64,000 bases of DNA, from assembly GCA_017443465.1 (NCBI GenBank), contig JAFRXO010000009.1, positions 39,035-103,034 on the forward strand. The letters are read 5' to 3'. A program made the translations under genes and the position numbers. This document shows positions 1 through 64,000 of this stretch, one piece after another (position 1 is the first letter of the stretch; each line of letters begins with the position of its first letter). The notes under the pieces are model-generated. The model worked only from the letters and a program-made list of their open reading frames with translations. It was not told where the DNA came from and did no database searches. Origin of the DNA: Bacteroidales bacterium (GTDB lineage: Bacteria; Bacteroidota; Bacteroidia; Bacteroidales; UBA932).

Positions 1-118
1 ACTCAATGACAGCCGCAAGCCGCTGGCTGGTAGCGGCGTTATCAAAATACACAAGCTTCTTCCCGTAAACCTCCTGAGAGAGTGCGGGAAACAGCTGCCT
101 TATTTCATCGACTTTCAT
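1..118 (-). CDS. sufS: SufS-type cysteine desulfurase, N-terminal part only
   Basis: The first 118 bases read on the minus strand as an uninterrupted N-terminus starting at ATG 118. It shows the SufS hallmark: a short helix ending in an FP..S motif, then LVYFDNAATSQR near residue 25, which builds the PLP pocket of group II cysteine desulfurases. The family takes sulfur from cysteine as a persulfide for Fe-S cluster assembly in the cytoplasm. The rest of the gene, with the catalytic Lys and Cys, lies outside the window. It is divergent from ruvA, with its own promoter in the 82-bp gap. The family call is firm; SufS versus a close CsdA relative cannot be decided from 39 residues. Confidence 0.85.
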   Translation of the reverse strand, partial: MKVDEIRQLFPALSQEVYGKKLVYFDNAATSQRLAAVIE

Positions 119-136
119 TACAGACCAATTGAATCG

Positions 137-144
137 CAAATTTA
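137..144 (-). promoter_or_regulatory. -7 element of the sufS promoter
   Basis: On the minus strand this reads TAAATTTG, an exact match to the Bacteroidota -7 consensus TAnnTTTG, with its last base 18 nt before the sufS ATG. No clear -33 TTTG is visible. Confidence 0.6.
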
Positions 145-174
145 ATAAATCTTTCATTTAAGAAGAAAATGGTC

Positions 175-182
175 TATTTTTG
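175..182 (+). promoter_or_regulatory. -7 element of the ruvA promoter
   Basis: TATTTTTG matches TAnnTTTG and ends 18 nt before the ruvA ATG. The -33 element is weak (TTTC-like). It is divergent from the sufS promoter. Confidence 0.6.
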
Positions 183-200
183 CATTAAAAGAAAAAACGT

Positions 201-788
201 ATGATTGACTACCTGAAAGGCAAAATCGAAGAAATAAACCCGACCGGACTGGTTCTGGAAAACAACGGAATAGGATATGGGATCCTTATTTCGCTCCAGA
301 CATATGAAAGCCTTAAAGACAAGAGCGAGGCGAAGGTGTACATCCACTATCAGGTCCGCGAAGACGACAGGGAATTCTACGGGTTCGCCACAAAAGACGA
401 GAGGGAACTCTTCCAACTTCTCATAGGAGTCAACAGCGTCGGCGTAGCTACGGCAAGGATGATGCTTTCATCGATGTCTTCCGAAGAAGTGCGTACGGCT
501 ATTCTCTCTGAGGACCTTGCAAAGATCAAGAGTGTAAAAGGAGTAGGACTGAAGACCGCACAGAAAATAATAATCGAGCTGAAAGACAAGATAGTAAAGG
601 GCGAAGGATCATCATTGGAAACCCTTCCAGGAATGGGAAGGAACGAAAATGTAGAAGAAGCTACAAGGGCCCTTATTATGCTCGGATTCTCTAAGCCGGT
701 CGTTTCGAAGGCTATTCAGAAAGTGCTTAAAGATAATAATGCCGGCACAGTTGAAGAACTGATAAAAGCAGCTCTAAAACTGGTCTAA
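201..788 (+). CDS. ruvA: Holliday junction branch migration protein RuvA
   Basis: 195 residues, the usual RuvA length. An N-terminal OB-fold (about 1-62) starts MIDYLKGKIEEI, followed by the double helix-hairpin-helix region with LLIGVNSVGVATA and VKGVGLKTAQKIIIELKDK, then a flexible linker and a C-terminal three-helix domain (about 147-195) that contacts RuvB. RuvA tetramers clamp the Holliday junction and load RuvB hexamers. The partner ruvB lies about 7 kb away on the opposite strand, so the two are not an operon as they are in enterobacteria. The stop codon is immediately followed by a parS palindrome. Confidence 0.97.
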   Translation: MIDYLKGKIEEINPTGLVLENNGIGYGILISLQTYESLKDKSEAKVYIHYQVREDDREFYGFATKDERELFQLLIGVNSVGVATARMMLSSMSSEEVRTAILSEDLAKIKSVKGVGLKTAQKIIIELKDKIVKGEGSSLETLPGMGRNENVEEATRALIMLGFSKPVVSKAIQKVLKDNNAGTVEELIKAALKLV

Positions 789-804
789 TGTTCCACGTGG
801 AACA
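789..804. other. parS site 1 (ParB-binding palindrome)
   Basis: A perfect 16-bp palindrome TGTTCCACGTGGAACA fills almost all of the 19-bp gap between the ruvA and mnmG stop codons. It matches the widely conserved ParB/Spo0J binding site (consensus TGTTNCACGTGNAACA). An identical copy lies 295 bp away inside mnmG. Confidence 0.88.
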
Positions 805-807
805 ATC

Positions 808-2676
808 TTATCTTCCAAAATAAACGAGAAGTACGGAAATATCTGAAGGAGAAACTCCAGATATCCTGGAAGCTTGGGCTATGGTCCGAGGCTGATACCT
901 CTTGAATTTCTGCCTGCATTCGATGGTAAGTCCGGAAATCTTATCGAAATCAAAGTATTCAGGAATCACAATATTTTCAAGTCTGACCATCTTTTCGGCT
1001 AAAGATTCCTCGCGGAGGATATAGCCGGCATATTTTGATGAAATCTCCACAGACTCTATTTCCTCTTCAGAATACTCATTATTTGTTCCACGTGGAACAA
1101 AATTCAGCAATTGATCCAAATGTACTTCCGGACGGGAAACTAGATCAGAAAGTTTCTTGGATTCTGTCACGGGAGCAGACGAAACAGATGAAAGATACGG
1201 ATTTACAGCCTCGGGACGAATACTCGTAGTTGATATAAAATCCTTAAGAGAAGCCACTCTATCGTTTTTTTTCATAGTGGCATCATATCTCTCATCCGAT
1301 ATCAGTCCAATCTTATGAGAAAGAGGAGTAAGGCGGAAATCAGCATTATCCTGACGAAGAAGAATCCTATGTTCAGCCCTGGAAGTAAACATCCTATAGG
1401 GCTCATCAACACCTTTCGAAATAATATCATCGATCAAGACACCGATATACGCCTGGTCCCTGCGAAGGATGAACGGCTCCTCTCCCCTGCATTTCAGATG
1501 CGCATTTATACCAGCAACAAGACCTTGTGCAGCGGCCTCTTCGTAACCTGTAGTACCATTGATCTGTCCTGCAAGGAAAAGATTATCAATCGCTTTCAGC
1601 TCAAGAGTATGTTTCAGCTGTGACGGATCGAAATAATCATACTCAACAGCATATGCAGGCTTGAAAATCCTGGCATTTTCGAATCCGGGAATATGATGAA
1701 GGGCTTTCAGCTGAACATCAAGCGGCAAGGAAGAAGAGAATCCCTGGAGATAGTATTCATTTGTGTCCAGCCCCTCAGGCTCAAGGAAAAGCTGGTGCGA
1801 ATCTTTATCAGGGAACACACGGAGCTTATCCTCGATGCTCGGACAATAACGTGGACCTATTCCGCGGATCACACCGGAAAAAAGAGGGGAGTCCGCAAAT
1901 CCGCTTCGAAGGATGTCATGAACCTCAGTATTGGTGTGAGCGATATAGCACGGAATCTGGGGATGTCCGTCCTGGATGTAGGAAGGCACCGAAGAAAAAG
2001 AAAACCTGGAAGGATTCTCATCTCCGGGCTGAAGGGAAAGTTTTGATGTGTCAACCGAAGAAAAATCTATTCTCGGGGGAGTGCCGGTTTTCATCCTGCC
2101 GGATGAGATGCCAAGAGACACCAACTGTTCGGTCAAACCATATGAAGCGCTCTCCCCTATCCTTCCTCCGGTAAACTGATTCCTGCCGATGAAAAGTTTT
2201 CCGTTCAGGAAGGTTCCGACGGTAAGGATAACTGTCTGAGATTTAAAAATTGCCCCTGTAGTACACGAGACCCCCTCAATTTTTGAATTCTCAAAGAGAA
2301 GAGATTGCACAGAATCCGCGTAAATATCTAATTTACAATTAGTTTCGAGAAATTTTCGCCATGTAAGGGAAAATCGGATTTTATCGCATTGTGCACGCGG
2401 ACTCCAGACTGCCGGTCCCTTCGACCTGTTGAGCATCCTGAACTGAAGGGTAGTCGCATCTGTCACCAGTCCGGTGTATCCTCCGAGGGCATCGATCTCC
2501 CGGACGATCTGTCCTTTTGCAATTCCTCCGATCGAGGGGTTACAGGACATCCTGGCAAATCCCCTCATATCCATGGAAACCAGCAGGACAGAAGACCCCA
2601 TGTTTGCGGCTGCCATCGCAGCTTCACAGCCGGCATGACCTCCTCCGACGACTATGACATCATAGAAGGGAAACAT
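808..2676 (-). CDS. mnmG: tRNA uridine-5-carboxymethylaminomethyl(34) synthesis enzyme MnmG
   Basis: 622 residues. MnmG (GidA) with MnmE installs the cmnm5 group on the wobble uridine of certain tRNAs, using FAD and methylene-THF. The N-terminal FAD-binding motif [13 protein letters not shown]-like stretch (about 8-22) is present, as are CNPSIGG (Cys near 46), GRIGE near 172, and the inserted and C-terminal helical domains ending in the MnmE-binding region. The ATG start is embedded in a CATATG hexamer, 4 bp after the ybeY stop, so the two are probably co-transcribed. The second parS copy is translated here as part of FVPRGTNN. Confidence 0.96.
1084..1099. other. parS site 2 (ParB-binding palindrome inside mnmG)
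   Basis: A second exact copy of TGTTCCACGTGGAACA, here within the mnmG coding sequence. Two identical perfect 16-mers within 311 bp cannot reasonably be chance. parS sites within or beside gidA/mnmG near the origin are known in several bacteria. Confidence 0.88.
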
Positions 2677-2680
2677 ATGT

Positions 2681-3103
2681 TTAAACCGCGAGTTTTCTGA
2701 TCTTGAGATAATAGTCCTCCTTATCCCTCATCACAGCTTTCTGTTCATCGGTCTGGTCATCATAACCGACCAGATGAAGGACTCCGTGGATTATTACCCT
2801 GTTCAGCTCATCGGAAAAATCCGTCTTGTAAGTTTCAGAGTTTGCAAGAACGGTATCCACGCTGATGAAAAGGTCTCCAGAAAGGACAGGACCGTCACAG
2901 TAATCAAAGGTGATTATATCAGTGTAGTAATTGTGTTTCAAGTACTTCTTGTTTATATCAAGAATGTACGGATCAGAGCAGAAAATGATGTTTATATTAC
3001 CCAGTTTCCTGGATTCACTTTCAGCCATGATCTTCAACCACCTGTTGTTGACCAACTTCCCTTTAAACTTGAATCCTGTGTCTTGAGTAAAATAGGAGAC
3101 CAT
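2681..3103 (-). CDS. ybeY: Endoribonuclease YbeY (16S rRNA maturation)
   Basis: 140 residues, UPF0054/YbeY family, a single-strand endoribonuclease needed for 16S rRNA 3'-end processing and ribosome quality control. The family's zinc motif is visible as [11 protein letters not shown]: the first two His ligands are present, but the position of the third His holds Asp. The rest is typical, with [20 protein letters not shown] before a conserved GDLFIS. It is directly upstream of mnmG (4 bp gap) with its own promoter in the gap to the tonB-like gene. The call is secure; the ligand change is probably lineage-specific rather than inactivating. Confidence 0.93.
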
Positions 3104-3122
3104 AATTGTTAATAATTTTGTG

Positions 3123-3130
3123 CAAAACTA
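3123..3130 (-). promoter_or_regulatory. -7 element of the ybeY-mnmG promoter
   Basis: Reads TAGTTTTG on the minus strand (TAnnTTTG), 19 nt upstream of the ybeY ATG. Confidence 0.55.
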
Positions 3131-3139
3131 CAACAATTG

Positions 3140-3170
3140 TTTGAAATAAAAATAATTCTTTATAACTTTG
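3140..3170 (+). promoter_or_regulatory. Full -33/-7 promoter of the tonB-like gene
   Basis: TTTG at 3140-3143, a 19-bp spacer, then TAACTTTG at 3163-3170. This is a complete Bacteroidota housekeeping promoter, leaving a leader of about 38 nt before the ATG at 3212. Confidence 0.8.
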
Positions 3171-3211
3171 AAGCCGATTGAACACATAACGAAAATTTAA
3201 ATCATCAGAAT

Positions 3212-3904
3212 ATGGAAGTCAAAAAATCACAAAAGGCGAATCTGGAGAACAAGCGCTTGCTGTTCACCGAAATCGGCTTGGTGCTTGCCCTCCTGATTGT
3301 CTATGGCGCCTTGAACTGGAATCAGAGAGAGGTCAAGAAGGCATCATTGGCAAAAGAGGCGGAAGTAGTTGAAATTGAGGATATGGTCCCCATTACCCAG
3401 GAGACTCCTCCCCCGCCACCAGAGCAGGTCAAGATCCCTGTCCTGTCGGACCAGATCGACATCGTTGAAGATGACATCAAGGTTGATGATGATATGTTCC
3501 AGAACCTCGAGGACGACTCTAACGTCGGTGTCGAGATTATGGACTACAAGGAAGAAGTTGTAGAAGAAGAAGTTGAAGAAGAGGCTATTCCGTTCCAGCT
3601 CGTTGAAGAGAAACCATCATTCAACGGCGGAGATGCCAATGAGTTCTCGAAATGGGTCAACCAGCATCTGGAGTATCCTGAAATCGCAAAGGAAAACGGA
3701 GTCCAGGGACGTGTTACACTCCAGTTCACCGTTAATCCTGACGGACGCGTAAGCAATGTCAAGGTCCTCCGTGGTGTCGATTCTTCACTGGATAAGGAAG
3801 CTGTCAGGGTTGTTTCCATGTCACCTAAGTGGAAACCCGGAAAGCAGAGGGACCGTGCTGTAAAGGTTACATACACCTTCCCCGTTATTTTCCAGCTCAG
3901 ATAA
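3212..3904 (+). CDS. TonB family energy transducer
   Basis: 230 residues. A short cytoplasmic N-terminus is followed by one membrane helix (about 18-36), an acidic and proline-rich periplasmic linker (PPPPPEQ near 67, then long Glu/Asp runs), and a C-terminal TonB domain (about 140-230) with the typical FNGGDANEFSKWV, YPEIAKENGVQGRV and LRGVDSSLDKEAVRV segments. TonB proteins pass proton-motive energy from ExbB/ExbD to outer-membrane transporters. No exbB or exbD is adjacent, so this is a stand-alone copy with its own promoter and terminator. Bacteroidota carry several TonB paralogues, so no exact symbol is given. Confidence 0.92.
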   Translation: MEVKKSQKANLENKRLLFTEIGLVLALLIVYGALNWNQREVKKASLAKEAEVVEIEDMVPITQETPPPPPEQVKIPVLSDQIDIVEDDIKVDDDMFQNLEDDSNVGVEIMDYKEEVVEEEVEEEAIPFQLVEEKPSFNGGDANEFSKWVNQHLEYPEIAKENGVQGRVTLQFTVNPDGRVSNVKVLRGVDSSLDKEAVRVVSMSPKWKPGKQRDRAVKVTYTFPVIFQLR

Positions 3905-3923
3905 AATTCTACTTTACAACACT

Positions 3924-3953
3924 AAGGCCGTCCCCAACCGGATGGCCTTTTTT
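3924..3953 (+). terminator. Rho-independent terminator after the tonB-like gene
   Basis: A 9-bp stem, AGGCCGTCC pairing with GGATGGCCT (one G-T pair), with a 6-nt loop and followed by a run of six T. It ends 13 bp before hflX, making the tonB-like gene monocistronic. Confidence 0.85.
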
Positions 3954-3966
3954 AATAGGAAACTAA

Positions 3967-5187
3967 ATGGATCTGTCAGCAAAAGAACTTGAAGAGAGGA
4001 AAGAGGCTGTTCCAAAAACCGAAAAAGCAGTTTTTGTCGGTGTTGTCAGGCAGAATGAAAGCGAGGAAAGGGTAAAGGAGTACATAAATGAGCTCAAATT
4101 TCTGGCTGAAACAGCAGGAACAATCATAGACAGGGAATTCATCCAAAAGGTAGACAAACCTGAGGCTTCTACATATGTAAGGAGCGGAAAACTCAAGGAA
4201 ATAGCTGAGTATTGCAAAGTTAACGAAATCGAATATGTCATATTCGATGATGAACTTACGGGCATTCAGCAAAGGAACATAGAGAATACAATCAGTACGT
4301 GCAATGTAATTGACCGTACAGGACTCATACTCGAAATATTCGCCCAGAGAGCCAAAACAGCATATGCAAAAACCCAGGTTGAACTGGCGAGATATAATTA
4401 TATGCTTCCGCGTCTGGCCGGCATGTGGACCCACCTTGAGAGACAGCGTGGAGGTATGGGCACCAGGGGAGGTATGGGTGAAACCCAGATAGAGATCGAC
4501 CGAAGGATCGTCAAGACCCGGATTTCAAAACTAAAGGAAGACCTGAAGAAAATTGACCGCCAAATGGCCTCACAACGCGGAAACAGGGGCTCTATGGTGC
4601 GTATCTCCCTCGTAGGGTACACCAATGTAGGAAAGAGTACTTTGATGAATCTGCTGGCAAAATCTGACGTTTTTGCAGAGAATAAACTCTTCGCCACCCT
4701 GGACACCACAGTCAGGAAAGTAGTGATAAAGAATGTACCCTTCCTGTTGAGCGACACCGTAGGATTCATAAGGAAACTTCCTACTCAGCTGGTTGAAGCA
4801 TTCAAGAGTACATTGGATGAAGTCCGCGAGGCCGATATACTCATGCATGTGGTGGATATCTCCCATCCGGCTTTCGAAGAGCAGATACAGGTAGTAGAAC
4901 AGACTCTAAGGGAAATAGGGGCCGCAAATAAGCCTACATTTGTAGTATTCAATAAGATAGACGCTTACAAACCAGAAGAATACGACGAGTTCTCACTTGA
5001 GCCGAAAACAGCTAAGAACAGGACTCTGGAAGAACTCAAGAACAGCTGGATAGCCCAGGAAAAGGCTCCCTGCCTGTTCATATCAGCAACCCAGAAGACC
5101 GGAATAGATCTCCTGAAAGAAAATATCTATAATATGGTTGCTGAAATACACGCAGGGCGCTGGCCCTTCAATAATTTCCTCTGGTAG
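3967..5187 (+). CDS. hflX: GTPase HflX
   Basis: 406 residues. HflX is a ribosome-binding GTPase that splits stalled or inactive 70S ribosomes. The N-terminal HflX domain includes the glycine-rich loop GGMGTRGGMGETQIEIDRR (about 162-180). The G domain has G1 GYTNVGKST (217-225), a G3 DTVGF, and G4 FNKID; a short C-terminal tail follows. No upstream promoter is obvious after the preceding terminator. It converges on sdhB with only 3 bp between the stop codons, so no independent terminator fits between them. Confidence 0.96.
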   Translation: MDLSAKELEERKEAVPKTEKAVFVGVVRQNESEERVKEYINELKFLAETAGTIIDREFIQKVDKPEASTYVRSGKLKEIAEYCKVNEIEYVIFDDELTGIQQRNIENTISTCNVIDRTGLILEIFAQRAKTAYAKTQVELARYNYMLPRLAGMWTHLERQRGGMGTRGGMGETQIEIDRRIVKTRISKLKEDLKKIDRQMASQRGNRGSMVRISLVGYTNVGKSTLMNLLAKSDVFAENKLFATLDTTVRKVVIKNVPFLLSDTVGFIRKLPTQLVEAFKSTLDEVREADILMHVVDISHPAFEEQIQVVEQTLREIGAANKPTFVVFNKIDAYKPEEYDEFSLEPKTAKNRTLEELKNSWIAQEKAPCLFISATQKTGIDLLKENIYNMVAEIHAGRWPFNNFLW

Positions 5188-5190
5188 GGA

Positions 5191-5934
5191 TCAGCCCCTG
5201 AATTCAGCCTTGAGGAACTCTCTGTTGAGACGTGCGATATGATCGACAGAGATGCCTTTGGGGCATTCCATTTCACATGCACGGGTGTTGGTGCAGTTTC
5301 CGAATCCAAGTTCGTCCATCTTGGCCACCATAGCCTTTGCACGGCGCTCTGCCTCCGGACGTCCCTGAGGAAGAAGTGCAAGTGAACTTACGCGTGCACC
5401 TACGAACAGCATTGCAGATCCGTTCTTACATGTAGCGACACAAGCTCCGCATCCGATGCAGGCAGCTGCATCCATACTCTTCTCAGCAGTCTCATGAGGA
5501 ATGAGGATATTGTTGGCATCCTGTGCGGAACCAGTTCTGACAGAAATGAATCCACCAGCCTGAAGAATCTTGTCGAAAGCGGTTCTGTCAACCACAAGAT
5601 CCTTGATTACGGGGAATGCAGCACTTCTCCAGGGCTCTACAGTGATGGTCGCACCATTCTTGAAATGACGCATGAAAAGCTGACATGTAGTCACATGGTC
5701 ATCCGGACCGTGAGCCCTGCCATCTACATACAGGGAACATGCACCGCAAATACCTTCCCTGCAGTCGTGATCGAAAGCGACAGGATCACCACCCTCACGA
5801 ATGAGCTTCTCATTGAGAATATCCAGCATCTCAAGGAATGAAGCATCCGACTCTATGTCAGTTACATCATAAGTTTCAAAATGTCCCTGAGCCTTAGCGT
5901 TCTTCTGACGCCATATCTTTACCTTGAAATCCAT
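5191..5934 (-). CDS. sdhB: Succinate dehydrogenase/fumarate reductase iron-sulfur subunit
   Basis: 247 residues. It carries the three cluster-binding regions of the SdhB/FrdB family: [16 protein letters not shown] with a later Cys for [2Fe-2S] (about 57-85), [16 protein letters not shown] for [4Fe-4S], and [15 protein letters not shown] for the [3Fe-4S]/[4Fe-4S] pair. It relays electrons between the flavoprotein SdhA and quinones in a membrane-anchored complex. It is encoded 4 bp after sdhA and clearly co-transcribed. Its ATG sits in a CATATG hexamer. In anaerobic Bacteroidales this complex mainly works as fumarate reductase; that direction is inference. Confidence 0.95.
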
Positions 5935-5938
5935 ATGA

Positions 5939-7885
5939 CTAGTCTTTGTAATTTCTTGTTGCTACCTTAATGAACTCATATTTAAGAGGTTCCTTGTGAA
6001 GTACAGGATCCTTATCCTCTCCCTGATACTCCCATGCCGCCACATACATGTAATTCTCGTCATCCCTCTTGGCTTCTCCTTCGGGAGTCTGGCTCTCTAC
6101 GCGGAAGTGACCACCGCAGGACTCATTCCTGTTAAGGGCGTCACGAGCCATAAGTTCACCTATCTCAAGGAAATCTGCAAGCCTGAGGGCTTTCTCGAGT
6201 TCCTGATTGAATTCATACTGTGTTCCTGGAACCCTGACTGTCTGCCAGAATTCAGCCTTGAGGGCCTTGATTTTCTCGATGGCAACCTTCAAACCTTCCT
6301 CGGAACGAGCCATTCCAACATACTCCCACATGATATTACCCAGTTTCTTATGGATAACATCTACGGGTTCCGTTCCCTTCACTGCAAACAGTTTGTCAAT
6401 CTTAGCCTGTACGGCTTTCTCAGCTTCCTCGAATTCAGGAGCGTTGGTGTCGGTCTTGGGCTCTGCAAACTTATGTGAAAGATAGTCAGCAATCGTTACA
6501 GGAAGAACGAAATAACCGTCTGCAAGTCCCTGCATAAGGGCTGAAGCACCAAGCCTGTTTCCGCCATGGTCGGAGAAGTTGGCTTCACCTATTGCATAAA
6601 GTCCGGGAACAGTGGTCTGGAGATCATAATCAACCCAGATACCTCCCATGGTGTAATGTATTGCAGGATAGATCATCATCGGCTCCTTCCAAGGAGAAGA
6701 ATCGGTGATTTTCTCGTACATTTCAAAGAGGTTTCCGTAACGCTCCTGTACTCTCTGGTGACCAAGACGCTTGATGGCATCAGAGAAGTCCAGATAGACG
6801 GCAAGACCGCTTTCATTTACACCGAATCCGGCATCGCACCTTTCCTTTGCGGCACGGGATGCCACGTCACGGGGAACGAGATTACCGAAAGCAGGATAAC
6901 GCCTCTCAAGATAGTAATCACGATCTTCTTCCGGAATCTGGGAAGCCTTTATCTCGTGCTTACGAAGCTTATAAACATCTTCCATCTTCTTGGGAACCCA
7001 TATGCGTCCGTCATTACGGAGAGACTCTGACATAAGGGTCAGTTTACACTGCTGGGTTCCATGGACAGGAATACATGTAGGATGGATCTGTGCGAAGCAG
7101 GGATTTCCGAAGAAAGCACCTTTCTTGTAGCACTGCCATGCAGCGGATCCATTGCTGTTCATAGCATTAGTAGAAAGATAATAAGCACGTCCATATCCTC
7201 CAGTTGCAATTACAACTGCATGTGCACCGAATCTTTCCAGTTTTCCGGTAGCGAGATTGCGGGCGATTATTCCCTTTGCCTGGCCATTAATTACAACAAG
7301 GTCAAGCATCTCGTGACGGGGATAACTCTTTACTGTACCGGCAGCAATCTGCCTGTTGAGAGCTGCATATGCTCCAAGGAGGAGCTGCTGTCCGGTTTGT
7401 CCCCTTGCATAGAACGTACGGCTTACCTGCACACCACCGAATGAACGGTTGGCAAGATAACCGCCATACTCCCTTGCAAACGGGATTCCCTGTGCAACAC
7501 ACTGGTCTATAATAGCTGTACTTACCTCTGCAAGCCTGTAAACGTTAGCCTCCCTGGAACGGTAGTCACCACCCTTTATGGTATCATAGAAAAGGCGGTA
7601 AACGGAGTCATTGTCGTTCTGGTAATTCTTTGCGGCATTGATACCTCCCTGAGCGGCAATAGAGTGCGCACGACGGGGTGAATCACTTATACAGAAGATC
7701 TTTACATTATATCCCAATTCTCCAAGAGTAGCCGCAGCAGAGGATCCGCCAAGTCCGGTTCCTACAACTATAACTTCAAGTTTACGTCTGTTGTTAGGGC
7801 TTACAAGACGGATTTCGGACTTTCTCTTCGTCCATTTTTCAGCCAATGGCCCATCCGGAATCTTTGAAATCAATTTTTCTTCCAT
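5939..7885 (-). CDS. sdhA: Succinate dehydrogenase/fumarate reductase flavoprotein subunit
   Basis: 648 residues, the Bacteroidota/Wolinella-type length. The N-terminal Rossmann motif [19 protein letters not shown] binds FAD, and [16 protein letters not shown] contains the His expected to carry covalent FAD. Catalytic-domain signatures include [19 protein letters not shown] and the [17 protein letters not shown] region. Together with sdhB it catalyses succinate/fumarate interconversion. The usual upstream partner, the diheme cytochrome b membrane subunit (sdhC), is not present: the next gene upstream on the same strand is ruvB, 91 bp away. Confidence 0.95.
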
Positions 7886-7976
7886 ATCTGTGTTTTTGAT
7901 TTAATATTCGTGGTGAATCTAATCAGTCCGCAATTTTAATCATTTTTATCCGTTTAGACAACCTTAAAATGACTCA

Positions 7977-9011
7977 TTAGAACAAGGTTGCTTCATTTTC
8001 CGGATTCTGTGGAGGCATATATTCATCCAATCCAAGATGACGATAGCCTAATTCAGTCACTATCCTGCCTCTCTGAGTGCGTACAATGAATCCTTCTTTG
8101 ATAAGGAAAGGCTCATAAACCTCCTCGAATGTTCCCTGGTCTTCAGAAATGGCAGTAGCTATTGTAGATGCTCCTACAGGACCACCCTTGAACATGGTTA
8201 TTATAGTCCTTAGTATCTTATTGTCAATTGAATCCAGGCCCCTGGTATCTATCTTGAGCTTATTGAGGGCAAGACGGCTTATGTAAAGGTCAATCTTTCC
8301 GTCACCTATCACCTGTGCGAAATCCCTTACCCTCTTAAGGAGGGAGTTGGCTATCCTCGGGGTTCCGCGGCTTCTCATGGCTATCTCCCTGGCAGCATCC
8401 TCATCTATCGGAATTCCAAGGATACGGGCGCTTCTCTTTACTATCCTTACAAGATCAGAAGAATCGTAATATTCAAGAGGACAATTAATTCCAAACCTTT
8501 CCCTGAGAGGGGCAGTCAGAAGGCCGCTGCGTGTGGTGGCGCCTACAAGGGTAAAGGGATTGAGGGATATGCGTACAGACCTGGCTCCCGGTCCCTTGTC
8601 TATCATGATATCTATCACGTAATCCTCCATGGCGGAATAGAGATACTCTTCCACCTCGGGAGAAAGCCTGTGGATTTCATCTATGAAAAGTACGTCTCCG
8701 GTATTCAGTGATGTCAGAAGACCGGCCAGATCTCCGGGTTTGTCAAGAACCGGTCCTGAAGTAACCTTCATATCCACTCCCATTTCATTCGCTATAATAT
8801 GTGCGAGAGTGGTTTTTCCCAGTCCCGGAGGCCCGTGGAAAAGCACGTGGTCAAGCGCTTCTCCCCTCATTTTCGCCGCCTTTATATATATGTTCAGATT
8901 GGATACTATCTCCGGCTGTCCCGTAAAATCATCCAGGCCCTGCGGGCGGATAATTCCATCCAAATCCTTATCTTTGTCTTCGCTTGTGATATGCGGGTCG
9001 AATTCCGACAT
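7977..9011 (-). CDS. ruvB: Holliday junction DNA helicase RuvB
   Basis: 344 residues. AAA+ motor of the RuvAB branch-migration complex. Walker [13 protein letters not shown] is near residue 60, Walker B FIDEIHRL near 112, sensor 1 GATTRSGLL near 160, and the C-terminal winged-helix domain ends with the typical [17 protein letters not shown]. Divergent from mfd. It could read through into sdhAB, but a 91-bp gap separates them. Confidence 0.97.
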
Positions 9012-9035
9012 TGGCCTTTTTCTTTACAATATATA

Positions 9036-9043
9036 CAAAGATA
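9036..9043 (-). promoter_or_regulatory. -7 element of the ruvB promoter
   Basis: TATCTTTG on the minus strand (TAnnTTTG), 24 nt upstream of the ruvB ATG. No good -33 element is visible. Confidence 0.6.
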
Positions 9044-9187
9044 GGTAATTATTTTAAAACGTGATGATTTTATTGAAGGTGTAGATATGTTGATAAGTAA
9101 ATATATGTAATTATAATTCAATTATTTACACTATTATTAAAGTTGTTGAATTCCGTGTTTTTCACTTGATGATAAAAAGTTGAAAAG

Positions 9188-9218
9188 TGTGCATGATTAT
9201 TTATTAACCTTAGATTTG
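9188..9218 (+). promoter_or_regulatory. -33/-7 promoter of mfd
   Basis: TGTG (9188-9191, 3 of 4 to TTTG), a 19-bp spacer, then TAGATTTG (9211-9218). The rest of the 257-bp AT-rich gap between ruvB and mfd shows no ORF, RNA or repeat that I can support. Confidence 0.6.
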
Positions 9219-9268
9219 ATTTTATAAACATATTTTTCAACCGGATTTTAACTGATTGAACTGGTAGA

Positions 9269-12200
9269 ATGTTGATAAACGGAAAACAGACAGGAATACT
9301 GAAGAAACTTATCCAGGAGGAAGGAAGCGTTTACTGCAGCGGCCTTTTCCTGTCTGCCCGTTGGTTCGTCCTTTCGCAGATTGCAGAGAGTGGGATGCAT
9401 ATGGTAGTCCTCCCTAATAAGGATGCGGCCGAATATTGTGCAGGAGATCTTTACAACATAGTAGAAGGAGATAATGTTTTCTTCCTTCCGGACAGCGGAA
9501 AGAACGTAGAAAGAAGTAATTACAAATCTTCTCTCGGAGTACAGAGAACATCGGCGGTTGGAAGGATCCTCGAAGGCGACAAAGAAAAACTTACTATCAT
9601 AGTAACTTATCCGGATGCGCTTAAAGAAGAAATTCCGGACACTTCTTCACTTGAAAAAGGAATCATAAGCATATCCAAGGATGAGGAGTTCGGTTATGAT
9701 AAGCTTAAAGAAAGACTGTCTGAAATAGGGTTCGAGAAAACAGATTTCGTCGCAGCTCCTGGACAGTACGCCGTAAGAGGTTCACTGATAGATGTTTTCT
9801 CATATACTTTCAATAATCCTTACAGAATATCTTTCTTCGGTGATGAGGTAGAAAAGATCCATGTATTCAATTGCGACACCCAGCAGTCTGAATTTGAGGT
9901 AGAAAAGGTTAAGATATCTCCGGATGTAACATCTGGAGGGGAAGGAAGGAATACAAGTATATGTGACATTATAAGGAAGGACACAGTCATATGGCTCGAT
10001 TCTTCAGATATGTACAGGAATGAGCCGTTTTTCAGTTCTCTTCTGGAATTTAAGAATGTGTTCTTAGACGTACCGCTTTCAGCGGGTGATGTCAATCCGG
10101 TCCGTTTCAATATAAGTCCCCAGCCGGTTTTCAACAAGAACTTCGAGCTGTTGTCCGCGGACATAACTGAAAAGAGCGAAAGGGGATATAAAGTTTATAT
10201 ATACGGCGAGAAAAAAAGCCAGCTGGAAAGGGTTAAGTCTATACTTACCCAGAACGGAGGTATCATTCCGGAATTCGTCGAGGGAAAAAACATCCACAGC
10301 GGTTTTATTGACGGTGAGCAGAAAGTATGTCACTATACCGACCACGAAATCTTCGACAGGTTCCACAGGGTTAGCATCCGCCGTACCGTAGACAAGACTG
10401 AACAACTCACACTCAATGACTTAAGTGCTTTCAATATTGGAGATTATGTAGTCCATATAGACCATGGTGTCGGTATCTTCGGCGGACTCGTGAAGATGAG
10501 GGACGATAAGGGAAGGGTGAGGGAAGTCATAAAGATCAGTTACAAAGACGGGGATGTGGTGTTCGTGTCTGTACATTCCCTCAACAAGATATCCCGCTTC
10601 CGTTCCAAGGACGGAGAAGTTCCGAAAATCCACAAACTCGGATCCAAGACCTGGCAGAACCTCAAGACCAGTGCCAAATCCAAGGTAAAGGACATAGCTA
10701 AAGACCTGATCCAGCTGTATGCAAAGAGAAAAGCGGAAAAAGGATTCGCTTTTTCTCATGATACCTATCTTCAGGAGGAATTGGAATCATCCTTCATGTA
10801 TGAAGATACTCCCGATCAGGAGCTTGCTACCGATGCCGTAAAGAAGGATATGGAGGACAGCTGCCCCATGGACAGGCTCATATGCGGAGATGTGGGTTTC
10901 GGAAAGACAGAAATCGCAATCAGGGCCGCATTCAAGGCATGTACGGACAATAAACAGGTTGTGGTGCTGGTTCCTACTACAATTCTTGCGCTTCAGCATT
11001 ACAACACATTCTGCAGCCGTCTCAATGGTTTTCCTGTCAATATTGAATATCTCAGCCGCCTGCGCACGGCTAAGCAGGAAAGAAAGATAAGGGAAGACCT
11101 TAAGAACGGCCTGATAGACATCATAATAAGCACGCATAAGATACTTGGGAAGGGTTGGAAATTCAAGGATCTCGGTCTGCTTATAATCGACGAGGAACAG
11201 AAATTCGGAGTCGCCGCAAAGGAAAAGCTCAGACAGTTTAAGGAAAATATTGACACTCTTACACTTACAGCTACTCCTATTCCCAGGACCCTTCAGTTTT
11301 CGCTTCTAGGGGCCAGGGATCTGAGCATAATAGCCACTCCCCCGCCCAACAGGATTCCCATCCAGACCGAGATAATCCTTTTCGACGAGAAAGAGATAAA
11401 GGAAATAATCAATTATGAGCTTAACCGCGGCGGACAGGTGTATTTCCTCCATAATAAGGTAGAGGAACTTCAATCTATATATGAAATCTTGAAAAGGCAG
11501 GTTCCGGATATGCGCATATGTATTGCGCATGGCCAGATGGAGGCCCGTGAACTCGAAGACAGGATCCTGTCGTTCATCCGCGGAGACTATGATATGCTCC
11601 TGTGTACCACTATCATAGAAAACGGGTTGGATATTCCGAACGTAAATACGATAATCATCAACCAGGCCCAGAACATCGGACTGAGCGACCTGCACCAGCT
11701 CCGCGGCAGGGTGGGACGTTCCAACAGGAAGGCTTTCTGCTATCTGATTGTACCTCCGCTGATTACCATAACAGAAGATGCCAGACGGCGCCTTAAGGCC
11801 ATTGAGGAGTTCTCAGACCTTGGAAGCGGTTTCAACATCGCAATGCAGGACCTTGACATCAGGGGAGCCGGGAACCTTCTCGGAGCGGAACAGAGCGGTT
11901 TCATAGCGGACATGGGTTATGAAACATATGAGAAGATCCTTTCCGAGGCAATGGAAGAACTCGGGGTGGAAACCGGACTCCAGCCACGCGGAATGCGCTC
12001 GGTATATGTTGAGGATTGCACTATAGAGACTGACCAGCAAGCCCTTATTCCTGACGGGTACATAGACGTAACCGCTGAAAAGATAAGGATATACAAGCAG
12101 CTGGATTCCATGCGCGGGGAGAAGGAGATAAACAGGTTCGCGGCACAGCTTGCAGACCGCTTCGGTCCCCTGCCGCAGGAAGTTTCCAACCTCTTCGACG

Positions 12201-12457
12201 TGGTGAAAATTAGGAATCTCGGGGTTTCGCTCGGGTTCGAGAAGATAATAGTGAAGAACGGTATGATGATAATGTTCTTCATATCCAATCCCATGTCTCC
12301 GTACTATCAGTCCGAAGTTTTCTCAGGAGTTCTCAGGAGGGTAAGCGAGAACCAGCCGTTATTTGCCGTAAAGCAGGTGGAAAACCGGCTTAAGATAGTC
12401 CTGCGCGGGATTGATTCCCTCGGAAAAGCCCTCTCGTCTTTGAGAAAGTTGCAATAA
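9269..12457 (+). CDS. mfd: Transcription-repair coupling factor Mfd
   Basis: 1062 residues, slightly shorter than the E. coli protein. Mfd removes stalled RNA polymerase at lesions and recruits UvrA. A UvrB-like N-terminal region is followed by the RNA-polymerase-interaction CarD-like domain (about 385-470, GDYVVHIDHGVGIFGG). The helicase/translocase motor has Walker A GDVGFGKTE (about 539), a DEEQ box (about 640, IIDEEQKFGV), TATPIPRTLQ, and RGRVGRSNRKAFCY. The C-terminal TRCF domain is present. Its last codons contain the -33 element for the next gene. Confidence 0.97.
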   Translation: MLINGKQTGILKKLIQEEGSVYCSGLFLSARWFVLSQIAESGMHMVVLPNKDAAEYCAGDLYNIVEGDNVFFLPDSGKNVERSNYKSSLGVQRTSAVGRILEGDKEKLTIIVTYPDALKEEIPDTSSLEKGIISISKDEEFGYDKLKERLSEIGFEKTDFVAAPGQYAVRGSLIDVFSYTFNNPYRISFFGDEVEKIHVFNCDTQQSEFEVEKVKISPDVTSGGEGRNTSICDIIRKDTVIWLDSSDMYRNEPFFSSLLEFKNVFLDVPLSAGDVNPVRFNISPQPVFNKNFELLSADITEKSERGYKVYIYGEKKSQLERVKSILTQNGGIIPEFVEGKNIHSGFIDGEQKVCHYTDHEIFDRFHRVSIRRTVDKTEQLTLNDLSAFNIGDYVVHIDHGVGIFGGLVKMRDDKGRVREVIKISYKDGDVVFVSVHSLNKISRFRSKDGEVPKIHKLGSKTWQNLKTSAKSKVKDIAKDLIQLYAKRKAEKGFAFSHDTYLQEELESSFMYEDTPDQELATDAVKKDMEDSCPMDRLICGDVGFGKTEIAIRAAFKACTDNKQVVVLVPTTILALQHYNTFCSRLNGFPVNIEYLSRLRTAKQERKIREDLKNGLIDIIISTHKILGKGWKFKDLGLLIIDEEQKFGVAAKEKLRQFKENIDTLTLTATPIPRTLQFSLLGARDLSIIATPPPNRIPIQTEIILFDEKEIKEIINYELNRGGQVYFLHNKVEELQSIYEILKRQVPDMRICIAHGQMEARELEDRILSFIRGDYDMLLCTTIIENGLDIPNVNTIIINQAQNIGLSDLHQLRGRVGRSNRKAFCYLIVPPLITITEDARRRLKAIEEFSDLGSGFNIAMQDLDIRGAGNLLGAEQSGFIADMGYETYEKILSEAMEELGVETGLQPRGMRSVYVEDCTIETDQQALIPDGYIDVTAEKIRIYKQLDSMRGEKEINRFAAQLADRFGPLPQEVSNLFDVVKIRNLGVSLGFEKIIVKNGMMIMFFISNPMSPYYQSEVFSGVLRRVSENQPLFAVKQVENRLKIVLRGIDSLGKALSSLRKLQ

Positions 12458-12469
12458 TCAGTATATTTG
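12439..12469 (+). promoter_or_regulatory. Full -33/-7 promoter of the coaX - OM protein - TPR - lptC run
   Basis: TTTG (12439-12442) inside the end of mfd, a 19-bp spacer, then TATATTTG (12462-12469). The leader to the GTG start is about 15-19 nt. Confidence 0.8.
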
Positions 12470-12488
12470 CGGGATTTGTGTTCAGAAA

Positions 12489-13265
12489 GTGGCCAATCTG
12501 CTGATAGAAATAGGCAACACCGCCCTTAAAGCGTCATGGTCCGAGGGAATGACTCTCGGAAAGACTTTCCGCTACCAGGGGGAGAAGGTGATTGATTTCA
12601 TACTTTCGCTTACGGCGAAGGAAAAGGCGGAGGTGATGGCCGTAGCCAGCGCATATGATTTGTCTTTATCCGACATCGAAAAGATGAAAGGCGAGTGCTC
12701 CAGACTTATAGTACTGGATAGCGCCCACAAGGAAATACTTCTCTCACAAGGTTTTCCGGATTGGCTTTCATATGACAGGGCCGCCCTGGTGATGGCGGCC
12801 AGATGGCTTTTCAAAGGACGTGGGTGCTCGGTTTTCGACTTGGGTACTACTCTGACGGTTGACTTTACTGATGCAACAGGAAAATATCTCGGAGGCAACA
12901 TTTCCCTTGGATTCAGAACCAGGTTCAAGGCCCTGAACCGCTACTCTAAAGCCCTTCCGCTGGTGGATACCCCGCTTGAAAATTATCCATCCGTGGAGTA
13001 TTCCAAATCCCTGAACGAAGCCCCTCTGGATTCATTCACAGGTACTTCTGTCGAGTCTTCTATCGAAGCAGGGGTTATTTCGGGCATAATGTTTGAATTA
13101 GAGGGCTACGCGTCTTTCCATCCGGAGAACATATGCATTTTCACCGGGGGAGACGCCGTTTATTTTGCAAAAAGAATGAAAAACTCCATCTTTGTGGTAA
13201 ACAATCTCGTATTGATGGGGTTGGCTTTAATCGCCAATGGCTATAATGAAGAAGGGATTATTTAG
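12489..13265 (+). CDS. coaX: Type III pantothenate kinase
   Basis: 258 residues with a GTG start, chosen because the next codons read straight into the family's phosphate-binding motif (ANLLIEIGNTALKASW) and no upstream in-frame ATG exists. It catalyses ATP-dependent phosphorylation of pantothenate, the first step of coenzyme A synthesis. The ASKHA-fold motifs are visible: IEIGNT near residue 6, FDLGTTLTVDF near 117 and FTGGDA near 219. The 3' end overlaps the next gene by about 20 nt. In Bacteroidota coaX commonly heads this envelope-gene run. Confidence 0.93.
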   Translation: MANLLIEIGNTALKASWSEGMTLGKTFRYQGEKVIDFILSLTAKEKAEVMAVASAYDLSLSDIEKMKGECSRLIVLDSAHKEILLSQGFPDWLSYDRAALVMAARWLFKGRGCSVFDLGTTLTVDFTDATGKYLGGNISLGFRTRFKALNRYSKALPLVDTPLENYPSVEYSKSLNEAPLDSFTGTSVESSIEAGVISGIMFELEGYASFHPENICIFTGGDAVYFAKRMKNSIFVVNNLVLMGLALIANGYNEEGII

Positions 13266-14574
13266 TACAGCTGTCGTTTTCCTGCTCCTGGCCGGTTTCA
13301 TGCCGCTGGGTGCCCAGAACACCATAACCGGGGCAAACGGGGATTATACTCCCTACTCGGTGTTCGGGGTCGGCACCCTTTCAAAACAGGGAAACACACA
13401 CAACAAAGGCCGTGGAGGAGTTGGTATAGCCACACGCAACCGCCGTTACATCAATTACTTGAATCCTGCATCGGTAACAGCGAGGGACTCCCTGTCATTC
13501 ATGGCCGATTTCAGCCTTGCAGGAACTAACAGGCTGTTCAACCAAGGGAACATGAAAGATGTCCACAACACAGTGAACGTGTACGATTTCATGATATCAT
13601 TCCCGATCTACAGGAAATCCGCAATGATGATTGGGATAACCCCCATGAGCGACGTGGGATACAAGATGAAGTCCTCGTTCACCGATCCCGACCTTATCTC
13701 CACTGCTGGAATGTTCAACTACAACGCCAGCGGCGGCGGAGGTATCTATCAGGCCTTCATCGCAGGCGGTGTAACCCTTTGGGACCGCCTTTCCATAGGT
13801 GCGCAGGGCATTTACTATTTCGGAAACCTGCGCAGGGACAACGCCCTGGAGCCGAGCAAGACGGACCAGAAGGAAATCACCATCAAATATGACATGACAT
13901 TGCGCGGAATTACCGGAAAATTCGGTCTCCAGTACGACCTTCCGCTCAATGACAGGACATATCTTACTTTCGGAGCCACCTACAGGCTCGGGACGAAGAT
14001 GCGTGGATATGTGGACCACAGGCAGTTCGCAAGCATATCATCCGTGGTCGATACCATCCAGTTCCGTACAGATACCCTTACAAAGATGTCTGCCAAGCCA
14101 CGTTTTGCGGATGAAATGGGCTTCGGAATAGCCATACGCAGCGGTGAAAGGTGGTCTGCCGAGATTAATTACATCCGCGCCGGCTGGGCCGGGACCAACA
14201 TTGACAAGGTTCCCGGAATGGCCAACCAGAGCGAGGCCCGTTTTTCCCTGACTTCTTCAGAGTCCATCAGGGCTGGCTTTGAGATTGTTCCCAACAGGAA
14301 TGATGTCCGCTACTATCTCCGCAAGTGTACATATATGGCCGGAGCCTACTATGACAAGGAGTATTACAAGATTGCCGGACAGCAAGTTACATCAATGGGA
14401 CTGACCTTCGGGATGACCTTCCCGATCCTTCGGTTCTATAACGGTATAACTTTTGGAGTAGACGTCGGACAACGCGGAAAAAACGATGGCAACATGATCC
14501 GCGAGAGATATGTGAATTTCATAGTCGGATTCAATATTTCGGACATATGGTTCCAGAAACCAAGATATAATTAA
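13246..14574 (+). CDS. Predicted outer-membrane beta-barrel protein
   Basis: 442 residues from ATG 13246, which begins an excellent signal peptide (Lys-Lys, then a hydrophobic core, then GAQ at the cleavage site); an ATG 9 nt upstream is also in frame. Mature protein: many short amphipathic segments alternating with turns, aromatic residues at strand ends, FIVGF/IWF-like C-terminal strands. This fits an outer-membrane barrel of the FadL/OmpP1-like type, but I recognise no named family member. It overlaps coaX and precedes a TPR protein and lptC, so a role in outer-membrane assembly or lipid transport is inferred from context only. Confidence 0.75.
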   Translation: MKKGLFSTAVVFLLLAGFMPLGAQNTITGANGDYTPYSVFGVGTLSKQGNTHNKGRGGVGIATRNRRYINYLNPASVTARDSLSFMADFSLAGTNRLFNQGNMKDVHNTVNVYDFMISFPIYRKSAMMIGITPMSDVGYKMKSSFTDPDLISTAGMFNYNASGGGGIYQAFIAGGVTLWDRLSIGAQGIYYFGNLRRDNALEPSKTDQKEITIKYDMTLRGITGKFGLQYDLPLNDRTYLTFGATYRLGTKMRGYVDHRQFASISSVVDTIQFRTDTLTKMSAKPRFADEMGFGIAIRSGERWSAEINYIRAGWAGTNIDKVPGMANQSEARFSLTSSESIRAGFEIVPNRNDVRYYLRKCTYMAGAYYDKEYYKIAGQQVTSMGLTFGMTFPILRFYNGITFGVDVGQRGKNDGNMIRERYVNFIVGFNISDIWFQKPRYN

Positions 14575-14599
14575 AGCAAGACTAACAAACTCAAGAGCA

Positions 14600-15922
14600 A
14601 TGAAAAAAATAAACTACATGATTTTGACCGTATTGATGGTCTTCAGCAGCAGCAACCTCTTCGCTCAGGGAAGGTTCGGTGCTGATAGCGCTAACTGTGT
14701 GAAGTATCTGTCCTATTATCAGGAATACTATAAGCAGAAAAACTACAATGACGCGCTTCCCAACTGGAGGAAAGCCATGCAGCTCTGCCCGCCTACGGCC
14801 AGCCAGAACATGCTCCTCAACGGACAGACTCTTTTCCGCCGTTTGATATCACAGAGCAAGAGTGCAGATGAAAGGAAAGTCCTCATAGACTCCCTTTTCC
14901 TGCTCAACGACCTCAGGGCCGCGAATTATCCCAAATACTCCGTTGCAGCTCTCAACAACAAGGGAGTTGACATGACGAACTACATCAAGGATGACACCCA
15001 GAGGCTTTACTCTTCCCTTAATGAGATCATTGAGGCGAACAAAGAGGAGACGAAGCCCAGCCTCCTTCTCTTCGACATGAATGCAGCTATCACGCTTTTC
15101 CAGGACGGAAAGATCGATGCCGGCGAGGTTATCAACACCTATGACAGGAATATGGCACTGCTCGACAAAGCTCCCACCGATAAGCCGGAGGATGCCGAGG
15201 AAGTCGGTAAGATGAGGGCCTCCATCGAGGATCTCTTCATCTCCAGCAAGGTAGCCAGCTGCGAGAACCTCATTGCTCTCTTCACCCCGCGTTTCAATGC
15301 CAATCCGAACGACCTCGACCTCGTTACCAACATCGCCAAGATGCTCAACACCGCCGAGGGCTGCACCGACAACGAACTCTACCTGAACGCTGTCAACACG
15401 ATGTACAAGCTCAATCCTTCAGGAACTTCCGCATATTACCTTTACAGGCTCTATGATGCCAGGAACAACCGCGAAGAAGCTACCAAGTACCTCGAGGCCG
15501 CAATCGCTTCCGACGACATCGATCCCAAGAACAGGGCACAGTACGAGTATGAGCTCGCAGTCCTGAGCGTAAAGGCCGGAAACAATGCCAAGGCATATGC
15601 TTCTGCACAGAAAGCCCTGGAGATGGATGAATCCCTTGCCGGAAAGTGCTACATGATCATGGGTAACATCTGGGGTTCGGTTGTCTGCGGTGGCAATGAA
15701 ATCGAGAAGAGGGCTCATTTCTGGGTCGCTGTCGATTACATGCAGAAAGCCAAGGCTGCAGACGCATCGCTCACAAGCGAGGCCAACAAGTACATCTCCT
15801 CATATGCGGTTTATTATCCGCAGACCGCCGACGCCTTCATGTATGACGTGACCGACGGACAGTCCTACACTGTCTCCTGCGGCGGAATGAGGGCTACAAC
15901 TACAGTGCGTACGCAGAAATAA
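14600..15922 (+). CDS. Secreted TPR-repeat protein
   Basis: 440 residues with a signal peptide (about 1-22, ending FAQG). The body is helical, with tetratricopeptide-like repeats: an N-terminal pair around YYQEYYKQKNYNDALPNWRKA and several C-terminal repeats around residues 270-350 (NREEATKYLEAAI, AKAYASAQKALEMD). TPRs mediate protein-protein contacts, here in the periplasm. Its stop overlaps the lptC start by one base (TAATG), a sign of translational coupling. Exact partner unknown. Confidence 0.8.
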   Translation: MKKINYMILTVLMVFSSSNLFAQGRFGADSANCVKYLSYYQEYYKQKNYNDALPNWRKAMQLCPPTASQNMLLNGQTLFRRLISQSKSADERKVLIDSLFLLNDLRAANYPKYSVAALNNKGVDMTNYIKDDTQRLYSSLNEIIEANKEETKPSLLLFDMNAAITLFQDGKIDAGEVINTYDRNMALLDKAPTDKPEDAEEVGKMRASIEDLFISSKVASCENLIALFTPRFNANPNDLDLVTNIAKMLNTAEGCTDNELYLNAVNTMYKLNPSGTSAYYLYRLYDARNNREEATKYLEAAIASDDIDPKNRAQYEYELAVLSVKAGNNAKAYASAQKALEMDESLAGKCYMIMGNIWGSVVCGGNEIEKRAHFWVAVDYMQKAKAADASLTSEANKYISSYAVYYPQTADAFMYDVTDGQSYTVSCGGMRATTTVRTQK

Positions 15923-16557
15923 TGCATTCCCGCAGCACTTCAGGATTATTAAAGATGATGGCAACCGCTTCGGCGGTTGCTTTCATTGTCTTTTCCTGCA
16001 AGGGAAAACTTTCGGAAGCGGAGGATATGGACATAAGCCAGGCTCCGGTCCAGGCCGTGGACAGCATATTCATGACCCAGTCGGACAAGGGTATCCTCCA
16101 GATGAGGGCGGTGGCCCCCAGGATGGAGAGGTACGACAACGACACCGCCTCTTTCGAGAAGTTCCCTTACGGGCTTGAAGTGTATGGTTATACTGAAGAG
16201 GGACTGCTTGAAACCCAGATACTTTCGGATGAGGCCCTGCATTTCAAGAGCAAGAAGGACAAGTCCGAATTCTGGAGGGCATATGGCAATGTGGTAGTGC
16301 AGAATATTATCAAGCAGCAGACCATGGAGACGGACACCCTTTATTGGGACCAGGAGAAAAAGGAGATATGGACGGAATGTTATGTTAAGATGTATTCTCC
16401 GGACGGTTTCATGCAGGGTTTCGGGATGCGTTCGGACGAAAGGGCGCGCAATTCCACGATACTCCGTCCTTTCAACAGTTTCGGGGTGCTGGTGCAGGAT
16501 TCGACCCGGGTTGTGATCGATTCTGTCAACTTTATAGGGCCTTTGCTTAAAAATTGA
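15922..16557 (+). CDS. lptC: LPS export protein LptC family lipoprotein
   Basis: 211 residues. The N-terminus is a lipoprotein signal with a VFSC lipobox (Cys near 26). The rest fits the LptC/OstA-like beta-jellyroll of Bacteroidota: repeated short strands with LETQILSDEALHF, EFWRAYGNVVVQN, METDTLYWDQEKKEIWTE. LptC bridges the LptBFG inner-membrane transporter and LptA in lipopolysaccharide transport. The start codon overlaps the stop of the TPR gene. The lipid anchor in place of a membrane helix is normal for this phylum. Confidence 0.85.
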   Translation: MHSRSTSGLLKMMATASAVAFIVFSCKGKLSEAEDMDISQAPVQAVDSIFMTQSDKGILQMRAVAPRMERYDNDTASFEKFPYGLEVYGYTEEGLLETQILSDEALHFKSKKDKSEFWRAYGNVVVQNIIKQQTMETDTLYWDQEKKEIWTECYVKMYSPDGFMQGFGMRSDERARNSTILRPFNSFGVLVQDSTRVVIDSVNFIGPLLKN

Positions 16558-16621
16558 AGAAAAATCATTAACTTCGCACCCCAAAATATTTTTTTGATTA
16601 CAAAACAATTAAAGTCATAAT

Positions 16622-18712
16622 ATGGCGGTACTAGAAACACTCCGAACCAAGTTCGGCATGGCAGTAACCATCCTGGTGGCCCTCGGCCTCCTGTCCTTTA
16701 TTATTGATCCAAGCAGCCTCGAGACGGCATATCATGCTATGTCGTCAAAATATGATGTAGGCGAGATCGACGGTAAATCCATTTCCTACAATGATTTCCA
16801 GGCGGAAATGGACCACTACAAGGACATCAGCCAGTTGCTCTCAGGATCTTCTGCAGAGAGTTCGCAGCAGCAGGCACAGATCCGCAACATGGCATGGCAG
16901 AGCCTGCTTGACAGGCATCTTTTCATCAAGAATGCAAAAGAGGCGGGAATAAATGTCGGAACAGACGAGATGGTGGCCCTCACCTCCGGAGACCTCATTT
17001 CTCCGGTCATCGCCCAGGATCCGGTATTTGCTGACGAAACGGGTAATTTCTCTAAAGACAGGCTTCTCCAGTTTGTCCAGGGCACTTCTTCCGATTCCGG
17101 CGCCAAGATGTACTGGGATTATATCCAGAACAACATCTACACCCAGCAGTTCTATGCCAAATATGGCAGCCTGTTCAGCGACAGCAATTTCAAGAGCCCC
17201 CTGATGCGCAGGAGGTTGATCGAGGAGAACAACAACACTGTCGATATCGACTTCGTGATGGTTCCGATGAATCCCTATGAGCAGGATACTACCGTAACCG
17301 TATCTTCCGAGGAAATCAAGGCCTTCTACAATGCGCATAAGGATTTCTTCAAGCAGCAGGAGAGCCGCGATATCGAGTATGTTGTCTTCGAGGTCAAGCC
17401 GTCAGAGGCTGACATCCAGGCTACTTCGGACAACTTCAACAAACTCTATGAGGAGTTCGGAACCACCGACAATGTGAAGTCTTTCCTCGCAAAGAATTCA
17501 GACAGGGTCCTTTCCAACTACTGGTACAAGGCAGGAGAACTCGCTACAATCAACTCAGACATCAATAATTACGTCTTTGACAAGCCCGAGGGCGTTTCCC
17601 CGGTCTTCAGGAGCGGAAATACCTTCTATGCCGTCAAGGTCATGGATACCGCCCTCCTTCCCGACTCTGTGTATGTCAAGCATATCCTCCTTCAGGGAGA
17701 CGGTGCTGACAAGAGGGCTGACAGCCTCGTTACCGTTCTCGGAAAGGGTGGAGATTTCGCTGCGCTGGCCAATCTCTATTCAGTTGACAAGAGCTCTTCC
17801 GCAGACGGAGAGATGGGTAATATCGGCTGGATGACCCAGAGCTACATAATTCCAGGATTCGAGGACATTTTCTCCCGCAAGCCGGGCGTTCCCTTCACCC
17901 TGAAGACCCAGTACGGATGGCATGTAGTCGAGGTTTCGAAGATTACAGCACCCGTTCAGAAGAAGCAGGTTGCCATTTTCGAGAAGGCTACCGTCTCCAG
18001 CAAGGAGACCTTCAACTCCTTCTATTCGACCGCAAACGATTTCGCGACCAGGGCTTCTGCAGGTTATGACGCCTACAAGGCCGCTGCCGACTCCATGCAC
18101 GTCTACTCCCATCCGCTGAACAACGTCCTCGAGACCAATGAGTCATATGGCTCCATCTCAGACGCCAGGGAACTGACCCGCTGGATTTTCGACAACAAGA
18201 AGGGTAAGGTTTCCGGAATCATCACCGTGAACAACAATTACTTCTTCGTCACAACCATCAAGGACATCCACAAGGAAGGCCTGGCTACCGTTGCCGAGGC
18301 TGCTCCGCAGATCCGCCAGCAGCTCCATGCCGAGAAATCTGCAGTCAAGAAGGCAGAAGAAGTTGCAGCCAAGATTTCCGGCCTGACCGACCTCCAGAGC
18401 ATTGCCGAGGCCCTTGGTACCACAGTGAATTCCCAGAGCGGCATTACCTTCGCATCTCTGATGTCACAGGGCCTCGATCCGAAGCTCATCGGCGCAGTTT
18501 CCGTAGCTCCTGTCGGCGAGATCAGCAAGCCTGTCGCAGGATCGATCGCTACATATGTCTATCAGGTGAAATCACGCGACACCGGCTCCTTCTTCACGGA
18601 GGATGATGCCAAGGCTTACGATGACAGGATGAACAACTATCTGCAGCAGATGATACTTCCCGTCATGTCACAGGAAGCCCAGGTTGTCGATCACAGGGCT
18701 AAGTTCTATTAA
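16622..18712 (+). CDS. PpiD/SurA-type peptidyl-prolyl isomerase, membrane anchored
   Basis: 696 residues. One N-terminal membrane helix (about 12-30) is followed by a SurA_N-like chaperone domain starting VGEIDGKSISYNDFQ, a parvulin domain near residues 340-440 (VYVKHILLQGDGA, ADGEMGNIGWM, PGFEDIFSRKPGVPFTLKTQYGWHVVEV), and a second, degenerate C-terminal region. PpiD-like foldases sit at the periplasmic face of the inner membrane and help newly exported outer-membrane proteins fold. Downstream of lptC by 64 bp, as in other Bacteroidales. Confidence 0.9.
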   Translation: MAVLETLRTKFGMAVTILVALGLLSFIIDPSSLETAYHAMSSKYDVGEIDGKSISYNDFQAEMDHYKDISQLLSGSSAESSQQQAQIRNMAWQSLLDRHLFIKNAKEAGINVGTDEMVALTSGDLISPVIAQDPVFADETGNFSKDRLLQFVQGTSSDSGAKMYWDYIQNNIYTQQFYAKYGSLFSDSNFKSPLMRRRLIEENNNTVDIDFVMVPMNPYEQDTTVTVSSEEIKAFYNAHKDFFKQQESRDIEYVVFEVKPSEADIQATSDNFNKLYEEFGTTDNVKSFLAKNSDRVLSNYWYKAGELATINSDINNYVFDKPEGVSPVFRSGNTFYAVKVMDTALLPDSVYVKHILLQGDGADKRADSLVTVLGKGGDFAALANLYSVDKSSSADGEMGNIGWMTQSYIIPGFEDIFSRKPGVPFTLKTQYGWHVVEVSKITAPVQKKQVAIFEKATVSSKETFNSFYSTANDFATRASAGYDAYKAAADSMHVYSHPLNNVLETNESYGSISDARELTRWIFDNKKGKVSGIITVNNNYFFVTTIKDIHKEGLATVAEAAPQIRQQLHAEKSAVKKAEEVAAKISGLTDLQSIAEALGTTVNSQSGITFASLMSQGLDPKLIGAVSVAPVGEISKPVAGSIATYVYQVKSRDTGSFFTEDDAKAYDDRMNNYLQQMILPVMSQEAQVVDHRAKFY

Positions 18713-18726
18713 TAGACAGAAAGGAA

Positions 18727-19635
18727 TTATTCAGATTCTTTTCCCGTTATGAAGCCTTCAACTGCGTTGAGGGCTTCTTTTCTTGCCATTGCGGTGAAGA
18801 GGTGGTCACCTCTGTCAATCATCTGCAGGGTGGCCTCTGGAAAGGATTCTGCGGCTTTTTCGAGATATTCCGCGGGCACTTTGTCGTCGTTTCCGGCGCC
18901 GAGCACCAGAACGGGTTTATCGAAGCGCCGGAGCCATTTGTAGGGGTCGGTTTTGCGAGCCGTGGCGAAGTATTCTTTTCCGAGGGTACAACCCATAAGC
19001 AGGGTAGTGTCCTGGATTTCTTTGGATTTAGGATAAAGGGCAATGGCGTCATCGTGGATATTGAAGGCAGGAGCCATCAGGACCAGGCCCCTGAGAAGGC
19101 GTTTCCCGTCTCCTGCGGCATATTGTGAAGCAACCAGTCCTCCAAGGCTGTGCCCTACCAGGAATATGCTGTCCTTATCAACGAAATGCTCTTTGCGGAG
19201 GCGCTTCATTACCATCGCAAGGTCTTCCCTTTCGGTTTCCTGGGTCATATTCATGATGTCTCCGGTACTGCGGCTGTTCTGCATTGCACCTCCCTGGAAA
19301 TCAAAGGCATATGCTACGATTCCTTCTCCGGCGAGGGCGCGGCACCAGGAGTGCCAGTAGTCGCAAGTCATTCCCAGTCCGTGGCAGAAAACCACTGTCG
19401 GAAACTTCCTGCGGGACATTTCTGTGCCTTTCAGAGCGGCTTCAGCGGGGCGGTAGAGCTTTCCGAATATCTTGATGTCTCCCTCGAGGTAACTCAGTTC
19501 CTCAATGGCGACTTTTGAGCCGTTTTCGCTTTTTTCGGTCTGTCTCGGAGAAAAAGAATTCATATATCTGACTCCAAAAAAGCCAAGGATGGCCAGAATG
19601 ATGGCCGACACCAGGCTGGCGATCAATTTTTTCAT
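18727..19635 (-). CDS. Alpha/beta hydrolase, membrane anchored or secreted
   Basis: 302 residues. The N-terminal hydrophobic helix (about 5-24) serves as a signal or anchor. The alpha/beta-hydrolase core shows the oxyanion region VVFCHGLGMTCDYWHSW, the nucleophile elbow GHSLGG, the acid region VLVLGAGNDDKVP and the catalytic His in GDHLF. The substrate cannot be told; esterase or lysophospholipase-like activity is likely. It is 15 bp downstream of ychF on the same strand and probably shares its transcript. Confidence 0.85.
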   Translation of the reverse strand: MKKLIASLVSAIILAILGFFGVRYMNSFSPRQTEKSENGSKVAIEELSYLEGDIKIFGKLYRPAEAALKGTEMSRRKFPTVVFCHGLGMTCDYWHSWCRALAGEGIVAYAFDFQGGAMQNSRSTGDIMNMTQETEREDLAMVMKRLRKEHFVDKDSIFLVGHSLGGLVASQYAAGDGKRLLRGLVLMAPAFNIHDDAIALYPKSKEIQDTTLLMGCTLGKEYFATARKTDPYKWLRRFDKPVLVLGAGNDDKVPAEYLEKAAESFPEATLQMIDRGDHLFTAMARKEALNAVEGFITGKESE

Positions 19636-19650
19636 GGTTCGGGGTGTCTG

Positions 19651-20754
19651 TCAGACATTGAACAGGAAATGCATGATGTCGCCGTCCTGGACTACGTAGT
19701 CTTTCCCTTCGATTCCCATCTTTCCGGCTGCGCGGACGGCGCTCTCTGATTTCAACTGTACAAAGTCCTCGTATTTAATTACTTCTGCGCGAATGAATCC
19801 ACGCTCGAAATCAGTGTGGATTACGCCGGCGGCCTTGGGCGCCTTGTCTCCGACGTGGATTGTCCAGGCGCGGCATTCGTCTGCACCTGCAGTAAAGAAA
19901 GTCTGGAGGTTCAGAAGGTGATAGGCGCTCTGGACCAGCCTGACTACCCCGGACTCTTCGAGTCCCATTTCCTCGAGGAACATCTGCCTGTCCTCGTAAT
20001 TGTCCATTTCAGCGATTTCCGACTCCGTCTGTGCGGAAATGATCAGGATGCCGGCGTTTTCGTCCCTGACGGCCTCTTTTACGGCCTCAGTGTACTTGTT
20101 CCCGGTAGCCGCGGACCTGTCATCCACATTGCATATGTACATTACCGGTTTGTTGGTAAGCAGGAAGAGGTCTTTCGCCATGGCTTCTTCATCCTGGTTC
20201 TGGAGGGGAACGCTCCTGCACGGGCGCCCTTCCAGAAGGGCTTCATGGTATCTCTGAAGCAGGGAAAGCATCTTCGCCGCCTCCTTGTCCCCGCTCATCC
20301 TGGCTTGTTTCTCCACTTTTCCGATCCTTGATTCCACTGTCTCAAGGTCCTTTATCTGAAGTTCGGCATCCACAACTTCCTTGTCCCTTACCGGATCCAC
20401 GCTTCCGTCCACGTGGACAACGTTGTCGTCATCGAAGCAGCGCAGTACATGGAGGATCGCATCGGTCTCCCTGATATTCGCAAGGAATTGGTTTCCAAGG
20501 CCTTCGCCCTTGCTGGCACCCTTGACCAGGCCTGCGATGTCCACAATGTCCACCGTCGCGGGAATGACTCGCTGCGGCTTGCATATGTCCGCGAGCACCT
20601 CGAGGCGCTTGTCAGGCACATTGGTGGATCCGAGGTTGGGCTCAATGGTGCAGAAGGGGAAATTGGCGCTCTGGGCCCTTCCCGAACTGATGCAATTGAA
20701 CAAGGTGGATTTACCCACGTTGGGCAGTCCTACTATACCGCATTTCAGAGACAT
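19651..20754 (-). CDS. ychF: Ribosome-binding ATPase YchF
   Basis: 367 residues, the usual length. An Obg-family P-loop protein that prefers ATP. G1 is [12 protein letters not shown] at the N-terminus, G3 [25 protein letters not shown], and the G4 position NVDD replaces NKxD, as usual for this ATP-specific family. A coiled-coil insertion (about 130-200) and the C-terminal TGS domain (about 283-366) with [15 protein letters not shown] and [16 protein letters not shown] follow. It binds ribosomes and is linked to stress responses. Confidence 0.97.
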
Positions 20755-20782
20755 TTCGCAAGAATATTTATGAATCTTAATG

Positions 20783-20790
20783 CAAAGTTA
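20783..20790 (-). promoter_or_regulatory. -7 element of the ychF promoter
   Basis: TAACTTTG on the minus strand (TAnnTTTG), 28 nt upstream of the ychF ATG. Confidence 0.6.
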
Positions 20791-20822
20791 CACATTTTAA
20801 TCCGTGTTCTTCCCTCTATTGA

Positions 20823-20830
20823 TACATTTG
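20823..20830 (+). promoter_or_regulatory. -7 element of the EEP-nuclease promoter, leaderless arrangement
   Basis: TACATTTG (TAnnTTTG) ends only 4 nt before the ATG at 20835, so transcription would begin at or next to the start codon. Confidence 0.5.
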
Positions 20831-20834
20831 TCAT

Positions 20835-21806
20835 ATGTTCAGGTTCTTTTCCGCAGCGGCTGTCTGCCTGTGCCTTGCCATATGCACATCCCGGGCCGGG
20901 GACGTCGATCCGGTCCCTGTCCTGTTCTGGAATGTGGAGAATTTCTTCGATTACATCGACGGCGGGAATGGTGTGTCCGACGCGGAATTTTGCTGGTCCG
21001 GGGCGAGGAGATGGACGCGGAAACGCTTCAATATCAAGTGTAATGCAATTGCGAAGGCTGTTTTCTGGACCGCTGACAGATACGGCCATATGCCTGGATT
21101 CATAGGCCTGGCCGAGGTTGAGAATTCATATGTGCTCCGTTCCCTGCTTCAGAACACCTCGCTGCGGAAGAAGGACTATGCATATGTACATTATGATTCT
21201 CCGGACCACAGGGGGATAGATGTCGCTTTGCTCTACGACAAGACACAGTTCGGGCTTGAGGATTCGAAACCCTGCCGCGTGCTGGCAGACACGAGGGACA
21301 TCCTTCTGGTGCGTTTAAAGCATATGGAGAGCGGAAAGACTGTCTGCGTGGCGGCGAATCATCATCCGTCGAAATATGGAGGTGACGAGTCTTCTTCGAG
21401 GAGGATAGTGGCGCTGGAGCGGCTCAGGGCTGTTTCCGACTCGGTAAGAAGGCTTTATCCTGAGGCTCTTTTCGTAGCCATGGGAGACTTCAACGACACT
21501 CCTGACAACAAGGCCTTCAGGATTCTTACGGATCCGGACCACGCTATGGAACCTCTTGTAAATCTGATGGATGCCGCCTTTGAACGGGGCGAAGGGACTA
21601 TCCGTTTCAACGGAAGATGGGAATTGATAGACCTGTTCTTCGCCCCCCGCAGTATCAACGCAAAGGCAGAGATCCTCAGGATTCCGTTCCTGATGGAATG
21701 GGATAACGTGCATGCAGGCTACAAGCCCAGGAGGACCTATTCCGGTCCGAGATGGCTCGGAGGAGTCTCAGACCATTGCCCTGTCGCACTGCTTCTCCCG
21801 CTTTGA
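20835..21806 (+). CDS. Secreted endonuclease/exonuclease/phosphatase family protein
   Basis: 323 residues with a signal peptide (about 1-21). The EEP/DNase I-like fold motifs are all visible: FWNVENFFD at the first strand, GLAEVEN with the metal-binding Glu, HRGIDVALLY, a NHHPSKYGG loop with a catalytic His, GDFND with the Asp/Asn pair, and the C-terminal SDHCPV with the catalytic Asp-His. It is likely a periplasmic metal-dependent phosphodiesterase or nuclease; the substrate is unknown. The ATG is in a CATATG hexamer. Confidence 0.87.
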   Translation: MFRFFSAAAVCLCLAICTSRAGDVDPVPVLFWNVENFFDYIDGGNGVSDAEFCWSGARRWTRKRFNIKCNAIAKAVFWTADRYGHMPGFIGLAEVENSYVLRSLLQNTSLRKKDYAYVHYDSPDHRGIDVALLYDKTQFGLEDSKPCRVLADTRDILLVRLKHMESGKTVCVAANHHPSKYGGDESSSRRIVALERLRAVSDSVRRLYPEALFVAMGDFNDTPDNKAFRILTDPDHAMEPLVNLMDAAFERGEGTIRFNGRWELIDLFFAPRSINAKAEILRIPFLMEWDNVHAGYKPRRTYSGPRWLGGVSDHCPVALLLPL

Positions 21807-21833
21807 TTTCATAGAAAATTCTTTTTATATTTG
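21802..21833 (+). promoter_or_regulatory. Full -33/-7 promoter of galK
   Basis: TTTG (21802-21805, overlapping the upstream stop codon), a 20-bp spacer, then TATATTTG (21826-21833). A GTG at 21833 that could extend galK lies inside this element, which decides for the ATG at 21887. The predicted leader contains the palindrome CACACGTGTG (21847-21856), a possible operator. Confidence 0.8.
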
Positions 21834-21886
21834 TGAATGCACGTACCACACGTGTGCTAAAACGGAAACACTTAAAACCAACAGAA

Positions 21887-23038
21887 ATGAAAGAAAGAAT
21901 CCACGAGAAATTCCTGACCCTTTTCGGGGAAGGCGGAATGGTTTTCGCCTCTGCAGGCAGGGTAAACCTTATTGGAGAGCACACCGACTATAACGGTGGA
22001 TATGTCTTCCCCGGTGCGATAGACAAGGGTATCATGGCCGAAGTCAAGCTGAACGGCACCGGCAAGGTGCGCGCTTTCTCGCTTGATTATGACGAATATG
22101 TAGAATTCGGTCTGGAAGAGGACAACAAGCCCCAGCAGGCATGGGCAGACTACATCTTCGGCGTCTGCCGCGAGACCATCAAACGCGGCGGAAAAGTCGA
22201 GGGATTCGATACCGTATTTGCAGGAGATGTCCCCCTGGGAGCCGGCCTCAGCTCGTCTGCAGCTCTTGAGAGCACATTTGCATATGCAATCAACTACCTT
22301 TTCCAGAACGGGATAGACAAATTCGAGCTTGCCAAGATCGGACAGAGCACCGAGCATAACTACTGCGGAGTCAAGTGCGGCATAATGGACCAGTTCGCCT
22401 CCTGCTTCGGCAAGAAGGGCAACCTCATCCGCCTCAACTGCAAGACCCTGGAGTACAAGTATTTCCCCTTCGATCCCGAAGCTGCAGGCTATAAGCTCGT
22501 CCTGATTGACTCCTGTGTCAAGCACGAGCTAGCCTCCTCCGCCTACAACAAGCGCCGCGCCTCCTGCGAGAATGCCGCTGCCGCGATGCGCAAGTATCAC
22601 CCCGATGTGGAGTTCCTCAGCGACGCCAAACGCGTATGGCTTGAGGAAGTGCGCGACGAGATTCCCGAGGAGGACTTCCTCAGGGCAGAATATGTAATCG
22701 GCGAAGTGCAGCGCGTGCTCGACTTCTGCGACGCCCTGGAGCGCGGCGACTATGAGACCGCCGGCGAGATGATGTACCAGACCCACTTCGGTATGTCCAA
22801 GCTCTACGAGGTCAGCTGCGAAGAACTCGACTTCCTTAACAAGGTCGCCCGCAAATGCGACGTCACCGGTTCCCGCGTCATGGGAGGCGGCTTCGGAGGC
22901 TGCACCATCAACCTCGTCAAGAAAGAGCTCTACGATGCCTTCATCAAGGAAGCTACCACTTCATTCGAGGAGAAATTCGGCCACGCACCCAAGGTTTACG
23001 ACGTTGTGATCAGCGACGGTGCCCGCAGGGTTGAATAG
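21887..23038 (+). CDS. galK: Galactokinase
   Basis: 383 residues from ATG 21887 (the promoter rules out the longer GTG form). GHMP kinase with the galactokinase signature GRVNLIGEHTDYNGG near the N-terminus, the P-loop-like PLGAGLSSSAALES near 120, and the C-terminal GGGFGGCTINL. It phosphorylates alpha-D-galactose with ATP to galactose-1-phosphate, the entry to the Leloir pathway. galM (mutarotase) is about 11 kb away; galT and galE are not in the window. Confidence 0.96.
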   Translation: MKERIHEKFLTLFGEGGMVFASAGRVNLIGEHTDYNGGYVFPGAIDKGIMAEVKLNGTGKVRAFSLDYDEYVEFGLEEDNKPQQAWADYIFGVCRETIKRGGKVEGFDTVFAGDVPLGAGLSSSAALESTFAYAINYLFQNGIDKFELAKIGQSTEHNYCGVKCGIMDQFASCFGKKGNLIRLNCKTLEYKYFPFDPEAAGYKLVLIDSCVKHELASSAYNKRRASCENAAAAMRKYHPDVEFLSDAKRVWLEEVRDEIPEEDFLRAEYVIGEVQRVLDFCDALERGDYETAGEMMYQTHFGMSKLYEVSCEELDFLNKVARKCDVTGSRVMGGGFGGCTINLVKKELYDAFIKEATTSFEEKFGHAPKVYDVVISDGARRVE

Positions 23039-23060
23039 CCAGAAAGACAGGAAGTTAGGT

Positions 23061-23097
23061 AGATTAATCTGATTACAGTTAATTTAACTCCGGTTAA
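23061..23097. promoter_or_regulatory. Cluster of inverted repeats upstream of the SGNH hydrolase
   Basis: AGATTAATCT (23061-23070) is a perfect palindrome. GTTAATTTAAC (23078-23088) and TTAACTCCGGTTAA (23084-23097) are overlapping inverted repeats. No TAnnTTTG is visible in this 77-bp gap. It could be a binding site for a dimeric regulator; I cannot name it. Confidence 0.4.
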
Positions 23098-23115
23098 ACA
23101 AATTTTAGTATCACT

Positions 23116-23820
23116 ATGTTTGCCAAGAGTTTACGTGTCTTTATGGCCGTTGCGGCTTCGATGACCCTTTTCGCTGTTTCCGTGTCTGCGCAGGAGGATC
23201 TGCTGAAGAAGAACTGGGCGAAATTCGACCGCTATGCAAGTGCCAACGAGACGTACAAGGCTGAGAACTCCGGCCGTCCGGCAGCTGTCCTTTACGGGGA
23301 CTCCATTACCGACGCATGGCCCCGTCAGGACGCGGATTTCTTCAAGGAGCACAATTTCCTGGGACGCGGGATCAGCGGCCAGACGACCAGTGAGATGGTA
23401 GTCCGTTTCAGGCAGGATGTCATAGACCTTAATCCCAAGAAGGTAGTCATCCTTGCCGGAATCAACGACATCGCCTGCAACAACGGAGTAATTTCCATCG
23501 AAGGGATAATGGGCAACATAAAGTCCATGTGCGAGCTTGCGAAGCTGCACCATATCAAGCCCGTACTCTGCACCCTGACTCCGACCACCACATTCCCGTG
23601 GCGCCCCCAGCTCGGGGACGTGTCTGCGACCGTGGACAAGGTAAACGACCTCATTCGGGCATATGCGAACAGCAACCGCATCAAACTTGTAGATTATGCT
23701 AAGGTCCTTACGAAGGACGGACAGAGGTACAGTAAGGCTTACACCAAGGACGACGTCCACCCGAACCTTGACGGTTACAAGGTAATGGAGGAGGCTCTGC
23801 TGAAGGTAATAGGTAAATAG
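23116..23820 (+). CDS. Secreted SGNH/GDSL-family hydrolase
   Basis: 234 residues with a clear signal peptide (cleavage after VSAQ near 26). All four SGNH blocks are present: block I LYGDSITDAW with the nucleophile Ser, block II GRGISGQTT with the oxyanion Gly, block III AGINDIA with the Asn, and block V DDVHPNLDGY with the catalytic Asp and His. The family includes carbohydrate acetyl-esterases and lysophospholipases. Sitting between galK and a WbsX/GH99-like lipoprotein, deacetylation of a glycan is a fair guess but is inference. Confidence 0.9.
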   Translation: MFAKSLRVFMAVAASMTLFAVSVSAQEDLLKKNWAKFDRYASANETYKAENSGRPAAVLYGDSITDAWPRQDADFFKEHNFLGRGISGQTTSEMVVRFRQDVIDLNPKKVVILAGINDIACNNGVISIEGIMGNIKSMCELAKLHHIKPVLCTLTPTTTFPWRPQLGDVSATVDKVNDLIRAYANSNRIKLVDYAKVLTKDGQRYSKAYTKDDVHPNLDGYKVMEEALLKVIGK

Positions 23821-23840
23821 TTAACAAACAGGAATCAGCC

Positions 23841-25067
23841 ATGAAAATATTGCACTCACTTTGGGTTTTTGCGGCCGTCGCCCTCGTTTCCAGCTGCTGC
23901 ACCGGTAACAAAGCCGACAAGGAAACCCTTGGGGAAAAGAACCTCAGGGAAGGCTACTATGTTTCCGCTTACATATGGCCGTCCTGTCATGACGACCCCG
24001 TGGCTCGGAAGTATCTCTGGACCGAGGGAATAGGTGAATGGGAAGTTATACAGAAAGGTAATGCCAGATTCCCTGGCCATTATCAGCCGAAGCAGCCTCT
24101 TTGGGGGTATGAGATGGATGATGATCCCGTAGTGGTGGAGAAATGGATCCAGACGGCGCTGAAATACGGAGTCAACACCTTCTGCTATGACTGGTACTGG
24201 TACAAGAGGGGTGACGAGTACAATGGTCCTTACCTGCAGAGTGCCCTTGAAGAAGGCTTCCTCAAGGCCCCGAGCAACGGGAAGATGAGGTTTTACGTGA
24301 TGTGGGCCAACCATAAGGTGATCTACAATTACTGGAACTACCACAAGTGGGGAGACAACACCGACCTGCTTTTCGACCCGTGCATAGGCTGGGATGAGTT
24401 CAAGCAGATTGTGGACATATGGATCAACAGGTACTTCAAGCTTCCGAACTACTTCAAGATTGACGGCAAGCCGGTCCTCGGCGTGTTCGCCGTCCAGAAT
24501 TTCGTGGACGGCTTCGGCAGCGAAGAAGAGGCCGCAAAGGCAATGGAGTGGTTCCGCGGCGAGGTGAAGAAGGCCGGATTCCCGGATGTCTATCTCATGG
24601 GCATGTCGGGCGGTGGATTCCATCTCAGCGCGGCTACCAAGGCCAGGATAGAGAATCACAAGAAGATTTTGAACACGGACGGCTATTCCCTGTACAACAT
24701 GGGAGGAATGAGGGATCAGGATTATCTCCATTATGCCGCCGAGTCCGTAAAGATACGCGAGGAGCTCGATGCCTATCTCAAGGAACCGTTCTATCCTTGT
24801 GTTTCAGTCGGTTGGGATGCGACTCCTCGTTATCCCGCCCAGACGGAAAAGGATGTGATCTATCAGAACCGCGAACCGCGGGTGTTCGGATCCTATCTGA
24901 AGCTCGCGAAGGATTATGCCGACGCCCATGCTGATACCCAGGTGAAACTGATCACCATCAACGCCTGGAACGAATGGATTGAAGACAGTTACCTGCTTCC
25001 GGACAAGAAGTTCGGATACGCTTATCTTGAGGCGGTAAGGGACGTTTTCGAAGGAAAGTACGAGTAG
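23841..25067 (+). CDS. WbsX/GH99-like lipoprotein
   Basis: 408 residues. A lipoprotein signal with a Ser-Ser-Cys-Cys lipobox near residue 19 puts it on a membrane surface. The body matches the glycosyltransferase WbsX / glycoside hydrolase 99-like family: YYVSAYIWPSCHDD, HYQPKQPLWGYEMDD, GVNTFCYDWYWY, FKIDGKPVLGVF and the signature INAWNEWIEDSYLLPD near the C-terminus. Members are linked to mannan degradation or O-antigen synthesis. The secreted, lipidated form and the adjacent SGNH esterase (20 bp upstream) favour glycan degradation; the specificity is not readable. Confidence 0.82.
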   Translation: MKILHSLWVFAAVALVSSCCTGNKADKETLGEKNLREGYYVSAYIWPSCHDDPVARKYLWTEGIGEWEVIQKGNARFPGHYQPKQPLWGYEMDDDPVVVEKWIQTALKYGVNTFCYDWYWYKRGDEYNGPYLQSALEEGFLKAPSNGKMRFYVMWANHKVIYNYWNYHKWGDNTDLLFDPCIGWDEFKQIVDIWINRYFKLPNYFKIDGKPVLGVFAVQNFVDGFGSEEEAAKAMEWFRGEVKKAGFPDVYLMGMSGGGFHLSAATKARIENHKKILNTDGYSLYNMGGMRDQDYLHYAAESVKIREELDAYLKEPFYPCVSVGWDATPRYPAQTEKDVIYQNREPRVFGSYLKLAKDYADAHADTQVKLITINAWNEWIEDSYLLPDKKFGYAYLEAVRDVFEGKYE

Positions 25068-25071
25068 CCTT

Positions 25072-25719
25072 TCAGGCCATCCTCTCTGACAACCACTGTG
25101 CGTCCACCCTGGCAAATCCCGGGGCGGGACGCACTGCGGGGTTGCGTGAAAGGATCCCGCAGCAGTCGCCGTAAACCTTGAAACCGGTCTTGACACCCAT
25201 CATTTTTCCATCCTTCGGGTAAGTGAAAATGATGTCATTATCAGGACCTTCCAGCCGGTAGAACTTGAATGCGGCCTCTGAGAGATTCATTTCTATACGG
25301 GTGACGTATTTGCACATTTCTATCGCTACGTCGTCCAGTCCGGCTTCGTGAATGTTGACTTTCTCTATGAGTTCTCCCACGCTGTCGACCCTTCGCAAGG
25401 TGTAACCGTCCATTGACGGGTCGTTCCTCATTGACAGTGAAACCGCTTCCATGGATTTCTCTACAGCCTCGGCCTGGGCTCCCGTCAATGCTCCCTGGGG
25501 CATGAGCCAGACCATCAGGCGGCCTTCCGGGTCATGGTAAAGGGTCGGGGCGGTGACCAGGTTTACGGTCCCGCAGTGGGGGCAGGTCCATGTAAACAGC
25601 GATCCATCAAGGACTTTCTCTTTCAGGGAAGGGTCTTTGGAAATGTTGATGCTTTCATATGTCTTCACCTGCTGCGTACTGCCGCATTTGAGGCAGCGGG
25701 CGTCCATGGAATCCGGCAT
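25072..25719 (-). CDS. CpXC-domain zinc-ribbon protein
   Basis: 215 residues. The N-terminal 70 residues hold two CxxC knuckles (CLKCG near 9 and CPHCG near 46) with the spacing of the CpXC zinc-ribbon domain (PF14353), followed by a mostly helical region and a C-terminal part of unknown fold. No signal peptide. The function of the family is not known. It converges on the WbsX-like gene with 4 bp between the stops and has its own promoter. Confidence 0.72.
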   Translation of the reverse strand: MPDSMDARCLKCGSTQQVKTYESINISKDPSLKEKVLDGSLFTWTCPHCGTVNLVTAPTLYHDPEGRLMVWLMPQGALTGAQAEAVEKSMEAVSLSMRNDPSMDGYTLRRVDSVGELIEKVNIHEAGLDDVAIEMCKYVTRIEMNLSEAAFKFYRLEGPDNDIIFTYPKDGKMMGVKTGFKVYGDCCGILSRNPAVRPAPGFARVDAQWLSERMA

Positions 25720-25747
25720 AATATCAGAATTGGGGTAAAAAGTGAGG

Positions 25748-25755
25748 CAAATTTA
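25748..25755 (-). promoter_or_regulatory. -7 element of the CpXC gene promoter
   Basis: TAAATTTG on the minus strand, 28 nt upstream of the start codon. Confidence 0.55.
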
Positions 25756-25766
25756 ATAAATAATGC

Positions 25767-25774
25767 TATCTTCG
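25767..25774 (+). promoter_or_regulatory. Possible -7 element for the YeiH-family gene
   Basis: TATCTTCG, one mismatch to TAnnTTTG, 51 nt upstream of the ATG at 25826. Weak. Confidence 0.35.
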
Positions 25775-25825
25775 CAATGATAAGCCCTTTACGAGGGAAG
25801 TGAAAACGTGTAATTAACCTGAAAA

Positions 25826-27184
25826 ATGAGTACCAGACAAGCAACTTCCGATCTCTGGAAGAAAGAGGATTGGTTAGCGATTTGGATAGGATTCATAGTA
25901 ATCGCAGTAGCCATTTTCGCAGTCCTCAGCAAAGCGTTCGATTTCAATGCTCTTAAGTTTTCTACATGGACAGTCGGAGAGGCTGCTTCCAAGGCCGTTC
26001 CGTTGGGTAAGCAGCTTGCCAGCGGTGCCTTCTGGGGCAGGACTCTCGTTACCTTGCTGACTCTCGGCCTTCTGTTTTCCGCCGGAGTTAAACTTCAGGG
26101 AGAGAAACTCAAAGACTATGTCCCGGCATTCATCGGACTTTTCGTCATATCAATCATAGTGCGTTGCATCAGCGCAGAGTTTACCCTTAACCGCTATCTG
26201 GAGTGGGCTTTCTGGGCACTGCTCGTCGGCCTTCTGATCTCCAATACGGTGGGCGTTCCGAAATGGCTCAAGCCGGCTATCAAGACTGAGTTCTACATCA
26301 AGACCGGTCTGGTGATCATGGGATTCAGCGTGCTGTTCTCCAACATCGCCAAATTCGGCCTATACGGACTCGGAATCGCGTGGATTGTGACCCCCCTTGT
26401 AATCATATTCATGTGGTGGCTCGGAACGAAGGTGATGAAGATGGACAACAAGCCCCTTGTCATCACGATGGCTGCAGCTACGTCGGTCTGCGGAACCTCC
26501 GCGGCCATAGCTACCGGAGCCGCTTCAGACTGCAAGAAGGAAGACCTTTCCCTGACCATTTCCATATCCATCATCTTCACTATCCTTATGATGGTCTTCG
26601 AGCCCCTGCTTCTCAAGGCGCTGGGAACTCCCGAGATCATGGCCGGTTCTCTCATGGGTGGAACCATCGACTCCACCGGAGCTGTCGCCGTTGCTGGTAG
26701 TACATATGGAAGCGGTTCTGTAGCAGAGACTTCCGCTGTCCTCGTGAAGATGATCCAGAACATTCTGATCGGTTTCATCGCCTTCTTCGTGGCAATCTAT
26801 TTCGCCACAAGCGTGAACAAGAAACCCGGTGAGAAGGCTGGTGCAGGGGAGATCTGGAGGCGTTTCCCGAAGTTCATCCTCGGTTTCTTCGTGGCTTCCA
26901 TCGTGGCTTCCATCCTCGCCAACCCGAACATCCTCGGAAACAGCCAGGTCGGGGCTATCAACAAGGTGCTCGACCAGTACAAGAACTGGTGCTTCGTGCT
27001 GGCATTCACCAGCATCGGTCTTGACACCAACTTCAAGGACCTCGTCAAGCGTATGCAGGGTGGTAAGGTCCTCTGGCTCTATGTCATAGGCCAGACCTTC
27101 AATATCGCCCTCACTTTCTTCGCCGTATGGCTGCTGCTTTCCGGCAAGATCTTCCCGGTTCCGTCACTGGAGCTCTTCCAATAG
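25826..27184 (+). CDS. YeiH/UPF0324-family putative sulfate exporter
   Basis: 452 residues, about 100 longer than E. coli YeiH. Roughly ten or more hydrophobic helices. The family hallmark AAATSVCGTSAAIATGA sits near residue 215, with GGTIDSTGAVAVAG further on and DTNFKDLVKRMQGG near the C-terminus. An N-terminal extension of about 90 residues contributes an extra membrane segment (about 15-35). The transported ion has not been firmly shown for most of the family. A two-helix membrane protein follows 7 bp downstream. Confidence 0.88.
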   Translation: MSTRQATSDLWKKEDWLAIWIGFIVIAVAIFAVLSKAFDFNALKFSTWTVGEAASKAVPLGKQLASGAFWGRTLVTLLTLGLLFSAGVKLQGEKLKDYVPAFIGLFVISIIVRCISAEFTLNRYLEWAFWALLVGLLISNTVGVPKWLKPAIKTEFYIKTGLVIMGFSVLFSNIAKFGLYGLGIAWIVTPLVIIFMWWLGTKVMKMDNKPLVITMAAATSVCGTSAAIATGAASDCKKEDLSLTISISIIFTILMMVFEPLLLKALGTPEIMAGSLMGGTIDSTGAVAVAGSTYGSGSVAETSAVLVKMIQNILIGFIAFFVAIYFATSVNKKPGEKAGAGEIWRRFPKFILGFFVASIVASILANPNILGNSQVGAINKVLDQYKNWCFVLAFTSIGLDTNFKDLVKRMQGGKVLWLYVIGQTFNIALTFFAVWLLLSGKIFPVPSLELFQ

Positions 27185-27191
27185 ACCCTTT

Positions 27192-27476
27192 TTGAGACGT
27201 AAGGTAAATATATTCAAGGTGGTGACTGTCGTTACGGCGGTCACCACTTTAGCTTTGGCTCTCTGGATAATGGTCAGGAACATAGGTCTTTCCGATGACC
27301 TTGACTTCGGGGCCGGGGCTTATTACTATGCCGATATCCCGAATTTCCAGGACTATGAGTCCAGGGGAATTGTTACCAGGATCCCATATTGGGTGTATAT
27401 CGCATTGTTCCTGGCATGGGGTTTCCTGATGATCCTCCTTTTCCTCTGGGTCAGCAAGGACAGGAAGGATAAATAA
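27192..27476 (+). CDS. Small two-helix membrane protein, unknown
   Basis: 94 residues, TTG start 7 bp after the YeiH-family stop; a later ATG would remove the first helix, so TTG is preferred. Two membrane helices (about 7-27 and 66-88) flank a polar loop rich in Asp and Tyr; both ends are Lys/Arg-rich. I do not recognise a family. Tight spacing suggests co-translation with the transporter and a possible accessory role. Its last two codons and stop form part of the left arm of the inverted-repeat element that follows. Confidence 0.65.
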   Translation: MRRKVNIFKVVTVVTAVTTLALALWIMVRNIGLSDDLDFGAGAYYYADIPNFQDYESRGIVTRIPYWVYIALFLAWGFLMILLFLWVSKDRKDK

Positions 27477-27590
27477 CCTGCATCATTTTCAGAACCGTCG
27501 ACTTCGTCGACCCCTCCCATCTGCGATGGGCCCCTCCCTCTTACAATGCCGAGGGTGGCTATGGGTTCTGAAAGTGATGCAGGTTATTTA
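27470..27590. repeat. 121-bp structured intergenic repeat with 27-bp terminal inverted repeats
   Basis: The arms 27470-27496 and 27564-27590 are inverted repeats matching at 26 of 27 positions. Between them lie three further hairpins: GTCGAC-TTC-GTCGAC (27497-27511), CCCATC-TGC-GATGGG (27516-27530) and CCCTC with GAGGG (27536-27555), with CCCCTCCC repeated directly at 27511 and 27531. The whole folds as a cloverleaf on either strand. It sits between two convergent genes and may end both transcripts. No transposase is present; a dispersed non-autonomous repeat is likely. Confidence 0.85.
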
Positions 27591-27599
27591 CAGGATTTA

Positions 27600-30500
27600 T
27601 TAGATGTCTATGTCGAAGTGGAATCCCAGGTAGAACCTTCCGGGATCCTGTCCGAGTTTTTCAATGAAGGAGTAAGAGGAGCCTCCGTTGTAGGCCGCGG
27701 TTATGCCGACCCTGGCCGGGAATGACAGCCATGCGACATTCCCGAGCCTGACGTTGAGGTCCATTCCGGCGCTGAAGAGAGAATTTCCGGTCTCGATCCT
27801 GTAATTGTACGCCCTGCTGAAAGAAAGGACCGTGTAATCGAAGAACGGAATCGCCTCGAAATTACGGATATAGGCCACAGGACTGAGGAATGACCACCCG
27901 ACTGGAGCAAACGGAATGGCATATTCAGCCGAAAGCTTGGACTGTGTAGGACAGTATAGAGCCATAAGGGAAGCGGCGTTGCTGTCTGCGAATCCTCGCG
28001 GACTGCAGGTCACGGTGTTGGCGCCATACATTACAAAATCCTTCGTACTAGCCTGTACGACGGCAGACAGGCGGATGCCGTGAGTCTGCCCGATTCCCGG
28101 GACGTAGCCGTAAGCATATGCATAATATGACGGGGTGAAGCCCCAGCCCATCCCCGGATAAGTCCTTCCGCCGACTTCGATGCCGAGCCCAAGTCGGGGG
28201 TATATCCTGGACGGGGGAGTCTGCTGGGTGCTGTAGAATCGGAGGGAAACATCCACTCTCCCAAGGAAGGATCCCTTGTTCTCATGGTGGGCCACCGTGG
28301 GGTTCAGGTCGTCATCGGAGGTATAGGTGTAGACGTCGTAATTATTTGTGTACCTGTCGTTTGAGAGGTTGTAGGAGACCTGCGGGACCAGTCCTCTCTT
28401 CCAGCCACCGGAGGAGAAGGAAATGGGGACATATGCCTTGACGGAGCCGAAAAAGCGGTAATTGTTCATGCGGCTGCTGCCGATGTAGAGGTTGGATGTG
28501 TCGGCCGGATTCTCGGCGTACGGCCTGCGCACAAGCTTGTATCCGTATTCCCTGGCAGTCCTGTCTCCGAGTTGGACTTCTCCGCTGAACACAACCGGAA
28601 GACCAGTGTAGGTGTATTTCAGGTGGGCGCCAGCCATCAGGTTGTCTTTGCCGGGTTTCTTTTCTGGGCTGTCGGGATTCCTGTGCATAGAAATGCCGAT
28701 GCTTCCATATGAATTACCCATGGTGTTCTGGAAGAAGGCCGTTGCTCCCACGCCGAAGGAGTCGTACTGGGTGTCGCTGCTGATTACGGAAATCTCGTCG
28801 TAATCCAGGTAGAGGGGGACCCAGGAGTGGAAGTGGATAAGGTTCCCGAGCTTGGAGTAATGCCTTGGCTCTGAAATGGTTGGAGCTTCTGCGGCATCGT
28901 CTGTCCATAGGGTTTGTTCCTGGGCGGAAAGGGCGTCTGCAACCACCCACTTGTGGATCTGTCGGAAATCCACCTCCTGAGGAACGACTGGGGCGGTGCG
29001 GAGGATCCGTCCTTCAGGCCTCAGCTCCGTAAATACCAGTTCTTCTCCCTTGAATGCAGGATCGGAGGCGCCGTACCTCGTTGAGGTGAGCTGGAAGACC
29101 TGCCCTTTTTTAAGGAGATAGATTTCATTAACCCCGGTCCTGTCCGAAGTAAAGGCAACTCCGTCGCCATATGCTGCGAGCTGCTTTATCTTGACCGGAA
29201 GGGGGGAGATTTCCTGCTTCAGGGAGCCGGAGAAACGCGGAGCGCCTTCCCAGCCATATCCCTCGACAGGAACGGAGTAGATGCCGGCTCCGTTGCCGGA
29301 AATGCCGCTGACATAGATAGTTCCGCGTCCGTTCTCATCTCCCGGGATCCAGACAGGTTCAGTAAGCTGCAAAGAATCAGGGGATGGAATGGAAGCCTTT
29401 ATCCCACCAGAATAGGCATCCACCAGGACCAGCTTGGAACCGCCTTCATAGGGATATTCCACCGCCGCTACAAGGAGTCCGTCCGGAGAGGGGGAAGGAT
29501 TGACCATCCTGGATTTCACGGTGAGGCTGACAGAACGTCCGCTGGCCGGTTCGTAATACCGGATCCTTGAGCTCTGTTTGAGGCTCCACCTGTGAGACGA
29601 TATGGGTTCGCTCCAGTAGATCCTGCTGAGGGCCTTGTCATATGAGAGCTTGAATGCGTGCGAAGACATCAGTCTCACCGGGGATTCGCTCCCGTCCGGA
29701 GCAATCCTGACCAATGTCTGGGGGAGGGTAAGAGAGGATTTCAGGGCATATGCATAATCATCCGCGCCTGCGGTGCCGCTCCAGGATGTGAAGCGTTTCG
29801 GGGCGGGAAGGATGTCGTCTGCGGTCATGAAAGGCTCCCTGAGTGCGGCTTCCTCCTTGAACTTGGCCGCATATTTTCCTTGAAGGTCTTTCCATGAGGC
29901 TTTGAAGCGCATTCCTGTCGCATCCCTGACGGTCTTCTGTAACCTCCCGATTCTCAGCGGATGGTGTGTGGCCCCGTCAAAGTAACGCTTCATGAACAGC
30001 GGGTCATTCCAGAAGTACCTCATTCCGGCGATTGTCTGGTAGCCGAGGAGATAGTGGTCCGGAGTGTAGTATTTGAGCGAACCGTAGCGCCACCTGTACC
30101 AGTTGCGGAAATCTCCCTGGTCCATCGCCATGTTGAAATAGCCCAGGAAGTCTGCGGTGCGGCCCCTTCCGCTTCCAGTCAGGGCCGTTTCCGCAACAAC
30201 TGCATCTCCTTCCAGCAGGTGCTGTCCGGGATAGACGGCGTCCAGGGCCCCGTCAAGCATCTCCCCGAAGAGCCAGTGGATGCCTCTGAAGGCACCTGAA
30301 CGGGAGAACTGAAGTTGAGCCACATGGCGGCTTTCGTGTATGGCCAGGTTGGTCATCCATGGCATAGGTTCTGGACCATATGGATCGGGGAAGGTATAGA
30401 GATTCATCCTCCTCGGAGCCCATGTGACAGCTCCGTTCGCGACGCTGTAGAGAGAATTCAGGACTACCGGATGAGGTTTCTTGTACATCATATTGGGACT

Positions 30501-30722
30501 GTAGCCCAGGCTGCCTTTCAACACCGGCACGTATTTCTGAAGTTCCAGGCCATATGCCCTTGCGAGGGAGTCACTTCCCTTCGGGAATATTATACGGTAG
30601 TCCCGGGTGTCCATATAACTCCATTTCAGCCCGATGGGATTGTCTTCGTCAGTGGAAAACTGAGCTGCCGCCGAGAAGGAGAGGGCAGAAAGCAATGCGA
30701 ATGTCAGGAGAAACCTCTTCAT
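27600..30722 (-). CDS. Large secreted protein: HExxH metallopeptidase-like, beta-propeller, outer-membrane barrel
   Basis: 1040 residues with a signal peptide (about 1-20). Residues 30-300 form a gluzincin (peptidase MA-like) region: HESRH at 129-133 fits HExxH, and Glu171 with Glu178 (LLEGDAVVAE) downstream could give the third zinc ligand. Residues about 310-620 look like a TolB/PD40-type beta-propeller with repeated S.DG or G.. strands. Residues about 640-1040 are aromatic, Gly-rich strands resembling an outer-membrane barrel and end in a typical RFYLGFHFDIDI strand. The protein is probably anchored in the outer membrane with the protease domain exported. The substrate is unknown. Confidence 0.78.
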   Translation of the reverse strand: MKRFLLTFALLSALSFSAAAQFSTDEDNPIGLKWSYMDTRDYRIIFPKGSDSLARAYGLELQKYVPVLKGSLGYSPNMMYKKPHPVVLNSLYSVANGAVTWAPRRMNLYTFPDPYGPEPMPWMTNLAIHESRHVAQLQFSRSGAFRGIHWLFGEMLDGALDAVYPGQHLLEGDAVVAETALTGSGRGRTADFLGYFNMAMDQGDFRNWYRWRYGSLKYYTPDHYLLGYQTIAGMRYFWNDPLFMKRYFDGATHHPLRIGRLQKTVRDATGMRFKASWKDLQGKYAAKFKEEAALREPFMTADDILPAPKRFTSWSGTAGADDYAYALKSSLTLPQTLVRIAPDGSESPVRLMSSHAFKLSYDKALSRIYWSEPISSHRWSLKQSSRIRYYEPASGRSVSLTVKSRMVNPSPSPDGLLVAAVEYPYEGGSKLVLVDAYSGGIKASIPSPDSLQLTEPVWIPGDENGRGTIYVSGISGNGAGIYSVPVEGYGWEGAPRFSGSLKQEISPLPVKIKQLAAYGDGVAFTSDRTGVNEIYLLKKGQVFQLTSTRYGASDPAFKGEELVFTELRPEGRILRTAPVVPQEVDFRQIHKWVVADALSAQEQTLWTDDAAEAPTISEPRHYSKLGNLIHFHSWVPLYLDYDEISVISSDTQYDSFGVGATAFFQNTMGNSYGSIGISMHRNPDSPEKKPGKDNLMAGAHLKYTYTGLPVVFSGEVQLGDRTAREYGYKLVRRPYAENPADTSNLYIGSSRMNNYRFFGSVKAYVPISFSSGGWKRGLVPQVSYNLSNDRYTNNYDVYTYTSDDDLNPTVAHHENKGSFLGRVDVSLRFYSTQQTPPSRIYPRLGLGIEVGGRTYPGMGWGFTPSYYAYAYGYVPGIGQTHGIRLSAVVQASTKDFVMYGANTVTCSPRGFADSNAASLMALYCPTQSKLSAEYAIPFAPVGWSFLSPVAYIRNFEAIPFFDYTVLSFSRAYNYRIETGNSLFSAGMDLNVRLGNVAWLSFPARVGITAAYNGGSSYSFIEKLGQDPGRFYLGFHFDIDI

Positions 30723-30743
30723 TTCGAATTCTGATAATTAAGA

Positions 30744-30751
30744 CAAAAGTA
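30744..30751 (-). promoter_or_regulatory. -7 element of the metallopeptidase/barrel gene
   Basis: TACTTTTG on the minus strand, 21 nt upstream of the ATG. Confidence 0.6.
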
Positions 30752-30765
30752 AGCATTATTTTTCC

Positions 30766-30773
30766 TAATTTTG
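30766..30773 (+). promoter_or_regulatory. -7 element of the Na/Pi cotransporter gene
   Basis: TAATTTTG, 28 nt upstream of the ATG at 30802. Divergent from the element at 30744. Confidence 0.6.
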
Positions 30774-30801
30774 TGTCCGGAAACTTCAACCAGATGAAGC
30801 A

Positions 30802-32544
30802 ATGACGGTTTTTCTCCAAATCCTCACTCTTTTAGGCTCTGTAGCCCTTTTCCTGTTTGGCTTGAACCTCATGAGCGGAGGTCTCCAGAAAGTCGCCGGA
30901 GACGGTTTGAGGGCATTTCTGGCCTCAATGACATCCAATCCACTGAAGAGGATCCTTACGGGAATGGGCGTAACGGCCGCCATCCAGTCCTCAACGGCAA
31001 CCACCATCATGGTGGTAAGTTTCGTGAACGCCGGACTGCTGACCCTCGCACAGGCGATCGGAGTCATCATGGGAGCGAACATAGGCACTACGGTCACTTC
31101 GTGGATCATGGCTGTCTTCGGGTTCTCATATGACCTGTCCACCATATCCTTCCCATTGATACTCTTCGGTTTCCTGTTGATGTCTTTCTCCGGGAAAAAC
31201 CGTAAGACCCGCGACCTGGGAGAAATCATCATAGGATTCGCACTCTTCTTCGTGGGATTTGCGATGCTCCGCTCCACGGCCTCGACCCTGATCAGTCCGG
31301 AATCCTTCGGCTTCCTCAAGGGCTGGACCGGAATGGGCTTTATCTCTGTTCTCCTGTTCCTCCTCATCGGAACGCTCCTAACCATATGTTTCCAGTCTTC
31401 GGCCGCGACCATGGCCATAATCATGCTGCTGATTACTTCCGGTGTGATTCCGTTCAAGATGGCTGCAGCCATGATCCTTGGAGAGAACATAGGTACGACC
31501 ATAGCCGCCAATGTGGCTGCCTCTATAGGAAACACCACATCCAAGCGCGCCGCAATGGCCCACACAGTCTTCAATGTCTTCGGAGTGTGCTGGGTCCTCG
31601 CCATATTCCCGTTCTTCCTTAAACTGATAGGACATATTGTCAGCGCCCTTTTCGGACTGCCCGATCCCAACGCCGTCGATTTCTCGGCATATGCTGACGG
31701 ACTCCCGTCAAATGTCTCATCGTCACTGCTTTACAGCGTGACAACCATGCACACAATCTTCAACCTGACCAACACCCTCATCCTGGTATGGTTCATACCT
31801 CAGATCGAGAAGGTAGTCAGCCTGATCATTCCGGGCAATCCTGACGACGAGGAGGTCTTCCGCCTGAAATACATCCAGGGAGGTCCTCTTTCAACTGATG
31901 AGCTTTCCCTTAACGAGGCCAAGTCCGAGATTCTCCATTTCGGGGAAATCTGTCACAAAGGCTTCAGGTATGTGCGTTCTGCCGTGAATGTCAAGACAGT
32001 GGAGGAACTGGATGAACTCTATGCCAAACTGGACAAGTACGAGGGGATAACCGACAGGGTGGAATACGAGATAGCGTCTTATCTGTCAGAGGTTTCCAAG
32101 GGAGACATAAGCGTCGAGTCCGCATCCAGGATCAAGGGTATGTACCGGATCATCGGCGAGATGGAGAGCCTGGGTGATTCCGGCGAGGCCATCGGCCGTA
32201 TGATGAAGCGCACCTTCAGCTACGGCGCATCCTTCAGCGAGGATATGCTCAAGAAACTCAATCGTATGATGGACCTGGTGGAGGATGCATTCTCCGCCAT
32301 GATGGCGAACCTTAACGAAAGGTATTCTTCCCTGAAAGACATCACTAATGCGCAGGATGCCGAGTACAATATCAACGAGTATCGTAACGAACTCAGGGAA
32401 GAGCACATAGTCAATATCGAGAAGCCTGGATATGACTATCGTACCGGTGTGTTCTACATGGACATCATAGCCGAGTTCGAGAAGATGGGCGACTTCATAA
32501 TCAATATCTCCGAGGCCCAGATTTCAGAAAACATTTCCCGATAG
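30802..32544 (+). CDS. Na/phosphate cotransporter family protein with PhoU-like domain
   Basis: 580 residues. The N-terminal 330 residues form two inverted NptA-type repeats, each with a QSS motif (AIQSSTATTIMVV near 58 and CFQSSAATMAIIM near 200) plus GANIGTT and GENIGTT loops that build the sodium/phosphate site. A cytoplasmic PhoU-like helical domain covers about 360-575. It imports phosphate with sodium or has a related role. The next gene starts 2 bp after its stop. Confidence 0.93.
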   Translation: MTVFLQILTLLGSVALFLFGLNLMSGGLQKVAGDGLRAFLASMTSNPLKRILTGMGVTAAIQSSTATTIMVVSFVNAGLLTLAQAIGVIMGANIGTTVTSWIMAVFGFSYDLSTISFPLILFGFLLMSFSGKNRKTRDLGEIIIGFALFFVGFAMLRSTASTLISPESFGFLKGWTGMGFISVLLFLLIGTLLTICFQSSAATMAIIMLLITSGVIPFKMAAAMILGENIGTTIAANVAASIGNTTSKRAAMAHTVFNVFGVCWVLAIFPFFLKLIGHIVSALFGLPDPNAVDFSAYADGLPSNVSSSLLYSVTTMHTIFNLTNTLILVWFIPQIEKVVSLIIPGNPDDEEVFRLKYIQGGPLSTDELSLNEAKSEILHFGEICHKGFRYVRSAVNVKTVEELDELYAKLDKYEGITDRVEYEIASYLSEVSKGDISVESASRIKGMYRIIGEMESLGDSGEAIGRMMKRTFSYGASFSEDMLKKLNRMMDLVEDAFSAMMANLNERYSSLKDITNAQDAEYNINEYRNELREEHIVNIEKPGYDYRTGVFYMDIIAEFEKMGDFIINISEAQISENISR

Positions 32545-32546
32545 CT

Positions 32547-33569
32547 ATGAGGATAGGCGGCAAGACGGAAAAAGGCAATACGCTTGCTTTCTGGCTGCTT
32601 CTGGCATTCGGAATAGCGGGCATATGCATAGGCGGGCTCAGGTCCGACCGTTTTTCGCGGCGCAGCCCAGACGGATCCGGCGCCCCTGCCGCAGAGGCCA
32701 GGAAGTTCCCGTCCGTAACCCCTCCGGGCGCTATAACCGATCCTGCTGCCCGGCTCGCGTGGAGCGCCGAGAATTTCTGGAATGCGTTCACTGACACTTC
32801 AGTTTTCTACCCTGGCGACACCATTATGGTTAACGGTGTCCTGAAGGAAGACGTGGAGGAGGCCATGGGGACATATGCCACAATGCTCGGGATGGTGCCG
32901 CTGGACGTGGCGCAGCGGAGCCAGGGGAGGTTTTTCGGCAGGATTTCCGCTTTTCAGGAGTCTCATCCGGAGTCGGGGATGTTCCCGGAGATCGTGGACC
33001 TGGCCGCGAGATATTTTTATGACCCGAACTCTCCGGTGCGCAGCGAGGACATATATCTTCCGTTCGTCCAGAGGCTTTCGCAATCTCCGCTTGTTTCGGA
33101 AGGCATGCGTATGGCATATGCTTTCGATGCGGAAATGTGTTCGCTGAACCAGACCGGCTCGGTCGCGACGGATTTTTCCTTCACAACTCTTCAGGGACGC
33201 AAGATGCGCCTGAGTTCCGTCAAGGCCGGTCATACGCTTCTCTTTTTCTCGAATCCCGGATGTCCGGCCTGCGCGGAAATAATTGAGTCTCTGGAAAGTA
33301 ATCAGCACGTTGCGTCTCTTCTTTCTTCCGGGCGCCTGGCCGTGGTGAACGTGTACATAGACCAGGAACTGGATGAGTGGCGGACATATGCAGTCAACTA
33401 TCCGAAATCGTGGATTTCGGGATATGACCAGTCGTACAGCATCCGCTCCGGCCGCCTCTACAACATCCGCGCGATTCCTTCCCTCTATCTCCTCGATGAG
33501 CAGAAGCGCGTCATCCTGAAAGACGCCACGGCAGAAAAGGTCCTCACTGCCTTAAGTGCGATCCGGTAG
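32547..33569 (+). CDS. Membrane-anchored thioredoxin-like protein (DUF5106-like N-terminus)
   Basis: 340 residues. One N-terminal membrane helix (about 12-30), then a helical region (about 55-200) like the DUF5106 segment found in Bacteroidota thiol-disulfide proteins, then a thioredoxin fold (about 205-340) with the redox motif CPAC in FFSNPGCPACAEI and a cis-Pro loop IRAIPSLYLLD. It likely acts in the periplasm on disulfides. It starts 2 bp after the phosphate-transporter gene and is co-transcribed. The DUF assignment is from pattern memory. Confidence 0.8.
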   Translation: MRIGGKTEKGNTLAFWLLLAFGIAGICIGGLRSDRFSRRSPDGSGAPAAEARKFPSVTPPGAITDPAARLAWSAENFWNAFTDTSVFYPGDTIMVNGVLKEDVEEAMGTYATMLGMVPLDVAQRSQGRFFGRISAFQESHPESGMFPEIVDLAARYFYDPNSPVRSEDIYLPFVQRLSQSPLVSEGMRMAYAFDAEMCSLNQTGSVATDFSFTTLQGRKMRLSSVKAGHTLLFFSNPGCPACAEIIESLESNQHVASLLSSGRLAVVNVYIDQELDEWRTYAVNYPKSWISGYDQSYSIRSGRLYNIRAIPSLYLLDEQKRVILKDATAEKVLTALSAIR

Positions 33570-33578
33570 ATTCTCTGT

Positions 33579-33610
33579 ATTGCCCTCTCCCCGGACAGGG
33601 GAGAGGCAAT
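33579..33610. terminator. Strong hairpin between convergent genes
   Basis: The arms ATTGCCCTCTCCCC and GGGGAGAGGCAAT pair with one bulged base around a 5-nt loop. It lies between the stop codons of the thioredoxin-like gene and galM. There is no T-run on either strand, so it may block transcription from both sides only weakly, or protect 3' ends. Confidence 0.6.
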
Positions 33611-33614
33611 AAAC

Positions 33615-34673
33615 TTATTCCTTGACGGAGAAGGCCCAGATTATGGCCTGCTCGAAGACTTCTCCGGGACGGAGGGTAACAGGCGGGTAATCAGGCTCAT
33701 TGGGGCTGTCCGGATAATGGCAGCATTCCATGGCCACACCCCAGTAATCATGATAGGTGTGTCCGTTCTTGCCGGCAGGGCAGCCTTCAAACCAGTTTCC
33801 GGTGTAGATCTGGATTCCAGGTTGGGAAGTAACGACCTTTACCACCCTGCCGCTCTTCGGGGAATACAGCTGGGCGGCATCCTGCAGCTGGCCGGGAGTC
33901 CATCCGTCGATCAGGTAGCAGTTGTCATAGCCCTTGCCGAACTTCAGGGCCGGGAAATCGGCGTCGATTTCCTCGCCGAGGGTCTTACCTGAGATGAAAT
34001 CCATCGGAGTTCCCGCAACCGGCTCAGACTCACCCAGGGGAATCAGGGTGTCGTCGGTCGGAAGGTATTCAGAGGCATTCAGTTTCAGTACATGGTCCTT
34101 GATGTCACCGCTGCCCTCGCCGTCCATATTGAAATAGACATGGTTCGTCAGGTTGACCACGGTCGGGGCGTCCGTCTCGGCAGTCATGGAGAGCTTAAGC
34201 TCATTGTCCTCGTTCCACTCATAGTGGGCGACCACCTTAAGGTTGCCCGGGTAGCCGGCCTCCCCGTCCTGTGAGAAATACATGAACTCCACGGCGTCAC
34301 CTTCTATCCTGCTGTCCCACACTTGGTTCTGGAAGCCTTCTGGACCTCCGTGGAGGTGGTTAGGCCCATTGTTGATCGGGAGAGCGTATTCTTTTCCGTC
34401 AAGGGTGAACCTGCCCTTGGCTATGCGGTTGGCGAAACGTCCGGGAATCTTTCCGGCGCAGGGCCCGTCGGCGAAATAAGAGGCTGCGTCAGGATATCCG
34501 ATAACTACGTCGGCCAGTTTTCCGTCCCTGTCAGGGACATTGATTCCGACTATGGCGGCACCGATGCTTCCCAGGACAACGGAAGCACCTGAGGCATTTG
34601 TCATTGTGTACTTGTAAATCTCCTTGCCGCACTCGGCGGTACCCCAGAGTTCCTTTTTGATTGTTATAGCCAT
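33615..34673 (-). CDS. galM: Galactose mutarotase (aldose 1-epimerase)
   Basis: 352 residues, typical GalM length. It interconverts alpha and beta anomers of galactose or glucose. Key regions: GRFANRIAKGRF, NNGPNHLHGG with a substrate His, VVNLTNHVYFNMDG with the catalytic His, and AMECCHYPDSPN, where the Glu is the expected base. No signal peptide is apparent, so it is cytoplasmic. Last gene of a minus-strand run starting at folA. Its ATG is in a CATATG hexamer. Confidence 0.95.
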   Translation of the reverse strand: MAITIKKELWGTAECGKEIYKYTMTNASGASVVLGSIGAAIVGINVPDRDGKLADVVIGYPDAASYFADGPCAGKIPGRFANRIAKGRFTLDGKEYALPINNGPNHLHGGPEGFQNQVWDSRIEGDAVEFMYFSQDGEAGYPGNLKVVAHYEWNEDNELKLSMTAETDAPTVVNLTNHVYFNMDGEGSGDIKDHVLKLNASEYLPTDDTLIPLGESEPVAGTPMDFISGKTLGEEIDADFPALKFGKGYDNCYLIDGWTPGQLQDAAQLYSPKSGRVVKVVTSQPGIQIYTGNWFEGCPAGKNGHTYHDYWGVAMECCHYPDSPNEPDYPPVTLRPGEVFEQAIIWAFSVKE

Positions 34674-34698
34674 ATGTGTTATGTGTGTTAGTAATTTC

Positions 34699-35067
34699 TT
34701 ATTTAAGGAAAGCGAAGAAAACGGCTGCGACCAGGCACAGGAAGGCCACGCCGTGGTTCCAGTGCAGGGGCTGTCCCTTGAAGACCAGGGTTACTATGAC
34801 GGTAAAGACTGTCAGGGAGACGACTTCCTGGATAATCTTCAGCTGGACCAGGTTGAACGGTCCGCCGTTCTCGTTAAATCCGATCCTGTTCGCAGGAACA
34901 AGGAACCAGTACTCGAAGAATGCGATTCCCCAGGACATCAGGACAATCAGGACCAGCGGCCAGTCCGTGCTGATTTTCATTTCCTGTAATTTCAGATGCC
35001 CGTACCAGGCGAATGTCATGAGAATGTTGGAGCAAACCAGCAGCAGAACCGTCAGAAGACCTTTCAT
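34699..35067 (-). CDS. DMT-like small membrane protein (DUF486 family)
   Basis: 122 residues with four membrane helices (about 2-20, 35-52, 72-95 and 102-120), matching the DUF486 family of the drug/metabolite transporter superfamily: TFAWYGHLK, SWGIAFFEYWFLVPANRIG, PFNLVQLKIIQEVVSL and KGQPLHWNH are recognisable. Its transport role is not established. It lies 18 bp after the NSS transporter and 25 bp before galM. Confidence 0.88.
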   Translation of the reverse strand: MKGLLTVLLLVCSNILMTFAWYGHLKLQEMKISTDWPLVLIVLMSWGIAFFEYWFLVPANRIGFNENGGPFNLVQLKIIQEVVSLTVFTVIVTLVFKGQPLHWNHGVAFLCLVAAVFFAFLK

Positions 35068-35085
35068 ATCTAAGAATAATGTAAT

Positions 35086-36393
35086 TTACAGCAGGTTGGT
35101 TATGGCTATGGCGACGATAGCGATCGGGCACAGCCACTTGATGGAGAACCAGATCACAGGGAAAACAGCCTTCGCCGCCTTGCTCGTCCCATAATTAGTG
35201 AACTGTGTCCTTACGTCTATCTTCGGAATCTTCCATGCCACCACAATCACGAAGACGAAGGATCCGATCATCATGAAGACGTTGGAGGTCATGAAGTCAC
35301 AGGTGTTGAAGACTTTCGGGAAGATGGCGCATGCACATCCCAGCAGGAAGGCGAGGCAGCATATGATTATGGTGGCGATGCCTCGTTTGATGTGTTTCTG
35401 GTCCACAAGCCAGGCCACGCATACCTCCATCATGGATATGGATGAAGTGAGGGCTGCGATCAGGATTGCCAGGAAGAACAGGAAGGGAACGACCGGCCCC
35501 ATCTGGGAGAATATGACCGGAAGTGTCTCATACACAAGGGACGGGCCTGCCGCAGCCTCGAGCCCCGAAGCAAAGACAGCGGGCATTATGGCGAAACCGG
35601 CGAGGAGCGCGAAGATAGTGTCGAAGACAGCCGTCCATATGCCCGAATAGAAGATATTCTCTTCATTGCGCATATAGGAAGAATAGGTCAGCACGCATCC
35701 TACTCCGAGGGAAAGCGAGAAGAAAGACTGCCCCAGGGCATCTGCAATGGCCCTTCCGTCTATCTTTGAGAAATCCGGCTTCACGAGATACTCTATTCCG
35801 GCGGAAGCCCCCGGAAGGGAAACCGACCGGATGACTATGAGAAGTATCATGACGAAGAGTATCGGCATCATCACTTTGGAGAAGAGTCCTATGCCTTTGT
35901 CCACACCGGCGGCCACGATTATTCCGGACATTGCCATGAAGACCGCCAGGCAGCAAAGAGGCTGCCAGATGGAATCCACCATTCCTTTGAAAGTCTGCGC
36001 GGCCTGGTCTATCTGCAGGCCCTGGAACCCTCCGGTGCAGGAGCGGATGAAATAATCGAAGCTCCAGCCTCCTACGACGCTGTAAAAGGAGACTATGACG
36101 AAGGCCGCGAGGACAGCCAGGCCGCCTTCGGCCATCAGAGGACTGCCCTTGACTGTTTTCTTCAGGGCCCCAATGGTGTCAGAGCCTGTTGTCTTACCGA
36201 GAAGGGACTCTGCGAAGAATACCGGCAGCGCGATTATTATCGAGCAAAGTATGTATATGATAATGAATGCGGCACCCCCATGCTGTCCGACCATATATGG
36301 GAATCGCCAGATATTACCCAATCCGATGGCGCTTCCTGCCAGGGCCATTACAACAGCGAAGCGGCTGGAAAAGTTTCCTCTGTTGGCTGACAT
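35086..36393 (-). CDS. Neurotransmitter:sodium symporter (NSS) family transporter
   Basis: 435 residues with 11-12 membrane helices. Helix 1 shows the sodium- and substrate-binding signature ALAGSAIGLGNIWRFPYMVGQHGGAAF, and helix 6-8 regions FSLSLGVGCVLTYSSYM and AALTSSISMMEVCVAWL are typical of LeuT-fold NSS proteins. It probably takes up an amino acid with sodium; the substrate is unknown. It lies 28 bp downstream of folA on the same strand. Confidence 0.93.
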   Translation of the reverse strand: MSANRGNFSSRFAVVMALAGSAIGLGNIWRFPYMVGQHGGAAFIIIYILCSIIIALPVFFAESLLGKTTGSDTIGALKKTVKGSPLMAEGGLAVLAAFVIVSFYSVVGGWSFDYFIRSCTGGFQGLQIDQAAQTFKGMVDSIWQPLCCLAVFMAMSGIIVAAGVDKGIGLFSKVMMPILFVMILLIVIRSVSLPGASAGIEYLVKPDFSKIDGRAIADALGQSFFSLSLGVGCVLTYSSYMRNEENIFYSGIWTAVFDTIFALLAGFAIMPAVFASGLEAAAGPSLVYETLPVIFSQMGPVVPFLFFLAILIAALTSSISMMEVCVAWLVDQKHIKRGIATIIICCLAFLLGCACAIFPKVFNTCDFMTSNVFMMIGSFVFVIVVAWKIPKIDVRTQFTNYGTSKAAKAVFPVIWFSIKWLCPIAIVAIAITNLL

Positions 36394-36421
36394 AGTTTAG
36401 GCTTAGATATGGAATTGGCGC

Positions 36422-36934
36422 TCAGCGCCTTTTGTAAATCGTGAAGTTATAGGTGATTCCGGACTGCGGATCGGTCTGGGTCGGGGCGACGGAATCCACG
36501 CGGAAGACCTGAGGGTCGATTTTCGGGAAGAAGGCATCCGCATCCTGCGGACTGTCATGCACGTGGGTGATATGAAGGGTGTCCGCACTCTGGAGGGCTT
36601 CAGCATATGTGTAGGCCCCTCCTATGACGAAGCATTTGTCGCCGCCGGTGGTCTCGAGAGCCTTTTCCGCCGCTGCATATGCTTCTTCAAGCGACTTCAC
36701 AACTATTATCCCTTCGGGGGCATCGGGCCACGGGAAGATGCTTATGACTATGTTGGTCCTTTTCGGCAGAGGCTTGCTGTTCAATGACTTGAATGTCATG
36801 AAGCCCATTATCACCGGGGAGCCCAAAGTAGTGTTCCTGAAATATTTCATATCGCCCGGAAGATTCCACAGAAGGGCGTTCTTCCTCCCTATAGCCCAGT
36901 TATCAGCGACAGCTACGATGATGCATTTCTCCAT
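36422..36934 (-). CDS. folA: Dihydrofolate reductase
   Basis: 170 residues. It reduces dihydrofolate to tetrahydrofolate with NADPH. Seen: AVADNWAIGRKNALLWNLPGD (the active-site Asp), LPKRTNIV with the folate-carboxylate Arg, and VIGGAYTYAEAL near the nicotinamide. The usual MGRxT motif reads MGFMT, so the Arg that normally contacts the NADPH 2'-phosphate is Phe. Divergent from thyA, whose product feeds it dihydrofolate. A GGCGCT/AGCGCC hairpin overlaps its stop codon. Confidence 0.93.
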   Translation of the reverse strand: MEKCIIVAVADNWAIGRKNALLWNLPGDMKYFRNTTLGSPVIMGFMTFKSLNSKPLPKRTNIVISIFPWPDAPEGIIVVKSLEEAYAAAEKALETTGGDKCFVIGGAYTYAEALQSADTLHITHVHDSPQDADAFFPKIDPQVFRVDSVAPTQTDPQSGITYNFTIYKRR

Positions 36935-36986
36935 GATTCCGAATATGCTTACAGATTGAAAGTGTTTCGAAAAACCGTTCGGACAT

Positions 36987-37018
36987 CAAAGATAAAAAAT
37001 TGTGACAATAAGTCCAAA
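36987..37018 (-). promoter_or_regulatory. Full -33/-7 promoter of folA
   Basis: On the minus strand: TTTG (37015-37018), a 20-bp spacer, TATCTTTG (36987-36994). It overlaps the thyA promoter. Confidence 0.8.
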
Positions 37019-37031
37019 ATGCGTATCTTTG
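37001..37031 (+). promoter_or_regulatory. -33/-7 promoter of thyA
   Basis: TGTG (37001-37004, 3 of 4 to TTTG), a 19-bp spacer, then TATCTTTG (37024-37031). It overlaps the folA promoter on the other strand. Confidence 0.7.
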
Positions 37032-37054
37032 AATAAGTAATACCATAAGAAACC

Positions 37055-37849
37055 ATGCAGCAATATCTCGACCTTCTCAGGCGTATCAGAACGGAAGGAG
37101 TCATAAAGACAGACCGTACCGGTGTAGGGACCCAGAGCGTTTTCGCACATCAGATGAGATTCGACCTTTCAAAGGGTTTCCCCCTCCTGACGACCAAGAA
37201 AGTCCACCTTAAATCCATCATATACGAACTTCTGTGGTTCATTTCCGGAGACACCAACATCAAATATCTCCACGACCACAACGTGTCCATATGGGACGAA
37301 TGGGCAGATGAAAACGGAGACCTGGGCCCTGTTTACGGCCATCAGTGGCGCAGCTGGCCCGCTCCGGACGGACGCAGCATCGACCAGCTCTCGTCGGTTC
37401 TGGACCTCATCAAGAACCATCCCGACAGCCGCAGGATACTGGTTTCCGCGTGGAACCCCGGGGAAATCGACAGGATGGCCCTGCCTCCCTGCCATTGCCT
37501 CTTCCAATTCTATGTTGCTGAAGGGAAACTTTCCTGCCAGCTCTACCAGCGCAGCACCGACACCTTCCTCGGACTGCCGTTCAACATAGCTTCATATGCC
37601 CTCCTGACCATGATGATCGCCCAGGTGACGGGGCTGGAGCCGGGTGAATTCATCCACACCAGCGGAGACACCCACATCTACCTCAACCATTTCGAGCAGG
37701 TTGACCTCCAGCTTTCGCGCACCCCCAGGCCGCTTCCGCAGATGAAGCTGAATCCGGAAGTAAAGAGCCTGTTCGATTTCAAATACGAGGATTTCACACT
37801 GGAAGGATACGACCCGTGGCCGGCGATCAAGGCACCGGTTGCAGTCTGA
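37055..37849 (+). CDS. thyA: Thymidylate synthase
   Basis: 264 residues, the same length as E. coli ThyA. The catalytic Cys is residue 146 within [10 protein letters not shown], matching E. coli numbering; RTGVGT near 23, [11 protein letters not shown] and the dUMP-binding [21 protein letters not shown] region are all present. It methylates dUMP to dTMP with methylene-THF, producing dihydrofolate that FolA recycles. It is divergent from folA. Confidence 0.98.
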
Positions 37850-37863
37850 GACAGCCTCAGTTT
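37846..37863 (+). terminator. Weak hairpin at the thyA/mutS convergence
   Basis: CTGAG/CTCAG with a 5-nt loop followed by TTT, overlapping the thyA stop. Only a 5-bp stem, so a tentative terminator. Confidence 0.3.
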
Positions 37864-40510
37864 ATAATCCCAGTTCGGATTTCATGCTTCTCAGCAGGTC
37901 GAAAGCCTGCATGGGAGTCATGTTGTTGAGGTCCGCGTCTTTAAGGTGGTCGCGGATGGATTCCAGTGCCGGGTCGTCAAGCTGGAAGAAAGACAGTTGG
38001 AGGGAGCCGTCGCTTTCGATAGTGCCTTCCTTGATATTGCGCGCCTTGGCAGGCTTCATTATGGTGCCGTATTCTTTTATGGGCTTTCCGGCCTGTTTGT
38101 TGGCCTCAAGGGCGCGCAGGGTCTTTTCGGCGGCCTCGAGGACCTCCGCTGGCATACCTGCCATGCGGGCCACATTGATACCGAAACTCTCTTCTGTCCC
38201 TCCCGGGAGCATCTTGCGGAGGAATATCACCTCTTTGCCGACTTCCTTGACGGCTATGTGATAGTTCTTTACGCGGGGATATATCTCCGTAAGGTCGTTC
38301 AGCTCGTGGTAGTGGGTCGCGAAGAGGGTCTTTGCGCCTTCTCCCCATTCATGGATGTACTCCACTATAGAGCGAGCGATGGACATTCCGTCATATGTGG
38401 ATGTCCCCCTTCCGATTTCGTCCAGCAGGACCAGGGACCGGCGCGAGAGGTTATGGAGGATCATCGCGGTTTCGGTCATTTCCACCATGAACGTACTTTC
38501 CCCGCGTGAGATGTTGTCCGATGCACCGACACGGGTGAAGATCTTGTCACATATGCCTATGTGCGCGCTGTCTGCGGGGACGAAGGATCCCGTCTGGGCC
38601 ATAAGCACTATGAGGGCGGTCTGGCGCAGCAAGGCGGATTTTCCGGCCATGTTGGGTCCCGTGAGGACTATTATCTGCTGTTTTTCGTCGTCAAGGAAGA
38701 CATCGTTGGGGACATATTCCTCACCGGCCGGGAGGTTATCTTCGATTACGGGATGGCGGCCGCCCTTGATGTCGAGGGCGTATCCCTTGTCGATTTCCGG
38801 TCGGGTCCAGCGCCTGTCGGCGGCGTTTTCCGCGAAGCAGGCTAGGACGTCTATCCGTGAGAGGGCCTGGCTGTCCGCCTGGATGGCCGCGATGTTCTTG
38901 CGGATCTCTTCTACGAGGCGGGCATATATCTCGCTTTCGAGCTGGTAGATCCTGTCTTCGGCGGAGAGGATCTTCTCCTCATATTCTTTCAGTTCCTGGG
39001 TGATGTAACGCTCTGCTGAAACCAGGGTCTGCTTTCTGACCCACTCGGGCGGGACCTTGTCCTTGAAGGTGTTACGTACCTCTATGTAGTAGCCGAAGAC
39101 GTTGTTGTAACCTATTTTGAGCGAGGGGATTCCGGTGCTTTCAGCCTCCCTCTCCTGGATGTGGAGGAGGTACTGTTTCCCGTCCCGGCTGATCTCACGC
39201 AGTTCGTCCAGTTCCTTGCTGGCGCCAGTGGCGATCACGTCTCCCTTTCCGATGGCCGCGGCGGCATTTTCCGCCAGGGTCTCGGTGATTTTCTTTATGA
39301 GGGGAGCGCAGCTGCGAAGAGCCTTGGCCGTGTCAACCAGGGACTGGGGAGCTTTTTCTCCGCTGCAGAGGTCCCTGATAGGCTCGATCTGGGAGAGTCC
39401 TCCTCCCAGTTTGAGAGCCTCACGAGGGGCGATCTTGCCGGCTGCCGCCCTGGAAATGATCCGTTCCAGGTCTCCGATGTCTGCTATCCTGGACCGGACC
39501 TCATTCCTCTCGTCGGGATTGTCCAGGAAGAACTGGACAGTGTCATAACGGGAGTTCAGTTCCTTTATGTCCAGTACCGGCCTCCCGAGCCAGCCGTGAA
39601 GCATCCTGGCTCCCATCGGGGAGACGCAGCGGTCCATTATGTCTATCAGGGACGTTCCTTCACGGGACTGACTGTGAAGCACTTCCAGGTTATTCAGGGT
39701 GAATGAGTCCATCCAGACGAACTTGTTTTCGTCTATGCGGGAGATGGAGCAGATGTTCCTGAGTCCTTCGTGTAGTGTCTGTTCGAGGTAATTTACGAGG
39801 GCACCGGCTGCGCAGACTCCCAGGGGGTACCTTTCTACTGCGAAGCCTTTCAGGGAGTTTACTCCCAATTGCTTACAAAGCTTGTTGACAGCCGAGTCAT
39901 ATACGAACGCCCATTCATCGAGTGAAGTAAGGTAGATCTTGTCTGAAAACCTTTCCTTTACACCTCTTTCATATCCCCTCTGGACAATCATCTCCTTTGG
40001 AGACATGCTGGCGAAAAGGGTCTTTATGTAATCCAGGCTGCCCTGGGTGACCTGGAACATTCCGGTAGATACATCCAGGAAGGCCGCGCCGACCTTGTCT
40101 CCTTCAAAGTAGAGACCTGCGAGGAAGTTATTCTCCTTCTGCTCCAGCATGGACTCGTTGAAAGCGATACCGGGAGTGACCAGTTCTGTCACGCCGCGCT
40201 TTACAAGCTTGTTCTTGACGAGTTTAGGGTCTTCGAGCTGGTCGCAGACAGCCACTTTGTAACCGGCGCGGACGAGTTTTGGGAGGTAGGTGTCTATGGC
40301 ATGATGAGGGAATCCGGCCATATGTATCTTGCCGGCATCTCCGTTGGTCCTGGCGGTGAGGACCAGTCCCAGGATCTTGCTGGCGGTGACCGCATCGTCG
40401 GAATATGTCTCGTAGAAGTCTCCGACACGGTACAGCAAGATGGCTTCGGGGTGTTGTGCCTTCACCTCGAAGAAGTGCCGTATCATCGGAGTATCTGTCT
40501 TTCCTGCCAT
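37862..40510 (-). CDS. mutS: DNA mismatch repair protein MutS
   Basis: 882 residues. MutS recognises mismatches and starts methyl-independent repair with MutL. The N-terminal mismatch-binding domain reads YRVGDFYETYSDDA (the E. coli Phe-x-Glu position is Tyr-x-Glu in FYETY), followed by connector, lever and clamp. ATPase: Walker A TGPNMAGKS near residue 614, LVLLDEIGRGTSTYDG, and ATHYHEL. The C-terminal tail is short. It lies 6 bp downstream of yfhO. MutL is not in the window. Confidence 0.97.
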   Translation of the reverse strand: MAGKTDTPMIRHFFEVKAQHPEAILLYRVGDFYETYSDDAVTASKILGLVLTARTNGDAGKIHMAGFPHHAIDTYLPKLVRAGYKVAVCDQLEDPKLVKNKLVKRGVTELVTPGIAFNESMLEQKENNFLAGLYFEGDKVGAAFLDVSTGMFQVTQGSLDYIKTLFASMSPKEMIVQRGYERGVKERFSDKIYLTSLDEWAFVYDSAVNKLCKQLGVNSLKGFAVERYPLGVCAAGALVNYLEQTLHEGLRNICSISRIDENKFVWMDSFTLNNLEVLHSQSREGTSLIDIMDRCVSPMGARMLHGWLGRPVLDIKELNSRYDTVQFFLDNPDERNEVRSRIADIGDLERIISRAAAGKIAPREALKLGGGLSQIEPIRDLCSGEKAPQSLVDTAKALRSCAPLIKKITETLAENAAAAIGKGDVIATGASKELDELREISRDGKQYLLHIQEREAESTGIPSLKIGYNNVFGYYIEVRNTFKDKVPPEWVRKQTLVSAERYITQELKEYEEKILSAEDRIYQLESEIYARLVEEIRKNIAAIQADSQALSRIDVLACFAENAADRRWTRPEIDKGYALDIKGGRHPVIEDNLPAGEEYVPNDVFLDDEKQQIIVLTGPNMAGKSALLRQTALIVLMAQTGSFVPADSAHIGICDKIFTRVGASDNISRGESTFMVEMTETAMILHNLSRRSLVLLDEIGRGTSTYDGMSIARSIVEYIHEWGEGAKTLFATHYHELNDLTEIYPRVKNYHIAVKEVGKEVIFLRKMLPGGTEESFGINVARMAGMPAEVLEAAEKTLRALEANKQAGKPIKEYGTIMKPAKARNIKEGTIESDGSLQLSFFQLDDPALESIRDHLKDADLNNMTPMQAFDLLRSMKSELGL

Positions 40511-40516
40511 TTCTGC

Positions 40517-43066
40517 TTATTGTTCTTTCTTCTTAGCCAGGGCCATTCCTGCAGCTACAAGCAGGGTCAGGATGGTAAGGAAGATTGAGGAAGCCCTGGA
40601 GATATGTTCGCTCCTGCGGATGATCTCCGGTTCGTAGCGCATTGTCAGGGTGTGGTCTCCAGCGGGGAGGACTGCGCCACGGAGGCACCAGTCTGTACGC
40701 AGGAGGTTGATTTCTTTGGACCTGTCCCCGTCCAGCCAGGCTTTCCAGCCTTTCGGATACCAGATCTCACTGAACACGGCAAGAGAGGGTGCCTGGGCGG
40801 AGTATTTGTAATTCAGCTCATTAGGAGCATATGAAGTCATTTCGACTGTGCCGGACCCGGCTTCCGGTGATGGAGTGAAGCCTTTCAGGGCGTCCTGCAT
40901 GTCGCTTCTTACGACTGCGGTGGTGCGGAGGTCTTGCTCACCCGCGAGTTTGATCTCATCGTCGGCGGTCGCAGCGCCGGTAACGGAAGAGACGAACCAC
41001 GCGTTGCCATATGCTTCATCGTTTACGGCGGGGGGGATGTTGGCGCCGAGGATGAGGTACTTCATGTTGAGGGCGGACAGCCAGGGCACCGAAGGCATCG
41101 AAGCCTGGAGCTCATCCAGGGTGCCGGCTTTTCCGGCCGCGGATGCCAGCTGGTTGATGTCCCTTACCAGGTAAAGGTTGATAAGGTCCTGATAAGACTG
41201 CAGCTTAGCCGGGGAGTAGCCTCCTATGTTCTTGTGCCAGTAGGACGGGTGGGAGTCGTTGAAGATATCCACCGAGAGGTCCAGGACACGGTAGGAAGGA
41301 GAGGTGTCTTTGAGGATGAACTCATCTACCGGACGCTTGTTGAACTGTGATGCGAAGTCTCTCTTGGCCACGAAACTGTCATTGTTCAGATAGCGCTTTC
41401 CGGTGGTCCAAAGGTTGAGGAGAACCAGCAGGCATATGCCTACGGTTGCTATTGTCTTTTTGCTCTTTGCCTTGGCGGAATTGTCTCCGACACCCCAGAA
41501 GAGGAGAAGGAATGCGGCCGAGATGAACATCAGGCTGGTCCGGGCATCCTGCTTCAGGAGAGTCATCCTGTCGGACTTGAGGGCATCCACGAGGATATCC
41601 GGCTGACCGGCATCGGTCGGGGAGGAGAAATCTCCGGCGAGGCCTGGAGCGAGAAGGCAAAGCAGGCAGAAACCCGCGGTCACGGCATATGCGATGAGTG
41701 CCGGGCGGAGGATTTCTTCCTTCTTGTAGTTCCCGCGCATTATCTTTTCAAGGACCAGGAATCCGAGGGCCGGGAGGGTCCATTGAAGCACTACAAGGGC
41801 CATGGAGACTGTCCTGAACTTGGAGTAGAGAGGCAGGTGGTAGAACAGGATCTTGGTGAACCACATGAAATGGTAACCCAGGGCCATCAGGACGGCCAGG
41901 ATCGTGGCTGCCAGCAGCCACCACTTCTCTTTTCCGCGGTACATAAGGAGTCCCAGCACGAAGAGGAATATGGATATCGCTCCCATGAACATGGGCCCGG
42001 CGGTGAAGGGCTGGGGACCCCAATACATCGGGAGGGCTTTTGCTATCTGCCTTGCGTCCTTCTGTCCGGCACTTTGCAGCAGGGCTATCGTTGCCGATTT
42101 GTCGGGATTTACGCTCTGGGCCGAGGATCCGCCATTGAAGTTGGCAATCATGAGGTTGGGAAGCTCCTCCCACCCATATGACCATGCCGTGGCGTAGTCT
42201 ATCGAGAGTCCTTCGGAGTTGACTTCTGTGTTTTCCGTGGAAGTCAGTTCCGATCCGCCTCTCATAGTGTGTTCCTGATACTCGTAGAGAGGCAGGAGCT
42301 TGTTGGCGTTAGTTGCGATGCCGGTGAGGCCTAGCACCAGGAGAAGCCCCGAAGCGGCCAGAAAACGCTTGAGCGGCTCTTTGAGTGGCTGTTTCTTAGT
42401 AAGCAGAGACACCGCCAGCGTTATGGCGTATGCCAGTACTACGAATGCGAGGTAATATGTGATCTGCTGGTGGTTGGCTTTTATCTGGAAGCTGAGGGCG
42501 AAGGCGAAAAGAGTGGCTCCGAGGAGGGTGTTGGGCAGCCAGTCTTTCCATGAAGAGGTGTCTTTCCGGAGGGCAGACTTGTAGGTAAATATCATTGCGG
42601 CGAGCACCCAGGGCGCCAGGGCGATGGCCTGCATCTTGGTGTTGTGCCCGACAAGGATTATCTGGAAGTTATAGGAGCAGAAGGCCGTTGCAATGGCTCC
42701 TCCTGCGGCCGCAAGCGGGCCCACCCCCAGGGCCAGCATCATCAGGAATCCGCCCAGGAGGGCTATGAAAAGCCAGTTCGCCGGGCTGGGACCTGACATG
42801 AGGACGTTATAGTATTTCTGCGTCCAGTCTCCTTTCGGGGTGTTTGCGAAACTTGCCGTCGGCATTCCGCTGAACATGGATCCGCTCCACTGGGTGTGGT
42901 CATCGGGATGGGCTGCATCCCAGACTGCCATTTCCCGCGACATTCCTATATAGCCCGAGATGTCGCTCTGGTCAACCCTCTTTCCCTGCAGGACGGGGAA
43001 GGCGTAGGCATATGCCAGCGCAAGCAGGATGAGCGCGATGCCCGCGTATTCAAGAATTCTTTTCAT
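40517..43066 (-). CDS. YfhO family membrane protein
   Basis: 849 residues, about 12-14 predicted membrane helices over the first 550 residues, an extracytoplasmic domain (about 570-810), and a final helix near the C-terminus. The GT-C-like architecture and motifs such as SGSMFSGMPTAS, LPLYSKFRTVSMALV and a YSAQAPSLAVFSEIWYPKGWKAWLDG segment match YfhO, which in Gram-positives glycosylates lipoteichoic acid; the role in Bacteroidota is not known. Divergent from a GT4 glycosyltransferase, with mutS downstream. Confidence 0.85.
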   Translation of the reverse strand: MKRILEYAGIALILLALAYAYAFPVLQGKRVDQSDISGYIGMSREMAVWDAAHPDDHTQWSGSMFSGMPTASFANTPKGDWTQKYYNVLMSGPSPANWLFIALLGGFLMMLALGVGPLAAAGGAIATAFCSYNFQIILVGHNTKMQAIALAPWVLAAMIFTYKSALRKDTSSWKDWLPNTLLGATLFAFALSFQIKANHQQITYYLAFVVLAYAITLAVSLLTKKQPLKEPLKRFLAASGLLLVLGLTGIATNANKLLPLYEYQEHTMRGGSELTSTENTEVNSEGLSIDYATAWSYGWEELPNLMIANFNGGSSAQSVNPDKSATIALLQSAGQKDARQIAKALPMYWGPQPFTAGPMFMGAISIFLFVLGLLMYRGKEKWWLLAATILAVLMALGYHFMWFTKILFYHLPLYSKFRTVSMALVVLQWTLPALGFLVLEKIMRGNYKKEEILRPALIAYAVTAGFCLLCLLAPGLAGDFSSPTDAGQPDILVDALKSDRMTLLKQDARTSLMFISAAFLLLFWGVGDNSAKAKSKKTIATVGICLLVLLNLWTTGKRYLNNDSFVAKRDFASQFNKRPVDEFILKDTSPSYRVLDLSVDIFNDSHPSYWHKNIGGYSPAKLQSYQDLINLYLVRDINQLASAAGKAGTLDELQASMPSVPWLSALNMKYLILGANIPPAVNDEAYGNAWFVSSVTGAATADDEIKLAGEQDLRTTAVVRSDMQDALKGFTPSPEAGSGTVEMTSYAPNELNYKYSAQAPSLAVFSEIWYPKGWKAWLDGDRSKEINLLRTDWCLRGAVLPAGDHTLTMRYEPEIIRRSEHISRASSIFLTILTLLVAAGMALAKKKEQ

Positions 43067-43070
43067 TCCA

Positions 43071-43078
43071 CAAAATTA
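43071..43078 (-). promoter_or_regulatory. -7 element of the yfhO-mutS promoter, leaderless arrangement
   Basis: TAATTTTG on the minus strand ends 4 nt before the yfhO ATG at 43066, implying a transcript that starts at or next to the start codon. Confidence 0.55.
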
Positions 43079-43090
43079 CTTAAAAATATT

Positions 43091-43098
43091 TACTTTTG
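43091..43098 (+). promoter_or_regulatory. -7 element of the glycosyltransferase promoter, leaderless arrangement
   Basis: TACTTTTG ends 5 nt before the ATG at 43104. It faces away from the yfhO element only 12 bp apart. Confidence 0.55.
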
Positions 43099-43103
43099 TA
43101 ATA

Positions 43104-44399
43104 ATGAAAAGGGTGCTCATAATCACATATTACTGGCCTCCTGCAGGCGGATCCGGAGTGCAGCGCTGGGTGAAGTTCTCCAAGTTCCTGCCGTCCTTCG
43201 GGTGGCAGCCTGTGATCTATACCCCCTCCAATCCGCAGTATACGTCCAAGGACAGGACTCTCGAGGCGGAAATTCCCTTCGAGGCCGAGGTGATAAGGTA
43301 TCCGATTAGGGAGCCATATGGGATTTACCGTAGCCTCATGGGCCGCGGCAGCTCTACTGACATGAAAGTCCTTACTTCGAGTGAGCCCGTAGGGGGCAGA
43401 AGCCGTTTCAAGGACAGGGCCTCGCTGTGGCTCAGAAGCAATCTTTTCATCCCCGATCCCCGGGTCTGGTGGGTGAAACCGTCGGTCCGCTTCCTTCGGA
43501 AGTACTTGAAAGAGCATCCAGTAGATGTCATCGTTACGACCGGCCCTCCCCAGTCCATGCATATGATCGGCCTGGGTCTTCACCGCGCTACCGGGATTCC
43601 GTGGGTCAGCGATTTCCGTGACCCGTGGACCAAGATGTACTGGTTCAAGAAGATGGAGCTCACGGCCCGTTCCGAGAAGAAACATCATATGCTCGAGCAG
43701 CGGGTGCTGGACGAATCGGACGCGGTGCTTTCAGTGACTCCTTTCGTGCAGGCGGACTTCTCCTCGCGCACCTCGACACCCGTGCATATGATCACTAACG
43801 GATATGATGAGGAGGATTTCCGGCAGGAGGTGGAACCGGACGGACATTTCAACCTTGTCCATACGGGCCTCTTCCCCGTGGACGGCAATCCCCACGCCCT
43901 GTGGAAAGTCCTGGGAGAAAAGGCCAAGGCGGATCCTTCTTTCAAGAAAGAACTGAGGATCAGACTGGTGGGGCAGACAGACCAGAACATCTACACTTCC
44001 ATCGAGGAAGCCGGCCTAAAAGATGCCGTTGTGGACCTCGGCTACAAGAACCATCAGACAGCGGTCAGGGAACAGCTCGCGGCATCAGTCCTGCTTCTGC
44101 CTCTGCGCAATGATCCGGAGTACAGGATGATTCTGCCCGGCAAGGTTTTCGAGTACCTTGCTTCTCGCCGTCCTATCTTGGGAATAGGCCAGGAGGATGG
44201 GGCGATGGCCCTGGCAATCCGGGAAGCCCGGGGCGGCGAGACGTTCTCATTCGACAACGAGCAGGGCATCAGGTCCTTCATCGATGAGGCCTGGAACCGT
44301 CATCTCTCCGGGACCCTCGGCCGCTGCACCGGCGACATCGAAAAGTACTCCCGCCGCGCCCTCACCCGCCAGCTGGCAGATCTGCTTGGCAGTCTGTAA
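43104..44399 (+). CDS. GT4-type glycosyltransferase
   Basis: 431 residues from ATG 43104; a longer in-frame form starting at 43029 would run back through the promoter and yfhO and is rejected. The N-terminus VLIITYYWPPAGGSGVQRWVKF is typical of GT-B glycosyltransferases of family 4. Later features are DFRDPWTKMYWF, ITNGYDEEDF and the donor-binding LPLRNDPEYRMILPGKVFEYLASRRPILGIG. The product is likely part of surface polysaccharide synthesis; sugar and acceptor unknown. Confidence 0.88.
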   Translation: MKRVLIITYYWPPAGGSGVQRWVKFSKFLPSFGWQPVIYTPSNPQYTSKDRTLEAEIPFEAEVIRYPIREPYGIYRSLMGRGSSTDMKVLTSSEPVGGRSRFKDRASLWLRSNLFIPDPRVWWVKPSVRFLRKYLKEHPVDVIVTTGPPQSMHMIGLGLHRATGIPWVSDFRDPWTKMYWFKKMELTARSEKKHHMLEQRVLDESDAVLSVTPFVQADFSSRTSTPVHMITNGYDEEDFRQEVEPDGHFNLVHTGLFPVDGNPHALWKVLGEKAKADPSFKKELRIRLVGQTDQNIYTSIEEAGLKDAVVDLGYKNHQTAVREQLAASVLLLPLRNDPEYRMILPGKVFEYLASRRPILGIGQEDGAMALAIREARGGETFSFDNEQGIRSFIDEAWNRHLSGTLGRCTGDIEKYSRRALTRQLADLLGSL

Positions 44400-44404
44400 A
44401 ATCC

Positions 44405-44472
44405 CTGACGTCGACATATGAGGCGCGCCCCGGCCCGGGGAGCCGCACAGACTCCGGTTCAACAGAAGATCT
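44405..44472. other. G+C-rich intergenic stretch packed with palindromes
   Basis: Within 68 bp lie GACGTC, GTCGAC, CATATG, GGCGCGCC, CCCGGG and AGATCT, the first five nearly end to end. GGAGCC (44439-44444) can pair with GGCTCC (44493-44498). No tRNA, ORF or known RNA could be fitted. It fills most of the 167-bp gap between the glycosyltransferase and the EF-G paralogue terminator. Confidence 0.5.
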
Positions 44473-44506
44473 GCGACAGAAATTTAGTTGGGGGCTCCAC
44501 GGGGTA

Positions 44507-44541
44507 TAAAAAAAGAGGATGACCTGTTGGGCCATCCTCTT
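44507..44541 (-). terminator. Rho-independent terminator of the EF-G paralogue
   Basis: On the minus strand, a 9-bp stem AAGAGGATG/CATCCTCTT with a GC-rich inner extension, followed by seven T. It lies 26 bp beyond the stop codon. Confidence 0.88.
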
Positions 44542-44566
44542 GCTGTTTCCTGACAGGAAATCCGAA

Positions 44567-46681
44567 CTACTCTTCTTCCTTCTCCTGTGCTGCGTACTCT
44601 TCGAGAAGCTTCTTCTGTACGTCGGCAGGAACCTGCTGGTACTCGGAGAACTTCATCGTGAAGGTAGCTGCACCTCCGGTGAGGGAGCTGAGGATAGTGG
44701 AATACCTGTAAAGTGAAGCCAGAGGAATCTTGGCGTGGAGAACGGCGAAGTTGCCGTCCATGTCCTGGCTCAGGAAGATACCCCTGCGGCCGGTGATATC
44801 ACTCATGCAAGGTCCGACATAGTCGGCCGGAGTAGTGATGTCCACGTCATAGATAGGCTCGAGGATCTTCGGACCGGCTTCCTTGAATGCCATGCTGAAG
44901 GCCATACGTCCGGCGATGATGAAGGCGATTTCCTTGGAATCGACCGGGTGCATCTTACCGTCATAGACGTAAACCCTGATATCCCTGGCATATGAACCGG
45001 TAAGAGGACCTTCGGTCATCTTCTGGTTGATACCCTTGAGGATAGCCGGCATGAAGCTCAGGTCGATGGCTCCACCGACAACGCAGTTGTTGAACTCAAG
45101 CTTACCGCCCCAGGCGAGTTCCTGGAGTTCGGTACCCTTGATTGCGAGAGCGGTATCTTTGCCGTCGATCTTGAAGTTCTTGGGCTGCTCCTGTCCTTCG
45201 ATGTACGGGCAGATCAGGAGTGCGACCTCACCGAACTGACCGGCACCACCGGACTGCTTCTTGTGACGATAGCGGGCGACAGCCTGCTTCGTGATGGTCT
45301 CCCTGTAAGGAATCTTCGGCTCAAAGAACTCTGCATCGAGTTTGAACTCGTTCTTCATGCGCCACTTGGCGAAGTTGATGTGCTGCTCACCCATTCCGCT
45401 GAGGATGGTCTGGCGGCGCTCGTTGTCATAGTGGGCATTGAGGGTCGGATCCTGGGAAGCGATCTTGTTGAGGGCTTCACCAACCTTGGCCTCGTCATTC
45501 TTGTCAGCAGCCTTGACTGCGCAGAAATACTTGGCGTCAGGATAGACGATGTGTTCAATGGCGTTGACACCGGCCTCTGCGAGGGTGGTGTCAGCCTTGC
45601 CGTTCTTGAGTTTCATCACGCAGCCGATGTCTCCGGCGCTGATCTGGGAAACTTTCACCTTATTGGCTCCTGCAACGGCGGAGATGGCGGAAAGCCTCTC
45701 ACTGTTTCCGGTCTCGGGGTTGGTGAGGTCGGCGCCCTCTTTCAGGGTACCACTCATAACCTTGAAGTAGGAAACGTCACCGAGGTGCTGCTCAACGTCA
45801 GTCTTGAAAATGAACAGGCTTGTAGGACCGTCCGCCTTGCATGCCGGAGCGGGCGCTACGTTGACGATGAACTCCATGAGCCTCTTGACTCCGATGTCGT
45901 TCTTTGCGGAAACGCAGAAGACCGGCATGACCTCACCTTTGGAGATACCGGCGGAAAGACCGGAACGGATCTCGTTGATGTCGAGGCTCTCGGTGTCGAA
46001 GAACTTCATCATGAGCTCGTCGTCTCCCTCAGCAGCCTTCTCCATGAGTTCCTGATGCAGGGACTCAGCTTCGTCAGCATACTGTGCGGGGATGTCAAGT
46101 TCATCATAATTTCCGTCATTGTCCTTGTAGACGTAATACTTCATCGTAAGGACATCTACGAAACTCTTGAAGGACGAACCCGGATCTACGGGGAACTGGA
46201 CCTGGACGATCTTCTTGCCGTAGGTCTCCTTGAGGGTCTCAAGGGTGTGCTCCCAGTTGGCCTTCTCATGGTCAAGCTGGTTGACAGCCACGATCAGGGG
46301 GATGTTGTACTGCCTTGCGTAGCGGGAGAAGATCTCGGTTCCGACCTCTACACCCTGCTGTGCATTGACAACGAGGACACCGGTCTCGCAGACCTTGAAA
46401 GCGGAAATGGCACCGCCGCAGAAATCGTCAGAACCCGGAGCGTCGATGAAATTGAGCTTCTTGTCCTGGAATTCAGCGTAAAGCGGAGTAGCATTTACGG
46501 ATTTCTGGTTCGACTGTTCATATTCAGTGTTGTCGGACACTGTGTTCTTGCCCTCGATGGTTCCTCTCCTGAGGATCACCTTGCCTTCAAAGAGCATAGC
46601 CTCCGCAAGCATGGTCTTGCCGGACTTGGAGCTTCCGACCAGGACGACATTGCGGATGTCTTTTGTTGAGTAGACTTTCAT
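44567..46681 (-). CDS. EF-G paralogue (EF-G2 type), catalytic His replaced
   Basis: 704 residues with the full five-domain EF-G layout. G1 is GSSKSGKT (16-23). G3 reads DAPGSDD (80-86) where canonical EF-G has DTPGHVD, so the catalytic switch-II His is Ser84. G4 is NQLD (134-137) rather than NKMD. Domain IV and V motifs (YRETITKQA, GGAGQFGEVAL, IKGTELQELAWGGKLEFNNCVVGG, PLASLYRYSTILSSLTGG) are present. The canonical fusA normally follows rpsG and would lie just past the window end, so this is a second copy. Its likely relative is the Bacteroides EF-G2 used in starvation; that link is from family knowledge. Confidence 0.9.
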   Translation of the reverse strand: MKVYSTKDIRNVVLVGSSKSGKTMLAEAMLFEGKVILRRGTIEGKNTVSDNTEYEQSNQKSVNATPLYAEFQDKKLNFIDAPGSDDFCGGAISAFKVCETGVLVVNAQQGVEVGTEIFSRYARQYNIPLIVAVNQLDHEKANWEHTLETLKETYGKKIVQVQFPVDPGSSFKSFVDVLTMKYYVYKDNDGNYDELDIPAQYADEAESLHQELMEKAAEGDDELMMKFFDTESLDINEIRSGLSAGISKGEVMPVFCVSAKNDIGVKRLMEFIVNVAPAPACKADGPTSLFIFKTDVEQHLGDVSYFKVMSGTLKEGADLTNPETGNSERLSAISAVAGANKVKVSQISAGDIGCVMKLKNGKADTTLAEAGVNAIEHIVYPDAKYFCAVKAADKNDEAKVGEALNKIASQDPTLNAHYDNERRQTILSGMGEQHINFAKWRMKNEFKLDAEFFEPKIPYRETITKQAVARYRHKKQSGGAGQFGEVALLICPYIEGQEQPKNFKIDGKDTALAIKGTELQELAWGGKLEFNNCVVGGAIDLSFMPAILKGINQKMTEGPLTGSYARDIRVYVYDGKMHPVDSKEIAFIIAGRMAFSMAFKEAGPKILEPIYDVDITTPADYVGPCMSDITGRRGIFLSQDMDGNFAVLHAKIPLASLYRYSTILSSLTGGAATFTMKFSEYQQVPADVQKKLLEEYAAQEKEEE

Positions 46682-46710
46682 TGCAGAGTAATAAATGTGA
46701 TTTTAGCTCG

Positions 46711-46742
46711 CAAAGTTAACAATTATAAAATGCTTTAGCAAG
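46711..46742 (-). promoter_or_regulatory. -33/-7 promoter of the EF-G paralogue
   Basis: On the minus strand: CTTG (46739-46742, 3 of 4), a 20-bp spacer, TAACTTTG (46711-46718). It overlaps the end of the small upstream gene. Confidence 0.7.
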
Positions 46743-46980
46743 GGTTAGGGGTTTCAATCCCATATTTTTTCTTCAAATAATCAGGAATATGCGCCCTGTA
46801 ATCATCCATAAGCGCCTGTCCGCATATGCCGATTTCATCCATGAGCATCGAGTCAAGCTTCTTCTCATCCTCCTGCAGCCATATGCATATTTCGTGGAAA
46901 GTAAGCGTGCGGTCAAACCAGATTTTGTCTTCAGTCATCAGGCTTCCGAAGATCCTGTAGTTCTCTTCAAGTGTTCTCAT
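46735..46980 (-). CDS. Small acidic helical protein, unknown
   Basis: 81 residues from ATG 46980; a longer in-frame form to 47028 would cross the palindromic operator region and is less likely. It is rich in Glu, Asp and Leu with two or three amphipathic helices (TLTFHEICIWLQEDEKKLDSML) and a Lys-rich C-terminal segment. I do not recognise a family. It is divergent from an XRE-type regulator, with TGTGAC repeats between them, which suggests shared control. Confidence 0.6.
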   Translation of the reverse strand: MRTLEENYRIFGSLMTEDKIWFDRTLTFHEICIWLQEDEKKLDSMLMDEIGICGQALMDDYRAHIPDYLKKKYGIETPNPC

Positions 46981-47010
46981 AATGCAATTATAAGCAAAAT
47001 CAGGGCATTT

Positions 47011-47049
47011 TGTGACCTGGCAGTTCATATTGTGACTTATCTGGTCACA
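47011..47049. promoter_or_regulatory. Putative operator: three TGTGAC half-sites
   Basis: TGTGAC at 47011-47016 and 47031-47036 (exactly 20 bp apart, two helical turns) and GTCACA at 47044-47049, forming an inverted repeat with the second copy around a 7-bp centre. It lies between the small unknown gene and the XRE regulator, so autoregulation is plausible. Confidence 0.55.
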
Positions 47050-47070
47050 TTATTTCCGGGAATGAAATGA

Positions 47071-47078
47071 TAATTTTG
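47071..47078 (+). promoter_or_regulatory. -7 element of the XRE regulator promoter
   Basis: TAATTTTG, 16 nt upstream of the ATG at 47095 and 21 bp downstream of the last TGTGAC half-site. Confidence 0.6.
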
Positions 47079-47094
47079 TGCCGGACAATCAATT

Positions 47095-47460
47095 ATGGAC
47101 AACTATTCAGATTTCGTCGGGACTAATGTCCGCAAGCTCAGGGACCGTCTGGGAATGACCCAGGAGGAGTTTGCGGAGTATTCCGGCGTCAGTCGCGAGG
47201 AGATATCCAGGATTGAGAACGGCAGGAAAAGGATTGTCAGCACATCACTGTACAAAATCGCCTCTGCCACCGGAATTGATGTGCGTCAGCTCATGGCCGG
47301 CCTGGAGCCAGACAGGGTTATCGTCGGGGAGGGTATTGAAGGATATAAGAGCGACGGAGGCGGGACTCCCTCCAGGGATGAGGCTCTCTGGCACATTGAA
47401 AAGGTACGGGAATTCATCCGCGAAACCGACAGTGACGGCCACTGCGCAGATAATCTCTGA
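47095..47460 (+). CDS. XRE-family transcriptional regulator
   Basis: 121 residues. An N-terminal helix-turn-helix of the Cro/cI type (about 10-65) has the usual order: KLRDRLGMTQEEFAEYSGVSREEISRIENGRKR. The C-terminal half (about 70-121) is charged and shows no known sensor domain. It is divergent from a small unknown gene with TGTGAC repeats in between. The DNA-binding role is secure; the regulon is unknown. Confidence 0.9.
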   Translation: MDNYSDFVGTNVRKLRDRLGMTQEEFAEYSGVSREEISRIENGRKRIVSTSLYKIASATGIDVRQLMAGLEPDRVIVGEGIEGYKSDGGGTPSRDEALWHIEKVREFIRETDSDGHCADNL

Positions 47461-47479
47461 TAATCATCCGGAATTTGAC

Positions 47480-47487
47480 TATTTTTG
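47480..47487 (+). promoter_or_regulatory. -7 element of the rnhB promoter
   Basis: TATTTTTG, 19 nt upstream of the rnhB ATG at 47507. The intervening leader holds two CATATG copies (47489 and 47504). Confidence 0.6.
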
Positions 47488-47506
47488 TCATATGGTTTCA
47501 TAGCAT

Positions 47507-48118
47507 ATGGCAAAGCTCATCCATTTGAAATCCTGCATGGAGCCGGGGAGGCTCGAAGCCGGCTGCGATGAAGCCGGACGCGGCCCGCTTGCCGGTCCGG
47601 TATATGCCGCTGCGGTCATCCTCCCCGAAGGTTTCTCCCATCCTCTTCTGAACGATTCGAAGCAGATGAACGAAGCCAACCGGGACAAGCTCAGGGAAAT
47701 AATTGAAAAAGAGGCTGTTGCCTGGGCCGTTGAGGCTGTGTCTCCAGCTGAGATCGACTCCTTGAACATCCTCTGGGCATCGGTGACCGGGATGCAGCGC
47801 GCCGTAAAAGCCCTGAAGGTCCGTCCGGATTTCCTCCTGATCGACGGCAACCGCTTCCGCCCCTTCGACGGATTCGCATATACCACTGTGGTACACGGAG
47901 ATGCTACATATGCATCGATCGCCGCGGCCTCGGTGCTGGCCAAGACGTACCGCGACGAATTCATGCGCAGGATCGCGGCGGAATATCCCCAGTATGGCTG
48001 GGACCACAACTTCGGCTATCCTACCGCAGACCATCTGGAGGCCGTGAAAAAGTATGGGCTCACACCATGGCACAGGTTGTCTTTCCATCCGAAAGCACTT
48101 GAGCCTACATTATTCTGA
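47507..48118 (+). CDS. rnhB: Ribonuclease HII
   Basis: 203 residues. It cleaves RNA in RNA-DNA hybrids and single ribonucleotides in DNA. Active-site acids are visible in GCDEAGRGPLAGPV (Asp/Glu near 20), LLIDGN (Asp near 108) and the HGDATYASIAAASVLAKTYRD segment. The C-terminal YGWDHNFGYPTADHLEA and TPWHRLSFHPK are typical. It precedes the S46 peptidase but each has its own -7 element. Confidence 0.96.
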   Translation: MAKLIHLKSCMEPGRLEAGCDEAGRGPLAGPVYAAAVILPEGFSHPLLNDSKQMNEANRDKLREIIEKEAVAWAVEAVSPAEIDSLNILWASVTGMQRAVKALKVRPDFLLIDGNRFRPFDGFAYTTVVHGDATYASIAAASVLAKTYRDEFMRRIAAEYPQYGWDHNFGYPTADHLEAVKKYGLTPWHRLSFHPKALEPTLF

Positions 48119-48125
48119 TTATTAC

Positions 48126-48133
48126 TATTTTTG
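48126..48133 (+). promoter_or_regulatory. -7 element of the S46 peptidase promoter
   Basis: TATTTTTG, 24 nt upstream of the ATG at 48158. An alternative TTG start at 48131 lies inside this element and is therefore rejected. Confidence 0.65.
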
Positions 48134-48157
48134 TGTCCGACAACAAACTTCAATGAT

Positions 48158-50272
48158 ATGAAAAAAACTTTCCTTGCCATCGCCGTGGCAATTCTCATGA
48201 CAGGTGTCGCATATGCTGACGAAGGCATGTGGCTTCTGCCTCTTCTCCAGAAAATGAACTCCGAGGCCATGTCGAGGCTGGGCTGCCGCCTGACCGCCGA
48301 GGACATCTATTCCATCAACAACTCTTCCCTGAAGGACGCTGTAGTCCATTTCGGAGGAGGATGTACAGGAGAGATGATTTCCTCTGAAGGACTTTTGGTG
48401 ACCAATCACCATTGCGGCTACTCAAGCATCCAGAGACTGTCCTCTCCGGAGCACAACTATCTGGAAGACGGCTATTTCGCCATGCGCCGTGACCAGGAGC
48501 TCCCTGTCAACGGACTGTCTGTGACCTTCCTCCAGGAAATGAGGGATGTTACCGACATTGTGGCCAAGGCAGGTGAGAAAGCCCAGAAGAAAGGAAAGAC
48601 CGAGCAGGCGGAGAAAGACCGCACCGACAAGATGCGCGAACTGGAAGCCGAAGCGATGAAGGCGAATCCCCACTGCTCCGCCAGGGTTACGGGATTCTAC
48701 AATGAGAATGTCTGGTACCTGATAGTTTACAAGACTTACAATGATGTCCGTTTCGTCGGCGCTCCTCCTGTAGCCATCGGGAAATTCGGAGGCGAAGCCG
48801 ACAACTGGACATGGCCCAGGCACACGGGTGACTTCTCTATGTTCCGCGTGTACGCGGGAAGGGACAATGAACCCGCCGCCTATTCCGAGGACAACGTACC
48901 TTACAGGCCGGCCAGATCCCTGAAGATCAGCATGAAGGGCCTCAGTGACGGGGATTTCGCATTCATAATGGGATACCCCGGAAGGACCCAGCGTTTCCAG
49001 ACTGCGGTTCAGCTTCAGGACATGGTGGACAATAACAACATCCGCGTGAAAGCCAGGACACTGCGCCAGAGCATCATGTGGGAGGCTATGGAATCGGATC
49101 CAGCCATCAGGCTCAAATATGCCAACAAGTACGCCGGATCTGCAAACGGCTGGAAGAAATGGCAGGGCGAGGACCAGTCTTTCAAGAAACTCAAGATCAT
49201 AGAGCGCGAGACCCGCAAGGAGGCCGAGTTCATGGACTGGGTGAATGCCAGTCCGGCCCGCAAGGCCAAATACGGCACGGCGCTCCAGACCATAAACACC
49301 GCAGTAGCGGCCATGAAAGAGCCGTCCGATGCAATCGCGCTGCTGAGCGAGAGCATAGGCCGCATCGAACTGGCTTCATTGTGCCAGAGCTATACCAGGC
49401 AGGCCACCGGAAAGACCCCGGAAGAGGCTGTGCAGGCAATGGAACGTACTTATCAGGACTATTGGCTGCCTCTGGATATACGCGAGGCAGAGGCACTTAT
49501 AAAATATTATCGCGACAATGCCGATCCGGCGAATTATCCGCAGCTCGACGGAGTGGATTTCGCCACAATGGACATCAAGGCATATGTTGCCAAACTCTTC
49601 GCCGGAAGCGATTTCTCTTCATATGAAAGGCTTCAGGCCGCGGTGCGCAGCGGGCGGACGGATTTCAGCGATGATCCCGCTTCGAAGTTCTACGACGCGC
49701 TGATGAAAGTCGCGGACAGGCTCTCTCCCGCCGCATATGCCACAATGGGCAAGCTGAACGAAGGGGCCAAAGCCTTCACTGCAGGACTGCTGGAATGGAA
49801 GGCCGGCGAGCCGTCCTATCCGGACGCCAACTCTACGATGAGGCTCACATATGGTACCATGAGCGGCTATTCGCCTAAGGACGGAGTGTATTACAAGCCA
49901 TATACTTACCTCGAGGGAGTCATGGAGAAGGAGAATCCGGACGATTACGAGTTTAAAGTCCCGGCGAAATTGAAACAGCTCTGGAAAGACCGTGACTTCG
50001 GGCAGTATGCCGATGCGACGGGCTCCGTTCCGGTCTGCTTCCTGACTACGAATGACATCACCGGAGGAAACTCCGGATCCCCGGTAATGAATGCGGACGG
50101 AGAACTCATAGGCCTGGCATTCGACGGCAACTGGGAGGCGATGTCCAGCGACGTTATTTTCGAACCGGAGCTCCAGAGGGTGATCAACGTGGACATCCGT
50201 TACGTCCTGTTCCTCGTGGACAAACTCGGCGGTGCCGGATACCTTCTGGATGAAATGGAGATTGTGAAGTAA
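48158..50272 (+). CDS. S46-family dipeptidyl-peptidase, DPP7-like
   Basis: 704 residues from ATG 48158, with a signal peptide (about 1-20, ending AYAD). The S46 catalytic His lies in VTNHHCGYSSIQ and the Ser in ITGGNSGSPVMN. Eighteen residues past that Ser, the S1-pocket position is Gly (AFDGNWE), the state seen in DPP7, whereas DPP11 has Arg; preference for hydrophobic P1 residues is inferred. These periplasmic enzymes release dipeptides from oligopeptides in asaccharolytic and gut Bacteroidota. Co-oriented with mrp 10 bp downstream. Confidence 0.92.
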   Translation: MKKTFLAIAVAILMTGVAYADEGMWLLPLLQKMNSEAMSRLGCRLTAEDIYSINNSSLKDAVVHFGGGCTGEMISSEGLLVTNHHCGYSSIQRLSSPEHNYLEDGYFAMRRDQELPVNGLSVTFLQEMRDVTDIVAKAGEKAQKKGKTEQAEKDRTDKMRELEAEAMKANPHCSARVTGFYNENVWYLIVYKTYNDVRFVGAPPVAIGKFGGEADNWTWPRHTGDFSMFRVYAGRDNEPAAYSEDNVPYRPARSLKISMKGLSDGDFAFIMGYPGRTQRFQTAVQLQDMVDNNNIRVKARTLRQSIMWEAMESDPAIRLKYANKYAGSANGWKKWQGEDQSFKKLKIIERETRKEAEFMDWVNASPARKAKYGTALQTINTAVAAMKEPSDAIALLSESIGRIELASLCQSYTRQATGKTPEEAVQAMERTYQDYWLPLDIREAEALIKYYRDNADPANYPQLDGVDFATMDIKAYVAKLFAGSDFSSYERLQAAVRSGRTDFSDDPASKFYDALMKVADRLSPAAYATMGKLNEGAKAFTAGLLEWKAGEPSYPDANSTMRLTYGTMSGYSPKDGVYYKPYTYLEGVMEKENPDDYEFKVPAKLKQLWKDRDFGQYADATGSVPVCFLTTNDITGGNSGSPVMNADGELIGLAFDGNWEAMSSDVIFEPELQRVINVDIRYVLFLVDKLGGAGYLLDEMEIVK

Positions 50273-50282
50273 GGAAACATTC

Positions 50283-51347
50283 ATGAAAGAAAACGAAATC
50301 AACAAATACCTTCTCGAAGTAAAGCACCCCGGGAAGGGAGACAAGAGCATCGTAGAGCTCGGGATGGTGGACAGCGTAGAGGTAGGGGACAACAGGGTCT
50401 GCGTAACCCTGGCCTTTCCGAAGAGGAAGGATCCGCTTACTGATTATCTAATCGGGGCAACCCGCGCCGCTCTCTACCAAAACACCCCGGAAGGAACTGA
50501 AATAGAGGTAAAGACAGTTGTCAGGGATGAGTCGAAACCCAAGCCGACAGGCCTTGCCCTAGGCGTTGAGGAACTCAAGAACGTCTCTCATATCATAGGC
50601 ATCGCTTCCGGTAAGGGCGGAGTGGGCAAGTCCACTGTCGCGGTGAACCTTGCGGTTGCACTTGCCAGGCAGGGATTCCGAGTCGGACTTGCGGATGCGG
50701 ACGTTTACGGGCCCAGTGTCCCGCTGATGACCGGGACCGAAGGCCGTGTCCCCGAGGTGGTGGAAGAAAACGGGAAACAGCTGATGCTTCCCATCGAGAA
50801 ATTCGGGGTAAAGTGGATGTCCATAGGGTATTTCGCCGCTCCCGGACAGGCCCTCATATGGCGTGGTCCGATGGCTACCAATGCCCTCAAGCAGATGATC
50901 CTCCAGGTCCGCTGGGGAGTGCTGGACTATCTTCTCATAGATATGCCTCCGGGAACCGGAGACATCCACATCACCCTCGTCCAGGATATTCCCATGGAGG
51001 GAGCCATTATCGTCACTACTCCCCAGAACGTCGCCCTGGCTGACGTCACAAAGGGTGTGGACATGTTCCGCAGTGAAAAAATCAACCGGCGCATCTTCGG
51101 ACTTGTGGAAAACATGTCCTGGTTTACGCCGGCAGAACTGCCTCAAAACAGGTATTTTATCTTTGGTAAAGGAGGAGGGGAGGCCATGTCCAGGCAGTTT
51201 GACATCCCCCTCTTGGGTCAGGTCCCGCTCGTCCAGAGCATATGCGAGGATGGTGATGCGGGCACTCCTGCCGCCCTCTCTTCAGGCCCGGACGGCGAGG
51301 CCTTCTTAGCTCTCGCCGCCAGAGTCGTTTCGGAGATCAATAAGTAG
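50283..51347 (+). CDS. mrp: Mrp/ApbC-type iron-sulfur cluster carrier ATPase
   Basis: 354 residues. An N-terminal MIP18-like domain (about 1-80) is followed by the P-loop deviant Walker A GKGGVGKST near residue 113, then DADVYGPSVPLMTG and the ParA/MinD-type DMPPGTGDIHITL. Mrp proteins carry Fe-S clusters to targets. The CxxC pair common near the C-terminus is missing here (the region reads ENMSWFTPAELPQNRYFIFG), so cluster binding must differ from E. coli Mrp. Starts 10 bp after the S46 peptidase. Confidence 0.93.
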   Translation: MKENEINKYLLEVKHPGKGDKSIVELGMVDSVEVGDNRVCVTLAFPKRKDPLTDYLIGATRAALYQNTPEGTEIEVKTVVRDESKPKPTGLALGVEELKNVSHIIGIASGKGGVGKSTVAVNLAVALARQGFRVGLADADVYGPSVPLMTGTEGRVPEVVEENGKQLMLPIEKFGVKWMSIGYFAAPGQALIWRGPMATNALKQMILQVRWGVLDYLLIDMPPGTGDIHITLVQDIPMEGAIIVTTPQNVALADVTKGVDMFRSEKINRRIFGLVENMSWFTPAELPQNRYFIFGKGGGEAMSRQFDIPLLGQVPLVQSICEDGDAGTPAALSSGPDGEAFLALAARVVSEINK

Positions 51348-51350
51348 TAA

Positions 51351-51560
51351 TCAGTCGTCCTCCTGGTACTCCAGAAGGTCTCCCGGTTGACAGTCCAGTG
51401 CCTTGCAAAGCGAGGCAAGGGTGGTGAATCGGATAGCCTTCGCCTTACCTGTCTTGAGGATCGACAGGTTCGATGCGGAGATTCCAATTTTCTCTGCAAG
51501 CTCGCCGGAAGACATTTTCCGGCGGGCCAGCATTACATCTACATTGACGATTACAGGCAT
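51351..51560 (-). CDS. Small XRE-type HTH regulator (YozG-like)
   Basis: 69 residues, essentially one helix-turn-helix domain (MLARRKMSSGELAEKIGISASNLSILKTGKAKAIRF) and a short tail ending CQPGDLLEYQ. Such proteins are usually encoded beside a DUF2975 membrane protein; here the neighbour 9 bp upstream is the flotillin gene instead, so it is probably the last gene of the nfeD-flotillin operon. Confidence 0.88.
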   Translation of the reverse strand: MPVIVNVDVMLARRKMSSGELAEKIGISASNLSILKTGKAKAIRFTTLASLCKALDCQPGDLLEYQEDD

Positions 51561-51569
51561 GGGATGATA

Positions 51570-52964
51570 CTATTTTTCCGCTGCCTTCTTGTCTTCTTTC
51601 TTGCCTGCGGGCTGCTCTTCGGGCAGTTCTTTTCCTTTCAGGTAATCGGGAAGCTGCATTCCGGCCATCTTGAAGAGGTCATCCATCGGCGGGATGCTCT
51701 TCATAAGTCCGGAAATGAAGTTGGCGGTGGAAGTCTTGCCGTCAGCGGATCCTGATCCGTCCCAGACGGTGACCTTGTCGATGTTGATGCCCTTGACGGC
51801 TTCGACCTGGGTCTTGACGAGTTCAGGCAGCCTGTCGGCGATCATCATGAGGACGGCCTTCTGCGGGTCGCCGGATGCGGCGTTGACAAGGGCCATGAAA
51901 CCCTGTGCCTGCTTGGAGAGGATCTCCATTGCACCGCGGCCCTGGGCCTCCATCTTGGCGAAGATGGCGTCGGCCTCTCCCTTGGCTACCCTGCGGGCTT
52001 TTTCTGCCTGGGCTTCGGCCTCGATCTCTATCTTCTGTTTCTCGATTTCAGCGGCGACGACGATGTCGGCCTGCCTGGTAGCTTTTTCCTTCTCGGCGCG
52101 GGCAAGCTCTGCGTCGCGCTCGGACTGGTAGGCTTCCTGGAGGGCCTTGGCGGCCTGGACCTTCTCGGCGGCGACAGCCAGCCTTTCGGCCTCTGCGGTC
52201 TTTTCACGCCTCTGGGCGTCGGAGTTTGCGATGTCGATCTTCGACTGGTTCTCTCCCTTGACTGCGAGGGCGTTGGCTGCTGCGACGTTCACTCGGGTGT
52301 CCTTGTCGGCGTCGGCCTTTCCGGTTTCACCGAAACGGTTCTGCTCAGCCACGCTCTTCTTGGCATCGTTGATTGCCTTGGCGGCTGCTTCCTTTCCGAG
52401 AGCCTCGATGTAGCCGGACTCGTCACGGATATCGGTTACGTTGACGTTGATGAGCTTGAGACCGATCTTGCGGAGTTCGGCTTCTACGTTGGCGCTGACG
52501 CTGGCTAGGAACTTGTCGCGGTCGGCGTTGATCTCCTCGATGTCCATCGTAGCGATGACCAGACGGAGCTGTCCGAAGAGGATATCGGTCGCGATGTTCT
52601 TGATGTCGTCAGTGGTGAGGCCGAGAAGCCTTTCAGCCGCGTTGTTCATGATGTCGGGCTCGGTGGAGATACCGACGGTGAAGCGGCAGGGAACGTCCAC
52701 GCGGATGTTCTGCTTACTCAGGGCGTTGGTGAGGTTGCATTCGATCGAGATCGGCTTGAGGTCAAGATATGCATAGTTCTGGAAGACGGGCCATATGAAA
52801 GCGGCTCCTCCGTGGATACATTTGGCTGATGTGTTGCGTCCGGTCTTTCCGTAGATGACAAGGATCTTGTCGGAAGGACAACGGCGGTAGCGTCTCAGAA
52901 TCGCCGAGAAAGTGACGATGATGACAAAGACGAGAATCAGGATTAGAACGATCTGGGTGTCCAT
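51570..52964 (-). CDS. Flotillin-like SPFH-domain protein
   Basis: 464 residues. An N-terminal membrane segment (about 4-24), then an SPFH/band-7 domain (about 30-190) with VDVPCRFTVGISTEP and ERLLGLTTDDIKNIATDILFGQLR, then a long Ala/Glu/Lys-rich coiled coil (about 200-350) and a C-terminal region typical of flotillins (FloT/YuaG). Flotillins scaffold membrane microdomains. The nfeD-like gene 42 bp upstream is the classic partner (YuaF-YuaG pair). The Lys/Glu-rich tail carries no recognised motif. Confidence 0.92.
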   Translation of the reverse strand: MDTQIVLILILVFVIIVTFSAILRRYRRCPSDKILVIYGKTGRNTSAKCIHGGAAFIWPVFQNYAYLDLKPISIECNLTNALSKQNIRVDVPCRFTVGISTEPDIMNNAAERLLGLTTDDIKNIATDILFGQLRLVIATMDIEEINADRDKFLASVSANVEAELRKIGLKLINVNVTDIRDESGYIEALGKEAAAKAINDAKKSVAEQNRFGETGKADADKDTRVNVAAANALAVKGENQSKIDIANSDAQRREKTAEAERLAVAAEKVQAAKALQEAYQSERDAELARAEKEKATRQADIVVAAEIEKQKIEIEAEAQAEKARRVAKGEADAIFAKMEAQGRGAMEILSKQAQGFMALVNAASGDPQKAVLMMIADRLPELVKTQVEAVKGINIDKVTVWDGSGSADGKTSTANFISGLMKSIPPMDDLFKMAGMQLPDYLKGKELPEEQPAGKKEDKKAAEK

Positions 52965-53006
52965 GATAATGATGTTATTAAGTGGTTTGTCCTATTTAAA
53001 AATATG

Positions 53007-53666
53007 TCAGATGATTTCGGAGGCGAGGGTCTCGACGAGAAGGGTGCCTTCGTTTATGACTTCGACTACCTTGATGGGAGTCCCTGTCGGGATGGTGTCC
53101 CCTTCGGTCTGGGCGTCATATTCGCGCACGGCTCCGTTGATTGTGATCTGGACCTTTCCTTCTCCCATCCGGTTGCCGGGGATCCTGAGATAGGTGGAGC
53201 CCTGGCACCCTACGGCCTGGGTGTAGACATTGATGGTCCCGGACTGCTGCATTTTGCTGAGCAGCCTGAACATGTACATTACCGCAGCTACGAGGCCGAC
53301 GCCGATCAGGGCAGCCACGAAGATGAGGACTGCGGTAGGCTTGATGCTTTCGCGGAGGAGGATGACGCTCCATCCGAATCCCAGCAGGAAGTTGATGAGG
53401 TTGCGGAAAGTGTAGAGGTTGGAGCCTCCTGCGACGGTGCCGTCAGCGCCATGGGCTGAAGCGTCCATTCCGCCGTCGACGGAGTCCAGACCACCGCTTA
53501 TGTCTGAGGAGCCGGCGTCGAAATCGCCTCCGTCAAGACCTGTAGAGTCAGCGTCCGCCCCGATGAAGGTCATGACGCTCTGGATGATAAAGATAAGGGA
53601 AGCAGCGAGCGTTACGCCCCAGAGGACTTTCATAGCTACGCTGAGAGTTGCCCACCATTCTGCCAT
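53007..53666 (-). CDS. NfeD-like membrane protein (YuaF type)
   Basis: 219 residues with three membrane helices (about 10-35, 90-108 and 112-132), an acidic Gly/Asp/Ser loop between the first two, and a C-terminal OB-fold-like beta domain (about 150-219) with TYLRIPGNRMGEGKVQITINGAVREYDA. This matches the NfeD proteins that pair with flotillins. It heads the operon with the flotillin gene and has a full promoter upstream. Confidence 0.85.
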   Translation of the reverse strand: MAEWWATLSVAMKVLWGVTLAASLIFIIQSVMTFIGADADSTGLDGGDFDAGSSDISGGLDSVDGGMDASAHGADGTVAGGSNLYTFRNLINFLLGFGWSVILLRESIKPTAVLIFVAALIGVGLVAAVMYMFRLLSKMQQSGTINVYTQAVGCQGSTYLRIPGNRMGEGKVQITINGAVREYDAQTEGDTIPTGTPIKVVEVINEGTLLVETLASEII

Positions 53667-53696
53667 TTTCGTATAGTTTTAAGAGTGTTACTTGCG

Positions 53697-53729
53697 CAAA
53701 TATAAAAATAATTTTCGAAAAACAACAAA
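53697..53729 (-). promoter_or_regulatory. Full -33/-7 promoter of the nfeD-flotillin operon
   Basis: On the minus strand: TTTG (53726-53729), a 21-bp spacer, TATATTTG (53697-53704), 30 nt upstream of the ATG. Confidence 0.75.
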
Positions 53730-53777
53730 TTTTTCGAAAAAATATGAAAAAATTTATGTTTTGCCCGTTTGTGTGGA

Positions 53778-54581
53778 TCAGAGCTCACTCAGGAGGCGTG
53801 TCAGGGAGATGAAGTCTTCTACCGAGAGCTTTTCTGGACGCAGGTCGAAGACAGGAGCGGATAGGAGTTCTGCGGCTTTCGCGGCATTTATGCCCAGGAC
53901 CAGAGGCTTCAGGGAGTTGCGGAGGGTCTTCCGCCTGAGGCCGAATGAAGATTTGACGACGGCGCGGAAAAGGGACTCGTCACAGCCGAGCTCCGTGCGG
54001 GAATTCCTGGTGAGGCGGATTACCGCGGAATGGACCTTAGGAGGGGGAGCGAAGGCTCCGGGACCGACGGTGAAGAGATATTCGATGTCGTACCATGCCT
54101 GCAGGAAGACAGAAAGGATCCCATATGTTTTCGTTCCGGGGGGCTCGGCGATCCGCTCGGCGACCTCTTTCTGGATCATGCATATGACCTGTGGGATGCG
54201 GTCGCGGTGTTCGAGGACCTTGAAAAATATCTGTGAAGATATATTATATGGGAAATTGCCGATTATTGAGAATGACCCGGGGAACAGGCTGGCGAGGTTC
54301 AGCTTGAGGAAGTCAGCCTCCATAAGCCGGCCTTCCATTCCGGGGAAGTTGCCTCTGAGGTATTCCACGGCTTCCGGGTCCAGCTCCACCATCTTCAGGT
54401 TGACGTCGGGCCTTTTCAGAAGGAGCCCGGTAAGCACACCTGTGCCAGGACCGACCTCAAGGACGTCTTCCGCTATTGAGGCTCCCTCAGAAACTTTCAG
54501 GGAGTCCACGATCCTCGCGGCGATGTCCTTGTCTGTGAGAAAATGCTGTCCAAGGGATTTTTTCGGTCTGACTTTCTGCAT
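53778..54581 (-). CDS. rsmA: 16S rRNA (adenine1518/1519-N6)-dimethyltransferase
   Basis: 267 residues. KsgA/RsmA dimethylates two adjacent adenines in the 16S rRNA 3' hairpin. Seen: the N-terminal KKSLGQHFLTD, SAM motif LEVGPGTGVLTGLL near 43, and the catalytic motif IV as GNFPYNISS (family N-I/L/F-PY). The C-terminal helical domain is present. The ATG is in CATATG, and its promoter lies 24 nt upstream. Confidence 0.96.
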   Translation of the reverse strand: MQKVRPKKSLGQHFLTDKDIAARIVDSLKVSEGASIAEDVLEVGPGTGVLTGLLLKRPDVNLKMVELDPEAVEYLRGNFPGMEGRLMEADFLKLNLASLFPGSFSIIGNFPYNISSQIFFKVLEHRDRIPQVICMIQKEVAERIAEPPGTKTYGILSVFLQAWYDIEYLFTVGPGAFAPPPKVHSAVIRLTRNSRTELGCDESLFRAVVKSSFGLRRKTLRNSLKPLVLGINAAKAAELLSAPVFDLRPEKLSVEDFISLTRLLSEL

Positions 54582-54605
54582 ATGTCATTCTCTCATTTTC
54601 ATATG

Positions 54606-54613
54606 CAAATATA
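54606..54613 (-). promoter_or_regulatory. -7 element of the rsmA promoter
   Basis: TATATTTG on the minus strand, 24 nt upstream of the rsmA ATG. Confidence 0.6.
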
Positions 54614-54636
54614 CGTCAAATCCGGTGTAAAATGAT

Positions 54637-54644
54637 TATTTTTG
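54637..54644 (+). promoter_or_regulatory. -7 element of the aspS promoter
   Basis: TATTTTTG, 24 nt upstream of ATG 54669. It covers an in-frame TTG (54642) that could extend aspS, which argues for the ATG. Confidence 0.65.
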
Positions 54645-54668
54645 CACGATTTAAAAAGTATACGGAAA

Positions 54669-56435
54669 ATGTACAGAACCAAAACATGCGGGGAACTGCG
54701 TTTAAGTGATGCCGGAAGGGAAGTCACCCTTGCCGGGTGGGTCCAGAAATCCCGCAGACTCGGAGGAATGACATTCATCGACCTGCGTGACCGCTACGGA
54801 ATCACCCAGCTGGTGGTTGATGCAGCCGCGCCTGAGGAACTCAAGGAAGCCGCCGATTCGCTCGGCCGCGAATGGGTGCTCCAGGTTACCGGAAAGGTGT
54901 GCGAGAGGCAGAGCAAGAACCCCAAGATGCCTACGGGAGACATAGAGATACAGGTGGCGGCCATAAAGGTACTTAACAAGGCACAGACCCCTCCGTTTAC
55001 CATCGAGGACAACACTGACGGCGGAGAGGACCTCAGGGCCAGGTTCCGTTACCTGGACCTTCGCCGCGGCCCGCTCCAGAGGGCGCTCCAGCTCCGTCAC
55101 CGCATATGCCATGAAGTGCGCAGCTATCTCAACGCCAATGATTTCCTGGAGATAGAGACTCCGTTCCTCATCAATTCCACTCCTGAGGGCGCCAGGGACT
55201 TCGTGGTGCCGTCAAGGGTCAATCCGGGCACTTTCTACGCCCTTCCCCAGTCGCCGCAGACCCTCAAGCAGAGCCTTATGGTGGCAGGCATGGACCGTTA
55301 TTTCCAGATTGTCCGCTGCTTCCGCGACGAGGACCTCAGGGCCGACCGTCAGCCGGAGTTCACCCAGATAGACTGCGAGATGTCCTTCGTAGAGCAGGAC
55401 GATGTCCTGAATATGTTCGAAGGGATGATGCGGACCCTCTTCAAGAATGTCCTGGATGTGGAGATTCCCAATCCGATTCCCCGCATGACGTGGTTCGACG
55501 CCATGGACTACTACGGATCCGACAAGCCGGACATCCGTTTCGGAATGAAGATCCATGAGATTACCGATGTTGCCAAGGGGCACGGATTCAGCGTCTTCGA
55601 CGGCGCAGCATATGTCGGGGCGATTGCCGTTCCCGGTGCCGCCTCATGGTCCCGCAAGCAGGTTGATGAACTCGTTGAATGGGTCAAGAGGCCTCAGGTG
55701 GGTGCCAAGGGTATGGTCAACATCAGGTGCAATGAGGACGGATCGTTCAAGTCTTCAGTAGATAAGTTCTTCGCTCCGGAGCAGGTCGGCGCTATGGCTG
55801 CCGCTGCGGAAGCCGGAAAGGGCGACCTGGTACTCATCCTCTGCGGACAGAAGCGCAAGACCGAAACCGAGCTCGGAACCCTCAGAATCGAGCTGGGCAA
55901 CAGGATGGGACTGCGCAATCCCAAGGAGTTCGCTCCTCTGTGGGTCACCGATTTCCCTCTCTTCGAGTGGAACGAAGAAGAAAACAAGTGGGACGCCGTA
56001 CACCATCCGTTTACTGCGCCCAAGCCGGAACTTCTTGACTATTATTATAGTGACAAGAAGGAAGACATCGAAAAAGTCTGTGCTAACGCATATGATTTCG
56101 TCCTCAACGGAACCGAGCTCGGCGGCGGATCCATCAGGATCCATGATCCGAAGATGCAGGAGAGGATGTTCGAGATCATAGGCATAGGCGAGGAAGAAGC
56201 CATGCGCAAGTTCGGCTTCCTCATCAATGCGTTCAAGTACGGGGCTCCGCCTCACGGAGGCCTGGCATTCGGACTGGACCGCGTGTGCGCCCTCTTCGGC
56301 GGCAGCGACACCATCCGCGACTACATCGCATTCCCGAAGAACAACCAGGGACGCGACATCATGCTCGGAGCTCCTTCTGTCATCGATGACAAGCAGCTTG
56401 ACGAGCTCCAGATAGACATCCGGAAACAGGAATAA
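54669..56435 (+). CDS. aspS: Aspartyl-tRNA synthetase
   Basis: 588 residues from ATG 54669. An N-terminal OB anticodon-binding domain ([26 protein letters not shown], about 19-44), the class II catalytic core with motif 2 [23 protein letters not shown], a bacterial GAD insertion (about 300-400), and motif 3 [13 protein letters not shown] near the C-terminus. It charges tRNA-Asp. First gene of the aspS-cdaA-mutS2-yraN run; cdaA follows after 3 bp. Confidence 0.97.
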
Positions 56436-56438
56436 GCC

Positions 56439-57251
56439 ATGCTTCTGCAGGTCCTCGGCTTTTTGCATATGTCTTTGGCGGACGTCCTCGACGTCCTCAT
56501 GGTTGCCCTTATCATTTTCCTCGTGTTCAAATGGATACGTGGTTCGGCTGCCATGAACATATTCGTAGCCGTTCTCCTGCTGTTCGTCCTCCTCGTGGTG
56601 GTCGAGGCTCTCGGGATGAGGCTCATGTCGGCCATCCTTGGTACCTTCATCGATGTCGGCGTAATAGCCCTGATAGTCATATTCCAGCCCGAGGTGAGGC
56701 ATTTCCTGATCAGGATAGGAAGCAGGAACAACATTTCCCGCCTGAAAATCATTGGAAAGCTTTTCGGGGCCAGGGACAGGCGGATGGGTTCGGAAGCTGT
56801 CAGCGAGATAGTTGAGGCCTGCGTCCAGATGAGCAGCGACAAGACCGGGGCGCTGATAGTCATTCCCCACACCAACCCTCTCCAGCATATAATCGAGACC
56901 GGTGACAGGATTGACGCCATAGTGAACCGGCGCCTGATAATGAACCTCTTCTTCAAGAATTCCCCGCTTCATGACGGGGCGATGATAATAAGCGGCGAGA
57001 GGATAGTTGCGGCCAGATGTACCCTCCCCATTACAGGACGGTCAGACATACCTCCCGACCTCGGAATGCGCCACAAGGCGGCCATAGGTATTACGGAAGA
57101 AACTGACTGTGACGTAATTGTGGTATCAGAGGAAACCGGAAGGGTTTCTTTTGTGCACGGTGGCGGCCTTAGGAGGGTGGGGAACCGCAACGAGCTTAAG
57201 CTGCTGTTGTCTTCTTCGCTCGAAGGAGAGAAAATAGACTTTAATGGCTGA
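56439..57251 (+). CDS. cdaA: Diadenylate cyclase CdaA (c-di-AMP synthase)
   Basis: 270 residues. Three N-terminal membrane helices (about 15-33, 38-60 and 64-80) precede the DAC domain. The catalytic motifs are LHDGAMII (DGA near 178-180) and GMRHKAAIG near 208-216, with RHK where many DAC proteins have RHR. It makes c-di-AMP from two ATP at the membrane, a second messenger controlling osmolyte and potassium balance. It overlaps mutS2 by 8 bp. CdaR or GlmM is not adjacent. Confidence 0.94.
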   Translation: MLLQVLGFLHMSLADVLDVLMVALIIFLVFKWIRGSAAMNIFVAVLLLFVLLVVVEALGMRLMSAILGTFIDVGVIALIVIFQPEVRHFLIRIGSRNNISRLKIIGKLFGARDRRMGSEAVSEIVEACVQMSSDKTGALIVIPHTNPLQHIIETGDRIDAIVNRRLIMNLFFKNSPLHDGAMIISGERIVAARCTLPITGRSDIPPDLGMRHKAAIGITEETDCDVIVVSEETGRVSFVHGGGLRRVGNRNELKLLLSSSLEGEKIDFNG

Positions 57252-59793
57252 TAGCACGGGTATAGACACCAGGCTGGAAAGCAAGCTCGGATTCGACCGT
57301 GTCCGCAAGATGATTGCGGACAGGTGCAGCACTTCATATGCCGCGGGCCGTGTCGAGAACGAAGTCTTTTCCACGGATGCAAAGGAAATCCGGCACAGGC
57401 TCCTCCTTACCGATGAGATGCGCCTGATAGTAATGTTCGAACAGGCCTTCCCGACAAGCGGTTACATCGATTGCTTCGACTTCCTCGCCCCGCTGGAACA
57501 CGAGGGACATTCCATAGACCTGGTCTCGCTCGGGAAACTCAGGACGATGAGCGGTACCGTCCGGAAGATCACAAATTTCTTTTCTTCGCTCAAAGACGGA
57601 GTCTATCCCACTTTGGGGCAGATGGTCTCGAAAGTGGAATACTTCCCGGAGGTGGACAGACGCATAGATGTCATCCTCGACAGATACGGGAATGTCCGCG
57701 ACAGCGCCTCGCCAGCCCTTCTGGACATCCGCCGGCAGTTGAAAGAAAAGGAAGGGACCATCTCCAAAAGGGCGGCCGCTGTGCTCAAGAAGGCCATTGC
57801 AGACGGCTACGCGGCTTCTGACGCCAACATAGCCATGCGTGACGGCACTTACCTCATCCCGGTAAACAGCGCTAGCAAACGAAAGGTGAGCGGGTTTATC
57901 CATGATGAGTCCGCGTCCGGAAAGACCACCTTCATCCAACCGGCCGAAATCATCGAGCTGGAGAACGAAGTGGCTGAACTGCGTTTCTCCGAGACCCGCG
58001 AAATAGCCAGGATACTCGACGAATTCAGCGATTTTGTCCGGCCATATGTACCGCAGCTCCTCGAATGCGCCGCTTTCATGGGAGAGATCGATTTCCTTCT
58101 CGCAAAAGCCCAGGTGGCCTTGGACTTCAAGGCGGGGATGCCTCTGATTTCCGAGAACGGAGAGATGAACCTGCGCAAGGCCAGGCATCCTCTGCTGGAG
58201 AGGGCCCTCAGGAAAGAGCGGAAGGAGATAGTTCCCCTTACGGTCATATTGACTCCCGCCAAGCATATCCTCCTGATTTCCGGCCCGAACGCCGGAGGAA
58301 AATCCGTAGCCCTGAAGACCACGGGACTGCTGCAGTATATGTTCCAGTGGGGGATGCTCATCCCTACTTCGGAGACCTCTGAGCTCCCCATCTTCCGGAA
58401 CATTATGGTCAGCATAGGCGACGACCAGTCGCTGGAAAACGACCTCAGCACCTATTCTTCCTTCCTGTCGGACATGAAGGGGATGCTGGAAGGAGCGGAT
58501 TCAGGCACCCTCGTCCTGATCGACGAATTCGGTTCGGGGACCGAGCCGGCCGCCGGAGGGGCTATAGCCTGCGCCATCCTGGCAGAACTGGACCGCAAGG
58601 GGGTCTATGGGGTGATAACCACCCATTATACCGACCTTAAGCTGTATGCTTCCGGAAGCGACACCGGAGCGGTCAACGGGGCGATGGCTTTCGATGCCAA
58701 GAACATTGCGCCCTTGTTCAAACTTGAGATCGGCTTGCCGGGCAATTCTTTCGCCTTCGAGATGGCGCGGAAGATGGGTCTCCCGGAGCAGATAGTGAGC
58801 GATGCCGAGTCCCGTGCCGGTGAGGGCTTTGTAGGCATGGAACGGAATCTTAGGCGTATCGCCCGGAGCCGCCGCACCCTGGACGAGAAACTCCAGAAGA
58901 TAAAGAGTACGGACAAGACCCTGGAAAGCATAACCGACCGCTACCAGAAAGAGCTTGAGGACATCCGTCAGGTGCGTAAAGAGATCCTCGCCAAGGCACA
59001 TGCCGAGGCCGCCGAGATAGTCAGCGGAGCCAACAGGCAGGTTGAAAACACCATCAGGACTATAAAGGAATCCCAGGCCGAGAAAGAAGCCACGAAGCAC
59101 GCCAGGGAGGAACTCCAGGGTTTCGTGGGAGCCCTGATGCAGAAGAAGGAGCAGTCCGAGAAGGAGAGGCAGGACTATCTGGACAAGAAACTGAAGCAGC
59201 TGGAGGCCCGCAGGGCCCGCCAGCAGGCCCGTAAACTTGAGAGGGCGGACGATAGGACCCGCAAGGCCCTCCTCGAGCAGGAAGAGGAGAGGATGAGGAT
59301 GGAAGAGTTCCGCAAGGCGCCTCTGAAGAGCGGGGAGAAAGTGCGCATCAAGGACAACGGGATGGTCGGCGAAGTAGCCTTCGTATCCGGCCGCACCGTT
59401 ACTATCATTGTCGGAAACATCAGGAGTAAGATGCCGGCTGACAGGGTAGAGAGGATTTCATCCAACGAGTACAAAGCCGCGGTGAAGGAAATATCCAGAC
59501 CGGTGATACAGCGCAACGATGAAGCCATAGCCCAGAGGAAAGCTGCCTTCAGGATGGAACTGGACGTCCGCGGAGAGAGAGTTTCGGATGCCATGGACAT
59601 AGTCTCCCGCTACATCGACGACGCCATCATGCTGAACGTGGAGTCGGTCAGGATAATCCACGGCAAGGGGACTGGTGCCCTGAGGGATGAGATACAGAAA
59701 TATGTGCGGACGGTGCCAGGTGTGGCTTCGGCCCGCGATGAACAGATACAGTTCGGTGGAACAGGAGTTACGGTTGTAGTATTCGACAGATGA
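57244..59793 (+). CDS. mutS2: MutS2 protein
   Basis: 849 residues. It lacks the MutS mismatch-binding domain but has clamp and ATPase domains: Walker A SGPNAGGKSVALKT near residue 347, LVLIDEFGSGTEPAAGG and TTHYTDLKLYA. A long coiled coil (about 520-680) leads to a KOW-like beta segment and a C-terminal Smr nuclease domain (about 775-849) with ELDVRGERVSDAM and IIHGKGTGALRDEI. MutS2 acts on collided ribosomes or recombination intermediates, depending on species. The start codon lies within the end of cdaA. Confidence 0.96.
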   Translation: MADSTGIDTRLESKLGFDRVRKMIADRCSTSYAAGRVENEVFSTDAKEIRHRLLLTDEMRLIVMFEQAFPTSGYIDCFDFLAPLEHEGHSIDLVSLGKLRTMSGTVRKITNFFSSLKDGVYPTLGQMVSKVEYFPEVDRRIDVILDRYGNVRDSASPALLDIRRQLKEKEGTISKRAAAVLKKAIADGYAASDANIAMRDGTYLIPVNSASKRKVSGFIHDESASGKTTFIQPAEIIELENEVAELRFSETREIARILDEFSDFVRPYVPQLLECAAFMGEIDFLLAKAQVALDFKAGMPLISENGEMNLRKARHPLLERALRKERKEIVPLTVILTPAKHILLISGPNAGGKSVALKTTGLLQYMFQWGMLIPTSETSELPIFRNIMVSIGDDQSLENDLSTYSSFLSDMKGMLEGADSGTLVLIDEFGSGTEPAAGGAIACAILAELDRKGVYGVITTHYTDLKLYASGSDTGAVNGAMAFDAKNIAPLFKLEIGLPGNSFAFEMARKMGLPEQIVSDAESRAGEGFVGMERNLRRIARSRRTLDEKLQKIKSTDKTLESITDRYQKELEDIRQVRKEILAKAHAEAAEIVSGANRQVENTIRTIKESQAEKEATKHAREELQGFVGALMQKKEQSEKERQDYLDKKLKQLEARRARQQARKLERADDRTRKALLEQEEERMRMEEFRKAPLKSGEKVRIKDNGMVGEVAFVSGRTVTIIVGNIRSKMPADRVERISSNEYKAAVKEISRPVIQRNDEAIAQRKAAFRMELDVRGERVSDAMDIVSRYIDDAIMLNVESVRIIHGKGTGALRDEIQKYVRTVPGVASARDEQIQFGGTGVTVVVFDR

Positions 59794-59794
59794 G

Positions 59795-60175
59795 ATGAAG
59801 AAGGCGGGAGGAGAGAGAAAGGAGCTTGGAGCTCTCGGAGAGGAGAAAGCCTGTGAGTACCTTGAAGGTTTAGGACACAGGATACTGCAGCGGAACTGGA
59901 GGGGAGGACATCTGGAAATAGATATTGTTTCCAGCGATGCGAAAGGCCTGCATTTTGTAGAGGTAAAGAGCCGTACGGCTCCGGTGTCGGCCACACCCGA
60001 AGAGAGTGTCACGGCGCTGAAACAGAGGAGGATAGCTTCAGCGGCACGGAAGTACCTCAGGGAGCATGGAGCGATGGATGCGGAAGTTTTTTTCGATGTC
60101 GTAAGCGTCGTTTTCGACGGGTTTGACGCTGAAATTGAATTCTTCCCACAGGCCTGGCTGCCGATGTACATATGA
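59795..60175 (+). CDS. YraN/UPF0102 family putative endonuclease
   Basis: 126 residues. A restriction-endonuclease-like fold with the conserved GEEKACEYLEGLGHRILQRNWRG, HLEIDIVSSD and FVEVKSRT segments, in which the Glu, Asp and E-x-K form the expected metal site. A nuclease role is predicted only. It begins 1 bp after the mutS2 stop, so coupled translation is likely. Confidence 0.9.
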   Translation: MKKAGGERKELGALGEEKACEYLEGLGHRILQRNWRGGHLEIDIVSSDAKGLHFVEVKSRTAPVSATPEESVTALKQRRIASAARKYLREHGAMDAEVFFDVVSVVFDGFDAEIEFFPQAWLPMYI

Positions 60176-60203
60176 GAAAGACCACATATTGATAACTATA
60201 CAT

Positions 60204-62141
60204 ATGACCATAAGAAGCGTTCTTGTCTTCACTTTGATGTTGCTGGCCTCATTGCATTCCAATGCATATGTGGAGCGCAATCTGCTGCAGAACTCTGCTA
60301 CGAAGCAGGAAGTGAAGGAATCTTTGGTAATGGACCAGAAATGGGTCAATTATCCCGCTTATTCCGACCGTCAGGGATGGGACAGGTTCCTGGGAGAACT
60401 TAAAAACGAGTATATCAGGATAGGAGAGGAAGACCTCGACTTTGAATGGATACCTATCAAGGCGACCGATTATCTGGAATTCGAGCGTTCCGGAGACCGC
60501 AGGGTCATGGAAGAACCGATGATCGCCAATACGGAAGCAATAGCGCACCTGGTGATGGCGGAGCTGGCTGAAGGGAAGGGCCGTTTCCTTGACCCTATAA
60601 TCAATTGCGTCTTCAGTGCATGTGAGATGACGTCCTGGTCCTGGTCGGCACATGTCGGCCGCCAGAAGACGAAACGCTCTTTGCCTTCATACGATGACCC
60701 TGTCCTGGACCTGCTGTGTGCGGGCATGGGCAACATGCTTTCCTGGACCTATTATTTCCTTAAAGACGAGTTTGCCAAGGTCGATCCCGAGATTTCCCGC
60801 CGCCTTCGTCATACGCTTCAGGTACAGATACTGGACACTTATCTGCATAATGACACGTTCAGCTGGATGGCCCGTGGCGCAAAAGGTTCGGCACAGAACA
60901 ACTGGAATCCATGGTGCAACGGCAACTGCCTGATGTGTTTCATGCTGCTGGAGAATGACAGGGATGTCCTGGCAGATGCGGTTTACGAATCCATGAGGTC
61001 TGTAGACCAGTATATAAACTACGTAAAACCGGATGGTGCCAGTGATGAAGGCACTTTGTACTGGGAACAAGGGTCAGGGAAACTGTTTGACTATCTTGAG
61101 CTTCTGTCTTTGATTACCGGCGGGAAGGTTGATCTTTTAAAAGATCCGTCCGTCAAAGCCAGGGGAGAATATATTTATCATTCATATGCAGGAGACGGAT
61201 GGATTGTCAACTTCGCCGATGCATATGGAAAGAGCAAAGGCAATCCATATCTTGTTTACCGTTTCGGAAAGGCCGTTGGCAGCGAGGGAATGATGCACTA
61301 TGCCGCAGCCATACGCGGTACATTGCCCGCCCCTTCGACATCCCCATATCATTACTTCGCTAATGAACCGGACCTTTATCGGGTGCTCAAATCAATCGAA
61401 ATCAGGGATGAGTTGCTAAAGGCGGATCCCACGCCTTTGAAGGAACCGTTCACCTGGTATCCGCAGACGGAAGTCTGTTTCCTATCCAATGACTATGGAT
61501 TGTTCTTTGCTGGAAAGGGCGGCAACAATAACGAAAGCCACAATCATAATGATGTGGGATCGTTTAACCTGTATGTTGACAAAAGGCCCATCATGATCGA
61601 TGCCGGAGTGGCGACTTACATTCGCCAGACGTTCAGCAGCAATACCCGCTATTCGATGTGGAACAATCAGAGCAGTTACCATAACCTGCCGATGCCCAAC
61701 GGTTCCGTTCAAAAGAGCGGAAACCAGTACAAGAGTTCAGATGCCATGGCGAAACCGGGCTTTTTCTCCGTGAACATCGCCGGGGCATATCCCGAAGAGG
61801 CAAAGGTGGAGAAATGGACCCGCTCATATCAGATGAACGGGGCGGAACTCCGTGTCACTGATGCATTTGCCTTGAAAGAGGCTATCGCACCGAACGTAGT
61901 CAACTTCATGACCTGGGGCGATGTCCGGAAAGTGTCGGACGGAAAGATATCCATCACCGTGGATGGAGTGAAGACCCAGTTGACTTATGATCCCAAGGTG
62001 TTCGACTACAGTATCGAGACCATACCGCTGGATGACGTCCGCCTGACCCAGGTGTGGGGAGACAAGATCTATCGCATGTCGTTCACGGCAAAGAAACTTT
62101 CAAAGACAGGAAAGTACGCTTTTACGATCAGGAAACAATAA
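60204..62141 (+). CDS. Heparinase II/III-like polysaccharide lyase
   Basis: 645 residues from ATG 60204, with a signal peptide (about 1-23); a longer in-frame form starting at 60123 runs inside yraN and lacks a signal. An N-terminal alpha/alpha toroid (about 60-370, GSAQNNWNPWCNGNCL) and a C-terminal beta-sandwich Heparinase II/III domain (about 400-640) with the family motif ESHNHNDVGSFNLYVD. It probably cleaves uronic-acid polysaccharides in the periplasm. The CATATG start, the 28-bp gap from yraN and the lack of a promoter suggest read-through from the upstream operon. Confidence 0.87.
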   Translation: MTIRSVLVFTLMLLASLHSNAYVERNLLQNSATKQEVKESLVMDQKWVNYPAYSDRQGWDRFLGELKNEYIRIGEEDLDFEWIPIKATDYLEFERSGDRRVMEEPMIANTEAIAHLVMAELAEGKGRFLDPIINCVFSACEMTSWSWSAHVGRQKTKRSLPSYDDPVLDLLCAGMGNMLSWTYYFLKDEFAKVDPEISRRLRHTLQVQILDTYLHNDTFSWMARGAKGSAQNNWNPWCNGNCLMCFMLLENDRDVLADAVYESMRSVDQYINYVKPDGASDEGTLYWEQGSGKLFDYLELLSLITGGKVDLLKDPSVKARGEYIYHSYAGDGWIVNFADAYGKSKGNPYLVYRFGKAVGSEGMMHYAAAIRGTLPAPSTSPYHYFANEPDLYRVLKSIEIRDELLKADPTPLKEPFTWYPQTEVCFLSNDYGLFFAGKGGNNNESHNHNDVGSFNLYVDKRPIMIDAGVATYIRQTFSSNTRYSMWNNQSSYHNLPMPNGSVQKSGNQYKSSDAMAKPGFFSVNIAGAYPEEAKVEKWTRSYQMNGAELRVTDAFALKEAIAPNVVNFMTWGDVRKVSDGKISITVDGVKTQLTYDPKVFDYSIETIPLDDVRLTQVWGDKIYRMSFTAKKLSKTGKYAFTIRKQ

Positions 62142-62156
62142 TGAATCCATAAACAT

Positions 62157-63251
62157 ATGAATAATAACAGCTATTGCGTGATATTGGCCGGAGGCGGGGG
62201 CGCCTCGCTTTGGCCCCTGGGGCGGGAAGATTGTCCGAAACAGTTCATCAACATCCCATGGCGCGGGATGACATTCCTGCAGAGGACATATGAACGCTTC
62301 AAGGCTGTCATACCGACCGAAAACATCATAGTAGTCACTTTGAGAAAATATGCGGACAAGGTGCGCGAGCAGCTTCCCGGCCTCGGGTCGGAGAACCTCC
62401 TTCTGGAGCCTTACAGCCGCAAGACCGCGCCCTGCGTGGCATATGCATCATATTCCATCCTCAAGCGGAATCCGGACGCCGTGATGGTGGTGACCCCGTG
62501 CGACCACATAATCTCTTCGGACGCGCAGTTCAAGGAAACCATGGAGAAAGTCCTGGCATATGCATATGAAAATGATAACCTGGTGTGCATCGGTGCGCGC
62601 CCGGAAAGGCCGTCTGCGGAATTCGGTTACATACAGGCAAGGGGCGGCCGCAAGGCGCTTCAGGAAGGTAAGCCGGTACCTGTCAAGACATTCCTCGAGA
62701 AGCCAGGGACTGAACTCGCCGAGAAATTCATCAAGAGCGGGGAATTCGTGTGGAACACCGGTATCTTCGTGACGAAGGCTTCGGTGGTCAGGGCCGAGAT
62801 GGAGAGGTACATTCCGGAGATCACTTCGCTTTTCAAGGGCTGGGAGAACTCCCTCGGAGGGCCGGAAGAAGAGGTCTTCCTCGAAAGGGTTTACACTGAA
62901 TGCTCCAATCAGTCAATAGATTACGGTGTAATGGAGAAGACTGAGAGGGCTGTGGTCTATCCTGCCAGCTTCAGCTGGAGCGACATTTCTTCCTGGAGTT
63001 CGCTTTACAATGCGTCTCCTGTGAAGGACGGCTCCGGGAACATAGTCTATTTTGACGGGAAGATCACTCAGGATTGCCGGGACAACCTGATCTATTCCAA
63101 GGGCAGCGGGCGCATGATAGCCGTGAAGGGGCTGAAGAATTTCGTGGTGGTTGACACCGAAGATGCCTTGCTGATCTGCCCGCGGGACGGGGAAGCATTT
63201 GACGATCTGCTCTCTGACCTGGCCATGCCGGATTTCAAAAAATACCGGTAG
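62157..63251 (+). CDS. manC: Mannose-1-phosphate guanylyltransferase
   Basis: 364 residues. The nucleotidyltransferase signature VILAGGGGASLWPLGREDCPKQF is at the N-terminus, with MVVTPCDHII near 103 and FLEKPGTELAEKFIKSGEFVWNTGIFV near 180. It converts mannose-1-phosphate and GTP to GDP-mannose for surface polysaccharides. The bifunctional cupin isomerase domain is absent, so it is monofunctional. Its ATG is in CATATG, 16 bp after the lyase. Some family members accept other hexose phosphates. Confidence 0.92.
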   Translation: MNNNSYCVILAGGGGASLWPLGREDCPKQFINIPWRGMTFLQRTYERFKAVIPTENIIVVTLRKYADKVREQLPGLGSENLLLEPYSRKTAPCVAYASYSILKRNPDAVMVVTPCDHIISSDAQFKETMEKVLAYAYENDNLVCIGARPERPSAEFGYIQARGGRKALQEGKPVPVKTFLEKPGTELAEKFIKSGEFVWNTGIFVTKASVVRAEMERYIPEITSLFKGWENSLGGPEEEVFLERVYTECSNQSIDYGVMEKTERAVVYPASFSWSDISSWSSLYNASPVKDGSGNIVYFDGKITQDCRDNLIYSKGSGRMIAVKGLKNFVVVDTEDALLICPRDGEAFDDLLSDLAMPDFKKYR

Positions 63252-63265
63252 GACCTGTTAAAAAC

Positions 63266-63296
63266 TTTGTTAATTAAGTAATTATTCGTACATTTG
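63266..63296 (+). promoter_or_regulatory. Full -33/-7 promoter of the str operon
   Basis: TTTG (63266-63269), a 19-bp spacer, TACATTTG (63289-63296), 52 nt upstream of the rpsL ATG. Confidence 0.85.
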
Positions 63297-63317
63297 CAGT
63301 CCCCCAAAAAGGGGCTG
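63297..63317 (+). promoter_or_regulatory. Hairpin at the 5' end of the rpsL leader
   Basis: CAG(T)CCCC pairs with GGGGCTG around a short A-rich loop, placed directly after the -7 element so that it would form the 5' end of the transcript. It could stabilise the mRNA or serve in autoregulation; neither is shown. Confidence 0.5.
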
Positions 63318-63348
63318 TAAAACACAATTTATTTACTGTTAAGCATTT

Positions 63349-63732
63349 ATGCCAACAATTCAACAATTAGTTCGCAAGGGCCGCGAGACTGTTACCTACA
63401 AGAGCAAGTCCCGCGCGCTGGACGCTTGCCCTCAGAAGAGGGGTGTGTGCCTGCGTGTTTACACCACTACGCCTAAGAAGCCTAACTCGGCTATGCGTAA
63501 GGTTGCACGTGTGCGCCTCACCAACTCCAAAGAGGTCAACGCGTACATCCCGGGCGAGGGTCACAACCTTCAGGAGCACAGCATCGTCCTGGTAAGGGGC
63601 GGTCGTGTGAAGGACCTTCCGGGTGTACGTTACCACATCCTTAGGGGCGCATTGGATACGGCTGGCGTAGAAGGCAGGACCCAGTCCCGCTCACTCTATG
63701 GAGCCAAGAGACCTAAAGCCTCCAAGAAGTAA
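63349..63732 (+). CDS. rpsL: 30S ribosomal protein S12
   Basis: 127 residues, typical S12. The decoding-centre loops [13 protein letters not shown] and [13 protein letters not shown] are intact; Lys43 and Lys88 (the classic streptomycin-resistance positions) are wild type, so no ribosomal streptomycin resistance is expected from this gene. First gene of the str operon, followed 27 bp later by rpsG. Codon use is noticeably more biased than in neighbours and contains no CATATG, as expected for a highly expressed gene. Confidence 0.99.
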
Positions 63733-63759
63733 TCATTTCACCTTTAATTTCATTACAAA

Positions 63760-64000
63760 ATGAGAAAAGCGAAGCCAAGAAAGAGAATTCTACTTCCTGA
63801 TCCTAAGTATCATGATGCCGAGGTAACCCGGTTCGTGAACAACCTTATGTTGCAGGGGAAGAAGAGTATCGCGTATTCTATTTTTTACGATGCCATTGAC
63901 ATGGTAGGCGAGAAGATGAAAGATTCTGACAAGGCTCCTCTGGATATTTGGAGGAAAGCTCTCGAGAACGTAACCCCTCAGGTTGAGGTAAAGTCACGCC
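63760..64000 (+). CDS. rpsG: 30S ribosomal protein S7, N-terminal part
   Basis: The first 80 codons of S7: MRKAKPRKRILLPDPKYH, then FVNNLMLQGKKSIAYSIFYDAIDMVGEK, all recognisable. S7 nucleates assembly of the 30S head. It is truncated by the window end. By standard gene order, fusA (canonical EF-G) should follow outside the window. Confidence 0.97.
   Translation, partial: MRKAKPRKRILLPDPKYHDAEVTRFVNNLMLQGKKSIAYSIFYDAIDMVGEKMKDSDKAPLDIWRKALENVTPQVEVKSR

Follow-up and report, generated by a model that had tools for sequence, protein, structure and literature searches.

CATATG in the window and in the genome

The window, the whole 64,000-nt stretch of DNA analyzed here, contains 108 copies of the palindrome CATATG by exact search. 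Their first bases lie at positions 301, 1650, 2139, 2674, 4172, 4361, 5932, 6999, 7366, 9398, 9988, 10879, 11515, 11925, 12652, 12769, 13130, 14544, 15594, 15801, 16280, 18144, 18552, 19308, 20132, 20582, 20832, 20879, 21087, 21127, 21181, 21321, 22281, 23660, 23972, 24416, 25656, 26703, 28115, 28430, 28706, 29168, 29639, 29747, 30377, 30551, 31127, 31383, 31688, 32621, 32872, 33115, 33385, 34671, 35360, 35636, 36604, 36676, 37288, 37593, 38392, 38550, 40319, 40828, 41008, 41433, 41686, 42175, 43009, 43315, 43560, 43686, 43785, 44415, 44989, 46823, 46880, 47489, 47504, 47907, 48210, 49581, 49620, 49734, 49848, 50855, 51239, 52792, 54122, 54181, 54579, 54600, 55103, 55609, 56089, 56466, 57335, 58043, 60169, 60201, 60265, 61183, 61222, 62154, 62287, 62440, 62557 and 62563. 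The last two form a tandem pair, CATATGCATATG (62557..62568, exact search).

Several copies contain the start codon of an open reading frame (ORF). On the minus strand these are 2674..2679 (ORF 808-2676, named mnmG in an earlier sequence-only reading), 5932..5937 (ORF 5191-5934) and 34671..34676 (ORF 33615-34673); on the plus strand they are 20832..20837 (ORF 20835-21806), 47504..47509 (ORF 47507-48118) and 62154..62159 (ORF 62157-63251). The sequence-only reading had placed at least eight start codons inside the hexamer; six are confirmed using longest-ORF starts, and the figure of eight may depend on start choice. It had also described the rpsL end as free of the site. There is indeed no CATATG in 62569-64000, but this is weakly informative, because on the plus strand of this region a single hexamer matches the two simple permissive patterns checked.

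Base composition predicts 14.4 copies in the window, dinucleotides 12.6 and trinucleotides 28.1. The earlier estimate of about 100 copies and a roughly sevenfold excess is thus borne out, with every coordinate it named among the 108, and the excess is stronger than claimed. Low-order Markov backgrounds (12.6-28.1) support it, while the maximal-order expectation of 84.7 is circular because its 5-mers contain the motif. Other palindromic hexamers are far behind, with TCCGGA at 53 copies and GATATC at 21, in agreement with the earlier impression that GATATC is not enriched.

The sequence-only reading had asked whether the enrichment extends beyond the window. It does, with 4230 copies in the 2.65-Mb genome (~1600 per Mb), compared with 79 for the reversed word GTATAC. 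The excess also survives a codon-preserving control. In core coding sequence, from stretches picked by a CATATG density of at least 0.9/kb, 2803 copies were observed against 642 expected from within-gene shuffling of synonymous codons. Of the 4096 hexamers CATATG has the highest z (85), and among those with at least 60 expected copies also the highest ratio (4.37). Intergenic stretches, which as counted include 3 bp of gene per side, hold 208 copies against 24.5 expected (relatives, 16 against 21.7). This corresponds to 8.5-fold over expectation and ~11-fold relative to relatives. Enrichment at synonymous sites is higher (~40-fold), and constraint or incomplete equilibrium may explain the lower intergenic value. 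CAT precedes ATG starts in 183/982 cases, versus 7/735 in the comparison.

Occupancy of synonymous sites

All three codon phases are in use, as had been proposed, with 10 window copies read as CAT-ATG, 62 as nCA-TAT-G and 26 as nnC-ATA-TG; of the remainder, 6 lie at start codons and 4 in other places. Across 1356 genes, CATATG is written at 415 of 439 His-Met sites, 1615 of 2075 NCN-TAY-G sites and 753 of 836 NNC-ATH-TG sites, so that 78-95% of the synonymously permitted places carry it; the corresponding counts in 80 congeneric loci are 33/78, 78/1010 and 34/216. For eight synonymous one-base neighbors, the odds ratios against these 80 loci, a baseline drawn from a limited gene set around mfd, are 45, 38, 56, 47, 23, 47, 51 and 43. 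Two control contexts gave 3.5 and 1.1. The neighbors span transitions and transversions, all three phases and the first five positions of the motif. Since the odds ratios are comparably high for all substitution types, one mutational bias is an unlikely source.

The preference reaches the amino-acid level. His-Met pairs are in excess (448 versus 285 expected) while Met-His pairs are not (282 versus 285); in relatives the counts are 80 and 179, both against 214 expected. The shift is clear for His-Met, small in the Tyr class and not clear for Ile-Cys/Trp.

Translational selection was considered and rejected, as occupancy does not drop with codon bias (0.76, 0.84, 0.88, 0.85 and 0.82 by fifths of the 1200 genes with enough codons). 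Avoidance of near misses, rather than attraction to CATATG, is not supported, given that intergenic near misses are about as frequent as in relatives.

Sequence specificity

In CATAYG the odds ratio of TAT to TAC reaches 46.8. With the first base changed it falls to 1.0 (AATAYG), 1.5 (GATAYG) and 1.6 (TATAYG), and with the last base changed to A, C or T it is 3.6, 1.9 and 3.5. All six bases matter, and the specificity is nearly all-or-none. Flanking bases have little clear effect. Normalized to relatives, 10 of the 12 flanking-base classes give ratios of 25-48, and the remaining two, at 156 and 182, rest on 5 and 7 relative counts. A longer recognition word, GCATATGC, was discarded, its raw flank effect being mostly gone after this normalization. 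Together with the three-phase occupancy and the odds ratios, this exact hexamer specificity strongly supports the earlier view that codon-pair bias is insufficient and that the signal acts at the DNA level.

Spacing along the chromosome

As long as the next site is no more than 800 bp away, phase-1 occupancy stays at 0.77-0.81 in each distance class (Spearman -0.03, p=0.23, n=1681), and occupancy is undiminished even when another site lies <20 bp away (77/99, 18/19 and 29/33). A function that depends on spacing or density was therefore rejected within this range. Beyond 800 bp phase-1 occupancy falls, to 42/85 and then 14/32, a drop that probably reflects recently acquired DNA. In sparse regions several genes that offer at least four permissive sites are unfilled, so the process looks slow. 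In the sequence examined, three proteins of one low-density contig (C53) had no second copy at E <1e-30, and a simple 20-mer repeat test detected no CRISPR arrays in the unmasked sequence examined.

The 73 core 20-kb stretches hold a mean of 36.2 copies with a variance of 32.9, a variance that selection of these stretches by CATATG density also trims. Gaps between sites are near exponential (CV 1.06), and 20 of the 3061 gaps in core stretches are pairs 6 bases apart.

Conservation among relatives

The relatives are Bacteroidales, several of them named Candidatus Cryptobacteroides. Only one of 399 other congeneric genomes, G789, matches the enrichment, with 3353 copies, and it is the closest of the 112 compared. 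In an alignment with G789 at 85% identity, covering 9407..31500 of the window plus 4.2 kb from contig 51 of the genome that holds the window, 36 of 46 of its CATATG sites are conserved, versus 335 of 854 (39%) composition-matched hexamers (Fisher p=1.7e-7). The two CATATG-filled genomes belong to closely related gut bacteria. The strongest palindromes of the congeners, CTGCAG and ATATAT, reach ~5-fold in the 80 loci of up to 23 kb, below CATATG in pieces of the window. A literature search of titles and abstract openings brought up no paper describing an excess of CATATG in Bacteroidota.

Search for a methyltransferase

The sequence-only reading had suggested a methyltransferase target and recommended looking for an orphan enzyme. 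Searches of the genome, which is 96% complete, with PF01555, PF02086, PF07669, PF00145 and PF02384 gave no matches above cut-off, and neither did PF00145 and PF02384 in the 79%-complete G789; the same searches detected methyltransferase genes in the congeneric genomes G579, G008 or G596. Motif searches over 77% of the genome yielded 33 ORFs with a motif-IV-like tetrapeptide and 18 with a PCQ-like motif. Pfam scans of these 51 candidates revealed no DNA methyltransferase above cut-off, and 38 had no Pfam match of any kind. Two sub-cutoff Eco57I matches were set aside, one a PrmC-like protein that carries the PrmC N-terminal domain, the other a second small methyltransferase that we take to be of the YfiC/TrmN6 type. 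With none of the five families matched and no DNA methyltransferase above cut-off among the 51 candidates, the suggested methyltransferase target is left unsupported.

Discussion

CATATG is a lineage-specific highly iterated palindrome. We tentatively favor a biased repair or conversion process that acts site by site and drives the genome toward CATATG, its agent apparently lying outside the five methyltransferase families tested. Some factor would recognize all six bases of the palindrome in DNA, favoring it over near misses at each site separately. Most likely this would be a molecular drive with the formal character of biased gene conversion, in which the mismatch that arises when a near miss becomes CATATG, or when CATATG itself mutates, would be resolved toward CATATG. 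Over time most permitted places would fill, while newly acquired DNA would still be unfilled. More tentatively still, the drive may be methylation-independent, with a putative enzyme that reads the exact palindrome converting near misses genome-wide, overriding synonymous choice and adding His-Met-like pairs. Very-short-patch (Vsr) repair is similar in that sequence-specific repair drives a genome toward one word. However, Vsr acts on T:G mismatches only, whereas the preference for CATATG is strong for transitions and transversions, and we know of no repair enzyme for which every mismatch in a given hexamer is a substrate.

The equilibrium odds fit such a drive and local weak selection equally well. 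It is possible, if somewhat doubtful, that the sites are binding sites for a chromosomal DNA-binding protein (nucleoid, recombination or repair), each with a small independent gain; the scaled strength per site would be ~ln 40 = 3.7. Constant per-site selection predicts high odds ratios across all the substitution types tested, and conservation in G789 and enrichment inside and outside genes are consistent with it. Against it, there is no diminishing return even <20 bp from another site, and both this and the nearly all-or-none specificity would be unusual for chromosome-organizing proteins. The nucleoid-protein site of the sequence-only reading is thus retained in part: a DNA-binding protein may be involved, but the specificity looks more like that of a restriction-type or repair-type enzyme.

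An unlikely explanation is that an orphan methyltransferase, of another family or encoded in unsequenced DNA, modifies CATATG, and that the sites build up through methylation-directed repair or through a function that depends on methylation. Strict 6-bp palindromic recognition is typical of methyltransferases. The negative searches described above, in both genomes and among the motif candidates, argue against it. NdeI-type restriction-modification systems recognize CATATG; genomes usually avoid restriction sites, whereas CATATG has accumulated here, and none of the five families was matched.

The precedent for such an explanation is HIP1, GCGATCGC. Elhai 2015 (PMC4390886) describes HIP1 and alternate HIPs, with different words in different cyanobacterial lineages, at ~500-2500 per Mb and generally paired with cognate methyltransferases, although some HIP1-rich genomes lack a CGATCG methyltransferase. 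CATATG resembles them as one short palindrome hugely over-represented genome-wide, at a density inside that range, and differs from them in the absence of a match to the five families. The published GmeC repair model (PMC4390886) has accumulation saturating near one site per kb, whereas CATATG occupancy is neighbor-independent from 800 bp down to <20 bp. HIPs are also cyanobacterial with a GC-rich word, while CATATG is found in Bacteroidales and is AT-centered with no internal GC.

We consider it very improbable that CATATG is an uptake-like sequence, accumulated by biased uptake of fragments bearing it followed by recombination. The DNA uptake sequences of Neisseriaceae and Pasteurellaceae likewise occur in many copies, of the same order per Mb, accumulated by drive or selection, but are longer than 6 bp. 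A fragment-level bias predicts less gain near an existing site; occupancy is no lower there, which leaves this suggestion of the sequence-only reading without support, and foreign DNA would contain a 6-bp word too frequently for it to serve as a mark of self. Bias of the ordinary kind, in codons, codon pairs or composition, can be dismissed almost entirely, and so can an artefact of assembly: apart from the circular maximal-order expectation nothing favors these readings, and the shuffle, the enrichment in three codon phases and intergenic DNA, and the copies in a separate genome contradict them.

To our knowledge, why some genomes accumulate one palindrome has been an open question since HIP1. 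CATATG is an apparently independent HIP-like case in another phylum, near saturation at synonymous sites. One related genome shares the state and hundreds of congeners do not, which provides a clean comparative system for finding the agent and, together with the negative methyltransferase search, makes a methylation-based explanation directly testable. Here the choice among synonymous codons yields to a DNA word at thousands of sites. Because CATATG fills most of the places that the code permits and the methyltransferase search was negative, our findings point to a process at work in this genome that reads the exact word.

Abundance of CATATG in the window and the genome

The window contains 108 copies of CATATG, compared with 12.6 expected under a dinucleotide model, in agreement with the roughly 100 copies and the over-representation claimed by the sequence-only reading; no other palindromic hexamer comes near this count. 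The enrichment holds for the assembly as a whole (2.65 Mb, 81 contigs), which carries 4230 copies and 79 of the reversed word GTATAC; the window corresponds to bases 39035-103034 of its contig 47.

For the genome-wide analysis, we sampled 141 stretches (2.03 Mb, window included), with 3219 copies before any split. After 19 fully masked stretches were dropped, a core set of 98 stretches (1.77 Mb, at least 0.9 CATATG/kb) and a low-density set of 24 (0.22 Mb, below 0.9 CATATG/kb) were defined; as this split uses the outcome itself, the core figures are somewhat favourable. Gene calls took the longest ORF, with a minimum length of 100 codons.

Saturation of synonymous sites

Against a codon shuffle preserving every protein and its codon usage, CATATG ranked first of all hexamers in the 1356 core genes (2803 observed, 642 expected); the same comparison in relatives gave 145 observed and 214 expected. 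All three codon phases are used, as had been proposed, with 415 (CAT-ATG), 1615 (nCA-TAT-G) and 773 (nnC-ATA-TG) copies versus 259, 226 and 170 in the shuffle.

Occupancy, the share of permissive synonymous sites reading CATATG, was 415/439 (His-Met), 1615/2075 (NCN-TAY-G) and 753/836 (NNC-ATH-TG) in the core, 13/23, 27/167 and 14/51 on low-density stretches, and 33/78, 78/1010 and 34/216 in 80 congeneric loci, a baseline drawn from the mfd neighbourhood. Of 982 core genes, 183 have the triplet CAT immediately upstream of the start ATG, compared with 2 of 121 low-density genes and 7 of 735 genes of relatives. Occupancy was 0.79-0.86 across every tenth of gene length and did not fall with codon bias, the least biased fifth being lowest (0.76).

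Other palindromes also depart from the shuffle. TCCGGA is mildly in excess in core stretches and relatives (1.64 and 1.68 of the shuffle), and both show depletion of GCTAGC, CCTAGG, TCTAGA and ACTAGT. GTATAC stands at 0.14 in this genome and 0.45 in relatives, and ranges from 1 to 2235 copies among 393 genomes of the order.

Specificity and independence of sites

Odds ratios for CATATG over its synonymous neighbours, against relatives, were 44.9, 37.5, 56.3, 46.8, 23.0, 46.8 and 51.0, with 43.3 for C over T at the outer position. In two control contexts the ratios were 3.5 and 1.1. TAT was preferred over TAC 46.8-fold in CATAYG, 1.0 to 1.6-fold with the first base altered and only 1.9 to 3.6-fold with the last base altered. 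The signal responds to the palindrome as a whole and is strong for every type of base change tested. Flanking bases mostly matter little once normalised to relatives: ten of 12 classes fell between 25 and 48, the other two (156 and 182) having tiny relative counts.

Where the nearest other site lay no more than 800 bp away, phase-1 (NCN-TAY-G) occupancy stayed at 0.77-0.81 in every distance class; the Spearman coefficient was -0.03 (p=0.23, n=1681, excluding sites less than 1.5 kb from a stretch end). Gaps between sites were near exponential (CV 1.06), and 73 core 20-kb stretches had a mean of 36.2 copies with variance 32.9. The signal acts on each site independently and looks slow.

Distribution and history

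A comparison of Mfd proteins identified named relatives that all belong to Bacteroidales; many of these assemblies come from rumen or gut samples, and several bear the name Candidatus Cryptobacteroides. Of the 399 other genomes searched in the genus, a single one, G789, with 3353 copies in about 2.1 Mb, reaches the 1.6/kb of this genome; among 392 others searched in the order, the highest densities after this genome are about 0.43/kb, as read off the table. G789 shares 94% Mfd identity, the closest of the 112 other congeners compared; none of the remainder exceeds 75% in a long match, and one partial match reaches 77%. From this comparison, which took in 112 of the 399 congeners, we infer that it is the sister species. 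Third in the genus is G579 (2028 copies in about 2.8 Mb), whose Mfd is just 68% identical, so that close common descent does not account for its moderate excess; it is possibly an independent, milder case. G579 also has 41 GTATAC and DNA-methyltransferase matches (one PF00145, three PF02384).

The 80 congeneric loci (up to 23 kb) hold between 0 and 12 copies each, against 33 to 45 in pieces of the window of equal size; CATATG exceeds dinucleotide expectation in 11 of the 80, by at most 1.5-fold. The strongest palindrome excesses in relatives, over about 23 kb each, are all weaker than that of CATATG in the window: CTGCAG in loci L116 (27 versus 5.3 expected) and L185 (25 versus 5.6), and ATATAT in L137 (27 versus 5.4).

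In a 26.3 kb alignment with G789 (84.8% identity), 36 sites are common, out of 46 in this genome and 42 in G789. Conservation there was 38% for all hexamers, 37% for other palindromes (n=336) and 39% for composition-matched hexamers (n=854). Occupancy in G789 was 4/4, 36/42 and 17/22 (six of seven loci, one overlapping locus left out). With sites both conserved and filled in G789, the process was most likely already at work before the two lineages separated and has persisted since.

Residue conservation at CATATG sites versus elsewhere was 0.64/0.77 for His, 0.06/0.68 for Met, 0.72/0.81 for Tyr and 0.58/0.73 for Ile (109 relative loci, 17 genes with orthologues, 620 non-independent pairs, just 32 sites). 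Given these lower values, some sites probably arose together with a change of amino acid.

Search for the agent

An orphan methyltransferase, which the sequence-only reading had suggested looking for, did not emerge: PF01555, PF02086, PF07669, PF00145 and PF02384 gave no above-cut-off match in this genome (96% complete, 81 contigs), nor did PF00145 and PF02384 in G789 (79% complete, about 270 contigs). Both assemblies are fragmented, so a methyltransferase could sit in missing DNA. The same searches found PF00145 in G008, PF02384 in G596 and both in G579; neither was found in G483. Across 77% of the genome, a motif-IV-like tetrapeptide occurs in 33 ORFs and a PCQ-like motif in 18; Pfam scans of these 51 gave no DNA-methyltransferase family above cut-off, and 38 of them lacked any Pfam match.

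Separately, at 6729-7361 of locus L222 (contig C29:66729-67361), a tRNA-Leu-like gene (our reading; ARAGORN calls no tRNA here) is apparently split by a group I intron. The putative intron scores 46.8 bits with Rfam RF00028, just under the gathering score of 50, and carries an HNH homing-endonuclease-like ORF.

Interpretation

The odds ratios fit a constant per-site bias, from either selection or directed repair. We tentatively favour a site-specific repair or conversion drive that would act toward CATATG, since there is no diminishing return even at very short distance between sites and the specificity resembles that of a restriction enzyme. Additive selection for a binding site is a somewhat less likely alternative, and an undetected methylation system less probable still. 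An RNA-level signal in transcribed DNA is formally conceivable, the palindrome being identical on both strands. Elhai's GmeC repair model for the cyanobacterial palindrome HIP1 requires a cognate methylase and predicts that accumulation levels off at around one site per kb; for CATATG neither feature is seen.

CATATG-poor DNA

Beyond 800 bp from the nearest other site, phase-1 occupancy drops to 42/85 and then 14/32. We tentatively attribute this drop to recently acquired DNA, because sampled sparse regions carry TonB/SusD and FtsX-type transporter genes. CATATG-poor regions in otherwise rich contigs (L231; L237:1-10881; L060:1-7915; L208:7916-11218) are possibly recent acquisitions; proteins sampled from such regions also include GH2, heparinase-like and EF-G proteins.

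Density is bimodal, the 24 low-density stretches, mostly small contigs, having 0-0.6 CATATG/kb versus a typical 1.8 elsewhere. The low-CATATG contigs (C18, C22, C53, C58, C59, C72, C73, C74, C77, C79 and others) may be bin contamination or recently acquired DNA, and CATATG density could be used as a criterion in bin cleaning.
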